In this document: positions 1 to 64,000 of the stretch, in pieces
How the letters are laid out: each line of letters begins with the position of its first letter
Numbering within the stretch: the stretch's first letter is position 1
Source of the DNA: Liolophura sinensis
Lineage: Eukaryota; Mollusca; Polyplacophora; Chitonida; Chitonidae
Direction of reading: 5' to 3'
Assembly: GCF_032854445.1 (NCBI RefSeq)
Contig: NC_088295.1
Span: 95,475,805-95,539,804, forward strand
DNA: 64,000 bases
Translations under genes and position numbers: made by a program
Notes under the pieces: model-generated
What the model saw: only the letters and a program-made list of their open reading frames with translations
What the model was told of the DNA's origin: nothing
Databases searched by the model: none

Positions 1-1
1 T

Positions 2-451
2 CGGAATACTGCTGCAGATGAAGCCGCGAAGGCGGCTTTGCATTCCGTGACTACCCAAACTGACGTTCCATATTCGGACTTGCGTTCACTTATTTGCTCC
101 TATATCAAGCGCTTGTTTCAGGCTCAATGGGATGACCAGACAACCAACAAACTGCATGATATTCGTCAGTTTGTTGGTCCAGCGGCTTCCCTTTCACGGC
201 ATCGTCTCCGCTCTTGCATTTTGAGGAGGTGTCGTATCGGTCACACACGTGCTACGCATGGGTATTTGTTGAAAGGAGAAGATGCTCCTCATTGCTTTGC
301 TTGTGATCAACGGTTCACAGTCAAGCACATATTTGCTCCTGTACGAGATTCCTTTTATCACGTGAGCTCTCTTTCAGAACTTTTCAATTCTGTAGAAAGT
401 GATACTATTTTTGATTTTCTCTCTACCATTGGTATGGCAGGAAAGCTGTGA
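2..451 (+). mobile_element. C-terminal end of a LINE (non-LTR retrotransposon) ORF2 with RNase H tail
   Basis: An open frame enters from the left edge and ends at TGA 449-451. Its first residues, NTAADEAAKAAL, match the last conserved motif of the RNase H domain found in LINE polyproteins (GNxxADxxAK). Further on, RRCRIGHTRATHGYLL and HCFACDQRFTVKHI match the usual C-terminal region after RNase H (RIGHTxxTHxxLL, then CxxC...HI). The stretch directly after VKHI is shorter than usual (a LLxC segment seems to be missing), which suggests a small internal deletion. The reverse transcriptase and endonuclease parts lie outside the window. This is probably an old, inactive copy, although the visible frame has no stop. 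Confidence 0.8.
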
Positions 452-620
452 TTTTAAACTACCGTTTGTGTTTGTTATGTGACTTCTGGTGTCCTTATTT
501 GACTGAATGGTAAATGAATTATCCGTAGTAGATCGACTACTTGACGTTTTATTGTCGCGATAAAACTGAAATATTGTTGAAAGCGACGTTAAAACTTTCA
601 CTCACTCACTCACTCAATAG
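452..620 (+). mobile_element. 3' UTR and tail of the LINE at 2-451
   Basis: After the stop come about 90 bp of AT-rich sequence. The end reads ACTGAAATATTGTTGAAAGC, then GACGTTAAAA and a (CACT)n tail at about 598-616. The same end, ACTGAAAAATTGTTGAG plus ACGACGTTAAACCCC plus (CACT)n, occurs as short isolated insertions at 47081, 57341 and 61410. This identifies it as the 3' recognition end of the element. Confidence 0.7.
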
Positions 621-1550
621 TTTAAACTGTTACCAGCTCGTATCTTGTATCAGTACTGTACACCATTGCCTGGCTGCATCTAGCATCAGCACTATATACC
701 ATTATCTCATCGCATCTCGTATCAGTACTCCATAGGTTTACCTGGTTGTATCTGGTATCAGTACTATACACCATTACCTGGTCAACTCTGGTATGCAGTA
801 GGGCATTTCATTACCTGATCGTATCAGTGCCGTTTGTATAATATAAGTACTGTGTACCATTACCTGATCGTAACTGGTATCAGTATGGTATATCATTACT
901 TGATCGTATCCGTAGTGTATACTATTACCCAGTAGGGTATTTCATTACCAGATCGTGTATAACATTAGTACTGTATACCATTACCTGAGCCTGTCTAATA
1001 TCATTAAGGTATACCACCACCTGAGTGCATCTCGTGTCAGTACTGTATACGATCACCTGAGCGCATCTGGTATCAATATTGTACACCATCACCTGAGTGT
1101 ATCTCATTCCAGTGGTGTGTACCATTTCCCTATATTTTATACCATTACGTATCTCGTATCATTACTGTATAGCCTTAAATGAGTGTAACTCGTATCAGTA
1201 CTGTATAGCATTAACTCAGCCTATCTCCTATCAATACTTTAAACCATTATCTGAACATATCTCGTATGGTTACTGTATTCCATTACCTGAAGGTATCTCG
1301 TATCAAGCCTGTACACAATTACCTGAACGTATGTCGTATGAAGACTGTACACCATTACCTGAACGTATCTTGTATCAATACTGTATTCCATTACCTGAGG
1401 GTATCTCGTATCAAGCCTGTACACAATTACCTGAACGTATGCCGTATGAAGACTGTACACCATTACCTGAACGTATCTTGTATCAATACTGTATTCCATT
1501 ATCTGATCGTATCTCATATCATTACTGTATTCCATTACCTAACAGCACAC
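620..1550. repeat. 36-bp minisatellite
   Basis: Tandem units of about 36 bp, for example TACCTGAACGTATCTTGTAT followed by CAATACTGTATTCCAT. They are degenerate on the left (620-1200) and more regular from 1200 to 1540. The period is a multiple of three, so long open frames appear on both strands. No exon edge was recognised next to it. Confidence 0.85.
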
Positions 1551-1825
1551 CGATCAGAATGTAGACCCCGAGCAGCAGTGCCACCCATCTCAGTAGTATA
1601 GGCCCGTAGATCTTCATGGAATCGGGGGCGATCGTTTGTGCTGAGAAAACAAAGAAAATCACACGACTAGTGGAAGGGCGCCTAGGAGTCAGGTACGAAA
1701 TTATTCACCGTTCTTTTGCTCATTTGAAACAAATAATACGGGATCTAAAAAGCAGACTCACAGGACAATTGGTAACTTATTATTTGATTTAATCTTGATC
1801 TGAATTTCCCCACCTGATCTCCTTG

Positions 1826-2078
1826 CATAAAGGTGGTAAGGTGGTCTGGTGGAAAGGTGGTAAGGTGACCAGGTGGTAAGGTGGTCAGGTGGTCAGGGAG
1901 TAAGGTGGTAAGGTGACTAGGCGGTAAGGTGGCCAGGTGGTAAGGTGACCAGGTGGTAAGGTGGTCAGGTGGTCAGGTGACTAGCTGGTCAGGGAGTAAG
2001 GTGGTAAGGTGGTCTGGTGGAAAGGTGGTAAGGTGACCAGGTGGTAGGGTGGTCAGGTGGTAAGGTGGCCTGGTGGAA
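1826..2078. repeat. short purine-rich tandem repeat (GGTGGTAAGGT)
   Basis: A mixed array of short units built from AAGGTGGT, CAGGTGGT and TGACCAGG, with a sub-period of about 8 bp and longer irregular blocks. The strand is G-rich with almost no C. No coding potential. The preceding 1551-1825 holds nothing I recognise. Confidence 0.75.
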
Positions 2079-2329
2079 TATACACACAATTATTTCGCTC
2101 CTTAGGGTAGGTAAGAGGTATTTTATAACCCAGTGATCGCCGTTAAGTTTTACCCATTACGATATGACCTGATCAAGCGCCGATTCACACAAATTACTGG
2201 AGCCAGAATGAATCAGTCAAACCGTCCTATCCAGTCAAGAATAACAGAACAAATCTGAATTATACCTCCACCCAGAGTAAAAAAAAAGACCGCAAAAGTG
2301 CTCTCTTCACAGCTAAGAGAAAGGGCGCA

Positions 2330-3010
2330 TTACAAAGTTGCCAAGACGCTTTGCCCAGTCAAAGAAATTAGATCCAACCTTCCCGGCTAATAAACCCAAA
2401 ATCAGAGGAGAACCAGCCACAGAACCAAAAGAAAGGGCGTATAACCAACCACCCTAAGCACTCTTTACACAGCCAAAGGAAAGAGCGTAGAACCAAACAG
2501 CCTAACCGTTCTACCCAGCGTCAAAGGAAAGAGCGTAAAACCTATCAGCCTAACCGCTCTACACAGAGCCAAAGGAGAGGGCGGTGAACCAACCAGCCTA
2601 AGAGTTCTTTACAGAGTTAAAGGAAAGAGCGCAGAATCAACCAGCAAAACCGCTCTACCCAGAGTCAAAGGAAAGAGCGTAGAACCAACCAGCCTAACCG
2701 TTTTACACAGCGTCAAGGGAAAAAGTGTAAAAACATATCAGCCTCACCGCTCTTGATTCAAAGGAGAGAGCGGTGAACCAACCAACCAAAAGAGTTCTTT
2801 ACAGAGTTAAAAGAAAGAGCGTATAACCAACCAGCAAAACCGCTCTACCCAGAGTCAAAGGAAAGAGCATAAAACCAACCAGCAAAACCGCTCTACATAG
2901 AGTGAAAGAAAGAGCATAGAACGAATTTGCCACACCACTCTTCACGGAGTCAAAGGAAAGGGCGTAGAGCCTACACGGAAAACCGCTTTACCCAAAGCCA
3001 ACGTGAAGAG
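2330..3010. repeat. about 48-bp minisatellite
   Basis: Degenerate units of roughly 48 bp centred on ACCAACCAGCCTAACCGCTC, then TACACAGAGTCAAAGGAAAG and AGCGTAGA. About 14 copies with many substitutions and small indels. No open frame runs through it and no neighbouring exon was seen. Confidence 0.8.
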
Positions 3011-3584
3011 CACAGGACCAACAAGACAGAATATACAGATTGGAACATATAATAGTGATGTATCACATGACAACACAGAGAATGTATGGTAAATAACCTA
3101 CTCACATGCATATGTCCGTATACAGTAACAATGTAGGATATGCAAATCATAGGACTGGTCAACGGTTTATAGATGAACAGAAATCTTGTACCTCACCTAA
3201 TCCTGCCATTTCACAGCTCTCTGGTTAAATCTCCACTGTGAAGTTACCTTACAGTTTGTCATTATAGAGGGAAAGGTTACAATAAATGAATGCACATGAA
3301 TGCTATATATTGGTTGACTCAGCTGTCATTTCCCAGGGTATGGATTATACCTTTTTGTGGAATCGGCGACGCCCGCACCCCTGAGTGGGTCTGATAGCGA
3401 ATATAATGGCTGTTCCTGATGTCGATTGGGTGCCCTAAAACGCCATTTTTGTAACAAAGGATGATATTATGTATGCTTCAGCGTACATTCATATGTGTTA
3501 GACATCGAGCTTTGGACAAGAATACCACAAAAAGCTAATATATGCTTGTTGTCGGATAACACATTGTTGTTGGAGGCTTGTTGT
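3011..3584. other. unannotated stretch
   Basis: Single-copy AT-rich DNA. I see no exon, RNA gene or repeat beyond short open frames without protein-like composition. Confidence 0.5.
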
Positions 3585-3596
3585 ATAAGCATTGGT

Positions 3597-3866
3597 GGGG
3601 CCTCCATGGGTCAGTTAGTTAGCGCGCTAGCGCAGCGTAATGACCCAGGAGTCTCTCACCAATGTGGTCTCTGTGAGTTCAAGTCCAGCTCATGCTAGCT
3701 TCCTCTCCGGCCGTAAGTGGGAAGGTCTGTCAGCAACCTGCGGATACTCGTGGGTTTCCCCCGGGGCTCTGCCCGGTTTCCACCCACCATAAGGGTGGCC
3801 GCCGTCGTATAAGTGAAACATTCTTGAGTACGGCGTAAAACACCAATCAAATAAATAAATAAATAA
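3597..3866 (+). mobile_element. full-length tRNA-derived SINE (copy 1)
   Basis: The head GGGGCCTCCATGGGTCAGTT is followed by a box A-like AGTTAGTTAGCGCGCTAG and a box B-like GAGTTCAAGTCC. The body contains GGAAGGTCTGTCAGCAACCT and the conserved 3' end TTGAGTACGGCGTAAAACAC, then an (AAAT)n tail. It is bounded by a 12-bp target-site duplication, ATAAGCATTGGT, at 3585-3596 and 3867-3878. It is the best preserved of at least five related copies in the window. The family is a lophotrochozoan-type tRNA SINE; I cannot assign the named family without a library search. Confidence 0.9.
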
Positions 3867-3878
3867 ATAAGCATTGGT

Positions 3879-4310
3879 AAATCTTTGACTCGGATTCCCA
3901 TCAGCACTGAATTAATAATAGATGAGCTTGGATGCCCTGCTGGAACTGAATTTAAATTATCCGTTTCAATAAAGCTTACACTTGTAGTGCATACTGAAAC
4001 AATGGTTTCATTAGGCGTTACACTGTTCAATAAGACCAGTCCCTAAATTCGGGCATGAAGTGTCTTATAGGAATAATCATGATCAATTCGGGACGTTCTG
4101 CTGTGAATGGAATTTCCATATTCGCAACTTTTCCATATTAACAGGGCTGTACTACGGCATATTCGTAAATTAACAGGGCTAAGAAAGAGATGGGTTTGGT
4201 GTTAATTTTGCTGTGTGGGGTTTTGGGGTTCCTGAGTGGATGGGTGTGTGAGGGAGGTGTTCGGATGGTTAAGTGGTAGTTTTTTGTGTTACTTTAGGTG
4301 AGGTTGGTGC
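3879..4310. other. unannotated stretch
   Basis: No gene or repeat recognised. It runs up to the first degenerate units of the 59-bp array. Confidence 0.5.
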
Positions 4311-6985
4311 TTGGAAGGAGATTCTTATAATTTTGAACTTTGGTCCAGCTTCAGGGTCTTTACATGCTGCTACATGTTTGACGACTCTAATCAAGTCCTA
4401 CTGATGACGCCATGTACTTGTCCTCCTGATGACGCCATGTACTTGGCCTGCTACTACAAAGTTAATGGTTCTAATCGAGTTCTACTGATAACGCCATGTA
4501 CTTGGCCTGCTATAGGATTGATGGTTCTAATCGAGTTCTACTGATAACGCCATGTACTTGGCCTGCTACAGGGTTGATGGTTCTAATCGACTTCTACTGA
4601 TGACGCCATGTACTTGGCCTGCTACAGGGTTGATGGTTCTTATCGAATTATATTAATGACGCCATGTACTTGGCCTGCTTCTACAAGGTTGACGGTTCTA
4701 ATCGAGTCCTACCGATCACGCCATCTGTTTCTCCTATTATTACAGCGTTCTAATCCAGTCCTACTGATGCGTACAGGGTTGATGATTTTAACCGATTCTC
4801 ACCGATGACACCGTGTACTTGTCCTACTATTACAGGGTTAACGGTTCTAACCTAGTCTCACCGATGACACCGTGTACTTGGCCTACTATTACAGGGTTAA
4901 CGGTTCTAACCCAGTCTCACCGATGACACCGTGTACTTGTCTTACTATTACAGGGCTAACGGTTCTAATCCAGTCTCACCGATGACACCGTGTACTTGTC
5001 CTACTATTACAGGGTTAACGGTTCTAACCCAGTCTCACCGATGACACCGTGTACTTGTCCTACTATTACAGGGTTAACGGTTCTAACCCAGTCTCACCGA
5101 TGACACCGTGTACTTGTCCTACTATTACAGGGTTAACGGTTCTAATCCAGTCTCACCGATGACACCGTGTACTTGTCCTACTATTACAGGGTTAACGGTT
5201 CTAATCCAGTCTCACCGATGACACCGTGTACTTGGCCTACTATTACAGGGTTAACGGCTCTAATCCAGTCTCACCGATGACACCGTGTACTTGGCCTACT
5301 ATTACAGGGTTAACAGTTCTAATCCAGTCTCACCGATGACACCGTGTACTTGGCCTACTATTACAGGGTTAACGGCTCTAATCCAGTCTCACCGATGACA
5401 CCGTGTACTTGTCCTACTATTACAGGGTTAACGGTTCTAATCCAGTCTCACCGATGACACCGTGTACTTGGCCTACTATTACAGGGGTAACGCTTCTAAT
5501 CCAGTCTCACCGATGACACCGTGTACTTGTCCTACTATTACAGGGTTAACGGTTCTAATCCAGTCTCACCGATGACACCGTGTACTTGTCTTACTATTAC
5601 AGGGTTAACGGCTCTAATCCAGTCTCACCGATGACACCGTGTACTTGTCCTACTATTACAGGGTTAACGGTTCTAACCCAGTCTCACCGATGACACCGTG
5701 TACTTGTCCTACTATTACAGGGTTAACAGTTCTAACCCAGTCTCACCGATGACACCGTGTACTTGTCCTACTATTACAGGGTTAACGGTTCTAATCCAGT
5801 CTCACCGATGACACCGTGTACTTGTCCTACTATTACAGGGTTAACGGTTCTAACCCAGTCTCACCGATGACACCGTGTACTTGTCCTACTATTACAGGGT
5901 TAACAGTTCTAACCCAGTCTCACCGATGACACCGTGTACTTGTCCTACTATTACAGGGTTAACAGTTCTAATCCAGTCTCACCGATGACACCGTGTACTT
6001 GGCCTACTATTACAGGGTTAACGGCTCTAATCCAGTCTCACCGATGACACCGTGTACTTGTCCTACTATTACAGGGGTAACGGTTCTAATCCAGTCTCAC
6101 TGATGACACCGTGTACTTGGCCTACTATTACAGGGTTAACAGTTCTAATCCAGTCTCACCGATGACACCGTGTACTTGTCCTACTATTACAGGGTTAACG
6201 GTTCTAATCCAGTCTCACCGATGACACCGTGTACTTGGCCTACTATTACAGGGTTAACGGTTCTAACCCAGTGTCACCGATGACACCGTGTACTTGGCCT
6301 ACTATTACAGTGTTAAAGGTTTTAATGGAATAATGCTGATCACGCCATGTACGTGGCAAACTACTACACGGATGACAGTTCCAGTCGAGTCATATTGATG
6401 ACGCCATGTGCTTAACCAGCTATTACCGCAATGAAGGTTCTTATCGAGTCTTACTGATGACGCCTTGTACTTGATTTGCTACTACGGGGTTAGCGGTTCT
6501 AATCGAATCCCACTGATGACGCCATGTGTTAGACCCGCTACTACAGTATTGACGCCTCTAATCGGGTCCTACAGATGACACCATTTACTTGGCCCTCTAC
6601 TACAGGGTTGCCGGTTCAAATTCCGTAGTTTGACGGCTCTAATCGAGTCCTACTAATGACCCCATGTACTTGGCCTGCTACTACGAGGTTGACAATTCTA
6701 ATCGAGTCCTACTAATGACGGCATATACTTGCCTTGCTTCTAGGTGACGGCTCTGATGGGAGTCCTACAGATGACGCCATGTGCTTGACCAGTTACTACA
6801 GGATTGACGGTATTAATCGAGTCCTACTGATGACACCATGTACTCATTTTGCTAGTACAGGGTTGACCGTTCTAATCGAAACCTACAGATGACACCATGT
6901 ACTTGGCCTGCTACTACAGGTTTGATGGTGCTAATCGAGACCTACTGGTGACGCCATGTTCTTTGCCTGCCTCCAACTGTACAAG
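4311..6985. repeat. 59-bp minisatellite, homogenised in the middle
   Basis: The unit is 59 bp: ACCGATGACACCGTGTACTT, GTCCTACTATTACAGGGTTA, ACGGTTCTAATCCAGTCTC. About 45 copies. Units between about 4795 and 6310 are nearly identical, while both flanks (4380-4790 and 6330-6980) hold clearly diverged versions (GACGCCATGTACTTGGCCTG). That is the pattern expected from unequal exchange acting in the array centre. Each unit contains TATTACAG followed by GG, an acceptor-like site, but no exon was found beside the array. Confidence 0.9.
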
Positions 6986-7338
6986 ACTTCGGCGATCTTT
7001 GTTGGCAGATTTTTTTCTGAATGTAAATGTAAACTAGCCTAGAATAGAACTGTTATAAGCTGTTAACTGTCCTTAGATGCGAACTGCCACACGACAGACG
7101 TGCGTACTCAATAGCTACTCGAGAGGAAGTATACACAAATACAAATAGAACACTTACGTTCTTTTTATCCACAACAGCTGATCGATATAACGATCAGGCC
7201 TAAACAAAAGCTCATACAGGTGCAGAAAGATTTACATTTCCCGCGAATGTTTTTGTACCGTGATATAATAACAAGACAAAAACCACGCGTGTGTTAACCG
7301 CATGTAATATTTGTTTAGCTGTTATTCCCCCAACCCCC

Positions 7339-7344
7339 TTTAAT
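7339..7344 (-). promoter_or_regulatory. candidate polyadenylation signal of gene 1
   Basis: On the minus strand this reads ATTAAA, about 350 nt downstream of the gene 1 stop codon at 7691. It is the closest canonical or near-canonical signal I found below the stop. The interval 7345-7690 would then be 3' UTR. Nothing else was recognised in 6986-7690. Confidence 0.3.
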
Positions 7345-7690
7345 ATCTATTTACATATTTGTGAGGATTACCATGTACTCTATTGTGAAGGATATCATAT
7401 CCCACACCTGAAGGCCGTTCTTCTCTGCCAGTGAGATTTGAATTTAGCGAAACACAAACAATAAAGAAACTAAACTAACGTTAGGGAAATGTGTGGGAGT
7501 AATCATATTAGATGCAATAACAGAAAGGTAAAGTAACAGATTATCAAAGAGCACCGCGAAACAACTCCATTTGTCTTAATGGGCTTTTTACAAAATGTAT
7601 GAAAAATTAAAAACCAGATCGACACAATTATAAACATATTATAGTTTGTACACAAGTTCAAAATAAACTAAATCTTGCTGAGAAGTCTGT

Positions 7691-7932
7691 TTACACAGTG
7701 ACGTTTTTAGTCCTCGTGGACTGATTTGTAGTGAGACTTCTTGCGCATGTCTGTGAATGATAACAACACTGTTTCCGTTTATCGTCCCACACGAGACTTG
7801 ACGGACACGGCCGATTTGCAAACAGAATACCGTTGGAACAAGTCACGTAAAGTTTACAGCTTTTACAGGAATGGTAAAAGCCGTCCGGAATTCCGTCACA
7901 CCTCTTGATACAGCCACTCTGTGTTACGATAT
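7691..7932 (-). CDS. gene 1 exon 7: peritrophin-A/CBM14 chitin-binding domain and stop
   Basis: The acceptor is TTTACAG at 7933-7939 and the exon enters in phase 1. It encodes residues 504-583. CBM14 hallmarks are CDGIPDGFYHSC, then CKLYVTCSNG, then RPCPSSLVWDDKRKQC: regularly spaced cysteines, the Y-x-x-C-x-x-G core and the CPxxLxW(D/N) motif. It carries a few more cysteines than the basic six (C526/C529 and C559/C560 pairs). A short Thr/Asn-rich tail ends at TAA (7691-7693). Confidence 0.88.
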
Positions 7933-10900
7933 CTGTAAACAGGAACAGACAACTGCTAAATTTCCCCAAACATTCCCTCCTGAATGTGAATTATCAATCC
8001 TGAAGTCTTTGTATCATTTATTCTACCTATAAACCTGCCTGCTGTTGATTCAGAGAAATATTTATGGATATGGTGTTAAACACCAGTCGAATAAATAAGC
8101 AAATAAAATAAACCCATTATACCCATTTTCGTTTTCATTTAGAAAACGTTTCTAGGCTCATGTAGATCACGGTTGGGAAGACTGTCTTGGAGCAGGATCT
8201 CCGGTGAATCAGAAGTAACAGATGGGACGACTGTTAAATATTGAACAACAGTAACATGTGGATTATTTTGTTCACATATTTGCAGTTATCAGTTACCCAT
8301 GCGTGATTACATCATACAGCTCTTCCAAACCGAATCAAAGATAAGCTTGCTTACACCTTGCCAGTGCATCGAACTTTGACTTACGCATGTTCATGTACGT
8401 GCCTGAATCCTTCATGTACCCAAGCATTTATGTGTTAAGTTTGTCCAGTAAAAATAAATATAAAGGATTTGAATACCGTATAATTAACCGATTTCCACTA
8501 AACTTGCCGCCGTCGTATAAGCGAAATATTCTTGAGCACGGCGTAAAACTCTCATCACACACCTACTTTTCCATTCATCTGTCGAGCCAAATACTGACTT
8601 TTTAACGCGATGACAAAACCTTACTGTTGGAATAATTTATTTATTTATTTGATTGGTATTTTACGCCGTACTCAAGAATATGACTTGGAATGATTTGCTC
8701 TGTAACACATTCCCTCTATAAATAAGTGACAAACATTTCCTGTAAAACTGATATCTCCGGCCAAACATTTGCGGTACAGCTGAGTGCCAATCATTCACTG
8801 TGTAACTGTGTGAACATTTGTGGTATAGCTGAGTGCCAGTCATTTACTGTGTAACTGTATAAACATTTGCGGTATAGCTGAGTGCCTATTAGTTAACGTA
8901 TAACTGAATACATATTTAAGATCCAGTTGAGTGCAAATCACTTAGTGTATAAACATATAGGGTATAGCTAAGTGCCAATCACTTACTGTAATACCGAGTA
9001 CACATTTATGGCACAGCGGAGTGCAAATCATTTAGAGTATAACCGAGTACACATTTATGGCATAGTTGAGTGCCAATCACTTACTGTATGTGTACACATT
9101 TACTGTATAACTGAGTTCATGCATGTATTTATGGTATAACTGAGTGCCAAACACTTACTTGGCGTAGATCTAACCACAGGATACAGCGCTGGCCAGGCAG
9201 AGGAAGACATATGTTTGTTCTCAGTCGTCACGTGTTCTGACGTCACCATGTTGTCATTCGTTACCTCTGCGGGCGACACCATGACATCGGCGTTTCCGTC
9301 TGGTGGTGTTACGTCCGTATATCCCTTTGTCGAGCTCAGCACAGTAACATTGCTTATGTTAGTGGTGAGATCACTGGCCGGTGTTTCTGACTTGATTTCC
9401 GATGGAGTTCCACTGGTTTGTGCGTCAACAATCATCCCTGTGCTGTTCACAAAGTTAGTTGTTTCATTTTCAGAAGGCAGAGTAGAGTCTGCAGTAGTGG
9501 CAAATGACGCCGTTGTAGAGGATAATGCTGGTGGGAAATCTGCTTGTGACATTAAGCCATCTGTAACATTTTCTGTCACAGTCCCGAAAACTTCTGTTGA
9601 TATGGAAGCTGACATGGAACCTAAGGTCGACATGGAATCTGCTGTCGACATAGAATCCACTTCCAGCATGGAATCTGCTGTAGACATAGAATCTACTGCC
9701 AGCATGGAATCTGCTGTTATCATGGAATCTACAGCTAGCATGGAATCTGCTGTTGACATGGAATCTGCTGTTGTCATGGAATCTACTACTAGCATGGAAT
9801 CTGCTGTTGTCATGGAATCTACTAATAACATAGAATCTGCTGTTGACATGGAATCCGCTGTTGACATGGGTTCTGCTTTTGACCCTGGATATTTTGGTGA
9901 CACAGAACTGGATTTATACCTTAATCCAGATGTGGATGCAGTATTTGATGTGAATCTATCTGTACTATCTGCAGACGGTGAAGCCTTTGTCGATGTAACA
10001 GACGTAGCAATAGTGAATGATGGAACGATGAAAGAAGAATGATGGGATGTAGTGAACTTTTCCTGCTTGGAGAGTATCGTCATCTCTGAGGAAAATAAAA
10101 ACAATACGACATGTTAAATATGCGTTTAATTGCTTCTTCAGCAAAATCGCTTAAGCTTCTGGCGACCCTTTGGATAGCGCTGTCGTTGTATATAAGATGC
10201 TGCATGAGATTCTAAATCTGATCAGACCTAGGTTACATTTATTTAGTCACCTTTAGTCACACAAAAATGGTGCCTCAACCCACCCGTATGGAGAGAGCAT
10301 CCGTGGATGTCCATGGAGAGTCGAGCAGGCAGGGGATGAGATAATGGGTATATACGGATGTATCTGGCGATGACAGGACAGTCTAGGTCGTATCTTGTCG
10401 AGGATAGTGGACTGATATCACCCTCGAACATCTGAAATACACGGAAAACAACAACTGGTGATCTAAATACATATATGAAATACACGGAATACAACATCTC
10501 GTACAGTACATGTATGGAATACAGAGAATACAGCATCTGGTGATTAAAGTACATGTATGGAATACAGGGAATACAACATCTGGTAAAGTACATGTATGGA
10601 ATACAGGGAATACACCATCTTGTGATTAAAGTACATGTATGGGAATACAGGGAATACAGCATTTGGTGATTAAAGTACATGTATGGAATACAGGGAATAT
10701 AGCATCTGATGAGTAAAGTACATGTATGGAATACAGGGAATATAGCATCTGATGAGTAAAGTACATGTATGGAATACAGGGAATACAGGTGATTAAAGTA
10801 CATGTATGGAATACAGGGAATACAACATCTGGTGAGTAAAGTACATGTATGGAATACAGGGAATACAACATCTGGTGAGTAAAGTACATGTACGGAATAC

Positions 10901-13900
10901 AGGGAATACAGCATCTGGTGATTAAAGTACATATATGGAATACAGGGAATACAGCATCTGGTGAGTAAAGTACATGTATGGAATACAGGAAATACAGCAT
11001 CTCGTGAGTAAAGTACATTTATGGGAATACAAGGAATACAGCATCTGATGAATAAAGTGCATGTATGGAATACAGTGAATACAGCATCTGGTGAGTAAAG
11101 TACATGTATTCAATACAGGGAATACAGCATCTGGTGAGTAAAGTACATGTGTGGAATACAAGGAATACAGCATCTGGTGAGTAAAGTACATGTATGGAAT
11201 ACAGGGAATACAACATCTGGTAAAGTACATGTGTGGAATACAGGGAATACAGCATCTGGTGAGTAAAGTACATATATGGAATAGAGGGAATACAGCATCT
11301 GGTGAGTAAAGTACATGTATGGGAATACAGGGAATACAACATGGGAATACAGCATCTGGTGATTAAAGTACATGTATGGAATACAGGGAATACAGCATCT
11401 GGTGATTAAAGTACATGTATGGAATACAGGGAATACAACATCTGATGATTAAAGTGCATACAACATCAAATACTTGATAGCATGAAACCGAAGGAATACA
11501 TTTAGAGATCGTAGTATGATACCAAATACAACATATAGTAATTAAAACATAAAACCCGCGAAATACAACATCAAGTAATATAATTATGGCAGTTGCTACT
11601 TTCTGTATATTCTGTATACAGAAAAAGAATATTTAATCACATTTAAATCAAATATTGCAATAATCAATTCCAACCTCAACCGTGCCCTCAAACCTAACAT
11701 AGGCCTACAGGTCATACATGCACAACTTGTCTCCGAACTGAAGAGTGAAGCAGCACTGATTGCCACACAAATATTTTAGGTTTTTGATACACTATGTATT
11801 CTTGACTGCTAGTTTGCACCAAGTTGAATATATCTATGTATTCCTGACTGCTAGTTTACATCAGGTTGAATATATCTATGTATTTCTGACTGCTAGTTTG
11901 CACCAAGTTGAATATATCTATGAATTCTTGACTGCTAGTTTGCACCAAGTTGAATATATCTATGTATTCTTGACTGCTAGTTTGCACCAAGTTGAATATA
12001 TCTATGTATTCCTGACTGCTAGTTTACACCAAGTTGAATATATCTATGTATTCCTGACTGCTAATTTGCACCAAGTTGAATATATCTATGTATTCTTGAC
12101 TGCTAGTTTGCACCAAGTTGAATATATCTATGTATTCTTGACTGCTAGTTTGCACCAAGTTGAATATATCTATGTATTCCTGACTGCTAGTTTACACCAA
12201 GTTGAATATATCTATGTATTCCTGACTGCTAATTTGCACCAAGTTGAATATATCTATGTATTCTTGACTGCTAGTTTGCACCAAGTTGAATATATCTATG
12301 TATTCTTGACTGCTAGTTTGCACCAAGTTGAATATATCTATATATTCCTGACTGCTAGTTTGCACCAAGTTGAATATATCTATGTATTCCTGACTGCTAG
12401 TTTGCACCAAGTTGAAATATATCAGAATTTTGTCTGTTTGGATAGAACTGAAAACTTTAAGCCCAGTGTTACTTCCCGCCCCCACCCTCGTATAATCGAT
12501 ACGGGATTCTTTCGGCCTAACTTACAGCAGTGTCTTCCATCCTAACTTACAGCAGTGTCTTCCAGCCTGACTTACAGCAGTGTCTTCTATCCCAACTTAC
12601 AGCAGTGTCTTCCAGCCTGACTTACAGCAGTGTCTTCCATCCTAACTTACAGCAGTGTTATCCAGTCTAAGTTACAGCAGTGTCTTCCAGCCTAACTTAC
12701 AACAGTGTTTTCCAGTTTAACTTACAGCAGTGTCTCCATCCTAACTTACAGCAGTGTCTTCCAGCCTGACTTACAGCAGTTTCTTCCAGCCTAACTTACA
12801 GCAGTGTTTTCCATCCTAACTTACAGCAGTGTCTTCCAGCCTGACTTACAGCAGTGTTTTCCAGTTTAACTTACAGCAGTGTCTTCCAGCCTGATTTACA
12901 TCAGTGTCTTCCAGCCTAACTTACAGCAGTGTCTTCCAGCCTACCTTACAGCAGTGTCTTCCAGCCTGACTTACAGCAGTGTCTTCCATCCCAACTTACT
13001 GCAGTGTCTTCCAGCCTAACTTACAGCAGTGTCTTCCAGCCTGACTTACAGCAGTGTCTTCCAGCCTGACTTACAGCAGTGTTTTCCAGTTTAACTTACA
13101 GCAGTGTCTTCCAGACTAACTTACAGCAGTGTTTTCCATCCTAACTTACAGCAGTGTTTTCCAGCCTGACTTACAGCAGTGTTTTCCAGCCTGACTTACA
13201 GCAGTGTTTTCCAACCTGACTTACAGCAGTGTCTTCTATCCTAACTTACAGCAGTGTTTTCCAACCTGACTTACAGCAGTGTCTTCCATCCTGACTTACA
13301 GCAGTGTCTTCCAGCCTGACTTACAGCAGTGTTTTCCAGCCTGACTTACAGCAGTGTTTTCCAGTTTAACTTACAGCAGTGCCTTCCAGACTAACTTACA
13401 GCAGTGTTTTCCATCCTAACTTACAGCAGTGTTTTCCAACCTGATTTACAGCAGTGTCTTCCAGCCTGACTTACAGCAGTGTCTTCCAGCCTGACTTACA
13501 GCAGTGTTTTCCAGTTTAACTTACAGCAGTGTCTTCCATCCTAACTTACAGCAGTGTCTTCCAGCCTGACTTACAGCAGTGTCTTCCAGTTTAACTTACA
13601 GCAGTGTCTTCCATCCTAACTTACAGCAGTGTCTTCCAGTTTAACTTACAGCAGTGTCTTCCAGCCTGACTTACAGCAGTGTTTTCCAGTTTAACTTACA
13701 GCAGTGTCTTCCAGACTAACTTACAGCAGTGTCTTCCAGCCTGACTTACAGCAGTGTCTTCCATCCTAACTTACAGCAGTGTTTTCCATCCTAACTTACA
13801 GCAGTGTTTCCAGCCTGACTTACAGCAGTGTCTTCCAGCCTGACTTACAGCAGTGTCTTCCATCCTAACTTACAGCAGTGTTTTCCATCCTAACTTACAG

Positions 13901-16900
13901 CAGTGTCTTCCAGCCTGACTTACAGCAGTGTTTTCCAGTTTAACTTACAGCAGTGTCTTCCAGCCTGATTTACATCAGTGTCTTCCAGCCTAACTTACAG
14001 CAGTGTCTTCCAGCCTAACTTACAGCAGTGTTTTCCATCCTAACTTACAGCAGTGTTTTCCAACCTGACTTACAGCAGTGTCTTCCAGCCTGACTTACAG
14101 CAGTGTTTTCCAGTTTAACTTACAGCAGTGTCTTCCATCCTAACTTACAGCAGTGTCTTCCAGCCTGACTTACAGCAGTGTCTTCCAGCCTGACTTACAG
14201 CAGTGTTTTCCATCCTAACTTACAGCAGTGTCTTCCAGCCTGACTTACAGCAGTGTTTTCCAGTTTAACTTACAGCAGTGTCTTCCAGCCTGATTTACAT
14301 CAGTGTCTTCCAGCCTAACTTACAGCAGTGTCTTCCAGCCTGACTTACAGCAGTGTCTTCCATCCTAACTTACAGCAGTGTTTTCCAGCCTGACTTACAG
14401 CAGCGTCTTCTATCCTAACTTAGAGCAGTGTTTTCCAGTTTAACTTACAGCAGTGTCTTCCATCCTGACTTACAGCAGTGTCTTTCAGCCTAACTTACAG
14501 CAGTGTCTTCCAACCTAACTTACATCAGTGTTTTCCAGGTTAAATTACAGTAGTGTCTTCCAGCCTGATTTACATTAGTGTCTTCCATCCTGACTCACAG
14601 CAGTGTCTTCCATCCTAACTTACAGCAGTGTTATCCAGCCTGATTTACATCAGTGTCTTCCAGCCTGATTTACATCAGTGTCTTCCAGCCTGATTTACAT
14701 CAGTGTCTTCCAGTTTAACTTACAGCAGTGTCTTCTATCCTGATTTACAGCAGTGTCTTCCACTCCAACTTACAACAGTTTCCCCCATTCATAACTTTCA
14801 GCTTACAGCGGTCAAACTTGGAGCAGTTTCTCACACTCATACCTTACAGCTGGCCTCCACCATCTAACTTACATCGGTACCTTCCACCCAAACTCACAGC
14901 GAGTTTCTCCCACTCTTAACTTACAGTCGGACTTCAATCCCAACTTGTAGCAGTGTTTTCCAGCCTGTCTTATAGTAACTTTGTAATACCTTATCAACCT
15001 AAGCGGTGGCTCTACTGTGGCTTTCAAAAACCTTTCTACTTAACATGCAGCGGTGCCTCCCATTCTAACTTACAGCGGACCTTCCGGTCTAACATACAAC
15101 ACACTTTCTCCCACTTCTCGGACCTTCCACTTTGACTTACAGCGGGTCTTCCACGCTAGCTTACATCGGGCCTTCCACTCTAGCTTACATAGGTCCTCCT
15201 CCCACTCTAACTTAAACAGGCCTTCCGCTCTGTAGTACAACAGGCTTTCTCCCACTCTAACTCTAGTCGGATTTGACTTGTAACAGTGCGTGCCTTCCAT
15301 CCTAACTGATAGCGGTGCCCTCTACCGTAGCTAGCAAATGCTTCCAGTCTAACTTATGGCGGTACCCTCTACCGTAACATCCAAATACCTGCCAGTCTGC
15401 CTATTAGCGGTCCCCTCTAACGTAATTTCCAAATACCTTTCAGTCTAACTTACAGCAGAGCTTTCTTTGCCGGGAAAATTAAAGAAATGCCAATGCCTGT
15501 TGTCCAGGCTATAGTGCAGACGATACTTCGGCAGGTGACGTCCACCTCCAGTTCGTTCACATCCTCTGTTGATAATCGCCCGGATGAGACTTGGGTGCTT
15601 TAAGTCGGCCTGAAAATTAAAAGGTTCCGTGCAGATCAACAATATGCATACGCACTATACCAGTATATAGTTTCATCATTCATAAGATATTTGAGGCCGT
15701 CAGTTGCCAACTAATTTAATAGCTTCTGTTACAACGTCATAACCTTTGGACGAGCGCGTCCTCGTCGGCTTCAACTCCGGCTTTAACTCGCATAATATGT
15801 CAGGAATCTGGCCGGAGGAGATCATGTTCCCCGTAGTTATGCCCCGTGTCCTTCTCGCTAAATACCAATTCTCATACATGCATGTATTGCTTGTATCCTT
15901 GGGTGTTGCAGAGATATATATTTATCCGTACGTACTGGTTTTCACCCATGTATAACGAGAGGGTTTATATTTATGTACTGGTGTTCACACTAGTGCGCTG
16001 AGGAGGTTTATATTTACCTGTATGTACTGGTGTTCACACTAGTGCGCTGAGGAGGTTTATATTTACCTATATGTACTGGTGTTCACACTAGTGTGCTGAG
16101 GAGGTTTATATTTACCTATATGTACTGGTGTTCACACTAGTGTGCTGAGGAGGTTTATATTTACCTGTATGTACTGGTGTTCACACTAGTGTGCTGAGGA
16201 GGTTTATATTTACCTATATCTACTGGTGATCACACTTAAATTGTGCGCTGAGGAGGTTTATATTTACCTATATGTACTGGTGTTCACACTAGTGTGCTGA
16301 GGAGGTTTATATTTACCTATATGTACTGGTGTTCACACTAGTGCGCTGAGGAGGTTTATATTTACCTATATGTACTGGTGTTTACTCTGGTGTGGTGAGA
16401 GGGTTTATATTTACCTATATCTACTGGTGATCACACTTAAATTGTGCGCTGAGGAGGTTTATATTTACCTATATGTACTGGTGTTCACACTAGTGTGCTG
16501 AGGAGGTTTATATTTACCTATATGTACTGGTGTTCACACTAGTGTGCTGAGGAGGTTTATATTTACCTATATGTACTGGTGTTCACACTAGTGTGCTGAG
16601 GAGGTTTATATTTACCTATATGTACTGGTGTTCACACTAGTGTGCTGAGGAGGTTTATATTTACCTATATGTACTGGTGTTCACACTAGTGCGCTGAGGA
16701 GGTTTATATTTACCTATATGTACTGGTGTTCACACTAGTGCGATGAGGAGGTTTATATTTACCTGTATGTACTGGTGTTCACACTAGTGTGCTGAGGAGG
16801 TTTATATTTACCTGTATGTACTGGTGTTCACACTAGTGTGCTGAGGAGGTTTATATTTACCTGTATGTACTGGTGTTCACACTAGTGCGCTGAGGAGGTT

Positions 16901-19900
16901 TATATTTACCTATATGTACTGGTGTTCACACTAGTGCGCCGAGGAGGTTTATATTTACCTGTATGTACTGGTGTTCACACTAGTGTGCTGAGGAGGTTTA
17001 TATTTACCTGTATGTACTGGTGTTCACACTAGTGTGCTGAGGAGGTTTATATTTACCTATATGTACTGGTGTTCACACTAGTGTGCTGAGGAGGTTTATA
17101 TTTACCTGTATGTACTGGTGTTCACACTAGTGTGCTGAGGAGGTTTATATTTACCTGTATGTACTGGTGTTTACTCTGGTTTGGTGAGAGGGTTTATATT
17201 TACCTGTATGTACTGGTGTTCACACTAGTGTGCTGAGGAGGTTTATATTCACCTGTATGTACTGGTGTTCACACTAGTGTGCTGAGGAGGTTTATATTTA
17301 CCTGTATGTACTGGTGTTTACTCTGGTTTGGTGAGAGGGTTTATATTTATCTGTATGTACTGGTGTTCACACTAGTGTGCTGAGGAGGTTTATATTTACC
17401 TGTATGTACTGGTGTTTACTCTGGTGTGGTGAGGAGGTTTATATTTACCTGTATGTACTGGTGTTTACTCTGGTTTGGTGAGAGGGTTTATATTTACCTA
17501 TATGTACTGGTGTTCACACTAGTGTGCTGAGGAGGTTTATATTTACCTGTATGTACTGGTGTTTACTCTGGTGTGGTGAGAGGGTTTATATTTACCTATA
17601 TGTACTGGTGTTCACACTAGTGTGCTGAGGAGGTTTATATTTACCTGTATGTACTGGTGTTTACTCTGGTGTGGTGAGAGGGTTTATATTTACCTATATG
17701 TACTGGTGTTTACTCTGGTGTGGTGAGAGGGTTTATATTTACCTGTATGTACTGGTGTTCACGATAGTGTGCTGAGGAGGTTTATATTTACCTGTATGTA
17801 CTGGTGTTCACACTAGTGTGCTGAGGAGGTTTATATTTACCTGTATGTACTGGTGTTTACTCTGGTGTGGTGAGAGGGTTTATATTTACCTATATGTACT
17901 GGTGTTCACACTAGTGTGCTGAGGAGGTTTATATTTACCTGTATGTACTGGTGTTTACTCTGGTGTGGTGAGAGGGTTTATATTTACCTGTATGTACTGG
18001 TGTTCACGATAGTGTGCTGAGGAGGTTTATATTTACCTGTATGTACTGGTGTTTACTCTGGTGTGGTGAGAGGGTTTATATTTACCTGTATGTACTGGTG
18101 TTCACACTAGTGTGCTGAGGAGGTTTATATTTACCTGTATGTACTGGTGTTCACACTAGTGTGCTGAGGAGGTTTATATTTACCTGTATGTACTGGTGTT
18201 TACTCTGGTGTGGTGAGAGGGTTTATATTTACCTGTATGTACTGGTGTTCACACTAGTGTGCTGAGGAGGTTTATATTTACCTGTATGTACTGGTGTTCA
18301 CATTAGTGTGCTGAGGAGGTTTATATTTACCTGTATGTACTGGTGTTCACACTAGTGTGCTGAGGAGGTTTATATTTACCTGTATGTACTGGTGTTTACT
18401 CTGGTTTGGTGAGAGGGTTTATATTTACCTGTATGTACTGGTGTTTACTCTGGTGTGCTGAGGAGGTTTATATTTACCTGTATGTACTGGTGTTTACTCT
18501 GGTGTGGTGAGAGGGTTTATATTTACCTGTATGTACTGGTGTTCACACTAGTGTGCTGAGGAGGTTTATATTTACCTGTATGTACTGGTGTTCACACTAG
18601 TGCGCTGAGGAGGTTTATATTTACCTGTATGTACTGGTGTTCACACTAGTGTGCTGAGGAGGTTTATATTTACCTGTATGTACTGGTGTTTACTCTGGTT
18701 TGGTGAGAGGGTTTATATTTACCTGTATGTACTGGTGTTTACTCTGGTGTGCTGAGGAGGTTTATATTTACCTGTATGTACTGGTGTTTACTCTGGTGTG
18801 GGGAGAGGGTTTATATTTACCTGTATGTACTGGTGTTTACACTAGTGTGCTGAGGAGGTTTATATTTACCTGTATGTACTGGTGTTCACATTAGTGTGCT
18901 GAGGAGGTTTATATTTACCTGTATGTACTGGTGTTTACTCTGGTGTGCTGAGGAGGTTTATATTTACCTGTATGTACTGGTGTTCACACTAGTGCGCTGA
19001 GGAGGTTTATATTTACCTGTATGCACTGGTCTTCACCCTGGTGTGCTGAGGGAAAGCGTTTTAAACTATTGTTGGATTTGCTCAGTAACGTGATCAGGCG
19101 ACGTCCTCTCTCACGGAAGTTGATCAATGTATTCAGGTCAGTGGGCCGTGGACTTGTCAGTGTAGTCTTGGAAGAATCATTGTAGGACACCGTGGACAGT
19201 TTCTCATCGCAAATACCTGAAAACAAAAAGAGCATTGTTACCTTTTAGTTGACTAGAATATTAATAGGGAAATATTTCCACTTAAAGAAATATAGGCCTA
19301 AGGTGTGCAGTCTTTCGTTGATTCCTGTTTTCCCAATGAGGTTGTGCTGTCAAATTGGTAATTAGTCATTAATCACAGGTAAACAATGCTCAGCTTGAGT
19401 CCGAATGGCCATTGGGCAGAGAATGGGTAGTCTTGGCGCCTAAAAACGAGCATTTCTTCTAAATGTGGCCACTATGACAACATCGCAGTGAGGTGACGTC
19501 TCAGTAATTCAAAGCTAAATGCAAGACATATATTTTACAGCTGATTTACATAACAAGTGAAAGCTATTTGCAAAAGCAACTCACCCGTGGCGGATACACG
19601 GACACTTCCAACTGGAAAGGGAAGAACAGAAATACATTACACGAAGATATAACTGCTGAATTCACCAGGCAAACAATGTATTATCACGTGTTTATTTTCA
19701 TTACAGCTTTTACATTCGTGCAAATCTAGACATACATGTACCAATATTTAACCATCACAAATCTAGGCATCCGCATGTTAATCTTTAACCATCACAAATC
19801 TAGGCATCTACATACCATTCGTTAACCATCAGAAATCTAAGCATCCTTATACCATTCGTTACACATCACAAATATAGGCATCCTTATACCATTCGGTAAC

Positions 19901-22900
19901 CTGTACAAGTCTAGGCATCCTTATACCAGTCATTAAACATCACAAATCTAGCCATCCGCATATCATTCGTTAATCATCACAAATATAGGCATCAGCATAC
20001 CATTCGTTACCCATCACAAATATAGGCATCCGCATACCATTCGTTAACCATCACAAATATAGCCATCCGCATGTCAATCGTTAACCATCACAAATCTAGG
20101 GATCCGCATACCATTCGTTACCCATCACAAATATAGCCATCCGCATGTCAATCGTTAACCATCACAAATCTAGGCATTCGCATACCAATCGTTAACCATC
20201 ACAAATCTAGGGATCCGCATACCATTCGTTAACCATCACAAATCTAGCCATCCTTATACCAGTCGTTAACCATCACAAATCTAGGGATCCGCATACCATT
20301 CGTTAACCATCACAAATCTAGCCATCCTTATACCATTCGTTAACCATCACAAATCTAGCCATCCTTATACCAGTCGTTAACCATCACAAATCTAGACACC
20401 CGCATACCAATCGTTAACCATCACAAATCTAGCCATGCGCATACCAGTTGTTATCCCTCACAAATCTAGGCATCCATATATCAATATTCTACCATCACAA
20501 ATCTAGGCATCCATATACCATTCGTTAACTTTTACAAATCTAGCCATCGACATACCAATCGTTAACCATCACAAATCTAGGTATTCGCATACCAATCGTT
20601 AACCTTTACAAATCTAGCCATCCGCATGTAAATCGTTAACCATCACAAATCTAGGCATTCGCATACCAATCGTTAACCACCACAAATCTAGGCATCTATA
20701 TATCAATCGTTCACCATCACAAATCTAGGCATCTGCATACCAATCGTTCACCATCACAAATCTAGGCATCCGCGTACCAATCGTTAACCATCACGGACGT
20801 TTCAGGTCATATATGACCAGGCCAATTCCAAATACATCACTAAACCAAAAGTCTACTAGAGTAGGGCTGTGTAAAATAAAACATTAGGACGGATTCATGT
20901 CAAGAGAAGCCGTCGGTCAACAGGTTTTACTGATGCTGGAAAGGCACAAGCATACCGTTAATCAGTATCCAGGTCGGGTACCATTCTAGTATTTAGATCA
21001 TCGTTAACCATGAATATAACGGAGGGAATTTGTTCCATTCACTAACAATTGTAGGGTATTATCCCACACCATCACAACAAACATTCATTCATACTGCCAT
21101 GCAGCGTCCTTGTCGGCTTGGACAACAATATACCGAAGGGTTCTGTATATGGCGTGTACACATTTCGCATTGTAGCATTTGTTAGATCCTGTGTAGTGAG
21201 TGACGATTTCAACCAACGTCACAAGTCATTACTGCAAGAACTCATGTGTCAAGGTTTTTTCATCAAACGCCTACACTATAAGTTTCCAAGTTTTACAATG
21301 AGTATAATTCTCTTGTAAGTAAATATGGACAGAGCGTCCAGAATCTCTGGTGCTCGCCTTCGTGATGGTGTCTAATTCCGCTTAACCCGGCTAGGGGCAG
21401 TATATTCTTCGTGTTGAATTATATCCCCAAGTTAGATATATGAACAGTTGCAATCAAAGCGCAATTGAGATACATATATTATAGACCTGTACACGGTTTT
21501 AATGCTGATTTTACTCATTGATACTCAGTGATATAATTTTCTTGATGTACAGTTCAATTCCAGGCGTGTGTTATCTACATGTACCCCTAACCGACGAAAG
21601 TCCGTCATACAGCAGGGTCCAGTACATGTTCTTGCAACATTGGAAACAATTGTAACTTTTCCCAATTCAGTGTATAAGCTATTGCATCAAGACGAGGAAA
21701 CAGCTTTAATGTACATTGTACATTATCTCCACTATAGAGATATGTCATTGCAAGAGGTGAACTGCCATTGTCGGAGGTGAACTGTCATTGTCACAGGTTA
21801 CTTGTCATTATCAGATGTCAACTCTCATTGTTACGGGTCCCCTTTCATTGGCACAGGTCAGCTTTCATTGTCAGAGGTCAAGTGTTATTGTCACAGGTTA
21901 TTTCTCACTGTCAGAGATCAGCTGTCATTATCACAGGTCCCCCTCCATTGCCAGAGGTCAGCTTTCATTGTCAGAAGTTAACAGTCACTAACACAGGTTA
22001 CAGGGGTCAAATGTCATTGTTACAGGTCTCCTATCAGAGGTCAGAGGTCAATTGTCAATGTTCCGTTTCATTGTCAGAGGTCAACTTTCACTGACAGAGG
22101 TCAGCTCTCATTGTCAGAGGTCAACTGTCACTATCACAGATTACTTTTCATTGTTAGAAGTCAAATGTCATTGTCACAAGTGCCGTTTCATTGTCAGAGG
22201 CCAACTCTCACTGACGGAGGTCAACTGTCATTGTCAGATGTCAACTGTCATTGTCAGAGATCAAATACCATCGTTACAGGTTCCCTATTATTGTCAGAGG
22301 TCAGCTCTCATTGACAGAGGTCAACTATCATTGTCACAAGTGCGGGTTCACTGTCAGAGGTCACAGGTTACTTGTCATCGCCAAAGGTGTCAACTGTCGT
22401 TACAGAGGTCAGCTGTCATTGTTAGAGGTCACCTGTCATCAACAGAAGTAATTGACATTAATGACGCGTAATTGCTCCCCCCCCCCCAAAAAAAAAAAAC
22501 TTTCACAAATTGTTAAAATCTCCCGCGATACCTAACAAAGGGGCTATTCATTGCAGTTTACGGCGAGAACAAGATAAAACAAGCGACACTGTATTCTTTG
22601 TGTCTACTCATGTCATCGACTATGAGTGGAAGAACAAAGTAACTTGCTTTCTATCCTTGACCTCAGCACTAGGCCTTTGGTATATGATATCTGGTAGTCT
22701 CAGATTCAAATCCAGATGATTCTCTTTTTATTCACATATTTTTCTCCTTTTTTCATTCTTATTTTCAAAATTTGTACAACACCTGCCGATGCATTATTGT
22801 GTATTATGTATTATTACACACACAAAAATATAGAAGCCAATTTTTGATGCTTTCAAATAAATACTTTTATTTCATGAACAATTTCGGCTTAAAGGTCTAA

Positions 22901-23195
22901 AAAAACAGTTTTTATTTCAACCATTCAAAATTTAGCTGTTTGTTCCATCAGAAAGGGTGCGAGAGTTTGTGAGATACACAATCTTTTTTCTCAAATTCAA
23001 AAACCGCTGATTTCTGTCTGAATGAAAATATACTATACAGAAGAAGTGAAAACAATCTCTATCAATGGGATTTCTTTTACCTGGCATAAGCTAGATGTAA
23101 TGCTGTTCGAATCAGAGCGGAATATTGGCGAAAGCCTACCTACCTGTCGTGGCGTAGATGACATACAATGCGATCGTGAGAAACTGAAGTGGCAT
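7691..23195 (-). CDS. secreted discoidin (F5/8C) - mucin-like - chitin-binding (CBM14) protein, complete 7-exon gene
   Basis: Gene model: join of 23144-23195, 19585-19611, 19017-19216, 15454-15609, 10284-10431, 9159-10085 and 7691-7932, all minus strand. All intron phases agree and the total is 1752 nt (583 aa plus stop). Residues 1-17 form a hydrophobic signal peptide (MPLQFLTIALYVIYATT). C29 to C190 is an F5/8 type C domain: QCIQADL corresponds to the family's QWLQVDL, RAIINRG to the TGIxTQG strand, LPKYRLHYSLD to WVTxYKxxYSxD, and ARYIRIYP to the ARYxRIxP strand, with the domain-closing Cys in DIHGC. Residues 195-503 are Ser/Thr-rich with N-glycosylation sequons and a 6-residue repeat. Residues 511-566 are a Cys-rich CBM14/peritrophin-A domain. 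No transmembrane segment or GPI signal is evident, so it is probably secreted. Such proteins bind glycans or chitin in cuticle, gut lining, haemolymph or shell matrix; which applies here is unknown. Confidence 0.82.
8065..8112 (+). mobile_element. degenerate SINE 3' tail
   Basis: GGTGTTAAACACCAGTCGAA followed by TAAATAAGCAAATAAAATAA resembles the last 40 bp of the SINE family at 3597. The upstream body is not recognisable. Lies in gene 1 intron 6. Confidence 0.4.
8506..8550 (+). mobile_element. SINE 3' fragment
   Basis: GCCGCCGTCGTATAAGCGAA followed by ATATTCTTGAGCACGGCGTA is the 3' portion of the SINE at 3597, without the A-rich tail. Confidence 0.65.
8635..8683 (-). mobile_element. SINE 3' fragment, reverse orientation
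   Basis: TTATTTATTTGATTGG then TATTTTACGCCGTACTCAAG is the reverse complement of the SINE 3' end and tail. A possible short duplication, TTGGAAT, flanks it (8628-8634 and about 8684-8690). Confidence 0.6.
8690..9158 (-). repeat. donor-anchored minisatellite in gene 1 intron 6
   Basis: Degenerate units of roughly 48-50 bp, read on the minus strand as ACAGTAAGTGATTGGCACTC, AACTATGCCATAAATGTG and so on. The first unit starts exactly at the exon 6 donor, CCAA|GTAAGTGTTTGGCACTCAG, so the unit is the beginning of the intron with GTAAGTG retained. Little exon sequence is included. Confidence 0.75.
9159..10085 (-). CDS. gene 1 exon 6: Ser/Thr-rich mucin-like region
   Basis: A 927-nt exon, phase 1 to phase 1. 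The acceptor is TTTTCCTCAG just above 10085 and the donor is GTAAGT at 9158-9153. It encodes residues 195-503, dominated by Ser, Thr, Ala, Val and Asp, with sequons NVT, NET, NST and NIS. This fits an extended O-glycosylated stalk between the discoidin and chitin-binding domains. The other strand of this exon is also open (9215-10042), which follows from the repeat composition. Confidence 0.85.
9616..9867 (-). repeat. 18-bp coding repeat (6-residue unit) in the mucin-like exon
   Basis: About 14 tandem units of six residues, MSTADS alternating with ML(A/V/L/E)VDS, residues 268-351. The 18-bp period keeps the frame. Unlike the intronic arrays this repeat is translated. Confidence 0.85.
10284..10431 (-). 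CDS. gene 1 exon 5: C-terminal half of the F5/8C domain
   Basis: 148 nt, phase 0 to phase 1. The acceptor is GTATTTCAG and the donor is ACGG|GTGGGT. It encodes MFEGDISPLSS, then CPVIARYIRIYPLSHPLP, then MDIHGCSLHT. The RYIRIYP strand and the closing GC are diagnostic of discoidin domains. Confidence 0.87.
10435..11460 (-). repeat. 43-bp acceptor-side minisatellite in gene 1 intron 4
   Basis: Units of about 43 bp; on the plus strand AAAGTACATGTATGGAATAC, AGGGAATACAGCATCTGGTG, AGT. About 22 copies. On the minus strand the array runs directly into exon 5: the intron end GTTTTCCGTGTATTTCAG|ATG corresponds to the unit's GTATTCCCTGTATTCCATACATG. The copies nearest the exon (10441-10500) are the most acceptor-like. 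Short overlapping open frames here are repeat artefacts. Confidence 0.85.
11461..11789. other. unannotated intronic stretch
   Basis: AT-rich sequence of gene 1 intron 4 between two arrays. No exon is recognised, and the F5/8C domain is continuous from exon 4 to exon 5 without needing one. Confidence 0.5.
11790..12420. repeat. 42-bp minisatellite in gene 1 intron 4
   Basis: About 15 nearly identical 42-bp units: AATATATCTATGTATTCCTG, ACTGCTAGTTTGCACCAAGT, TG. The period is a multiple of three, so a 261-codon open frame (YIYVFLTASLHQVE repeated) crosses it. That frame is an artefact in an intron of the opposite-strand gene. Confidence 0.92.
12510..15453 (-). repeat. 25-bp donor-anchored minisatellite in gene 1 intron 4
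   Basis: About 90 tight 25-bp units up to 14760, then about 25 looser units to 15453. The minus-strand unit is GGAAGACACTGCT|GTAAGTTAGGCT. The real exon 4 end is GGAAAGCTCTGCT|GTAAGTTAGACT. The unit is thus 13 nt of exon plus 12 nt of intron, with the GTAAGT donor kept in nearly every copy. Copies closest to the exon are the most diverged and those far into the intron the most uniform. Confidence 0.92.
15454..15609 (-). CDS. gene 1 exon 4: core of the F5/8C domain
   Basis: 156 nt, 52 codons, phase 0 at both ends. The acceptor is TTTTCAG and the donor is GTAAGT. It encodes ADLKHPSLIRAIINRGC, then HLPKYRLHYSLDNRHWHFF, the central strands of the discoidin fold. An insertion, CERTGGGRH, sits in the loop where the family usually has a short turn. 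Confidence 0.88.
15610..15954. other. unannotated intron 3 stretch of gene 1
   Basis: Single-copy intron sequence next to the exon 4 acceptor. Nothing else recognised. Confidence 0.5.
15955..19036 (-). repeat. 49-bp donor-anchored minisatellite in gene 1 intron 3
   Basis: About 62 units of 49 bp; plus strand TATATTTACCTGTATGTACT, GGTGTTCACACTAGTGTGCT, GAGGAGGTT. On the minus strand a unit reads GTGAACACCAGTACATACAG|GTAAATATAAACC. The true exon 3 end is GTGAAGACCAGTGCATACAG|GTAAATATAAACC. So 20 nt of exon and 29 nt of intron make up the unit, and AG|GT persists in almost all copies. A second unit type (GTTTACTCTGGTGTGGTGAG) is interspersed in the upper half. Confidence 0.93.
19017..19216 (-). 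CDS. gene 1 exon 3: N-terminal part of the F5/8C domain
   Basis: 200 nt, phase 1 to phase 0. The acceptor is GTTTTCAG and the donor is CATACAG|GTAAAT. It encodes residues 27-93, from GICDEKLSTVSYNDSSKTTL to GEDQCIQ. C29 is the expected first cysteine of the discoidin domain, and QCIQ joins ADL of exon 4 to give the QxxQxDL strand. The first third of the domain is divergent. Confidence 0.8.
19585..19611 (-). CDS. gene 1 exon 2: 27-nt microexon
   Basis: A 27-nt exon, phase 1 to phase 1, between acceptor CCTTTCCAG and donor GTGAGT. It encodes VGSVRVSAT, the link between the signal peptide and the discoidin domain. Because it is phase-symmetric, skipping it would keep the frame. Exon 1 also joins exon 3 in frame, so its inclusion needs transcript support. 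Confidence 0.6.
19690..20800. repeat. 37-bp minisatellite in gene 1 intron 1
   Basis: About 30 units: TAACCATCACAAATCTAGGC, ATCCGCATACCAATCGT. Variation is moderate throughout. It does not match either edge of intron 1, so it is an ordinary minisatellite rather than a junction-derived one. Confidence 0.88.
20801..21744. other. unannotated intron 1 stretch of gene 1
   Basis: Low-complexity-poor, AT-rich single-copy DNA. Short open frames only; no domain recognised. Confidence 0.5.
21745..22450. repeat. about 20-22-bp minisatellite in gene 1 intron 1
   Basis: Irregular units based on CTGTCATTGTCAGAGGTCAA with variants such as TTATCACAGGTT. AGGTCA, a nuclear-receptor half-site-like hexamer, recurs in most units with irregular spacing. 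This may be coincidence of the repeat. Confidence 0.8.
22475..22500. repeat. homopolymer junction C(n)A(n)
   Basis: A run of about 11 C followed directly by about 12 A. Prone to length error in assembly. 22501-23143 is AT-rich intron with nothing else recognised. Confidence 0.9.
23144..23195 (-). CDS. gene 1 exon 1: start codon and signal peptide
   Basis: On the minus strand ATG at 23195 opens MPLQFLTIALYVIYATT followed by the donor ACAG|GTAGGTAGG. The peptide has a short polar start and a hydrophobic core, then small residues (ATT), as expected for a cleaved signal peptide. The exon is 52 nt and ends in phase 1, matching exon 2. The start is supported by a TATA box 50-60 nt upstream. Confidence 0.8.
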
Positions 23196-23245
23196 TGTTC
23201 TTGATTGTAGAAGACGAATAGTGATGTAACACCGCATAATTCTCT

Positions 23246-23254
23246 CTATATAGC
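23246..23254 (-). promoter_or_regulatory. TATA box of gene 1
   Basis: The minus strand reads CGCTATATAGAGAG about 55 nt upstream of the ATG at 23195. With the usual 30-nt spacing the transcript would start near 23220, giving a 5' UTR of about 25 nt. Confidence 0.55.
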
Positions 23255-23259
23255 GGTCG

Positions 23260-24016
23260 GAAAGTCAATGTTCAAAGATTCTTTTACCTTCTTGACACCC
23301 GCTTCAAGGTTGCCTGTAAAGTTGAGTGTATATATAGGCCAGGGCTTCACACTTCTTTGCAATCCTCAAGGATTTTTGAGCTGTGTACAGGTGAAAAATG
23401 CGCCAAGTCGAGCGGGGTTCTCGCCTAGGTACGCGGTTCTCTAATTCCCGTGTTGACAAAGCACTTGTGAGGATGTGATGTCATTTTCCTCTGTGACGCG
23501 TTTGTCCCTCTGTCTTCAGCTCTGATGAGCATTTACATCACAGCTTCAGTGTTTACACTTCACACAGATAACTGTTTGTTCGTGTCAAAACAATTTTACT
23601 TTTATCTCATGTAATAATATCTCAAAAGAACAAGCACCGCGTTCAGAACTGGAATTTCTGTTTTCTTTAACAATGGATATGTTATATGTAAAATGGCTAA
23701 GAAATGACAATGTTCCTTGACAGTCAAGGTGTTTGCCTCCGTCGTGTCATAACAGTAATACTGTAGTTGCTGTTTGAACTCCTCCAGAAAAAATATATTA
23801 TTTAAGATATATATTAATATATTATTCAAGGTTGAAATCCCTGTGCTATTGCGTGGAGTATGTTCTTTACCGCATGTTGGTACACTTATTGTAAAATGAA
23901 TTACACTCCACGCCCATTCCCCAGGACGGCACTAGTTGTTGAATAATTATGACGTCACCCGAGGCAATAAGGTCTCACGGCGAAACTAAGCTGATGCAGT
24001 TTAACATTAGTACTTA
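23260..24016. other. intergenic stretch upstream of gene 1
   Basis: Promoter-proximal and intergenic DNA of gene 1 (minus strand). No further gene seen; a second TATATATAGG sits at about 23330. Confidence 0.45.
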
Positions 24017-24079
24017 TTTAGATCTGTCAGAATTTAGATCTGTCAGAATTTAGATCTGTCAGAATTTAGATCTGTCAGT
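24017..24079. repeat. 16-bp tandem repeat, four copies
   Basis: Four perfect head-to-tail copies of ATTTAGATCTGTCAGA, each with a BglII-type palindrome AGATCT. Perfect identity suggests a recent expansion. Confidence 0.9.
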
Positions 24080-24169
24080 ACCTCCATGACACAACAGTAT
24101 ACATGCATAGTGGGGAGGCATATGTTCTCACTCTTAAATCTTAAATTCCCAATTTACATATATTTATAC

Positions 24170-24450
24170 TTCCGTTATAGTGTCTATATGGATCTACCTT
24201 ACAAGGCTGGTTGTCCCATCCATATACCCCTATACTTTATAGAGACCAGATGAACCTACCACACAGGGCCTGTTGTCTGATCAACATACGCTTATATGTT
24301 ATAGTGTCTATATGGATCTACCACATAAGGCTGGTTGTCCGATCCATATACCCTTATATGTTATAGTGACTAGATGAACCTACCACACAGGGCTGGTTGT
24401 CCTATCCATATACCCTTATATGTTATAACGACTAGATGGACCTACCACAC
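24170..24450. repeat. about 63-bp tandem repeat
   Basis: Roughly four units built on CTTATATGTTATAGTGTCTA, TATGGATCTACCACATAAGG, CTGGTTGTCCGATCCATATA. Confidence 0.8.
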
Positions 24451-24454
24451 TTTG

Positions 24455-24845
24455 CGTGTGATATCACCCAAATACAGTGACCCTTCCTGCTAAAGTGTGA
24501 TACTGATGTGTGACATCACCCAAATACAGTGACCCTTCCTGTTACAAGGCGATACTGGCGTGTGATATCCCCCAAATACAGCGATCCGTCCTGCTACAGT
24601 GTGATACTGGCGTGTGATATCACCCAAATACAACAACACTTCCAGTTACAGTGTGATACTGGCGTGTGATATCACCCAAATACCGCGACCCTTCCTGCTA
24701 CAGTATGATAGTGGCTGTGATGTCCCCCAAATATCGCGAAACTTCCGCCTACAGTGTAATACTGGAGTGTGATAGCACCCAAATACAGCGACCCTTCCTT
24801 CTACAGTATGATACTGGCGTGTTTTCACCCAAGTACCGCGGCCCT
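24455..24845. repeat. about 52-bp tandem repeat
   Basis: Seven or eight units around GTGATACTGGCGTGTGATAT, CACCCAAATACAGCGACCCT, TCCTGCTACA. It passes directly into the 33-bp array. Confidence 0.85.
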
Positions 24846-24857
24846 TCCTGTTTTCCA

Positions 24858-26045
24858 ATTTTCCTATTTCTGTGTGTAAAGCCATAGCACATTTTCCTAT
24901 TTCTGTGTATAAAGCCATAGTACATTTTCCTATTTCTGTGTATAAAGCCATAGTACATTTTCCTATTTCTGTGTATAACGCCATAGTACATTTTCCTATT
25001 TCTGCGTATAAAGTCATAGCACGTTTTCCTATTTCTGTGTATAAAGCCATAGTACATTTTCCTATTTCTGTGTATAAAGCCATAGCACATTTTCCTATTT
25101 CTGTGTATAAAGCCATAGCACATTTTCCTATTTCTGTGTATAAAGCCATAGCACATTTTCCTATTTCTGTGTATAAAGCCATAGTACATTTTCCTATTTC
25201 TGTGTATAAAGCCATAGTACATTTTCCTATTTCTGTGTATAAAGCCATAGTACATTTTCCTATTTCTGTGTATAAAGTTATAGCACATTTTCCTATTTCT
25301 GTGTATAAAGTCATAGTACATTTTCCTATTTCTGTGTATAAAGCCATAGTACATTTTCCTATTTCTGTGTATAAAGTCATAGCACATTTTTCTATTTCTG
25401 TGTGTAAAGCCATAATACATTTTCCTATTTCTGTGTATAAAGCCATAGTACATTTTCCTATTTCTGTGTATAAAGCCATAGTACATTTTTCTATTTCTGT
25501 GTATAAAGCCATAGTACATTTTCCTATTTCTGTGTATAAAGCCATAGTACATTTTCCTATTTCTGTGTATAAAGTCATAGCACGTTTTCCTATTTCTGTG
25601 TATAAAGCCATAGTACATTTTCCTATTTCTGTGTATAAAGCCATAGTACATTTTCCTATTTCTGTGTATAAAGCCATAGTGCATTTTCCTATTTCTGTGT
25701 ATAAAGTTATAGCACATTTTCCTATTTCTGTGTATAAAGCCATAGTACATTTTCCTATTTCTGTATATAAAGCCATAGTACATTTTTCTATTTCTGTGTG
25801 TAAAGCCATAGCACATTTTTCTATTTCTGTGTGTAAAGCCATAGTGCATTTTCCTATTTCTGTGTATAAAGCCATAGTACATTTTCCTATTTCTGTATAT
25901 AAAGCCATAGTACATTTTTCTATTTCTGTGTGTAAAGCCATAGCACATTTTTCTATTTCTGTGTGTAAAGCCATAGTGCATTTTCCTATTTCTGTGTATA
26001 AAGCCATAGCACATTTTCCTATTTCTGTGTATAAAACCACATTTC
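24858..26045. repeat. 33-bp intergenic minisatellite, open on both strands
   Basis: About 36 units of CATTTTCCTATTTCTGTGTA followed by TAAAGCCATAGTA. Since 33 is divisible by three and the unit lacks stops in several frames, open frames of 444 (plus), 473 and 421 codons (minus) overlap here. The translations are pure repeats (KAIVHFPISVY, CTMALYTEIGK, YYGFIHRNRKM) and start and stop at the array edges. There is no splice or start context to favour any of them. Confidence 0.93.
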
Positions 26046-26107
26046 TGTGTGTAAAACCCTGGTGCATTAATCGCTGCTTTTTAAGCAGACTTATACATAT
26101 ATATATG

Positions 26108-26283
26108 GCATTTAGGCCCTACCTCCGTGGTGAAATGATATACCTCCGTGACATAAATGAAAAATTCATTTTACACAGCTTATTTACCCTTCACGTGTAT
26201 TTATGAGCCTATACATGGATAATCTGTCAAACCACGGATGTATATAAATTTATATGCATTTAGGCCCTACCTCCGTGGTGAAA
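26108..26283. repeat. pair of 28-bp direct repeats
   Basis: GCATTTAGGCCCTACCTCCG followed by TGGTGAAA occurs at 26108-26135 and again at 26256-26283. The 120 bp between them is AT-rich and contains a second TACCTCCGTG. Could be the remnant of a small element or a local duplication. Confidence 0.8.
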
Positions 26284-26583
26284 CGAATGCATTGTTATGT
26301 ATTCAGTAATATGTCTTTATCTACATAGTCCTGTTAGACTATCAACTTAAAGATGTACATTCAACTAAAAGTCATGTCTTTTAAAGATGAAATCTTTCCA
26401 ATGCTTTGCCAGAGCTTCGCCGCTCAGTTTGACACAATACTTGTAGGCCTGCACGCATGTGGGCGTACCATCAAGAAAGGCCTACGACAAACGAGGTGCG
26501 TGTATGCCGACTGGGCTAGCTTCCGATCTCTTGCGGACTTTACCGAGTGAGGATTGCTTTGGTGGCGATAGCAACCCGTAAAC

Positions 26584-26720
26584 AAGATGGCGGACACCTG
26601 CTGTGGACCGCGGTAGTTGTGTCGTTTCCAGTAACTAATGATTCAATTTACCTCACGGCTGACAGTGTGACATAGTTTAGACTGTTAAAAACAACCCAGT
26701 GCATGCCGCTAGTACACAAG
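26584..26720 (+). promoter_or_regulatory. candidate TSS and non-coding first exon of the dynein gene
   Basis: AACAAGATGGCGGACACCTG at 26580-26599 matches the YY1-type box (AAGATGGCGG) that often sits at transcription starts of TATA-less animal genes. A donor-like CACAAG|GTGAGA follows at about 26720. The coding exon at 29145 has an acceptor-like CTTCCACAG (ending about 29134) before its ATG, so a spliced 5' UTR exon is needed upstream. The ATG inside the box opens only a 10-codon frame. Confidence 0.4.
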
Positions 26721-27181
26721 GTGAGATAAATGGTAATTACTTATTCAAAAAACTTTATGTTTGCTACAAGTCAGATACATGTTCGTGGTCTTGCATGATT
26801 CCGTACTTTGCTTCTTCTTAGTGTCATGCTGCGAAGCATTTTCATGCGAATACTCGAAATAGGGCACTCTGGAACTACGATGTCATTTGAAGTGGTTGAA
26901 TTTACTTGTCTTTTATATTAAAGAAACAAGAGTGTATTTTCTTTATTTGCCAGTACATTCTGTTAAGTAATTTTATTTCCAAGAGTTCATCTATCTGAGG
27001 ACGTTGTTGTTGTTGCGCTGTACGGGTAACGATGTAGGGTTTCTTTTTCGTTGTGTTCATAAACGGTTTCGTCCAGCGTCATTTCGTCTCCATGATATTT
27101 CTGCCGTACTTGATATCCTATTTTGAAACAGGAAATATTTCTTTCAGTTTAGTATATTAAAGATCAGTTGTTGAGCCCATG

Positions 27182-27370
27182 ATCAACTATCCTCTTGTGA
27201 GCCTCGCCGAAGCAAAAATGATCCAGTGGGTGTAGGTTCGAAACGGTATTTATTTTGTGAATTTGTGTGGTTGTCATGGAACGTTTTTGGTTTGACGAGG
27301 CCTAGAAGAGGATAGTTGATTATAGAGACCACTTGGTTAGTATTGAATTATGAAAGGGAAGATTTTATGC
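27182..27370. mobile_element. foldback (MITE-like) repeat, copy 1
   Basis: Perfect 15-bp inverted ends, ATCAACTATCCTCTT at 27182-27196 and AAGAGGATAGTTGAT at 27306-27320. The inverted similarity extends inward to about 44 bp (GCCTCGCCGAAGC against GCCTCGTCAAACC). A further 50 bp to the right (ACCACTTGGTTAG... AAGGGAAGATTTTATGC) is shared with copy 2. No coding content. Confidence 0.7.
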
Positions 27371-27394
27371 GGATATGTCAACAGAATGACCCCC

Positions 27395-27740
27395 GTAACG
27401 AACTCTCCTCTTCTAAGCCCCACTGAACCAAAAGACATCCATGACAACCACACAAATTTACAAAATAAATATATTTTCAACACTATAATCACTGTGGCTG
27501 TCTGCCACCGTTTTGATCATCTGTGAGCACGAATGATTAGCGCCACCTGAGGTCAGGGGGAAATACCCAGCTAAATGGGTGACTAGGCTTTCCTAGTGTT
27601 ACTGTAATGATTTCCATTGGTCTTATCTGTATGTGTGGTTGTCATGGATCGTTTTTGGTTCCTCGAGGCGCAGAAGAGGTTAGTTGATTATTGGAACCAC
27701 TCGGTTGACATCAGTTTACACAAGGGAAGAATTAATGCAT
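27395..27740. mobile_element. foldback (MITE-like) repeat, copy 2
   Basis: Arms of about 55 bp: GAACTCTCCTCTTCTAAGCC through CCATGACAACCACACA at 27400-27455, and TGTGTGGTTGTCATGGATCG through AGAAGAGGTTAGTTGAT at about 27633-27688. These arms match those of copy 1. The central 180 bp is unrelated and may be a secondary insertion. Confidence 0.65.
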
Positions 27741-29132
27741 GTGTGAATATGAGGTGAATGTAGCTTACCCTTAGTCCAGCACATTAGAAGCAGCTTCTTC
27801 CTGTAACTCTTCCAACGTTTTATGTTGCTCGATGTGAGAGTTACATTCCATAACTAAAGGCCACATTGATGTTAAACGAAGCAATGCTCAAACCCAGTTT
27901 GAGTTTAGAAAGAATATTAATTAACGGCTCACCGGTTCACAGTCTGAGACATCATAATACACTGATACACAGTATAATAACGAGAGAGCAATTTTATCAC
28001 TTATTGTTTCATTTTGGAGAGATCCAGTGTAATATGTGAGCATGATAGGTTATTAAAAAAGGCAATCAATTTGGCAGTCACTGACACTTAATGCGCAATA
28101 AGTTTTAATAATCAGCTTGGTTCATTTCAGTGAAAAAAGGGAGCTTACCAAAGTTGCATGTGATTCAGGTATGACAGTGAGTAGCCATGCCTGGACTTGA
28201 TCACTACAATTATTTTGACAGTATCTGTCTTTTATCTACTACGTTGCATTCTTCTGGATGCATGGATTTCCAGAAATAGATTAACATTCTCATGGCAACA
28301 GATTGTCTCTAAAATTATCAGTCAAGTTGACTTTATAGTTGAAACAGTCGTGCTCCATGTCATAATATTGATTGACGGGGATAGTACAGGTGAAAACGAG
28401 CTAACCGTACTGATTATAATACTTTTGTGAGGACATCCCTTGCCACCATGATACAAAGTATACAGCTATTGTTGCCGTAACACACAGCGATCTAGGATCT
28501 CCAAACACCAAGAACTTGGTGATTTTCCTTTGTGAACTCCTACAAACAGCTCCTTATGAAATCTGTGATACTTTCTACAAATGAACTTGAAGGAGAGTTG
28601 CCATTTTGAATGCAGTGCAAAGCTTTGATTGGCGGGAGGAATAAACAGCATCATGGAAAATATCTTTTTGCTCATGACTCTATCTGAAAGGAACCAACTT
28701 GCCCCGACATCACTGGTAAATTCATCACCAATTTGAACAGATTTCTGAGTTGGCAACAGTTGGGCCAGTGGTCAATACAGACAAAGATGGTTGTCAAAAC
28801 TGTTGACATCTGATGTACGCAACTATGTCATGTATGTTAGAATAATATTGAGAATTTTCAGTATTGTCATATCCTTGCCTGAAAAGTTGTAGGTATTTTA
28901 ATGTTTATTAATAATTCATATTCTTAATAACATCAGTGGTTTAGCTATTTTGATATTTCTGTATGCACAGGATTTCATCTCTGCTTCTGTGCAGTAAGAA
29001 ATATGGGTGAATATTTTTCATTGTAAATATGTACATGTGTGTGCATAGATTTATGTGTTTGTTGTATTTCAGTGGTGGTGTTGATATTGTATTTTTGAAT
29101 TGTATAATGTACCCGTACCTTCCAGTCTTCCA
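27741..29132. other. probable 5' UTR intron of the dynein gene
   Basis: AT-rich sequence without repeats or recognisable exons. Two short open frames (28197-28430 plus, 28466-28756 minus) show no family resemblance. Confidence 0.45.
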
Positions 29133-29144
29133 CAGAGAAAAGTC

Positions 29145-29251
29145 ATGAGTACTCTAGATGAAAAACTGCGTTGGCTGGAGGCTAGGATAGCTTCATCACT
29201 AAGGCCCAGAAATGAAGACCTCAGAAACATGTTCATTAATGAAGATAACAG
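29145..29251 (+). CDS. dynein exon 1 with start codon
   Basis: ATG at 29145 opens MSTLDEKLRWLEARIASSLR, ending in phase 2 at AACAG|GTATTT. The LRWLEARIASSL stretch corresponds to the start of the tail in DNAH9/11/17-type chains (RLxxLxxxxAxSL). The exon probably begins at about 29134 after CTTCCACAG, giving a short 5' UTR part. Confidence 0.8.
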
Positions 29252-32200
29252 GTATTTGACCCTCACACATTTCTAACTGCACATAAACTTGTAAGGCCAT
29301 AAGTACAAAGTTTTTATTTTTATGATGTACCAGTATGTTTTTTTTAGCTGATAGCTATATGAAGCTATAGCTAACTTTTGCAAGAAAATAGGAATCCATT
29401 ACATGCAGTATTTAAAAACTGTTGCCTCTATCTATGAATAACAGATCTTATTTATTAAAAGTTTCTTGACCAGAATTATATCATTTAAAGACTTGAATTG
29501 TAAGAAGGGCAAGATAGACCTGTTGATGGTGACAGGTGGCATCACAGGGACTTTGTAATTTTGATATTACATGAAGCTACATAGTCATGGAATAATCTAC
29601 ATGGCCCAGAGTAAAAAACACAAACAGGTGATGTTATTGTTGCTTTATATGTGAAGATACTTTGAAACAGTTTTCAGTGGTGTGTTTTTTGCTCGTGTTG
29701 ACCTTTCCCTTACCAGCAACCACTTACTGTTTATTTTCTGGTTTATGAGATACTCAAACAAGCACTCAGATGCATGACTTTAGAAAAACTGATTTCTGAC
29801 TGCTTTTTAAATTTGTTGATTCCATTATGTGTGTTTTCAAGACGAGCACTGCACGAGTTCACCCAGAACGAAGATGTGAGGCGGTCTATTTGTGTACATA
29901 AACCCGGGGCCGTCAAGGGAGATAGTCGTGTCTCTGCACCCTCCTGAGAACCTCTCTTCCAAATCTGTCTTCTTCATCAAGACAAACTCAGGAATCAAAC
30001 TAACAAATGAAAACATGGGTGAGTCTGAAATACGGCCAGTACACATTTGTACAGGTGGGGAGCATCAGTAATCAAGTCTTATGTATGGGCTGAATACATA
30101 CCAGTACTCATATTCTACAAATGAGGAGTAACCAAGTCTTTATGTATGGAGTGAATGCAAACCAGTTCACATATTTCACAAATGAGGAGTAACCAAGTCT
30201 TTATTTATGGGCTGAATACAAACTAGTACTCATATTCTACAAATGAGGAGTAACCAAATCTTTATTTATGGGCTGAATACAAACCAGTACTCATATTCTA
30301 CAAATTAGGAGTAACCAAGTCTTTATGTATGGAGTGAATGCAAACCAGTTCACATATTTCACAAATGAGGAGTAACCAAGTCTTTATTTATGGGCTGAAT
30401 ACATACCAGTACTCATATTCTACAAATTAGGAGTAACCAAGTCTTTATGTATGGAGTGAATGCAAACCAGTTCACATATTTCACAAATGAGGAGTAACCA
30501 AGTCTTTATTTATGGGCTGAATACATACCAGTACTCATATTCTACAAATGAGGAGTAACCAAGTCTTTATTTATGGGCTGAATACAAACCAGTACTCATA
30601 TTCTACAAATTAGGAGTCACCAAGTCTTTATGTATGGGCTGAATACATACCAGTACTCATATTCTACAAATTAGGAGTAACCAAGTCTTTATGTATGGAG
30701 TGAATGCAAACCAGTTCACATATTTCACAAATGAGGAGTAACCAAGTCTTTATTTATCGGCTGAATACAAACTAGTACTCATATTCTACAAATGAGGAGT
30801 AACCAAGTCTTTATGTATGGAGTGAATGCAAACCAGTTCACATATTTCACAAATGAGGAGTAACCAAGTCTTTATTTATGGGCTGAATACAAACTAGTAC
30901 TCATATTCTACAAATGAGGAGTAACCAAGTCTTTATTTATGGGCTGAATACAAACCAGTACTCATATTCTACAAATTAGGAGTAACCAAGTCTTTATGTA
31001 TGGAGTGAATGCAAACCAGTTCACATATTTCACAAATGAGGAGTAACCAAGTCTTTATTTATGGGCTGAATACATACTAGTACTCATATTCTACAAATTA
31101 GGAGTAACCAAGTCTTTATGTATGGAGTGAATGCAAACCAGTTCACATATTTCACAAATGAGGAGTAACCAAGTCTTTATTTATGGGCTGAACACAAACT
31201 AGTACTCATATTCTACAAATGAGGAGTAACCAAGTCTTTATTTATGGGCTGAATACATACCAGTACTCATATTCTACAAATTAGGAGTAACCAAGTCTTT
31301 ATGTATGGGCTGAATACAAACCAGTACTCATATTCTGCAAATGAGGAATAACCAAGTCTTTATGTATGGGCTGAATACAAACCAATACTCATATTCTACA
31401 AATGAGGAGTAACCAAGTCTTTATGTATGGGCTGAATACAAACCAGTACTCATATTCTACAAATGAGGAGTAACCAAGTCTTTATGTATGAGCTGAATAC
31501 ATACCAGTACTCATATTCTACAAATTAGGAGTAACCAAGTCTTTATGTATGGAGTGAATGCAAACCAGTTCACATATTTCACAAATGAGGAGTAACCAAG
31601 TCTTTATTTATGGGCTGAATACAAACTAGTACTCATATTCTACAAATGAGGAGTAACCAAGTCTTTATTTATGGGCTGAATACATACCAGTACTCATATT
31701 CTACAAATTAGGAGTAACCAAGTCTTTATGTATGGGCTGAATACAAACCAGTACTCATATTCTGCAAATGAGGAATAACCAAGTCTTTATGTATGGGCTG
31801 AATACAAACCAATACTCATATTCTACAAATGAGGAGTAACCAAGTCTTTATGTATGGGCTGAATACAAACCAGTACTCATATTCTACAAATGAGGAGTAA
31901 CCAAGTCTTTATGTATGAGCTGAATACATACCAGTACTCATATTCTACAAATTAGGAGTAACCAAGTCTTTATGTATGGAGTGAATGCAAACCAGTTCAC
32001 ATATTTCACAAATGAGGAGTAACCAAGTCTTTATTTATGGGCTGAATACAAACTAGTACTCATATTCTACAAATGAGGAGTAACCAAGTCTTTATTTATG
32101 GGCTGAATACATACCAGTACTCATATTCTACAAATTAGGAGTAACCAAGTCTTTATGTATGGGCTGAATACAAACCAGTACTCATATTCTGCAAATGAGG

Positions 32201-35200
32201 AATAACCAAGTCTTTATGTATGGGCTGAATACAAACCAATACTCATATTCTACAAATGAGGAGTAACCAAGTCTTTATGTATGGGCTGAATACAAACCAG
32301 TACTCATATTCTACAAATGAGGAGTAACCAAGTCTTTATGTATGGAGTGAATGCAAACCAGTTCACAATTTCACAAATGAGGAGTAACCAAGTCTTAATT
32401 TATGGGCTGAATACAAACCAGTACTCATATTCTACAAATGAGAAGTAACCAAGTCTTTATATATGGGCTGAATACAAACCAGTGCTCATATTCTACAAAT
32501 GAGGAGTAACCAAGTCTTTATGTATGGAGTGAATGCAAACCAGTTCACATATTTCACAAATGAAGAGGAAACCAAGTCTTTATTTATGGGCTGAATACAT
32601 ACCAGTACTCATATTCTACAAATTAGGAGTAACCAAGTCTTTATGTATGGGCTGAATACAAACCAGTACTCATATTCTGCAAATGAGGAATAACCAAGTC
32701 TTTATGTATGAGCTGAATACATACCAGTACTCATATTCTACAAATGAGGAGTAACCAAGTCTTTATGTATGAGCTGAATACATACCAGTACTCATATTCT
32801 ACAAATTAGGAGTAACCAAGTCTTTATGTATGGAGTGAATGCAAACCAGTTCACATATTTCACAAATGAGGAGTAACCAAGTCTTTATTTATGGGCTGAA
32901 TACAAACTAGTACTCATATTCTACAAATGAGGAGTAACCAAGTCTTTATTTATGGGCTGAATACATACCAGTACTCATATTCTACAAATTAGGAGTAACC
33001 AAGTCTTTATGTATGGGCTGAATACAAACCAGTACTCATATTCTGCAAATGAGGAATAACCAAGTCTTTATGTATGGGCTGAATACAAACCAATACTCAT
33101 ATTCTACAAATGAGGAGTAACCAAGTCTTTATGTATGGGCTGAATACAAACCAGTACTCATATTCTACAAATGAGGAGTAACCAAGTCTTTATGTATGAG
33201 CTGAATACATACCAGTACTCATATTCTACAAATTAGGAGTAACCAAGTCTTTATGTATGGAGTGAATGCAAACCAGTTCACATATTTCACAAATGAGGAG
33301 TAACCAAGTCTTTATTTATGGGCTGAATACAAACTAGTACTCATATTCTACAAATGAGGAGTAACCAAGTCTTTATTTATGGGCTGAATACATACCAGTA
33401 CTCATATTCTACAAATTAGGAGTAACCAAGCCTTTATGTATGGGCTGAATACAAACCAGTACTCATATTCTGCAAATGAGGAATAACCAAGTCTTTATGT
33501 ATGGGCTGAATACAAACCAATACTCATATTCTACAAATGAGGAGTAACCAAGTCTTTATGTATGGGCTGAATACAAACCAGTACTCATATTCTACAAATG
33601 AGGAGTAACCAAGTCTTTATGTATGGAGTGAATGCAAACCAGTTCACAATTTCACAAATGAGGAGTAACCAAGTCTTAATTTATGGGCTGAATACAAACC
33701 AGTACTCATATTCTACAAATGAGAAGTAACCAAGTCTTTATATATGGGCTGAATACAAACCAGTGCTCATATTCTACAAATGAGGAGTAACCAAGTCTTT
33801 ATGTATGGAGTGAATGCAAACCAGTTCACATATTTCACAAATGAGGAGTAACCAAGTCTTTATTTATGGGCTGAATACATACCAGTACTCATATTCTACA
33901 AATTAGGAGTAACCAAGTCTTTATGTATGGAGTGAATGCAAACCAGTTCACATATTTCACAAATGAGGAGTAACCAAGTCTTTATTTATGGGCTGAATAC
34001 AAACCAGTACTCATATTCTACAAATGAGGAGTAACCAAGTCTTTATTTATGGGCTGAATACATACCAGTACTCATATTCTACAAATTAGGAGTAACCAAG
34101 TCTTTATGTATGGGCTGAATACAAACCAGTACTCATATTCTGCAAATGAGGAATAACCAAGTCTTTATGTATGGGCTGAATACAAACCAATACTCATATT
34201 CTACAAATGAGGAGTAACCAAGTCTTTATGTATGGGCTGAATACAAACCAGTACTCATATTCTACAAATGAGGAGTAACCAAGTCTTTATGTATGGAGTG
34301 AATGCAAACCAGTTCACAATTTCACAAATGAGGAGTAACCAAGTCTTAATTTATGGGCTGAATACAAACCAGTACTCATATTCTACAAATGAGAAGTAAC
34401 CAAGTCTTTATATATGGGCTGAATACAAACCAGTGCTCATATTCTACAAATGAGGAGTAACCAAGTCTTTATGTATGGAGTGAATGCAAACCAGTTCACA
34501 TATTTCACAAATGAGGAGTAACCAAGTCTTTATTTATGGGCTGAATACATACCAGTACTCATATTCTACAAATTAGGAGTAACCAAGTCTTTATTTATGG
34601 GCTGAATACAAACTAGTACTCATATTCTACAAATGAGGAGTAACCAAGTCTTTATTTATGGGCTGAATACATACCAGTACTCATATTCTACAAATTAGGA
34701 GTAACCAAGTCTTTATGTATGGGCTGAATACAAACCAGTACTCATATTCTGCAAATGAGGAATAACCAAGTCTTTATGTATGGGCTGAATACAAACCAAT
34801 ACTCATATTCTACAAATGAGGAGTAACCAAGTCTTTATGTATGGGCTGAATACAAACCAGTACTCATATTCTACAAATGAGGAGTAACCAAGTCTTTATG
34901 TATGGAGTGAATGCAAACCAGTTCACAATTTCACAAATGAGGAGTAACCAAGTCTTAATTTATGGGCTGAATACAAACCAGTACTCATATTCTACAAATG
35001 AGAAGTAACCAAGTCTTTATATATGGGCTGAATACAAACCAGTGCTCATATTCTACAAATGAGGAGTAACCAAGTCTTTATGTATGGAGTGAATGCAAAC
35101 CAGTTCACATATTTCACAAATGAGGAGTAACCAAGTCTTTATGTATGGGCTGAATACAAACCAGTACTCATATTCTACAAATGAGGAGTAACCAAGTCTT

Positions 35201-38200
35201 TATGTATGGAATGAATGCAAACCAGTTCACATATTTCACAAATGAGGAGTAACCAAGTCTTTATTTATGGGCTGAACACAAACTAGTACTCATATTCTAC
35301 AAATGAGGAGTAACCAAGTCTTTATTTATGGGCTGAATACATACCAGTACTCATATTCTACAAATTAGGAGTAACCAAGTCTTTATGTATGGGCTGAATA
35401 CAAACCAGTACTCATATTCTGCAAATGAGGAATAACCAAGTCTTTATGTATGGGCTGAATACAAACCAATACTCATATTCTACAAATGAGGAGTAACCAA
35501 GTCTTTATGTATGGGCTGAATACAAACCAGTACTCATATTCTACAAATGAGGAGTAACCAAGTCTTTATGTATGAGCTGAATACATACCAGTACTCATAT
35601 TCTACAAATTAGGAGTAACCAAGTCTTTATGTATGGAGTGAATGCAAACCAGTTCACATATTTCACAAATGAGGAGTAAGCAAGTCTTTATTTATGGGCT
35701 GAATACAAACTAGTACTCATATTCTACAAATGAGGAGTAACCAAGTCTTTATTTATGGGCTGAATACATACCAGTACTCATATTCTACAAATTAGGAGTA
35801 ACCAAGTCTTTATGTATGGGCTGAATACAAACCAGTACTCATATTCTGCAAATGAGGAATAACCAAGTCTTTATGTATGGGCTGAATACAAACCAATACT
35901 CATATTCTACAAATGAGGAGTAACCAAGTCTTTATGTATGGGCTGAATACAAACCAGTACTCATATTCTACAAATGAGGAGTAACCAAGTCTTTATGTAT
36001 GGAGTGAATGCAAACCAGTTCACAATTTCACAAATGAGGAGTAACCAAGTCTTAATTTATGGGCTGAATACAAACCAGTACTCATATTCTACAAATGAGA
36101 AGTAACCAAGTCTTTATATATGGGCTGAATACAAACCAGTGCTCATATTCTACAAATGAGGAGTAACCAAGTCTTTATGTATGGAGTGAATGCAAACCAG
36201 TTCACATATTTCACAAATGAGGAGTAACCAAGTCTTTATGTATGGGCTGAATACAAACCAGTACTCATATTCTACAAATGAGGAGTAACCAAGTCTTTAT
36301 GTATGGAATGAATGCAAACCAGTTCACATATTTCACAAATGAGGAGTAACCAAGTCTTAATTTATGGGCTGAATACAAACCAGTACTCATATTCTACAAA
36401 TGAGGAGTAACCAAGTCTTTATTTATGGGCTGAATACAAACCAGTACTCATATTCTACAAATGAGGATTAACCAAGTCTTTATGTATGGGCTGAGTACAA
36501 ACTTGCTGTACAAATATCTTCTATACACCAGCAAGAAAATGAAGATATTTTAGCTGCTTATGTCAAAGTGCGCATTTCTGTTTGTGCTACATAACATCTG
36601 CACTGTGCAACAAATATTGCTGTTTTAGTATTTCTGTCATCACTCTGAGGACCGGTTTAATGAGACTGCTAAGATTGCATTTTTGAAGAGGGTCAAGTTT
36701 TAGTGATTAAAGCATCTGATGCATATACATGGCACATGGGATGCCTTCTGGATGCCGATTGTTTTATTGCTATGAGGGGGCCTCCATGGCTTCGTTGGTT
36801 AGTGCGTTAGCACAGCGTAATGACCCAGGAGCCTCTCATCAATGCGGTTGCTGTGAGTCCAGCTCATGCTGGCTTCCTCTCTGCCCGTATGTGGGAAGGT
36901 ATTGCGTCATATAAGTAAAATATTCTTGAGTGTGGTGTAAAAAACCAATCAAGTAAATAAATAAATCATTGCTATGAGAATGTTGTCTGATTACAGATGA
37001 GGAGGTGATGTATGTGAGAAAGTTTGCTAGTTTTACAGATGAGGAGGTGATGAATGTGAGAATGTTGTCTGGTTACAGATGAGGTGGTGATGAATGTGAG
37101 AATGTTGTCTGGTTACAGATGAGGTGGTGATGTATGTGAGAATGTTGTCTAGTTACAAATGAGATAGTGATGTATGTGAGAATGTTTTCTGATTACAGAT
37201 TAGATGGTGATGTATGTGAGAAAGTTTGCTAGTTTTACAGATGAGGAGGTGATGAATGTGAGAATGTTTTCTGATTACAGATGAGGTGGTGATGTATGTG
37301 AGAAAGTTTGCTAGTTTTACAGATGAGGAGGTGATGAATGTGAGAATGTTTTCTGATTACAGATGAGGTGGTGATGTATGTGAGAAAGTTTGCTAGTTTT
37401 ACAGATGAGGAGGTGATGAATGTGAGAATGTTGTCTGGTTACAGATGAGGTGGTGATGAATGTCAGAATGTTGTCTGGTTACAGATGAGGTGGTGATGAA
37501 TGTGAGAATGTTGTCTGGTTACAGATGAGGTGGTGATGAATATCAGAATGTTGTCTGGTTACAGATGAGGTGGTGATGTATGTGAGAAAGTTTGTTAGTT
37601 TTACAGAAGAGGAGGTGATGTATGTGAGAATGTTTGTCTGATTACAGATGAGGTGGTGATGAATGTGAGAAAGTTTGCTAGTTTTACAGATGAGGAGGGG
37701 ATGTATCTGACAATGTTTGTTGGTTGTAGATGAGGAGGTGATGTATGTGAGAAAGTTTGCTAGTTTTACAGATGAGGAGGTGATGAATGTGAGAATGTTG
37801 TCTGGTTACAGATGAGGTGGTGATGTATCTCACAATGTTTGTTGGTTGTAGATGAGGAGGTGATGTATGTGAGAATGTTTTCTGATTACAGATTAGATGG
37901 TGATGTATGTGAGAAAGTTTGCTAGTTTTACAGATGAGGAGGTGATGAATGTGAGAATGTTGTCTGGTTACAGATGAGGTGGTGATGTATGTGAGAATGT
38001 TTGCTGGTTACAGATGAGGAGGTGATGTATGTGAGAAAGTTTGCTAGTTACAGCTGAGGAGGTGATGTATGTGAGAAAATTTGCTGGTTGCAGATGAGGG
38101 GTTGATTATGAGAATTTTTGCAGGTTATAGATGAGGTGCTCTATGTGAAAGTGTTTTTGTATATAGATGAGAGAGTGATGTAGGTGAGAAAGTTAGCTAT

Positions 38201-41200
38201 TTACACATCAGGAGGTGCTGTATGTGAGAGTGTTTGCAGGTTACAGATGAGGGGGTGATGTACTGTAAATGCCTTTTTATTCGCGTTGTACTAACATTCG
38301 TGGATTTCGCAGCAAACATATTTCCGCAAAAATAAGTACCAAGGAATGTAAACCCATGTAAGTAATTACAGTTATAAATTCGTTAACAAGCACTACAGTT
38401 CTAATACTTTTTCAAACACGTTAATTAGAAATACCTAATTAAAATGTATTCCAGTTTTCACAAATCCAGCTTACTTGATCGTCAGTTAATGTTGCTTTCT
38501 TTTAAGGAGGCTTAGCTCTGTCTAAGTATCACCACATTGCAACATTGTTGTGGTTGATTTATTGAGACATACAAATGGATAATTTGTACTGGGTGTGTGT
38601 ACGTCATACGATATACATACCATGAGAGAGGTTGTTTGTTTATTGACTATACTTGCCTTCCAGTCAGATCAACTTTCCGATGCACCCAACACATTGCTCG
38701 GGGGTTTCCGCACTTCAAACTTCCTCTTCAAAATGATGATTTCTTAGAAACTTACTCAAATCTGTCACGGGGGCCTCCGTGGCTCAGTTGGTTAGCGCGC
38801 TAGCACAGCGTAGTGACCCAGGAGTCTCTCACCAAAGCGGTCGCTGTGAGTTCAAATCCAGCTCATGCTGGCTTCCTCTTCGGCCATACGTGGGAAGGTC
38901 TGCCAGCAACCTGCGGATGGTCGTGGGTTTCCTCCGGCCTCTGCCCGGTTTCCACCCACAATAATGCTGGCCGATGTCGTATAAGTAAAATATTTTTGAG
39001 TACGGCGTAAAATACCAATCAAATAAATAAATAAATAAACAAATCTGTCACAGTTAACTCAGAGTTTCACTCACACTACTGATGCATGAGAATTAAACAG
39101 TGGGATTTATTTGTATCACATTTAATCCTTCGTGGTCTCCTGGAGTGAGTGACACGAATAATTGCTAACACAGGAGGTAAGGGCTTCTTTTTATAAAGAT
39201 TAACAGTCTTCAATAGAGTAAAAGCTTAGGAGGATTAACTTCCTTTGTCTGATCAAGTTACTGCATTGCATAGAATTTTTGTCACATCTTACAGTTACAA
39301 ACAAGTTTAAATGATAACATTGTTACTTGAATGCTTGAGTTGTTTTATTACTTGATGTTTTTGTATTGAAATTTGATTTTTGTTTATAAGTTGTCCAAAA
39401 ATTCTATTAAGATCTGCGAAAGTTGATTCCAGCAAATGTTGTCTTCTGACCAAATCCGCGAAAGTTTATGCCTGCGAAAAGGCATTTACAGTATGTGAGA
39501 ATGTTTGCTGTTTACAGATGAGAAGGTGATGTATGTGAGAATGTTTTCTGGTTACAGATGAGGTGGTGATGTATGTGAGAATGTTTTCTGGTTACAGATG
39601 AGAAGGTGATGTATGTGAGAATGTTGTCTGGTTACAGATGAGGTGGTGATGTATCTGACAATGTTTGCTGGTTACAGATGAGAAGGTGATGTATGTGAGA
39701 ATGTTTGCTGGTTACAGATGAGAAGGTGATGTATCTGACAATGTTTGCTAGTTACAGATGAGAAGGTGATACATGTGAGAATGTTTGCTGGTTACAGATG
39801 AGGTGGTGATGTATGTGAGAAAGTTTGCTGGTTTTACAGATGACAAGGTGATGTATGTGAGAATGTTGTCTGGTTACAGATGAGGTGGTGATGTATGTGA
39901 GAATGTTTTCTGGTTACAGATGAGGAGGTGATGTATGTGGACTGTAGCTCCCAACCTCTGGAGCACCTCAACTTGCTCACCCGCCAGGTCTTCCTTCCCT
40001 TCCTCTGTACTAATCAAAACCTGGCGGATGCCTCGGGAATGAACGCAGACAAGCTGATGGATGTCCTCCACAAACTAATGGCAACCGTGGAGGTTACACA
40101 AGGTCAAATTGAGGTACAGAAGGGCAACTTGTTGTCATGATTGTTGTTGATGTATTTTGATGTTGTCTCCCCTGATTTGCAGTTAAACCTGTTACTCATA
40201 TAATGTATCATAGTGAAACAGCTGCCATTAAAGTTATGCCTTGTCATTTAGAATGATCTGTTGTAAAAGTATAGTTGTTAGTGGATTTTACCAGTGTTCT
40301 GTCATGAATTCTATAATTATACTGGAAATTTCTTGTGACCATATTGGCTGTGAACATGGTCAGTTACATGTACCTAATCCTGAAAATGGTATTATCAAGC
40401 AATCAGATCATTCAAATTAACTTATGAAACATTAATGATTTCGTATTGGGCTATAATGATCTTGTTCAAAGCATCAGCTAACCCTACAAAAAGTTCAAAC
40501 ATAAACATTGAGTAATCTTTTAAACTCAGCCCCTTAGCCTTGATTGTGCAGTCATGATTTATTCAGGGTAAGCTGGTACTGAGCCTCCCATCGGTAGAAG
40601 TGTTGGCTGAAGCAGCGGCTAACCCTAACAGAAGAGCATCGGTTCTGCATGTCCTAGAAACCACTGTGATTGGCTGGATCAAACAAATCAAGGTAGGCTG
40701 CATGCCTATGCAATAAGGCCAGATTCACAGTAATCAGAAGGTATTGACATGCCTATAAATTAGGGCATACAATGAGGGTTTTGTGAAATTAATATACTGT
40801 ATACTTTTAATAACAATAATTTGGTAGTTTTTCAGAAGTTAATTTTTTAAGATTTCATGGCGGACATACATGTAGGTCACAATGCTTGCATACTACCTGC
40901 AGGTAATTGACATGCTGGCCTCCAAATAAGTGAGTAGGTGTAAAACACTAATCAAATAATTAAATGAATAAGTTTACCTGTCTTCCTGGACAGATTGTGC
41001 TGAGACATGAGCCACTTGGGGACTTGTACAGTAAGTTTGGCCCAGAACCAGGACCCCTGGATGAGGTAGAGATGTGGGAGAGTCAGTTATCCCGACTACA
41101 CTCCCTTAATCAGCAGCTGGACACCCCGATAGCCAGGGACATCCTGCTGAACCTAGAACAGGCCAACAGTCAGTACGCTCACTCCTTCTGTCAGGTCAGG

Positions 41201-44200
41201 AAGGACATCAACAAGGTAATGTCTGCAGCTTTCTTGTATGAGAAACCAACTTCACCCTTCTGTTCTATCTGCAAAAGGTCTCAACTAGAAACTATCAACG
41301 GTCAACTGTGCCAGCTAGATACATCTAGTATGAAGAACTACAGATTTTAAGCAGTAGTCATTTCTTCTAGGTATCAATGAAATCGAGAACTACAAGCCAG
41401 CAGTGTTTAATTATGGTAGCTAAATAGTATTGAAAGATTGATACTTGACGTCACTGGAATTAAGGCTGATATGTATAAGGTAGGATCTGATAATGGATGT
41501 GACTGGAATAGGGGCAGATATATGACATCACTGGAATAAGGTTGATAAGGGACGTCACTGAATAAGGACTGATAAAGAAGGTCAGTGGAATAGGGGCTAA
41601 TAAGAGGCATCAATGGAATAGGGACTGATAAGAGACATCAGTGGAATAGTGACTGATAAGAGACATCAGTGGAATAGTGGCTGATAAGAGTCATCAATGG
41701 AATAGTGACTGATAAGAGACATCAGTGGAATAGTGACTGATAAGAGACATCAATGGAATGGGGGCTGATAAGAGGCATCAATGGAATAGGGACTGATAAA
41801 AGACATCAATGGAATAGGGACTGATAAGAGACATCAATGGAATGGGGGCTGATAAGAGGCATCAATGGAATGGGGGCTGATAAGAGACATCAATGGAATA
41901 GTGACTGATAAGAGGCATCAGTGGAATAGTGACTTATAAGAGACATCAGTGGAATAAGGACTGATATGAGACATCAATGGAATAGTGACTGATAAGAGGC
42001 ATCAATGGAATAGTGACTGATAAGAGACATCAGTGGAATAGTGGCTGATAAGAGCCATCAATGGAATAAGGACTGATAAGAGACATCAATGGAATGGGGC
42101 CTGATAAGAGCCATCAATGGAATAGTGACTGATAAGAGACATCAATGGAATAGTGACTTATAAGAGACATCAGTGGAATAAGGACTGATAAGAGACATCA
42201 ATGGAATAGTGACTGATAAGAGACATCAGTGGAATAGTGGCTGATAAGAGACATCAATGGAATAGGGACTGATAAGAATCATCAATGGAATAGGGACTGA
42301 TAAGAGACATCAATGGAATAGGGACTGATAAGAGACATCAATGGAATAGGGGCTGATTAGAGGCATCAATGGACTAGTGACTGAAAAGAGACATGATTGG
42401 AATAGGGGCTGATAAGAGACATCAATGGAATGGGGGCTGATAAGAGGCATCAATGGAATAGGGACTGATAAGAGACATCAATGGAATAGTGACTGATAAG
42501 AGACATCAGTGGAATAAGGACTGATAAGAGACATCAATGGAATGGGGGCTGATAAGAGACGTCAATGGAATAGTGACTGATAAGAGACATCAATGGAATA
42601 GTGACTGATAAGAGACATCAATGAAATAGTGACTGATAAGAGACATCAATGGAATGGGGGCTGATAAGAGACATCAATGGAATAGTGACTGATAAGAGAC
42701 ATCAATGGAATGGGGACTGATAAGAAACGTCAGAATACAGACTTATAAGGGATATTAGTGAATAGGGGTAAGTGGGGACTGATATGGGACATCAGTGAAA
42801 AATGGGTTGACAAGGGACATTATTAGAATCAGGATTGATAAGGGATGCGAGTGTAATAGGTGCTAATGAGGGACATCAGTGAAAAAGGGACATCATTGGA
42901 ATAGGGATTGAAAATTGTTTTAAGTGGAATAACATTGCTGGTGTTGGTTTATCCCCATTGCAATGTATCAGGCTCTCACTGTCAGATTTTACTAGTACTT
43001 AATAGTACTTTATACTGAGGACTGGGGAGTTTTGTTTGGGATATGTAGTTGATACATTGTATGTGTGGTAATGTCCATAAAGGAACAGAATACTCTGTAG
43101 ACCAGCTCATCGGCAGATCACAGTCTTACAATTCAATTATGACATAAACACAAATGAGCCAAAAAGCCTTTCATGCTTTTGCAAATGTAATTTGAAATAA
43201 TGATAGTCAATGGCAATAGAGAAGAGAGCAAAAAATTCAATGAAGGCAACATTTAAGAAACATATGTTAAAATTTCATAAGGTATTTCAGATGGTCAAGG
43301 TTTTCTCCTCTGACTCTATCTCATTTCCTCTCATCATTGTTGAGTACGGCATAATCCAGAAATCAATTTAAATAAATAAATAAATTAAAATTTCATAGAT
43401 TTAATGTGCAGAAATGATTGAGTTTATACCATTGAAAAACTTTGATGTATGTGCATTATGTCTTATTTGGAAATAGGCAGTAACTGAGACCCAGAAGATT
43501 CTGCGCTTCCTGCATGCCATGTTCACATGGTTTGAGGATTTACATAGAGCCATGGAGCCCCAGCCTATGATCACCACCATGAAGCCTCTAATGACAGCTC
43601 TTAACCTTGTCTGGACCCACTCTAGGTAAGGCGTCTGATGATAGCTCTTAACCTTGTCTTGACCCACTCGCGCGCTAGCGCAGCGTAATGACCCAGGATC
43701 CTCTCACCAATGCGGTCGCTGTGAGTTAAAGTCCAGCTCATGCTGGCTTTCTCTCCGGCCGTAAGTTGGAAGGTCTGGCAGCAACCTGCGGATGGTCGTG
43801 GGTTTCCCCCGGGCTGTGCCTGGTTTCCACCCACCATAATGCTGGCCGCCGTTGTATAAGTGAAATATTCTTGAGTACGGCGTAAAACACCAATCAAAAA
43901 AAAAAAAAAAAAAAAAGATCTTGACCCACTCTAAGTAAGGCCTCTGATGGCGGCTCTTAACCTTGCCTGGACCCAATCTAGGTAAGGCCTCTGATGATGG
44001 CTCTTAGCCTTGTCTGGACCCACTCTAGGTAAGGCCTTTGAGGATGGCTCTTAACCTTGTCTGGGCCCACTCTAGGTAAGGCCTCTGATGACAGCTCTTA
44101 ACCTTGTCTGGATCCACTCTAGGTAAGGCCTCTGATGACTGCTCTTAACCTTGTCTGGACCCACTCTAAGTAAGGCCTCTGATGACAGCTCTTAACCTTG

Positions 44201-47200
44201 TCTGGACCCATTAAGTAAGGCCTCTGATGACAGCTCTTAACCTTGTCTGGACCCATTCTAAGTGAGGTCTAATGACAGCTCTTAACCTTGTGTGGACCCA
44301 TTAAGTAAGGCCTCTGAGGACAGCTCTTAACCTTGTCTGGACCCACTCTAGGTAAGGCCTCTGATGGCACTCTTAACCTTGTCTGGACCCACTCTAAGTG
44401 AGGCCTCTGATGACAGCTCTTAACCTTGTCTGGACCCACTCTAAGTGAAGCCTCTGATGATGGCTCTTAACCTTGTCTGGGCCCATTCTAAGTGAGGCCT
44501 CTGATGACAGCTCTTAACCTTGTCTGGACCCACTCTAGGTAAGGCCTCTGATGATGGCTCTTAACCTTGTCAGGACCCACTCTAAGTAAGGCCTCTGATG
44601 ACAGCTCTTAACCTTGTCTGGACCCACTCTAAGGAAGGCCTTTGATGACTGCTCTTAACCTTGTCTGCACCCATTCTAAGTAAGGCCTGTGATGACTGCT
44701 CATAACCTTGTTTGGACCCTCTCTAGGTAAGGCCTCTGATGACAGCTCTTAACCTTGTCTGGACCCACTCTAAGTGAGGCCTCTGATGACAGCTCTTAAC
44801 CTTGTCTGGACCCATTCTAAGGAAGGCCTTTGATGACTGCTCTTAACCTTGTCTGCACCCATTCTAAGTGAGGCCTCTGATGACAGCTCTTAACCTTGTC
44901 TGGACCCATTCTAAGTGAGGCCTCTGATGACAGCTCTTAATCTTGTCTGGACCCATTAAGTAAGGCGTTTGATGACAGCTCTTAACTTTGTCTGGACCCA
45001 TTCTAAGTGAGGCCTCTGATGACAGCTCTTAACCTTGTCTGGACCCACTCTAAGTGAAGCCTCTGATGACAGCTCTTAATCTTGTCTGGACCCATTAAGT
45101 AAGGCGTTTGATGACAGCTCTTAACTTTGTCTGGACCCATTCTGAGTGAGGCTTCTGATGACAGCTCTTAACCTTGTGTGGACTCATTAAGTAAGGCCTC
45201 TGATGACAGCTCTTAACCTTGTCTGGACCCATTCTAAGTGAGGCCTCTGATGACAGCTCTTAACCTTGTCTGGACCCATTCTAAGTGAGGCCTCTGATGA
45301 CAGCTCTTAACCTTGTGTGGACTCATTAAGTAAGGCCTCTGATGACAGCTCTTAACCTTGTCTGGACCCATTCTAAGTGAGGCCTCTGATGACAGCTCTT
45401 AACCTTGTGTGGACTCATTAAGTAAGGCCTCTGATGACAGCTCTTAACCTTGTCTGGACCCATTCTAACTGAGGCCTCTGATGACAGCTCTTAACCTTGT
45501 CTGGACCCACTCTAGGTAAGGCCTCTGATGACAGCTCTTAACCTTGTCTGGACCCATTCTAAGTGAGGCCTCTGATGACAGCTCTTAACCTTGTCTGGAT
45601 CCACTCTAAATAAGGCCTCTAATGACAGCTCTTAACCTTGTCTGGACCCATTAAGTAAGGCCTCTGATGACAGCTCTTAACCTTGTTTGGACCCATTGTA
45701 AGTGAGGCCTCTGGACCAGTAAAACTGACAAACTTGATAACCTTTCTTTCTAGTACTATTTTTCTCGTACATAAATATGCATAAATATTTAGTGGTCACC
45801 ATTTTTGTGTTTTACACTTCACAGGATAAGAAATGATATCTCCATAATGTGGACTTTCTACCATCTATCAAATTTGTCAAGATATCTGATAAAAGAATAC
45901 TAATATACAAGGTTGTGGCATTTCTATTTATCACATGATAGTGTTTTTCGTCATGTCAATTTCAGTGATTGATTAGTTGTTGAATGTATGTGAGTGTATG
46001 TTTTTTTCAGCACTCAAGTAATACCCCATTTGGTGCAGTGTGTTTGTTTGGCAACTGACAGCTTAAATTTCATATTACATGATATTGTCCTTTTATTGGT
46101 CATAGGTATTACCATCAAATGGACAAGTTTCACAACCTTTTGCGGCTAATTTCAAACGAAGTGGTTCATCGAGCTCAGGCAATGGTAGGAGAGGACATCT
46201 TGAGAGAACCTCTTCAAGTAAGTGCTCCCTGAGCTCCCACGGACTGAGCACTACACTTTGCTGAGTGCTTTTTTTGACTGTTAATGCAAATAGAATCAGG
46301 GTATATTGTTTCTAAGTGGTTTAAGTTTATTGAAAAAGCTGTACATTTCCTTGAGCTATGCTTGAGCAGCACTTCGCAGTATGGATTGAGAGTGTGTGGG
46401 TGTTTGTGTTGCAGTCATACTCCAAGCTGAAGGATGCCCTCAGGGTGTGTGCAGCCTTCAGAGGCACCTACCTGGATTATAAGGACAGAGCGGATGATGT
46501 CAATGCCAAAACCATAGCTGAAAATGAGGAGAAGCAGTAGGTTGAAATATCCAATCCATTGTTCCACTGACACATGTCTGTGACCAAGTATGTGTACTTT
46601 ATTGATTGATTGAATATCCACTGAAATACTGTACTGTACCTTGTAAATGGAGACAAAAGCCATTGTTTACAGGGTATGGTCAATCAATATGCACAGGCCA
46701 CAAAATTCTAGCTCTACATAAATAATTTCCCTGTATAACCTATTCATGTAGTGTTTTGTTTGGTTGTAAAATCCATGTGGATACATACTGTGTGGCAAAG
46801 GTTCCAGATGGTGCACAGTTGTCTTTTTTAGCTCATCTGTTCAGAGAATAGCTGGCCTTGTCGATACAAACATGTCCACGTCCAAGCTGCATTGTTCTGT
46901 AACTATTCCAGTATAGTTATGGTATCCAGAAGCTGTGTGTGAAACACTGTTCTTTTTAATATGTTTTTAGTTATTCTCCAAGAATGTATTCCACTGTAGC
47001 ATGGAAACTGAAATTTTAGACATGTACAAGTTAATCTAGGAATCTAGTATTTCTTTGACCCAGCTTTTCAAAAGCTTCGGCCCTAAAGATTCCTTCGTCG
47101 CCATATGACTGAAAAATTGTTGAGTACGACGTTAAACCCCAAGCACTCACTCACGAGCTTCGGTAACTAAACTTCTCAAAAAGTGTATCATAGAGGTGAT

Positions 47201-50200
47201 AAAGAGATATGTTTGGAAATAGGTGTCAAATATCAGTCACTCTATGTAGTGTTTGTCAGAAAAATAAAGTCCAAAACTAATACAGACAACACAGGTTGCC
47301 ATGTACATATGTCCATCTTGCAAGAGCTTTTCAAAATGAAATAATAGTAAATAAATGAATAACTCTCATGCACTGACAATAATTTTTTTTATGTGAATCG
47401 CTCCCAAAATTTGGACACCATTTACAATGGTCTGTATTTATTTTTAATAACTCCAAAGAGAGTTCTATTCATTGTAAGTCATAAGTTAAGAGAGTAAAAC
47501 GATAAGTGAAAGAAAAATGGGGCATTAAAATCATCTAAATATAAAAATAAATTTTAGCGTTGTGTATGTTCTTTTGTCCATTGACAACAAGGTTAATATT
47601 CAGGCCATTTCTTTGTCGCCCAACAGATCCCAGCAGGAGATCCAGTATCATCATTCCATTTTGGAAACAGTTTTATTCAAATTGTGAACTCGATTTGTAT
47701 GTAGCATTGATTTATAATGAATTCATTATCGTTTCAAAAGAAACCTTAAAGTATCAAAATATAATGTACGCAAGACAGCATTTTTTTATATCTCCTGTGC
47801 TCCGAGGGCAAAGCTTAATTTATGAATTACATGATCATTAACTTTATGCTTTATATTTTATGTAAGGTATGTATTCTTGTTATTATTTTTAGTCAGTTTC
47901 AAAAAAAAAGAGCTGAAAAATTGACCTCTGTGTTACATATTTATAACACTAAAGCATATGTTCAGACATATACAGGCACATGTAGATTGCATTAGGTACA
48001 CTGCAATTCACTTTGCAGCCTGGTTTGTCCTTGATAATCTGGTTTGTCTATGTAGACAATTCTTGTGGTGCAGGTTCACATCTGGCCTGGTGTGTCTATA
48101 AAGACTATCCTCATGGTACAAACTCCTTGATGGGCTGGTGTGTCTATATAGACTATCCTCATGGTACAAACTCCTTGATGGTCTGGTTTGTCTATGTAGA
48201 CAATTCTTGTGGTGCAGGTTCACATCTGGCCTGGTGTGTCTATAAAGACTATCCTCATGGTACAAACTCCTTGATGGTCTGGTTTGTCTATGTAGACAAT
48301 TCTTGCGGTGCAGGTTCACATCTGGCCTGGTGTGTCTATATAGACTATCCTCATGGTACAAACTCCTTGATGGTCTGGTTTGTCTATGTAGACAATTCTT
48401 GTGGTGCAGGTTCACATCTGGCCTGGTGTGTCTATAAAGACTATCCTCATGGTACAAACTCCTTGATGGTCTGGTTTGTCTATGTAGACAATTCTTGTGG
48501 TGCAGATTCACATCTGGCCTTGTGTGTCTATATAAACTATCCTCATGGTACAAACTCCCTGATGGCCTGGTGTGTCTATATAGACTATCCTCATGGTACA
48601 AACTCCTTGATGGTCTGGTTGTCTATGTAGACAGTTCTTGTGGTGCAGATTCACATCTGGCCTGGTGTGTCTGTTTGTCTATGTAGACAATTCTTGTGGT
48701 GCAGATTCACATCTGGCCTGGTGTATCTATATAGACTATCCTCATGGTACAAACTCCCTGATGGTCTGGTTTCTCTATGTAGACAGTTCTTGTGGTGCAG
48801 ATTCACATCTGGCCTGGTGTGTCTGTATAGACTATACTATACAAATGGTACAAATTCACTTTACTGTCTGGTTTGTGTTTAGTTCTTTTGCCCACCACAT
48901 AATATCAAAGCAACTTGTAAGGTTCTGTGTTTTATTTGCAGCCATAATCAGGCTGATGGTACTCTGTTCAAGGCCCGACTGTATGGTCCCAATGCTTACG
49001 TCCCTCGCTTTGGCCTGCGTCACTCTGACCCCACAGCCAGTGACTCATCCCTGGGGGAGGATGAGATCTGGACAGATAGCCCCTGGCCACCCAGAAACGC
49101 TGCCTGTTTTAATTTGCTCAACAGTTTTATGGAGAGGTAGGAAACAAAAGTGCAGTGATTGTGCTGACATTTAACATCACACATGACTATACATGTAGCT
49201 ATGTGTAGATTTTGTCCTGGATGGACCTGATTTATACCTGACTTGAGTTTATAGAAAGTTTATCAGTAAAAAGAGTCACCAGCAACGGCATTGTGCCTTG
49301 TTTCAAACTAAGACCGTAAGTGGGAAGGTCTGCCAGCAACCTGCGGATGGTCGTGGGTTTCCCCCGGGCTGTGCCCGGTTTCCACCCACCATAATACTGG
49401 CCGCCGTCGTATAAGTGAAATATTCTTGAGTACGGCGTAAAACACCAATCAAAAAAAAAAAAAAAAAAAAAAAATCAAACTAAGATGTCTACTTCATCAA
49501 ACAAATGAAATCACCCTGTTCAAATATAAAAAAATTGTAGACAAAGCGGTTTATCATCTTCAAATTTCTAAAACAGAGATGCCTGTCTTTCGATCACTGA
49601 GAGCAGTCACAAGGTACTAGTTACTTCTACATCGTTTGGATTTGTGAACACATTAACATGTATTTAAAATAAAATTAAAGTGCCTGTGTGTAAACTGTTA
49701 TCCTTTCTTTTAGGTGCAATGATGTTTTGGAGCTGGTGGAAACCACGCGTCATTTCCGGCTGCTGGCTGGAGCTGCCGATGTGGGCGGGGCGGGTAGCAT
49801 GAGTCTCGATGCCATGGTTAAAGAAATCCACAAGAAATATCAGATTGCCATGGACAAGTTCTTCTCAGTTGTGGACAACATTCTGAACATTGATGGCTCT
49901 CAGACGTTCGAAAAAGCGTTTTTCACATTTCGCACAGTTGTCAAGGTATTTCACAATGCTTATTGTGGCTTTATGTATGGTGTATTTTGTTATCATACAG
50001 CTTCATGTAAATACTACTAGAGTATCCAGAATAGAGATTTTATTGTAACTATGGGTTGACAGTGTCATTTGACAGTAAACAAGTTACCTTAAATGTGATA
50101 TGTACAAGTTCGTGATCATTGAAATACAGAGAAGTGCTGTCAAAGTTGTGAAGATTTGAACATTATAATAATTCTTTACTGTATTTCATTTGTTTCTGGT

Positions 50201-53200
50201 AAACAGATGTTAGAGAAACAATTGGCAGAGATCCTGCGTCAGGCCTTCCAGCAGTGTCACACATTAGGAGCTCAGCTCCGCTTGTTGGAGGTGTTTGAAG
50301 GAATCAGTAGTCGAGAGCTAGTACAGGTACAGTATATCTAAGGATGTGCACACCTGTATAGTAGAGAGCCAGTACAGGTACAGTATATCTGAGGATGTGC
50401 GCACCTGAATAGTAGAGAGCCAGTACAGGTACAGTATATATGAGGATGTGCGCACTTGTATAGTAGAGAGCCAGTACAGGTACAGTATATCTGAACATGT
50501 ATGCACCTATAGCATAGAGAGCCAGTACAGGTACAGTATATCTGAGGATGTGCACACCTGTAGTGTGGAGAGCCAGTACAGGTACAGTATATCTGAGGAT
50601 GTGCACACCTGTAGTGTAGAGAGCCAGTATGTCTGAGGATGTGCACACCAGTAGTGTGGAGAGCCAGTACAGGTACAGTATATCTGAGGATGTGCACACC
50701 TGTAGTGTGGAGGGCCAGTACAGATACAGTATATCTGAGGATGTGCACACCTGTAGTGTAGAGAGCCAGTATGTCTGAGGATGTGCTCACCAGTAGTGTG
50801 GAGAGCCAGTACAGGTACAGTATATCTGAGGATGTGCACACCTGTATAGTAGAGAGCCAGTACAGGTACAGTATATCTGAGGATGTGCGCACCTGAATAG
50901 TAGAGAGCCAGTACAGGTACAGTATATATGAGGATGTGCGCACTTGTATAGTAGAGAGCCAGTACAGGTACAGTATATATGAGGATGTGCGCACCTGAAT
51001 AGTAGAGAGCCAGTACAGGTACAGTATATATGAGGATGTGCGCACTTGTATAGTAGAGAGCCAATACAGGTACAGTATATCTGAACATGTATGCACCTAT
51101 AGCATAGAGAGCCAGTACAGGTACAGTATATCTGAGGATGTGCACACCTGTAGTGTAGAGAGCCAGTATGTCTGAGGATGTGCACACCAGTAGTGTGGAG
51201 AGCCAGTAGAGGTACACTATATCTGAGGATGTGCACACCTGTAGTGTAGAGAGCCAGTATATCTGAGGATGTGCACACCTGTAGTGTGGAGAGCCAGTAC
51301 AGGTACAGTATATCTGAGGATGTGCACACCTGTAGTGTAGAGAGCCAGTATGTCTGAGGATGTGCACAATAGTAGTGTGGAGAGCCAGTACAGGTACAGT
51401 ATATCTGAGGATGTGCACACCTGAATAGTAGAGAGCCAGTACAGGTACAGTATATCTGAGGATGTGCACACCTGTAGTGTAGAGAGCCAGTACAGGTACA
51501 GTATATCTGAGGATGTGCACACCTGTAGTGTGGAGAACCAGTATATCTGAGGATGTACACACCAGTAGCGTAGAGAGCCAGTACAGGTACACTATATCTG
51601 AGGACGTGCACACCTGTAGTGTGGAGAACCAGTACAGGTACAGTATATCTGAGGATGTGCACACCTGTAGTGTAGAGAACCAGTATATCTAAGGATGTAT
51701 ACACACCAGTAGTGTAGAGAGCCAGTACAGGTACACTATATCTGAGGATGTGCACACCTGTAGTGTGGAGAACCAGTACAGGTACACTATATCTGAGGAT
51801 GTACACACCTGTAGCGTAGAGAGCCAGTACAGGTACACTATATCTGAGGATGTGCACACCTGTAGTGTGGAGAACCAGTATATCTGAAGATGTGCACACC
51901 TGTAGTGTAGAGAGCCAGTACAGGTACAGTATATTTGAGGATTTGTCAGTAAATACTGAATTCGGGGTTTGTATGCAATCTCCAATTGGAATATACATGA
52001 AGTGTTGCATGTGCTGGTGAACTCCTACATATAAGTAACTGTTACAGTTGAAATCATTTTTAGACAAGAAGCAGTGTATTGTTTATTGTTTACCATTGGT
52101 TATCATACTTCATCAGCCCAGTATAAAGAGAGGCATAGAAATCGCCACCTGGGACTTTGTAGAAATACAGGTACAAGTATAATACAAGGCCACATATGTT
52201 CTGCAGTTGTACCTGAAGGACAAAGATGACATGCTAGTGGAATCCTACACGCTCGAACTGGAGTGCGTGCGCAATATGTTCCAACAACAATGCCGGCGCA
52301 CACCTCTCCATTACAATATGCCACCCATTGTCAGCAGATTGTTGTGGGTTCATGCACTGAAAGAACGAATTAAGGTGAGTAAACCTGTCCGTGTCAGCAG
52401 GTGTTTAAGTGTTGATAGCTCTCAATGTTGTGGTTATGACCTGTTTTGGATGTCTGTCAAAGATATTACTTGAATATGAAAATGCAGACAATTTGTAATA
52501 AATACTGTGGATATCTCCGGACGTGCAAAACGAAAGGTGAATGGTGTGTAACTTTCATTTTTTCAATTAAACATGTTCTTTCTGCCACAAACATGGGACA
52601 TCTAAGCTGCAGTGCACTGCTTGCTTTCTTCCATACTGGCTAATGTATTAACATTCTGCTGGTAGAGGATGAACAGGCAACTCACTGATCATGTACATGT
52701 ATTGCACAGTGTATGACCACATTTTGTGTGTTTTCCCCTCATCTTCCGAAAAAATTGAAAACCGTCTCCAGTTATTTATTAATCATGTGGATACATGAAT
52801 ATCAGTAATACACTGTCTGCTTGTGTCAGCGTCCTGTGGATATTTTGACAATATCCTGTTTATGTGTGTTCGTGTCCTGTTTATATACTGATACAAGGCT
52901 GTTTATTTGTGTCAGTGTCCTGTGGATATACTGATAACACACTGACTTTTTGTGATAGTCCTGTGGATGTATTGATAGCCTACTGCGTGATAGTGCTAGT
53001 GTGCTGTGGATATACTGATAATAGGCTATTTGTGCTAGTGTGCTGTGGATATACTGATAACACACTGACTGTTTGTGTTAGTCCTGTGGATATATTTATA
53101 GCCTACTGCGTGATAGTGCTAGTGTGCTGTGGATATACTGATAATAGGCTATTTGTGTTAGTGTCCTGTGGATATACTGATAACACACTGACTGTTTGTG

Positions 53201-56200
53201 TTAGTCCTGTGGATATATTGATAGCCTACTGTGTAATAGTGCTAGTGTGCTGTGGATATACTGATAATAGGCTATTTGTGTTAGTGTCCTGTGGATATAC
53301 TGATAACACACTGACTGTTTGTGTTAGTCCTGTGGATATATTGATAGCCTACTGTGTAATAGTGCTAGTGTGCTGTGGATATACTGATAATAGGCTATTT
53401 GTGTTAGTGTCCTGTGGATATAATGATAACACACTGACTGTTTGTGTTAGTCCTGTGGATATATTGATAGCCTACTGTGTAATAGTGCTAGTGTGCTGTG
53501 GATATACTGATAATAGGCTATTTGTGTTAGTGTCCTGTGGATATAATGATAACACACTGACTGTTTGTGTTAGTCCTGTGGATATATTGATAGCCTACTG
53601 TGTGATAGTGTTAGTGTGCTGTGGATATACTGATAATAGGCTGTTTGTGTCAGTATCCTGTGGATATACTGGTAACAGGCTGTTTATTTGTGTCAGTGTC
53701 CCATGGAGAAGATGAGGAAGGTCAGTCCACATTCCCTGGAGGGGGAGAGGGGCTGGCAGATGAGAGACGCCTACGATGACATCCTCAAAGGCCTTAACGA
53801 GTTAGTATTAGCTTTACTGATGTGACATCCTGAAAACATGTGGAGAGTTTGTATTGCTACTATATCTGTTAGGAACTTGATGTGTTGGATTTTTTGTTAC
53901 TACTGCAAAATGCTATTGTCATTGATATGACATCTTTAAAGACCTTATTTATTTATTTGTTTGTTTATTGTTTAATCAAAGACCTTAATGAGTATGTTAT
54001 TAGTGTTACACTGCATTATCATTTGGTGTGTCTGAAGTTCAAATGCCCTAAAATTCAGTCCTTTAGGGCTTTTGTTTGCCTGAATGCTTATGTGTGAATT
54101 TTTGTGTGTTATTTTATTTTTGATATCTCCACAAATATCTTGTGCACATGTCATGTTTTGTGTTGTACAGTTTTGAGACAGAACTTATTGGAGGCTGGAA
54201 GGAATCGTTGACGTCTGAACTGTCGGCACGACTCAAACAGCCCCTGTTGGTAAGGCAGAAGTTGTCAAACAGCCTCTGTTGGTAAGGCAGAAGTTGTCAA
54301 ACAGCCCCTGTTTGTGAAACAAAAGCTGTTGAACAGCCCCCTGGGGTAAGACAGAAGTTGTGAAACAGCCCTTGTTGGTAAGACAGAAGTTGTGAAACAG
54401 CCCTTGTTGGTAAGACAGAAGTTGTCAAACAGCCCCTCTTGGTAATGTAGCAGTTGTCAGATAGCCCCTCTTGGTAAGGTAGGAGTTCGCAGACAGACAA
54501 TCTTGGTAATGTAACGGTTGTCAGACAGCCCTTCTTGGTAAGATAGCAGTTGTCAGACAGCCCCTCTTGGTAAGGTAGAAGTTGTCAGACAGCCCTTCTT
54601 GGTAATGTAGAAGTTGTCAGACAGCCCTTCTTGGTCAAGTAGAAGTTGTCAGGCAGCCCCCGTTGATAAGGCAGAAGTTGTCAAACAGCCTCTGTGAAAC
54701 AAAAGCTGTTAAACAGCCCGCTGAGGTAAGGCAGAAGTTGTGAAACAGCCCTTGTTGGTAAGACAGAAGTTGTCAGACAGCCCATCTTGGTGGGGTAGAA
54801 GTTGTCAAACAGCCCCTCTTGGTAAGGTAGCAGTTGTCAGACAGCCCCTCTTGGTAAGGTAGCAGTTGTCAGACAGCCCTTCTTGGTAAGGTAGAAGTTG
54901 CCAAACAACCCCTCTTGGTAAGGTAGCAGTTGTCAGACAGCCCCTCTTGGTAAGGTAGCAGTTGTCAGACAGCCCCTCTTGGTAAGGCAAAAGTTGTCAG
55001 ACAGCCCCTCTTGGTAAGGCAGAAGTTGCTGGACAGCCTCACATGGTCAGGTAGAAGTTGTCAAATAGCCCCTCTTGGTAAGGTAGAAGTTGTTAGACAG
55101 TCCCTCTTGGTAAGGTAAGAGTTGTCAGACAGCACCTCTTGGTAAGGTGGAAGTTGTCAGACAGCCCTTCTTGGTAAGGTAGCAGTTGTCAGATAACCCC
55201 TCTTGGTAAGGTAAGAGTTGTCAGACAGCCCCTCTTGGTAAGGTGGAAGTTGTCAGACAGCCCCTTGTCAGACAGCCCCTCTTGGTAAGGTGGAAGTTGT
55301 CAGACAGCCCTTCTTGGTAAGGTAGCAGTTGCCAGATAGCCCTTCTTGGTAAGGTAGCAGTTGCCAGATAGCCCTTCTTGGTAAGGTGGAAGCTGTCAAA
55401 CTGAAACAGCCCCTGTTTGTAAGGTAGAGGCTATCAAACAGCCCCTCTTGCTAAGGTAGAAACTATCAGACAAACCCTTTGTGTAAGGTAGAAGCTGTCA
55501 AATAGCCCCTCTTGGTAAGGTGGAAGTTGTCAGACAGCCCCTCTTGGTATGGTAGCAGTTGTCAGACAGCCCCTCTTGGTAAGGTGGAAGTTGTCAGACA
55601 GCCCCTCTTGGTAAGGTGGAAGTTGTCAGACAGTCCCTCTTGGTAAGGTAGCAGTTGCCAGATAGCCCTTCTTGGTAAGGTAGCAGTTGCCAGATAGCCC
55701 TTCTTGGTAAGGTGGAAGCAGTCAAACTGAAACAGCCCCTGTTTGTAAGGTAGATGCTGTCAAACAGCCCCTCTTGCTAAGGTAGAAACTATCAGACAAA
55801 CCATTTGTGTAAGGTTAGAAGCTGTCAAATAGCCCCTCTTGGTAAGGCAGAAGTTGTCAGACAGCCCCTCCTGGTAAGGTAGAAGTTGTCAGATAGCCTT
55901 TCTTGGTAAGGTAAGAATTGTCAGACAGCCCCTCTTGGTAAGGTAGAAGTTTTCAGATAGCCCTTCTTGATAAGGTAAGAGTTGTCAGACAGCCCCTTTT
56001 AGTAATGTAGCAGTTGTTAGACAGCTCTTCTTGGTAAGGCAGAAGTTGTCAGATAGCCTTTCTTGGTAAGGTAAGAGTTGTCAGACAGCCCCTCTTGGTA
56101 AGGTAGAAGTTTTCAGATAGCCCTTCTTGATAAGGTAAGAGTTGTCAGACATCCCCTTTTTTGTAAGGTAGAAGTTGTCAAATAGCCCCTCTTGGTATGA

Positions 56201-59200
56201 TGGAAGTTGTCAAACAGCCCCTCATGGTAAGGTAGAAGTTTTCAAATAGCCCCTCTTGGTAAGGTAGGAGTTCGCAGACAGCCCCTTTTAGTAATGTAGC
56301 AGTTGTTAGACAACCCCTCTTGTTAAGGTAAGAGTTGTCAGACAGCCCCTCTTGGTAATGTAGTAGTTGTCAGATAGCCCTTCTTGGTAAGGTAAGGGTT
56401 GTCCGACGGCCCCTGTTGGTAAGGTAGAAGTTGTCAGACAGCCCCTCTAGGTAAGATAGAAGTTGTCAGACAGCCCTTCTTGGTAACGTAAGAGTTCGCA
56501 GACAGCCCCTCTTGGTCATGTAGCAGTTGTCAGACAGCCCCTTTTGGTAAGGTAAGTGTTTTCAGACAGCCCCTCTTGGTAAGGTAGCAGTTGTCAAACA
56601 GCCCCTCTTGGTAAGGTAAGAGTTCGCAGACAGCCCCTCTTGGTCATGTAGCAGTTGTCAGACAGCCCCTTTTGGTAAGGTAAGTGTTTTCAGACAGCCC
56701 CTCTTGGTAAGGTAAGAGTTGTCAGACAGCCCTCTTGGTAAGGTAGCAGTTGTCAGACAGCCCCTCTTGGTAAGGTAAGAGTTGTCAGACAGCCCTCTTG
56801 GTAAGGTAAGAGTTGTCAAACAGCCCCTCTTTGTAAGGTACAAGTTGTCAGACATCCCCCTTTTTGTAAGGTAGAAGTTGTCAAATAGCCCCTCTTGGTA
56901 ATGTGAAAGTTGTCAAGCAGCCCCTCTTGGTAAGGTAGGAGTTCGCAGACAGCCCCTTTTGGTAATGTAGCAGTTGTCAGACAGCCCCTCTTGGTAAGGT
57001 AAGAGTTGTCAGACAGCCCCTGTTGGTAAGGTGGAAGTTGTCAAACAGCCCCTCTTGGTAAGGTACAAGTTGTCAAACAACCCCTTTTGGTAAGGTGGAA
57101 GTTGTCAGACAGCCCCTCTTGGTAAGGTGAAAGTTGTCAGACAACCCCTCTTGGTAAGGTGGCAGTATTCAGACGGCCCCTCGTGGTAAGGTAGAAGTTG
57201 TCAGACAGCCCCTCTTGGTAAGGTAGAAGTTGTCAGACAGCCCCTCTTGGTAAGGCAGAAGTTGACAGATAGCCCTTCTTAGTGAGGTAAGAGTTGTCAG
57301 ACATCCCCCTTTTTGTAAGTTAGAAGTTGTCAAATAGCCCCTCGTCGTCATAATGACTGAAAAATTGTTGAGAACGACGTTAAACCCCAAGCACTCACTC
57401 ACTCAAATAGCCCGTCTTGGTAAGGTGGAAGTTGTCAAACAGCCCCTCTTGGTAAGGTAGGAGTTTGCAGACAGCCCCTTTTGGTAATGTAGCAGTTGTC
57501 AGACAGCCCCTCTTGGTAAGGTAAGAGTTGTCACACAGCCTCTCTTGGTAAGGTAGCAGTTGTCAAACAGCCCCTCTTTGTAAGGTGGAAGTTGTCAGAC
57601 AGCCCCTCTTCGTAAGGTAGAATTTGTCAGACAGCCCCTCTTCGTAAGGTAGCAGTTGTCAGATAGCCCTTCTTGGTAAGGTAAGACTTGTCAGACATCC
57701 CCCTCTTTGTAAAGGTAGCAGTCGTCAAATAGCCCCTCTTGGTAAGGTGGAAATTGTCAAACAGCCCCGTCTTGGTAAGGTAAGAGTTCGCAGAGAGCCC
57801 CTCTTGGTCATGTAGCAGTTTGTCAGACAGCCCCTTTTGGTAAGGTAAGTGTTTTCAGACAGCCCCTCTTGGTAAGGTAAGAGTTGTCAGACAGCCCCTC
57901 TTGGTAAGGTAGCAGTTGTCAAACAGCCCCTCTTGGTAAGGTAGAAGTTGTCAAACAGCCCCTCTTGGTAAGGTACAAGTTGTCAGACATCCCCCTTTTT
58001 GTAAGGTAGAAGTTGTCAAATAGCCCCTCTTTCTAGGGTCAAGGTGGGAAGTTGTCAAGCAGCCCCTCTGGTAAGGTAGGAGTTCGCAGACAGCCCCTTT
58101 TGGTAATGTAGCAGTTGTCAGACAGCCCCCTGTTGGTAAGGTAAGAGTTGTCAGACAGCCCCTCTTGGTAAGGTACAAGTTGTCAAACAGCCCCTCTTGG
58201 TAAGGTACAAGTTGTCAAACAACCCCTCTTGGTAAGGTGGAAGTTGTCAGACAACCCCTCTTGGTAAGGTGGCAGTATTCATACGGCCCCTCGTGGTAAG
58301 GTAGCAGTTGTCAGACAGCCCCTCTTGGTAAGGCAGAAGTGACAGATAGCCCCTTCTTGGTAAGGTAAGAGTTGTCAGACATCCCCCTTTTTGTAAGTTA
58401 GAAGTTGTCAAATAGCCCCTCATGGTAAGGTGGAAGTTGTCAAACAGCCCCTCTTGGTAAGGTAGGAGTTTGCAGACAGCCCCTTTTGGTAATGTAGCAG
58501 TTGTCAGACAGCCCCTCTTGGTAAGGTAAGAGTTGTCACACAGCCCTCTCTTGGTAAGGTGGAAGCTGTCAGACAGCCCCCCCTTGGTATGGTAGAAGTT
58601 GTCAGACAGCCCTCTTGGTAAGGTAAGAGTTGTCAGATGGCCCCTCGTGGTAAGGTAGAAGTTGTCAGACAGCCCCTCTTGGTAAGGTAGAATTTGTCAG
58701 ACATCCCCCTCTTCGTAAGGTAGTAGTTGTCAAATAGCCCCTCTTGGTAAGGTGGAAATTGTCAAACAGCCCCTCTTGGTAAGGTAGGATTTCGCAGACA
58801 GCCCCTTTTGGTAAGGTAGCAGTGTCAGACAGCCCTTCTTGGTAAGGCAGCAGTTGTCAAACAGCCTCTCTTGGTAAGGTACAAGTTGTCAAACAGCCCC
58901 TCTTTGTAAGGTACAAGTTATCAGACATCCCCCTTTTTGTAAGGTAGAAGTTGTCAAATAGCCCCTCTTGGTAAGGTGGAAGTTGTCAAACAGCCCCTCT
59001 TGGTAAGGTACAAGTCAAACAGCCACTCTTGGTAAGGTACAAGTTGTCACACAACCCCTCTTGGTAAGGTAGAAGTTGTCAGACAGCCCTCTTGGTATGG
59101 TAGCAGTTGTCAGACAGCCCCTCTTGGTAAGGTGGAAGTTGTCAGACAGCCCCTCTTGGTAAGGTAGAAGTTGTTAGACAGTCCCTCTTGGTAAGGTAAG

Positions 59201-62200
59201 AGTTGTCAGACAGCACCTCTTGGTAAGGTGGAAGTTGTCAGACAGCCCTTCTTGGTAAGGTAGCAGTTGTCAGATAACCCCTCTTGGTAAGGTAAGAGTT
59301 GTCAGACAGCACCTCTTGGTAAGGTGGAAGTTGTCAGACAGCCCCTTGTCAGACAGCCCCTCTTGGTAAGGTGGAAGTTGTCAGACAGCCCTTCTTGGTA
59401 AGGTGTAGCAGTTGCCAGATAGCCCTTCTTGTAAGGTAGCAGTTGCCAGATAGCCCTTCTTGGTAAGGTGGAAGCTGTCAAACTGAAACAGCCCCCTGTT
59501 TGTAAGGTAGAGGCTATCAAACAGCCCCTCTTGCTAAGGTAGAAACTATCAGACAAACCCTTTGTGTAAGGTAGAAGCTGTCAAATAGCCCCTCTTGGTA
59601 AGGTGGAAGTTGTCAGACAGCCCCTCTTGGTATGGTAGCAGTTGTCAGACAGCCCCTCTTGGTAAGGTGGAAGTTGTCAGACAGCCCCTCTTGGTAAGGT
59701 GGAAGTTGTCAGACAGTCCCTCTTGGTAAGGTAGCAGTTGCCAGATAGCCCTTCTTGGTAAGGTAGCAGTTGCCAGATAGCCCTTCTTGGTAAGGTGGAA
59801 GCAGTCAAACTGAAACAGCCCCTGTTTGTAAGGTAGATGCTGTCAAACAGCCCCTCTTGCTAAGGTAGAAACTATCAGACAAACCATTTGTGTAAGGTAG
59901 AAGCTGTCAAATAGCCCCTCTTGGTAAGGCAGAAGTTGTCAGACAGCCCCTCCTGGTAAGGTAGAAGTTGTCAGATAGCCTTTCTTGGTAAGGTAAGAAT
60001 TGTCAGACAGCCCCTCTTGGTAAGGTAGAAGTTTTCAGATAGCCCTTCTTGATAAGGTAAGAGTTGTCAGACAGCCCCTTTTAGCAAATGTAGCAGTTGT
60101 TAGACAGCTCTTCTTGGTAAGGCAGAAGTTGTCAGATAGCCTTTCTTGGTAAGGTAAGAGTTGTCAGACAGCCCCTCTTGGTAAGGTAGAAGTTTTCAGA
60201 TAGCCCTTCTTGATAAGGTAAGAGTTGTCAGACATCCCCTTTTTTGTAAGGTAGAAGTTGTCAAAATAGCCCCTCTTGGTATGATGGAAGTTGTCAAACA
60301 GCCCCTCATGGTAAGGTAGAAGTTTTCAAATAGCCCCTCTTGGTAAGGTACCCCTTTTAGTAATGTAGCAGTTGTTAGACAACCCCTCTTGTTAAGGTAA
60401 GAGTTGTCAGACAGCCCCTCTTGGTAATGTAGTAGTTGTCAGATAGCCCTTCTTGGTAAGGTAAGGGTTGTCCGACGGCCCCTGTTGGTAAGGTAGAAGT
60501 TGTCAGACAGCCCCTCTAGGTAAGATAGAAGTTGTCAGACAGCCCTTCTTGGTAACGTAAGAGTTCGCAGACAGCCCCTCTTGGTCATGTAGCAGTTGTC
60601 AGACAGCCCCTTTTGGTAAGGTAAGTGTTTTCAGACAGCCCCTCTTGGTAAGGTAGCAGTTGTCAAACAGCCCCTCTTGGTAAGGTAAGAGTTCGCAGAC
60701 AGCCCCTCTTGGTCATGTAGCAGTTGTCAGAAAGCCCCTTTTGGTAAGGTAAGTGTTTTCAGACAGCCCCTCTTGGTAAGGTAAGAGTTGTCAGACAGCC
60801 CTCTTGGTAAGGTAGCAGTTGTCAGACAGCCCCTCTTGGTAAGGTAAGAGTTGTCAGACAGCCCTCTTGGTAAGGTAAGAGTTGTCAAACAGCCCCTCTT
60901 TGTAAGGTACAAGTTGTCAGACATCCCCCTTTTTGTAAGGTAGAAGTTGTCAAATAGCCCCTCTTGGTAATGTGAAAGTTGTCAAGCAGCCCCTCTTGGT
61001 AAGGTAGGAGTTCGCAGACAGCCCCTTTTGGTAATGTAGCAGTTGTCAGACAGCCCCTCTTGGTAAGGTAAGAGTTGTCAGACAGCCCCTGTTGGTAAGG
61101 TGGAAGTTGTCAAACAGCCCCTCTTGGTAAGGTACAAGTTGTCAAACAACCCCTTTTGGTAAGGTGGAAGTTGTCAGACAGCCCCTCTTGGTAAGGTGAA
61201 AGTTGTCAGACAACCCCTCTTGGTAAGGTGGCAGTATTCAGACGGCCCCTCGTGGTAAGGTAGAAGTTGTCAGACAGCCCCTCTTGGTAAGGTAGAAGTT
61301 GTCAGACAGCCCCTCTTGGTAAGGCAGAAGTTGACAGATAGCCCTTCTTAGTGAGGTAAGAGTTGTCAGACATCCCCCTTTTTGTAAGTTAGAAGTTGTC
61401 AAATAGCCCCTCGTCGTCATATGACTGAAAAATTGTTGAGAACGACGTTAAACCCCAAGCACTCACTCACTCAAATAGCCCGTCTTGGTAAGGTGGAAGT
61501 TGTCAAACAGCCCCTCTTGGTAAGGTAGGAGTTTGCAGACAGCCCCTTTTGGTAATGTAGCAGTTGTCAGACAGCCCCTCTTGGTAAGGTAAGAGTTGTC
61601 ACACAGCCTCTCTTGGTAAGGTAGCAGTTGTCAAACAGCCCCTCTTTGTAAGGTGGAAGTTGTCAGACAGCCCCTCTTCGTAAGGTAGAATTTGTCAGAC
61701 AGCCCCTCTTCGTAAGGTAGCAGTTGTCAGATAGCCCTTCTTGGTAAGGTAAGACTTGTCAGACATCCCCCTCTTTGTAAGGTAGCAGTCGTCAAATAGC
61801 CCCTCTTGGTAAGGTGGAAATTGTCAAACAGCCCGTCTTGGTAAGGTAAGAGTTCGCAGAGAGCCCCTCTTGGTCATGTAGCAGTTGTCAGACAGCCCCT
61901 TTTGGTAAGGTAAGTGTTTTCAGACAGCCCCTCTTGGTAAGGTAAGAGTTGTCAGACAGCCCCTCTTGGTAAGGTAGCAGTTGTCAAACAGCCCCTCTTG
62001 GTAAGGTAGAAGTTGTCAAACAGCCCCTCTTGGTAAGGTACAAGTTGTCAGACATCCCCCTTTTTGTAAGGTAGAAGTTGTCAAATAGCCCCTCTTTCTA
62101 AGGTGGAAGTTGTTCAAGCAGCCCCTCTTGGTAAGGTAGGAGTTCGCAGACAGCCCCTTTTGGTAATGTAGCAGTTGTCAGACAGCCCCTGTTGGTAAGG

Positions 62201-63835
62201 TAAGAGTTGTCAGACAGCCCCTCTTGGTAAGGTACAAGTTGTCAAACAGCCCCTCTTGGTAAGGTACAAGTTGTCAAACAACCCCTCTTGGTAAGGTGGA
62301 AGTTGTCAGACAACCCCTCTTGGTAAGGTGGCAGTATTCATACGGCCCCTCGTGGTAAGGTAGCAGTTGTCAGACAGCCCCTCTTGGTAAGGCAGAAGTT
62401 GACAGATAGCCCTTCTTGGTAAGGTAAGAGTTGTCAGACATCCCCCTTTTTGTAAGTTAGAAGTTGTCAAATAGCCCCTCATGGTAAGGTGGAAGTTGTC
62501 AAACAGCCCCTCTTGGTAAGGTAGGAGTTTGCAGACAGCCCCTTTTGGTAATGTAGCAGTTGTCAGACAGCCCCTCTTGGTAAGGTAAGAGTTGTCACAC
62601 AGCCTCTCTTGGTAAGGTGGAAGCTGTCAGACAGCCCCCCTTGGTATGGTAGAAGTTGTCAGACAGCCCTCTTGGTAAGGTAAGAGTTGTCAGATGGCCC
62701 CTCGTGGTAAGGTAGAAGTTGTCAGACAGCCCCTCTTGGTAAGGTAGAATTTGTCAGACATCCCCCTCTTCGTAAGGTAGTAGTTGTCAAATAGCCCCTC
62801 TTGGTAAGGTGGAAATTGTCAAACAGCCCGTCTTGGTAAGGTAGGATTTCGCAGACAGCCCCTTTTGGTAAGGTAGCAGTTGTCAGACAGCCCTTCTTGG
62901 TAAGGCAGCAGTTGTCAAACAGCCTCTCTTGGTAAGGTACAAGTTGTCAAACAGCCCCTCTTTGTAAGGTACAAGTTATCAGACATCCCCCTTTTTGTAA
63001 GGTAGAAGTTGTCAAATAGCCCCTCTTGGTAAGGTGGAAGTTGTCAAACAGCCCCTCTTGGTAAGGTACAAGTCAAACAGCCACTCTTGGTAAGGTACAA
63101 GTTGTCACACAACCCCTCTTGGTAAGGTAGAAGTTGTCAGACAGCCCCTCTTGGTATGGTAGCAGTTGTCAGACAGCCCCTCTTGGTAAGGTGGAAGTTG
63201 TCAGACAGCCCCTCTTCGTAAGGTAGAAGTTGTTAGACAGTCCCTCTTGGTGAGGTGGAAGTTGTCAAACAGCCCCTCTTGGTAAGGTAGAGGTTGTCAG
63301 ACAGCCCCTTTTGGTAAGGTAGAATTTGTCAACAGCCTCTCCTGGTAAGGTAGAAGTTGTCAGACAGCCCCTCTTGGTAAGGTAAGAGTTGCCAGACAGC
63401 CCTCCATCTTAAGTTTTTCTTGTTAGGTGGATATTCATTTTATGCTGATAGTACTGTATGTCTGTGATGGGTATACAGCTGGTCAGGTGAGGGGATATAT
63501 GTATCTTCACTATCCTGTTTTACAGCTGCTCGTGTCTGTTGCAGATAGCAGAGGAGTATGATGAGGAACTGGAGATACGCCCTCAAGCCGTCCATGTTAA
63601 CCTGGATCCTAAACTGCTGCTGTTGATGAAGGAAGTGCACTACTTGCACCGTGAACCGTTCAGCATCAAGCTACCTCAACCTGCCAAAGAGTTAATTCGC
63701 CACACAGACTCCCTGCAGCTGAGGGTGACAGCCACAAGACTGGAGACCATTGTGTCCAAGTATAACACCATCCTGAAAACCATCACAGACTATGAACGGC
63801 CTCTGTTTGAACGGAAACTGGATAAAGTGGATCAG
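29145..63835 (+). CDS. axonemal dynein heavy chain, N-terminal tail (partial, 15 exons, continues right)
   Basis: Model: join of 29145-29251, 29842-30018, 39920-40113, 40567-40692, 40994-41215, 43477-43625, 46106-46217, 46415-46536, 48942-49136, 49714-49945, 50207-50326, 52207-52374, 53697-53800, 54171-54249, 63545-63835. Every junction is GT-AG and the phases agree, apart from one surplus base in exon 2. The 2.4 kb of coding sequence gives about 800 residues, all belonging to the DHC_N1 tail region that binds intermediate chains and neighbouring heavy chains. Marks include EDNR...ALHEF near the start, PLDEVEMWESQLSRLHSLNQQL, LNLVWTHSRYY, YNMPPIVSRLLWVHALKERI and YERPLFERKLDKVD. The order matches the DNAH9/11/17 type more than DNAH5/8, but the chain is divergent, so I give no symbol. 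The motor (AAA) domains lie beyond the window. It would drive ciliary or flagellar beating. Confidence 0.85.
29842..30018 (+). CDS. dynein exon 2 (carries an apparent +1 frameshift)
   Basis: The acceptor is GTTTTCAAG and the donor is ATGG|GTGAGT. The 5' half reads RRALHEFTQNEDV in the frame set by exon 1. The 3' half is only protein-like one frame over: GLFVYINPGPSREIVV, SLHPPENLSSKSVFFIKTNS. The switch lies at about 29879-29884 (GAGGCGGT). Unshifted, a TGA follows at 29945. The exon is 177 nt, whereas phase from exon 1 to exon 3 requires 176 (mod 3), consistent with one extra base. Confidence 0.78.
30013..36495 (+). repeat. 61-bp donor-anchored minisatellite in dynein intron 2
   Basis: About 105 units of 61 bp: TATGGGCTGAATACAAACCA, GTACTCATATTCTACAAATG, AGGAGTAACCAAGTCTTTAT, G. 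The first unit is the exon 2 donor region itself: ACATGG|GTGAGTCTGAAATAC, GGCCAGTACACATTTGTACA, GGTGGGGAGCATCAGTAATC, AAGTCTTATG. Later copies have lost GTGAGT (ATGGGCTGAATAC). A subtype with TTCTGCAAATGAGGAATAAC recurs about every 427 bp (7 units), so a higher-order repeat is present. Confidence 0.9.
36777..36967 (+). mobile_element. SINE (copy 2), internally deleted
   Basis: Head GGGGCCTCCATGGCTTCGTT, box A-like TTGGTTAGTGCGTTAGCACA and 3' end TTGAGTGTGGTGTAAAAAAC. About 70 bp of body between GTGGGAAGGT and GTCATATAAG is missing. It is bounded by an 11-bp target-site duplication, ATTGCTATGAG, at 36766-36776 and 36968-36978. Confidence 0.9.
36985..38262 (+). repeat. 40-bp acceptor-anchored minisatellite, left block (dynein intron 2)
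   Basis: About 30 units: GGTTACAGATGAGGTGGTGA, TGTATGTGAGAATGTTGTCT. Each contains TTACAG|ATGAGG(A/T)GGTGATGTATGTG, identical to the acceptor and first 20 nt of exon 3 at 39920. The block is interrupted at 38263 by a DNA transposon and resumes at 39494. Confidence 0.92.
38263..39491. mobile_element. non-autonomous TIR element with TA target duplication
   Basis: Ends are CTGTAAATGCCTTTTTATTC at the left and GCGAAAAGGCATTTACAG at the right, inverted copies of each other, flanked by TA at 38261-38262 and 39492-39493. Removing the element restores the minisatellite unit GTGATG-TA-TGTGAGAA exactly. TA duplication plus TIRs point to the Tc1/mariner superfamily or a TA-targeting MITE. Without the nested SINE it is about 0.95 kb and encodes no transposase. 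Confidence 0.85.
38769..39039 (+). mobile_element. full-length SINE (copy 3) nested in the TIR element
   Basis: Head GGGGGCCTCCGTGGCTCAGT, box A-like CAGTTGGTTAGCGCGCTAG, box B-like GAGTTCAAATCC, 3' end TTGAGTACGGCGTAAAATAC and an (AAAT)n tail. The 12-bp duplication CAAATCTGTCAC is at 38757-38768 and 39040-39051. The near-canonical box A and B make this the copy most like a Pol III promoter. Confidence 0.92.
39494..39939 (+). repeat. 40-bp acceptor-anchored minisatellite, right block ending in exon 3
   Basis: About 11 units continuing the array at 36985. The last unit, TTCTGGTTACAG|ATGAGGAGG and TGATGTATGTG, is the real 3' splice site and exon 3 start. The unit is therefore 20 nt of intron end and 20 nt of exon, copied upstream about 40 times. 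Confidence 0.93.
39920..40113 (+). CDS. dynein exon 3
   Basis: 194 nt, phase 1 to 0. It encodes DEEVMYVDCSSQPLEHLNLL, TRQVFLPFLCTNQNLADASG and so on to TQGQIE. PLEHLxxLxxxVxLPxL is the conserved early-tail segment of DNAH9/11-type chains. Donor GAG|GTACAG. Many upstream copies of its acceptor exist in the array before it. Confidence 0.88.
40567..40692 (+). CDS. dynein exon 4
   Basis: 126 nt, 42 codons, phase 0. GKLVLSLPSVEVLAEAAANP then VLETTVIGWIKQIK. The (E)GKxxLxLP and VxxWxxQI segments are standard in dynein tails. Acceptor TTTATTCAG, donor AAG|GTAGGC. Confidence 0.9.
40912..40973 (+). mobile_element. degenerate SINE tail close to exon 5
   Basis: ATGCTGGCCTCCAAATAAGT, GAGTAGGTGTAAAACACTAA, TCAAATAATTAAATGAAT is a decayed SINE 3' end. 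It finishes about 20 bp before the exon 5 acceptor, so it may supply part of the polypyrimidine or branch region. Confidence 0.5.
40994..41215 (+). CDS. dynein exon 5
   Basis: 222 nt, 74 codons, phase 0. IVLRHEPLGDLYSKFGPEPG, PLDEVEMWESQLSRLHSLNQ, QLDTPIARDILLNLEQANSQ. G-P-x-x-E-(V/I/L)-x-(F/M)-W is the DHC_N1 signature for the segment that meets the intermediate chains. Donor AAG|GTAATG. Confidence 0.92.
41430..42900 (+). repeat. 28-bp minisatellite in dynein intron 5
   Basis: About 48 units of GATAAGAGACATCAATGGAA followed by TAGTGACT, most regular between 41600 and 42740. There is weak resemblance to the exon 5 end (AGGACATCAACAAG|GTAATG against GAGACATCAATGGAATAGTG), too weak to call it junction-derived. 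Confidence 0.9.
43338..43388 (+). mobile_element. SINE 3' fragment
   Basis: TTGTTGAGTACGGCATAATC then CAGAAATCAATTTAAATAAA resembles the SINE 3' end and tail. The body is absent. Lies 90 bp before exon 6. Confidence 0.55.
43477..43625 (+). CDS. dynein exon 6
   Basis: 149 nt, phase 0 to 2. AVTETQKILRFLHAMFTWFE, then MEPQPMITTMKPLMTALNLV and WTHS. The (L/I)xLVWxHSxxY motif is a landmark of the tail and is completed by exon 7. Acceptor GGAAATAG, donor TCTAG|GTAAGG. Confidence 0.92.
43585..45715 (+). repeat. 47-bp donor-anchored minisatellite in dynein intron 6 (41 nt of exon in each unit)
   Basis: About 40 units: CCTCTGATGACAGCTCTTAA, CCTTGTCTGGACCCACTCTA, GGTAAGG. Exon 6 ends CCTCTAATGACAGCTCTTAA, CCTTGTCTGGACCCACTCTA, G|GTAAGG, so the unit is the last 41 exon bases plus the first six of the intron. 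Most copies still hold a GTAAG or GTGAG donor. Some units lack a few bases (CCCATTAAGTAAGG). A SINE interrupts the second unit. Confidence 0.95.
43670..43919 (+). mobile_element. 5'-truncated SINE (copy 4) inside the 47-bp array
   Basis: Starts within box A (GCGCGCTAGCGCAGCGTAAT) and runs to TTGAGTACGGCGTAAAACAC with a pure A tail of about 22. The 12-bp duplication CTTGACCCACTC, itself minisatellite sequence, is at 43658-43669 and 43920-43931. Confidence 0.92.
46106..46217 (+). CDS. dynein exon 7
   Basis: 112 nt, phase 2 to 0. RYYHQMDKFHNLLRLISNEV then VHRAQAMVGEDILREPLQ, the xYYxxxxKxxxLLxxIxNxxV segment after the WTHS motif. Acceptor GGTCATAG, donor CAA|GTAAGT. The preceding 45716-46105 and following 46218-46414 hold nothing else. 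Confidence 0.9.
46415..46536 (+). CDS. dynein exon 8
   Basis: 122 nt, phase 0 to 2. SYSKLKDALRVCAAFRGTYL then DYKDRADDVNAKTIAENEEK. The L..AL.VC..F...Y..Y pattern is a tail helix. Donor AAGCA|GTAGGT. The frame would hit TAG right after the donor, so splicing is required. Confidence 0.9.
46537..48014. other. dynein intron 8, unique part
   Basis: AT-rich single-copy intron except for one short retroposon fragment at 47081. Short open frames (for example 47560-47841 plus) show no protein-like pattern. Confidence 0.5.
47081..47155 (+). mobile_element. short 3'-end retroposon fragment (LINE-tail type)
   Basis: ATATGACTGAAAAATTGTTG then AGTACGACGTTAAACCCCAA and GCACTCACTCAC. It is flanked by an 8-bp duplication, AGCTTCGG, at 47073-47080 and 47156-47163. 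The sequence is the 3' end of the LINE at 452-620. Confidence 0.75.
48015..48870. repeat. 96-bp dimeric minisatellite (two 48-bp halves) in dynein intron 8
   Basis: Units alternate between type A (GACTATCCTCATGGTACAAA... TTTGTCTATGTA) and type B (GACAATTCTTGTGGTGCAGG... TGTGTCTATAAA), each 48 bp. Some AA and BB steps occur. The 48-bp period keeps frames open on both strands (about 200 codons). Not clearly related to exon 8 or 9 edges. Confidence 0.9.
48942..49136 (+). CDS. dynein exon 9 with an acidic insertion
   Basis: 195 nt, phase 2 to 2. HNQADGTLFKARLYGPNAYV, PRFGLRHSDPTASDSSLGED, EIWTDSPWPPRNAACFNLLN, SFMER. FNLLNSFMERxxDV is the usual FxxFxxRxxxL helix. The preceding 40 residues, rich in S, D, E and P, are not a part of the tail I recognise from other chains. 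Acceptor ATTTGCAG, donor GAGAG|GTAGGA. Confidence 0.85.
49314..49474 (+). mobile_element. 5'-truncated SINE (copy 5)
   Basis: Begins CCGTAAGTGGGAAGGTCTGC, ends TTGAGTACGGCGTAAAACAC plus an A tail of about 24. The 11-bp duplication TCAAACTAAGA is at 49303-49313 and 49475-49485. Lies in dynein intron 9. Confidence 0.9.
49714..49945 (+). CDS. dynein exon 10
   Basis: 232 nt, phase 2 to 0. CNDVLELVETTRHFRLLAGA, then GSMSLDAMVKEIHKKYQIAM, DKFFSVVDNILNIDGSQTFE, KAFFTFRTVVK. It follows the family's layout of a helix, then a short insert, then the xFxxDYxxFxxxVxxLD-like helix (here EKAFFTFRTVV). Donor AAG|GTATTT. Confidence 0.88.
50207..50326 (+). CDS. dynein exon 11
   Basis: 120 nt, 40 codons, phase 0. 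MLEKQLAEILRQAFQQCHTL then GAQLRLLEVFEGISSRELVQ. LxxxLxxAFxxCxxxxxxxxLLExFxxxxxR is a well-conserved tail segment. Acceptor GTAAACAG, donor GTACAG|GTACAG. Confidence 0.92.
50308..51945 (+). repeat. 51-bp donor-anchored minisatellite in dynein intron 11
   Basis: About 33 units: AGTACAGGTACAGTATATCT, GAGGATGTGCACACCTGTAG, TGTAGAGAGCC, plus shorter variants of about 39 bp missing ACAGGTACAG. Exon 11 ends AGTCGAGAGCTAGTACAG|GTACAGTATATCTAAGG, so about 20 nt of exon and 31 nt of intron form the unit and CAG|GTACAG is repeated in full-length copies. Confidence 0.93.
52207..52374 (+). CDS. dynein exon 12
   Basis: 168 nt, 56 codons, phase 0. LYLKDKDDMLVESYTLELEC, VRNMFQQQCRRTPLHYNMPP, IVSRLLWVHALKERIK. 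The N(M/Q)PPxxxxLxWxxxLxxRI motif is among the most conserved in the DHC_N1 region. Acceptor GTTCTGCAG, donor AAG|GTGAGT. Confidence 0.94.
52820..53700 (+). repeat. 41-bp acceptor-anchored minisatellite in dynein intron 12, 123-bp higher-order unit
   Basis: Units of about 41 bp (TGTGTTAGTCCTGTGGATAT, ATTGATAGCCTAC...) form regular 123-bp trimers from about 52960 to 53640. The last units resemble the real acceptor: GTGTCAG|TGTCCCATGGAGA at exon 13 against GTGTCAGTGTCCTGTGGATA. Open for 283 codons because 123 is divisible by three; this is not a gene. Confidence 0.9.
53697..53800 (+). CDS. dynein exon 13
   Basis: 104 nt, phase 0 to 2. CPMEKMRKVSPHSLEGERGW then QMRDAYDDILKGLN. It corresponds to the xPMxxxxxxxxxxxEGxxxxxxYxxxxxxLxxFE region. 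Donor ACGA|GTTAGT is weak, but joining to exon 14 gives LNDFETEL, as expected. Confidence 0.88.
54171..54249 (+). CDS. dynein exon 14
   Basis: 79 nt, phase 2 to 0. FETELIGGWKESLTSELSAR then LKQPLL. ExxLxxxW...(L)xxPLL is conserved. Acceptor GTTGTACAG, donor CTGTTG|GTAAGG; that donor is the seed of the 9-kb array which follows. Confidence 0.9.
57341..57402 (+). mobile_element. LINE-tail retroposon fragment inside the 32-bp array (first copy)
   Basis: CTCGTCGTCATAATGACTGA, AAAATTGTTGAGAACGACGT, TAAACCCCAAGCACTCACTC. Flanked by the 11-bp duplication TCAAATAGCCC (57330-57340 and 57403-57413), which is minisatellite sequence. Confidence 0.88.
61410..61470 (+). mobile_element. LINE-tail retroposon fragment inside the 32-bp array (second copy)
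   Basis: Same insertion as at 57341 with the same 11-bp duplication TCAAATAGCCC (61399-61409 and 61471-61481). It differs by one base (CATATGACTG against CATAATGACTG). A copy made by segmental duplication, not an independent insertion. Confidence 0.9.
63545..63835 (+). CDS. dynein exon 15
   Basis: 291 nt, 97 codons, phase 0. IAEEYDEELEIRPQAVHVNL, DPKLLLLMKEVHYLHREPFS, then SKYNTILKTITDYERPLFER, KLDKVDQ. VNxDPxLxxLxxEVxYL and YNxxxxTxxxxExPLxxxxLxxxD are strong dynein tail signatures just before the end of DHC_N1. Acceptor CTGTTGCAG, donor CAG|GTAAGG. Confidence 0.95.
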
Positions 63836-63861
63836 GTAAGGCAATGTAAGAGTTTTGAATT

Positions 63862-63927
63862 GCATCATCATGGCCATGGTTTTGTCCCTTTGTGGCATCA
63901 TCATGGCCATGGTTATGTCCCTTTGTG
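63862..63927 (+). repeat. 33-bp two-copy tandem duplication at the start of dynein intron 15
   Basis: GCATCATCATGGCCATGGTT, TTGTCCCTTTGTG occurs twice in a row, 27 bp after the exon 15 donor. It looks like a very young or arrested array. The window ends shortly after. Confidence 0.85.
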
Positions 63928-64000
63928 GCATTACATTGCTTTACAGTACTACACAACAAATCAGTGCCTATTAACATGCACAGTATACGTACAATAATGA

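Follow-up and report, generated by a model that had tools for sequence, protein, structure and literature searches.

Minisatellites that copy the splice junctions of their own introns in dynein and other genes of the chiton Liolophura sinensis

In the genome of the chiton Liolophura sinensis, minisatellites with repeat units that span the splice junction of their own intron are a real structure. They are described here from a window of 64,000 nucleotides (NC_088295.1, positions 95,475,805 to 95,539,804), from the continuation of a dynein gene beyond it and from other loci. The arrays are very probably 'mirage' minisatellites, which would have originated as small duplications in tandem over a junction already in place and later expanded, with the exon-side copy remaining the splice site and the further copies becoming intronic.

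Results

Genes and exons of the window

Tandem arrays found with Tandem Repeats Finder (TRF) make up 62% of the window, the end of which sits 0.9 Mb short of the end of C1, the contig of 96,433,062 bases that carries it. The window contains the 5' portion of a gene for an axonemal dynein heavy chain and a second gene, gene 1, on the opposite strand (Table 1). Splice sites throughout rest on homology, phase and splice signals. The positions of the first 15 dynein exons follow from open reading frame, splice signals and phase. Exons 3 to 15 give a joined translation that is in frame and free of stops, and in a protein search, from which exons 1 and 2 were omitted, it matches the flagellar outer-arm beta heavy chain (E 2.7e-87). 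The alignment is gap-free at the borders of exons 6/7, 11/12, 12/13 and 14/15. Exon 2 (29842-30018) has a one-base frame change, which may be an assembly error, a polymorphism or a damaged allele. At 40090-40131 the donor edge of dynein intron 3 is similar to the end of the preceding exon (20 bp, two copies, 81%), possibly a very old duplication or a chance one.

The F5/8 type C domain of gene 1 scores 33.1 bits against a cut-off of 28.2 (PF00754). A coding exon of this gene (9610-9883, reverse strand) contains an in-frame 18-bp tandem repeat of the TADSM kind, an exonic minisatellite beside the intronic ones. An open frame at 2-451 resembles the RNase H portion of non-LTR retrotransposons and may derive from one.

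The accessible text of the genome paper gives HiFi reads with a mean of 8.3 kb at 14x (PMC11068029), so the copy numbers of long arrays may be wrong. According to the same text, scaffold_1 starts with a telomeric repeat and has none at its end. The species of that paper was renamed L. sinensis by a correction (PMC12441733). Contig C99 has seven COX1 matches spaced approximately 15.5 kb apart, a concatemer of the mitochondrial genome that is probably an assembly artefact. On the mitochondrial contig ND5, ND4, ND4L, CYTB and ND1 share one strand, and COX1, ATP6, ND3, COX3 and an ND2-like frame lie on the opposite one. ND6 and COX2 were positioned by eye, the ND6 frame having no Pfam match. This arrangement is of the mollusc type, and a lancelet host, which had been considered since mirages occur in that group, was rejected.

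Repeat units match their own junctions

To score an array, its TRF consensus unit was laid over each junction and extended ungapped into exon and intron, and mismatches were subtracted from matches (score T). The nearest upstream donor and the nearest downstream acceptor were taken as an array's own junctions. The null is formed by the units set against all non-own junctions, which gives 3,966 pairs with a 99th percentile of 10 and a maximum of 14. Scoring covered arrays with a TRF score of at least 100 and a period of at least 12, up to position 122,200 of the joined window and from window position 8,765 upwards, below which gene 1 has no model. This left 44 arrays, 29 in the dynein gene, 10 in gene 1 (including the exonic 18-bp repeat at 9610-9883) and 5 in a second dynein gene on C12. 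Where an array overlaps its own junction the consensus includes the border copy, which in the worst case is one in 3.4 copies (15294-15456).

The comparison of own with foreign junctions that the first-pass annotation had proposed was run on these 44 arrays. Twenty of them score above 14 at an own junction, beyond every foreign pair (13 of 29 in the dynein gene, 5 of 10 in gene 1 and 2 of 5 in the C12 dynein). At least five exon nucleotides are part of the unit in 15 of the 20 (10 dynein, 3 gene 1, 2 C12). In the other five (dynein arrays 52806, 105332 and 121097; gene 1 arrays 10436-11459 and 8765-9089) the intron side matches the junction and almost nothing matches past it. Both junction types are affected, with donor-type and acceptor-type arrays in the passing set. 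Dynein array 108955 exceeds the null in a gapped version only (36 vs 14). It is one of the 24 arrays whose own junctions are not above the null in the ungapped test, and junction seeding is therefore not the sole source of arrays.

Table 1. Genes and tandem arrays of the window, with scores T at the own junction
Feature	Start	End	Strand	Remarks
49-bp array at donor 9159 (gene 1 intron 6), intron side only	8765	9089	-	T 27, exon score 1
Gene 1	9159	23195	-	F5/8 type C (discoidin) domain and Ser/Thr-rich exon; first exon resembles a signal peptide (putative)
43-bp array, gene 1 intron 4 acceptor, intron side only	10436	11459	-	T 21, exon score 1
25-bp array, gene 1 intron 4 donor, 6-12 nt of exon	12508	14779	-	T 19; 73 exact donor copies
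Initial, diverged part of the array at the gene 1 intron 4 donor, with a 47-bp double unit in 3.4 copies	15294	15456	-	T 18, exon score 5
49-bp array, gene 1 intron 3 donor, 27-35 nt of exon	15972	19051	-	T 65; 40 exact donor copies
5' part of axonemal dynein heavy chain gene	29145	63835	+	15 exons in window; DHC_N1 matches; closest to outer-arm beta chains
61-bp array, dynein intron 2, claimed donor type	30067	36502	+	T 5 ungapped; gapped 12 vs null maximum 13; intron side alone 18 vs 12
Second block of the dynein intron 2 acceptor 40-bp unit	36975	38262	+	T 58; 1.7 kb upstream of exon 3
40-bp array, dynein intron 2 acceptor, intron edge and ~20 nt of exon 3	39491	39939	+	T 52 vs this array's null maximum 13; extends 20 nt into exon 3
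Dynein exon 3	39920	40113	+	Source of the intron 2 acceptor array
47-bp array, dynein intron 6 donor, ~36-40 nt of exon	43919	45713	+	T 70
51-bp array, dynein intron 11 donor, 13-17 nt of exon	50313	51942	+	T 47; donor nine-mer in 19 exact copies
~41/123-bp array, dynein intron 12 acceptor	52806	53697	+	T 27, exon score 1; intron side matches up to the junction, exon side at chance level
32-bp array, dynein intron 14 donor, 13-17 nt of exon	54233	63402	+	T 43; 9.2 kb; real donor nine-mer in 165 exact copies

Ten cases of a unit copying the adjacent junction had been listed by the first-pass annotation. Those at dynein donors 6, 11 and 14, dynein acceptor 2 and gene 1 donors 3 and 4 hold with at least five exon nucleotides, and those at dynein acceptor 12, gene 1 acceptor 4 and gene 1 donor 6 hold on the intron side only. 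The remaining one, the 61-bp unit at the dynein intron 2 donor, stays below the null maximum both ungapped and gapped and rises above it on the intron side alone.

Each unit matches its own junction only, and the units differ from one another in length and sequence. This bears out the earlier view of a repeated local process. A single spreading repeat family, or a mobile element inserting at splice sites, might account for the one unit that is common to the two intron 2 blocks, and is extremely improbable given units that are each private to a junction. Between the intron 6 donor at 43625 and its array lie one diverged copy of the unit and a SINE-like insert. The latter (43663-43905), which separates donor from array, and a second sequence at 36780-36965 have A-rich tails, and both resemble tRNA-derived SINE copies. 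A literature search with the SINE tail gave no match.

Splice signals within the copies

GT or AG is retained in the consensus of 17 of the 20 arrays analysed for this, two short arrays being left out; it is lost in arrays 71984 and 103247 and in gene 1 array 52542. Exact copies of the donor nine-mer vary in number, down to 1 in array 71984 and 0 in gene 1 array 54912. AG|GT had been described as intact in the 47-, 49- and 51-bp units, which is correct for the 49- and 51-bp units; the consensus of the 47-bp unit reads AA|GT.

Because the exon-side copy is consistent with the conserved protein, it is taken as the working splice site. The lengths of the six dynein donor-type units that pass the ungapped test are multiples of three in two cases (51 and 63) and not in the others (47, 32, 62 and 103), so that use of the next donor would mostly shift the frame. 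Conservation among copies is 0.936 in exon-derived columns and 0.920 in intron-derived columns (n=13, p 0.08), and such near-equality is expected if the copies are non-coding. Selection on the decoy sites was considered and rejected: splice columns show no consistent difference in conservation from the rest, and exon- and intron-derived columns do not clearly differ.

Junction arrays outside the window

The next 58-60 kb or so of the dynein gene, which the first-pass annotation had not covered, contain 19 scored arrays, and 7 of these lie over a junction of their own intron. A 103-bp array begins 47 nt within its exon, and a 65/66-bp array copies the exon start that codes for EEGPLALLHN. Altogether 12 of the 76 modelled dynein junctions bear a junction array. 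In the second dynein gene (C12:3.956-3.986 Mb) arrays make up 7% of the sequence, and the two of its five arrays that are of junction type comprise one acceptor (exon-side score 22) and one donor (exon-side score 9). At C12:18.59-18.62 Mb (30 kb, 3% arrays) three arrays viewed by eye without a gene model displayed no junction copy.

A further 16 arrays on C1 (0-14.9 Mb) were chosen by donor pattern only and fetched with up to 4 kb of upstream sequence. In five of these the unit includes an exon tail, with T of 57-68 against a null of at most 14 (eight foreign junctions each). The exons of four are confirmed and belong to genes for an ankyrin, a Fe-hydrogenase-like protein, a SNF2-type helicase, whose closest chains are presumably Mot1/BTAF1, and 2-oxoglutarate dehydrogenase, where the exon aligns right up to the donor. 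The fifth (L030) has an open frame without a Pfam match. Three arrays match on the intron side only, with scores of 16-22: L025, where the exon is that of an alpha-L-fucosidase, and L018 and L028, whose exons gave no database match. The L018 donor site would be of the GC type. For the other eight no exon could be made out at the edge; L024, the one of them that was scored, is at chance (9). At least three (L015, L022 and L023) still look repetitive upstream of the TRF array, so that the edge was perhaps not reached. This makes at least seven genes with the pattern, namely both dyneins, gene 1 and those for the ankyrin, the Fe-hydrogenase-like protein, the helicase and 2-oxoglutarate dehydrogenase.

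A likely excess of arrays at junctions

If tandem duplications arise equally anywhere in introns and junctions, and those internal to exons are purged, the share at junctions is a matter of chance. With the two intron 2 acceptor blocks counted once and the stretch 99529-101885 counted twice, 12 of 28 dynein arrays are junction arrays, a count that includes the intron-side-only arrays. The present non-array intron length predicts 3.0 (p 7.5e-6). Some downstream dynein exons are unplaced, and one run with 90 junctions allows for them. Short ancestral introns of 418 bp, the median of array-free introns, raise the expectation to 5.5 of 28 (p 0.003). Outside the window 2.1-3.9 are expected against 7 of 19 (p 0.002 to 0.065), the part that loses significance being the one with short ancestral introns. 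When at least five exon bases are required, 9 arrays stand against 2.5-2.8 expected (p about 0.0005 to 0.001), and 5 against 1.8-2.0 outside the window (p 0.02-0.04). An excess of junctions over uniform seeding, of approximately 2-4 fold, is likely, its magnitude depending on the assumed ancestral intron length.

Donor words point in the same direction across the genome. MAGGTRAGT occurs 33,605 times and the reversed word 24,368 times, and tandem triples number 1,295 for donor words against 372 for the reversed word. Corrected for single-word counts, donor words are in tandem approximately 2.5 times as often as reversed words. These matches are not independent of each other, and counted as arrays on C1 (0-14.9 Mb) they amount to 16 vs 6 among the matches listed; among the six control arrays, the one at 14.407 Mb also contains a donor-like AAG|GTAAAT. 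As true donor words are always genic, a surplus of arrays in genes would likewise raise the donor-word counts. Of the 13 reversed-word arrays on C1 among the matches listed, 10 fall within the first 18 Mb or beyond 82 Mb, and since such arrays are denser at its ends, minisatellites in general seem to be crowded near chromosome ends.

Discussion

Where duplications start

The first-pass annotation had supposed that junction duplications are tolerated because one copy stays functional. That one exon-side copy is kept and the rest become intron is upheld, but tolerance on its own predicts approximately 3-5.5 junction arrays of 28 and 12 are found; with a 2-4 fold excess it may not suffice. Uniform seeding with tolerance is nevertheless quite possible, if somewhat short of an even chance, as the expectation climbs with short ancestral introns, and it is confronted with the excess under either intron length and with the tandem donor words. 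We would give a comparable standing, again a little below even, to junctions as preferred starts, where a property of the border (for example R-loops, a nucleosome edge, a GC step or microhomology between splice sites) would promote duplication. The excess, the involvement of donor as well as acceptor ends and the genome-wide enrichment of donor words speak for such starts. Against them count the shrinking of the excess with the assumed ancestral intron length and the non-independence of the word matches. In its widest form the idea is a tentative one that we rather doubt: junctions would be hot spots of tandem-repeat birth in this mollusc, several-fold above the intron interior, and a sizeable share of intronic minisatellites and much intron growth near chromosome ends would stem from copied splice sites.

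Probable growth of existing introns

In the mirage reading, a small tandem duplication would start over an existing splice junction and then expand, presumably by slippage or unequal exchange. Selection on the protein would keep the exon-side copy, which stays the splice site. The other copies would become intron, in which splice signals persist for a while, probably unused, and would drift and homogenise like ordinary minisatellite DNA. Arrays that match on the intron side only may be of older date: in the border copy the intron part would still be homogenised with the array and the exon part fixed by the protein, while the exon part of the other copies would have drifted.

Duplication of AG|GT segments had earlier been invoked as a precedent for either gain or growth of introns. 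Had these introns arisen from an exonic AG|GT segment duplicated in tandem, a model for which the accessible text of a review lists 188 cases in other species (PMC3443670), the AG|GT kept in some units would be explained, and the unit should match both ends of the intron. Instead, the donor-type units score 4-7 at the acceptor of their own intron in 8 of 9 strong arrays with a modelled acceptor, the null maximum being 14. The ninth, array 99482, reaches 12, which exceeds the null of that array (10) and stays below the overall maximum; two further donor-type arrays have no modelled acceptor. The lack of a clear acceptor match makes the introns appear grown rather than created by duplication, so that of the two only growth is retained and gain is very improbable.

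Comparison with known systems

A literature search, with most subscription papers outside it, found no report of junction-spanning minisatellites in molluscs. In the accessible text of a comparative chiton paper (PMC12005716) 'intron' occurs only in the reference list and 'minisatellite' is absent. If present in several unrelated mollusc genes, mirages, so far described from a handful of lancelet genes, would become a general way in which introns grow. An intron in which the working donor recurs in up to 165 exact copies is a natural experiment on the choice of the spliceosome among equals, and the junction excess turns the place where tandem duplications start into a testable question.

Lancelet mirages are reportedly the subject of a study by Canestro in 2002. 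They are described, in the accessible text of later papers, as minisatellite-like duplications of intron/exon boundaries, in Adh3 and the globins BflGb6 and BflGb9 (PMC3087553) and in troponin C and PGBD5 (PMC3902484). The chiton arrays share with them the minisatellite-like array, a unit over its own exon-intron boundary, the involvement of donor and acceptor ends, and AG/GT in many but not all copies. Lancelet mirages are further characterised by length polymorphism, somatic instability and undisturbed splicing, the last said to be suggested by the Adh3 and globin data (PMC3087553, accessible part); the chiton arrays are known from one assembly, with protein homology that fits the exon-side copy. 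They differ in their mollusc host and in their size, with hundreds of copies and up to 9 kb compared with 3 and 6 copies in lancelet BflGb6.

Other systems are more distant. The AG|GT intron-gain cases, as far as the review describes them in its accessible part (PMC3443670), likewise involve a segment with a splice motif duplicated in tandem and decoy sites, whereas in the chiton the duplication spans an existing junction and enlarges the intron, with no sign of a new one. The minisatellite of IFI6 (6-16), which likewise lines up donor sites in tandem where an exon ends, yields multiple splice donors (Turri 1995, as cited in the accessible text of PMC4526556); its downstream units serve as donors, while the chiton copies are described at the level of sequence. 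Human segmental duplications hold tandem repeats, some at exon-intron boundaries, with similar units of approximately 30 bp that alter gene structure, but half of them lie in coding sequence, and the boundary ones reportedly give rise to new introns in recent paralogues (PMC2812944, accessible part). The structure itself is therefore already known from lancelets. To it are added here a mollusc host, its occurrence in no fewer than seven genes, array sizes that run to hundreds of copies and an initial estimate of the junction excess.
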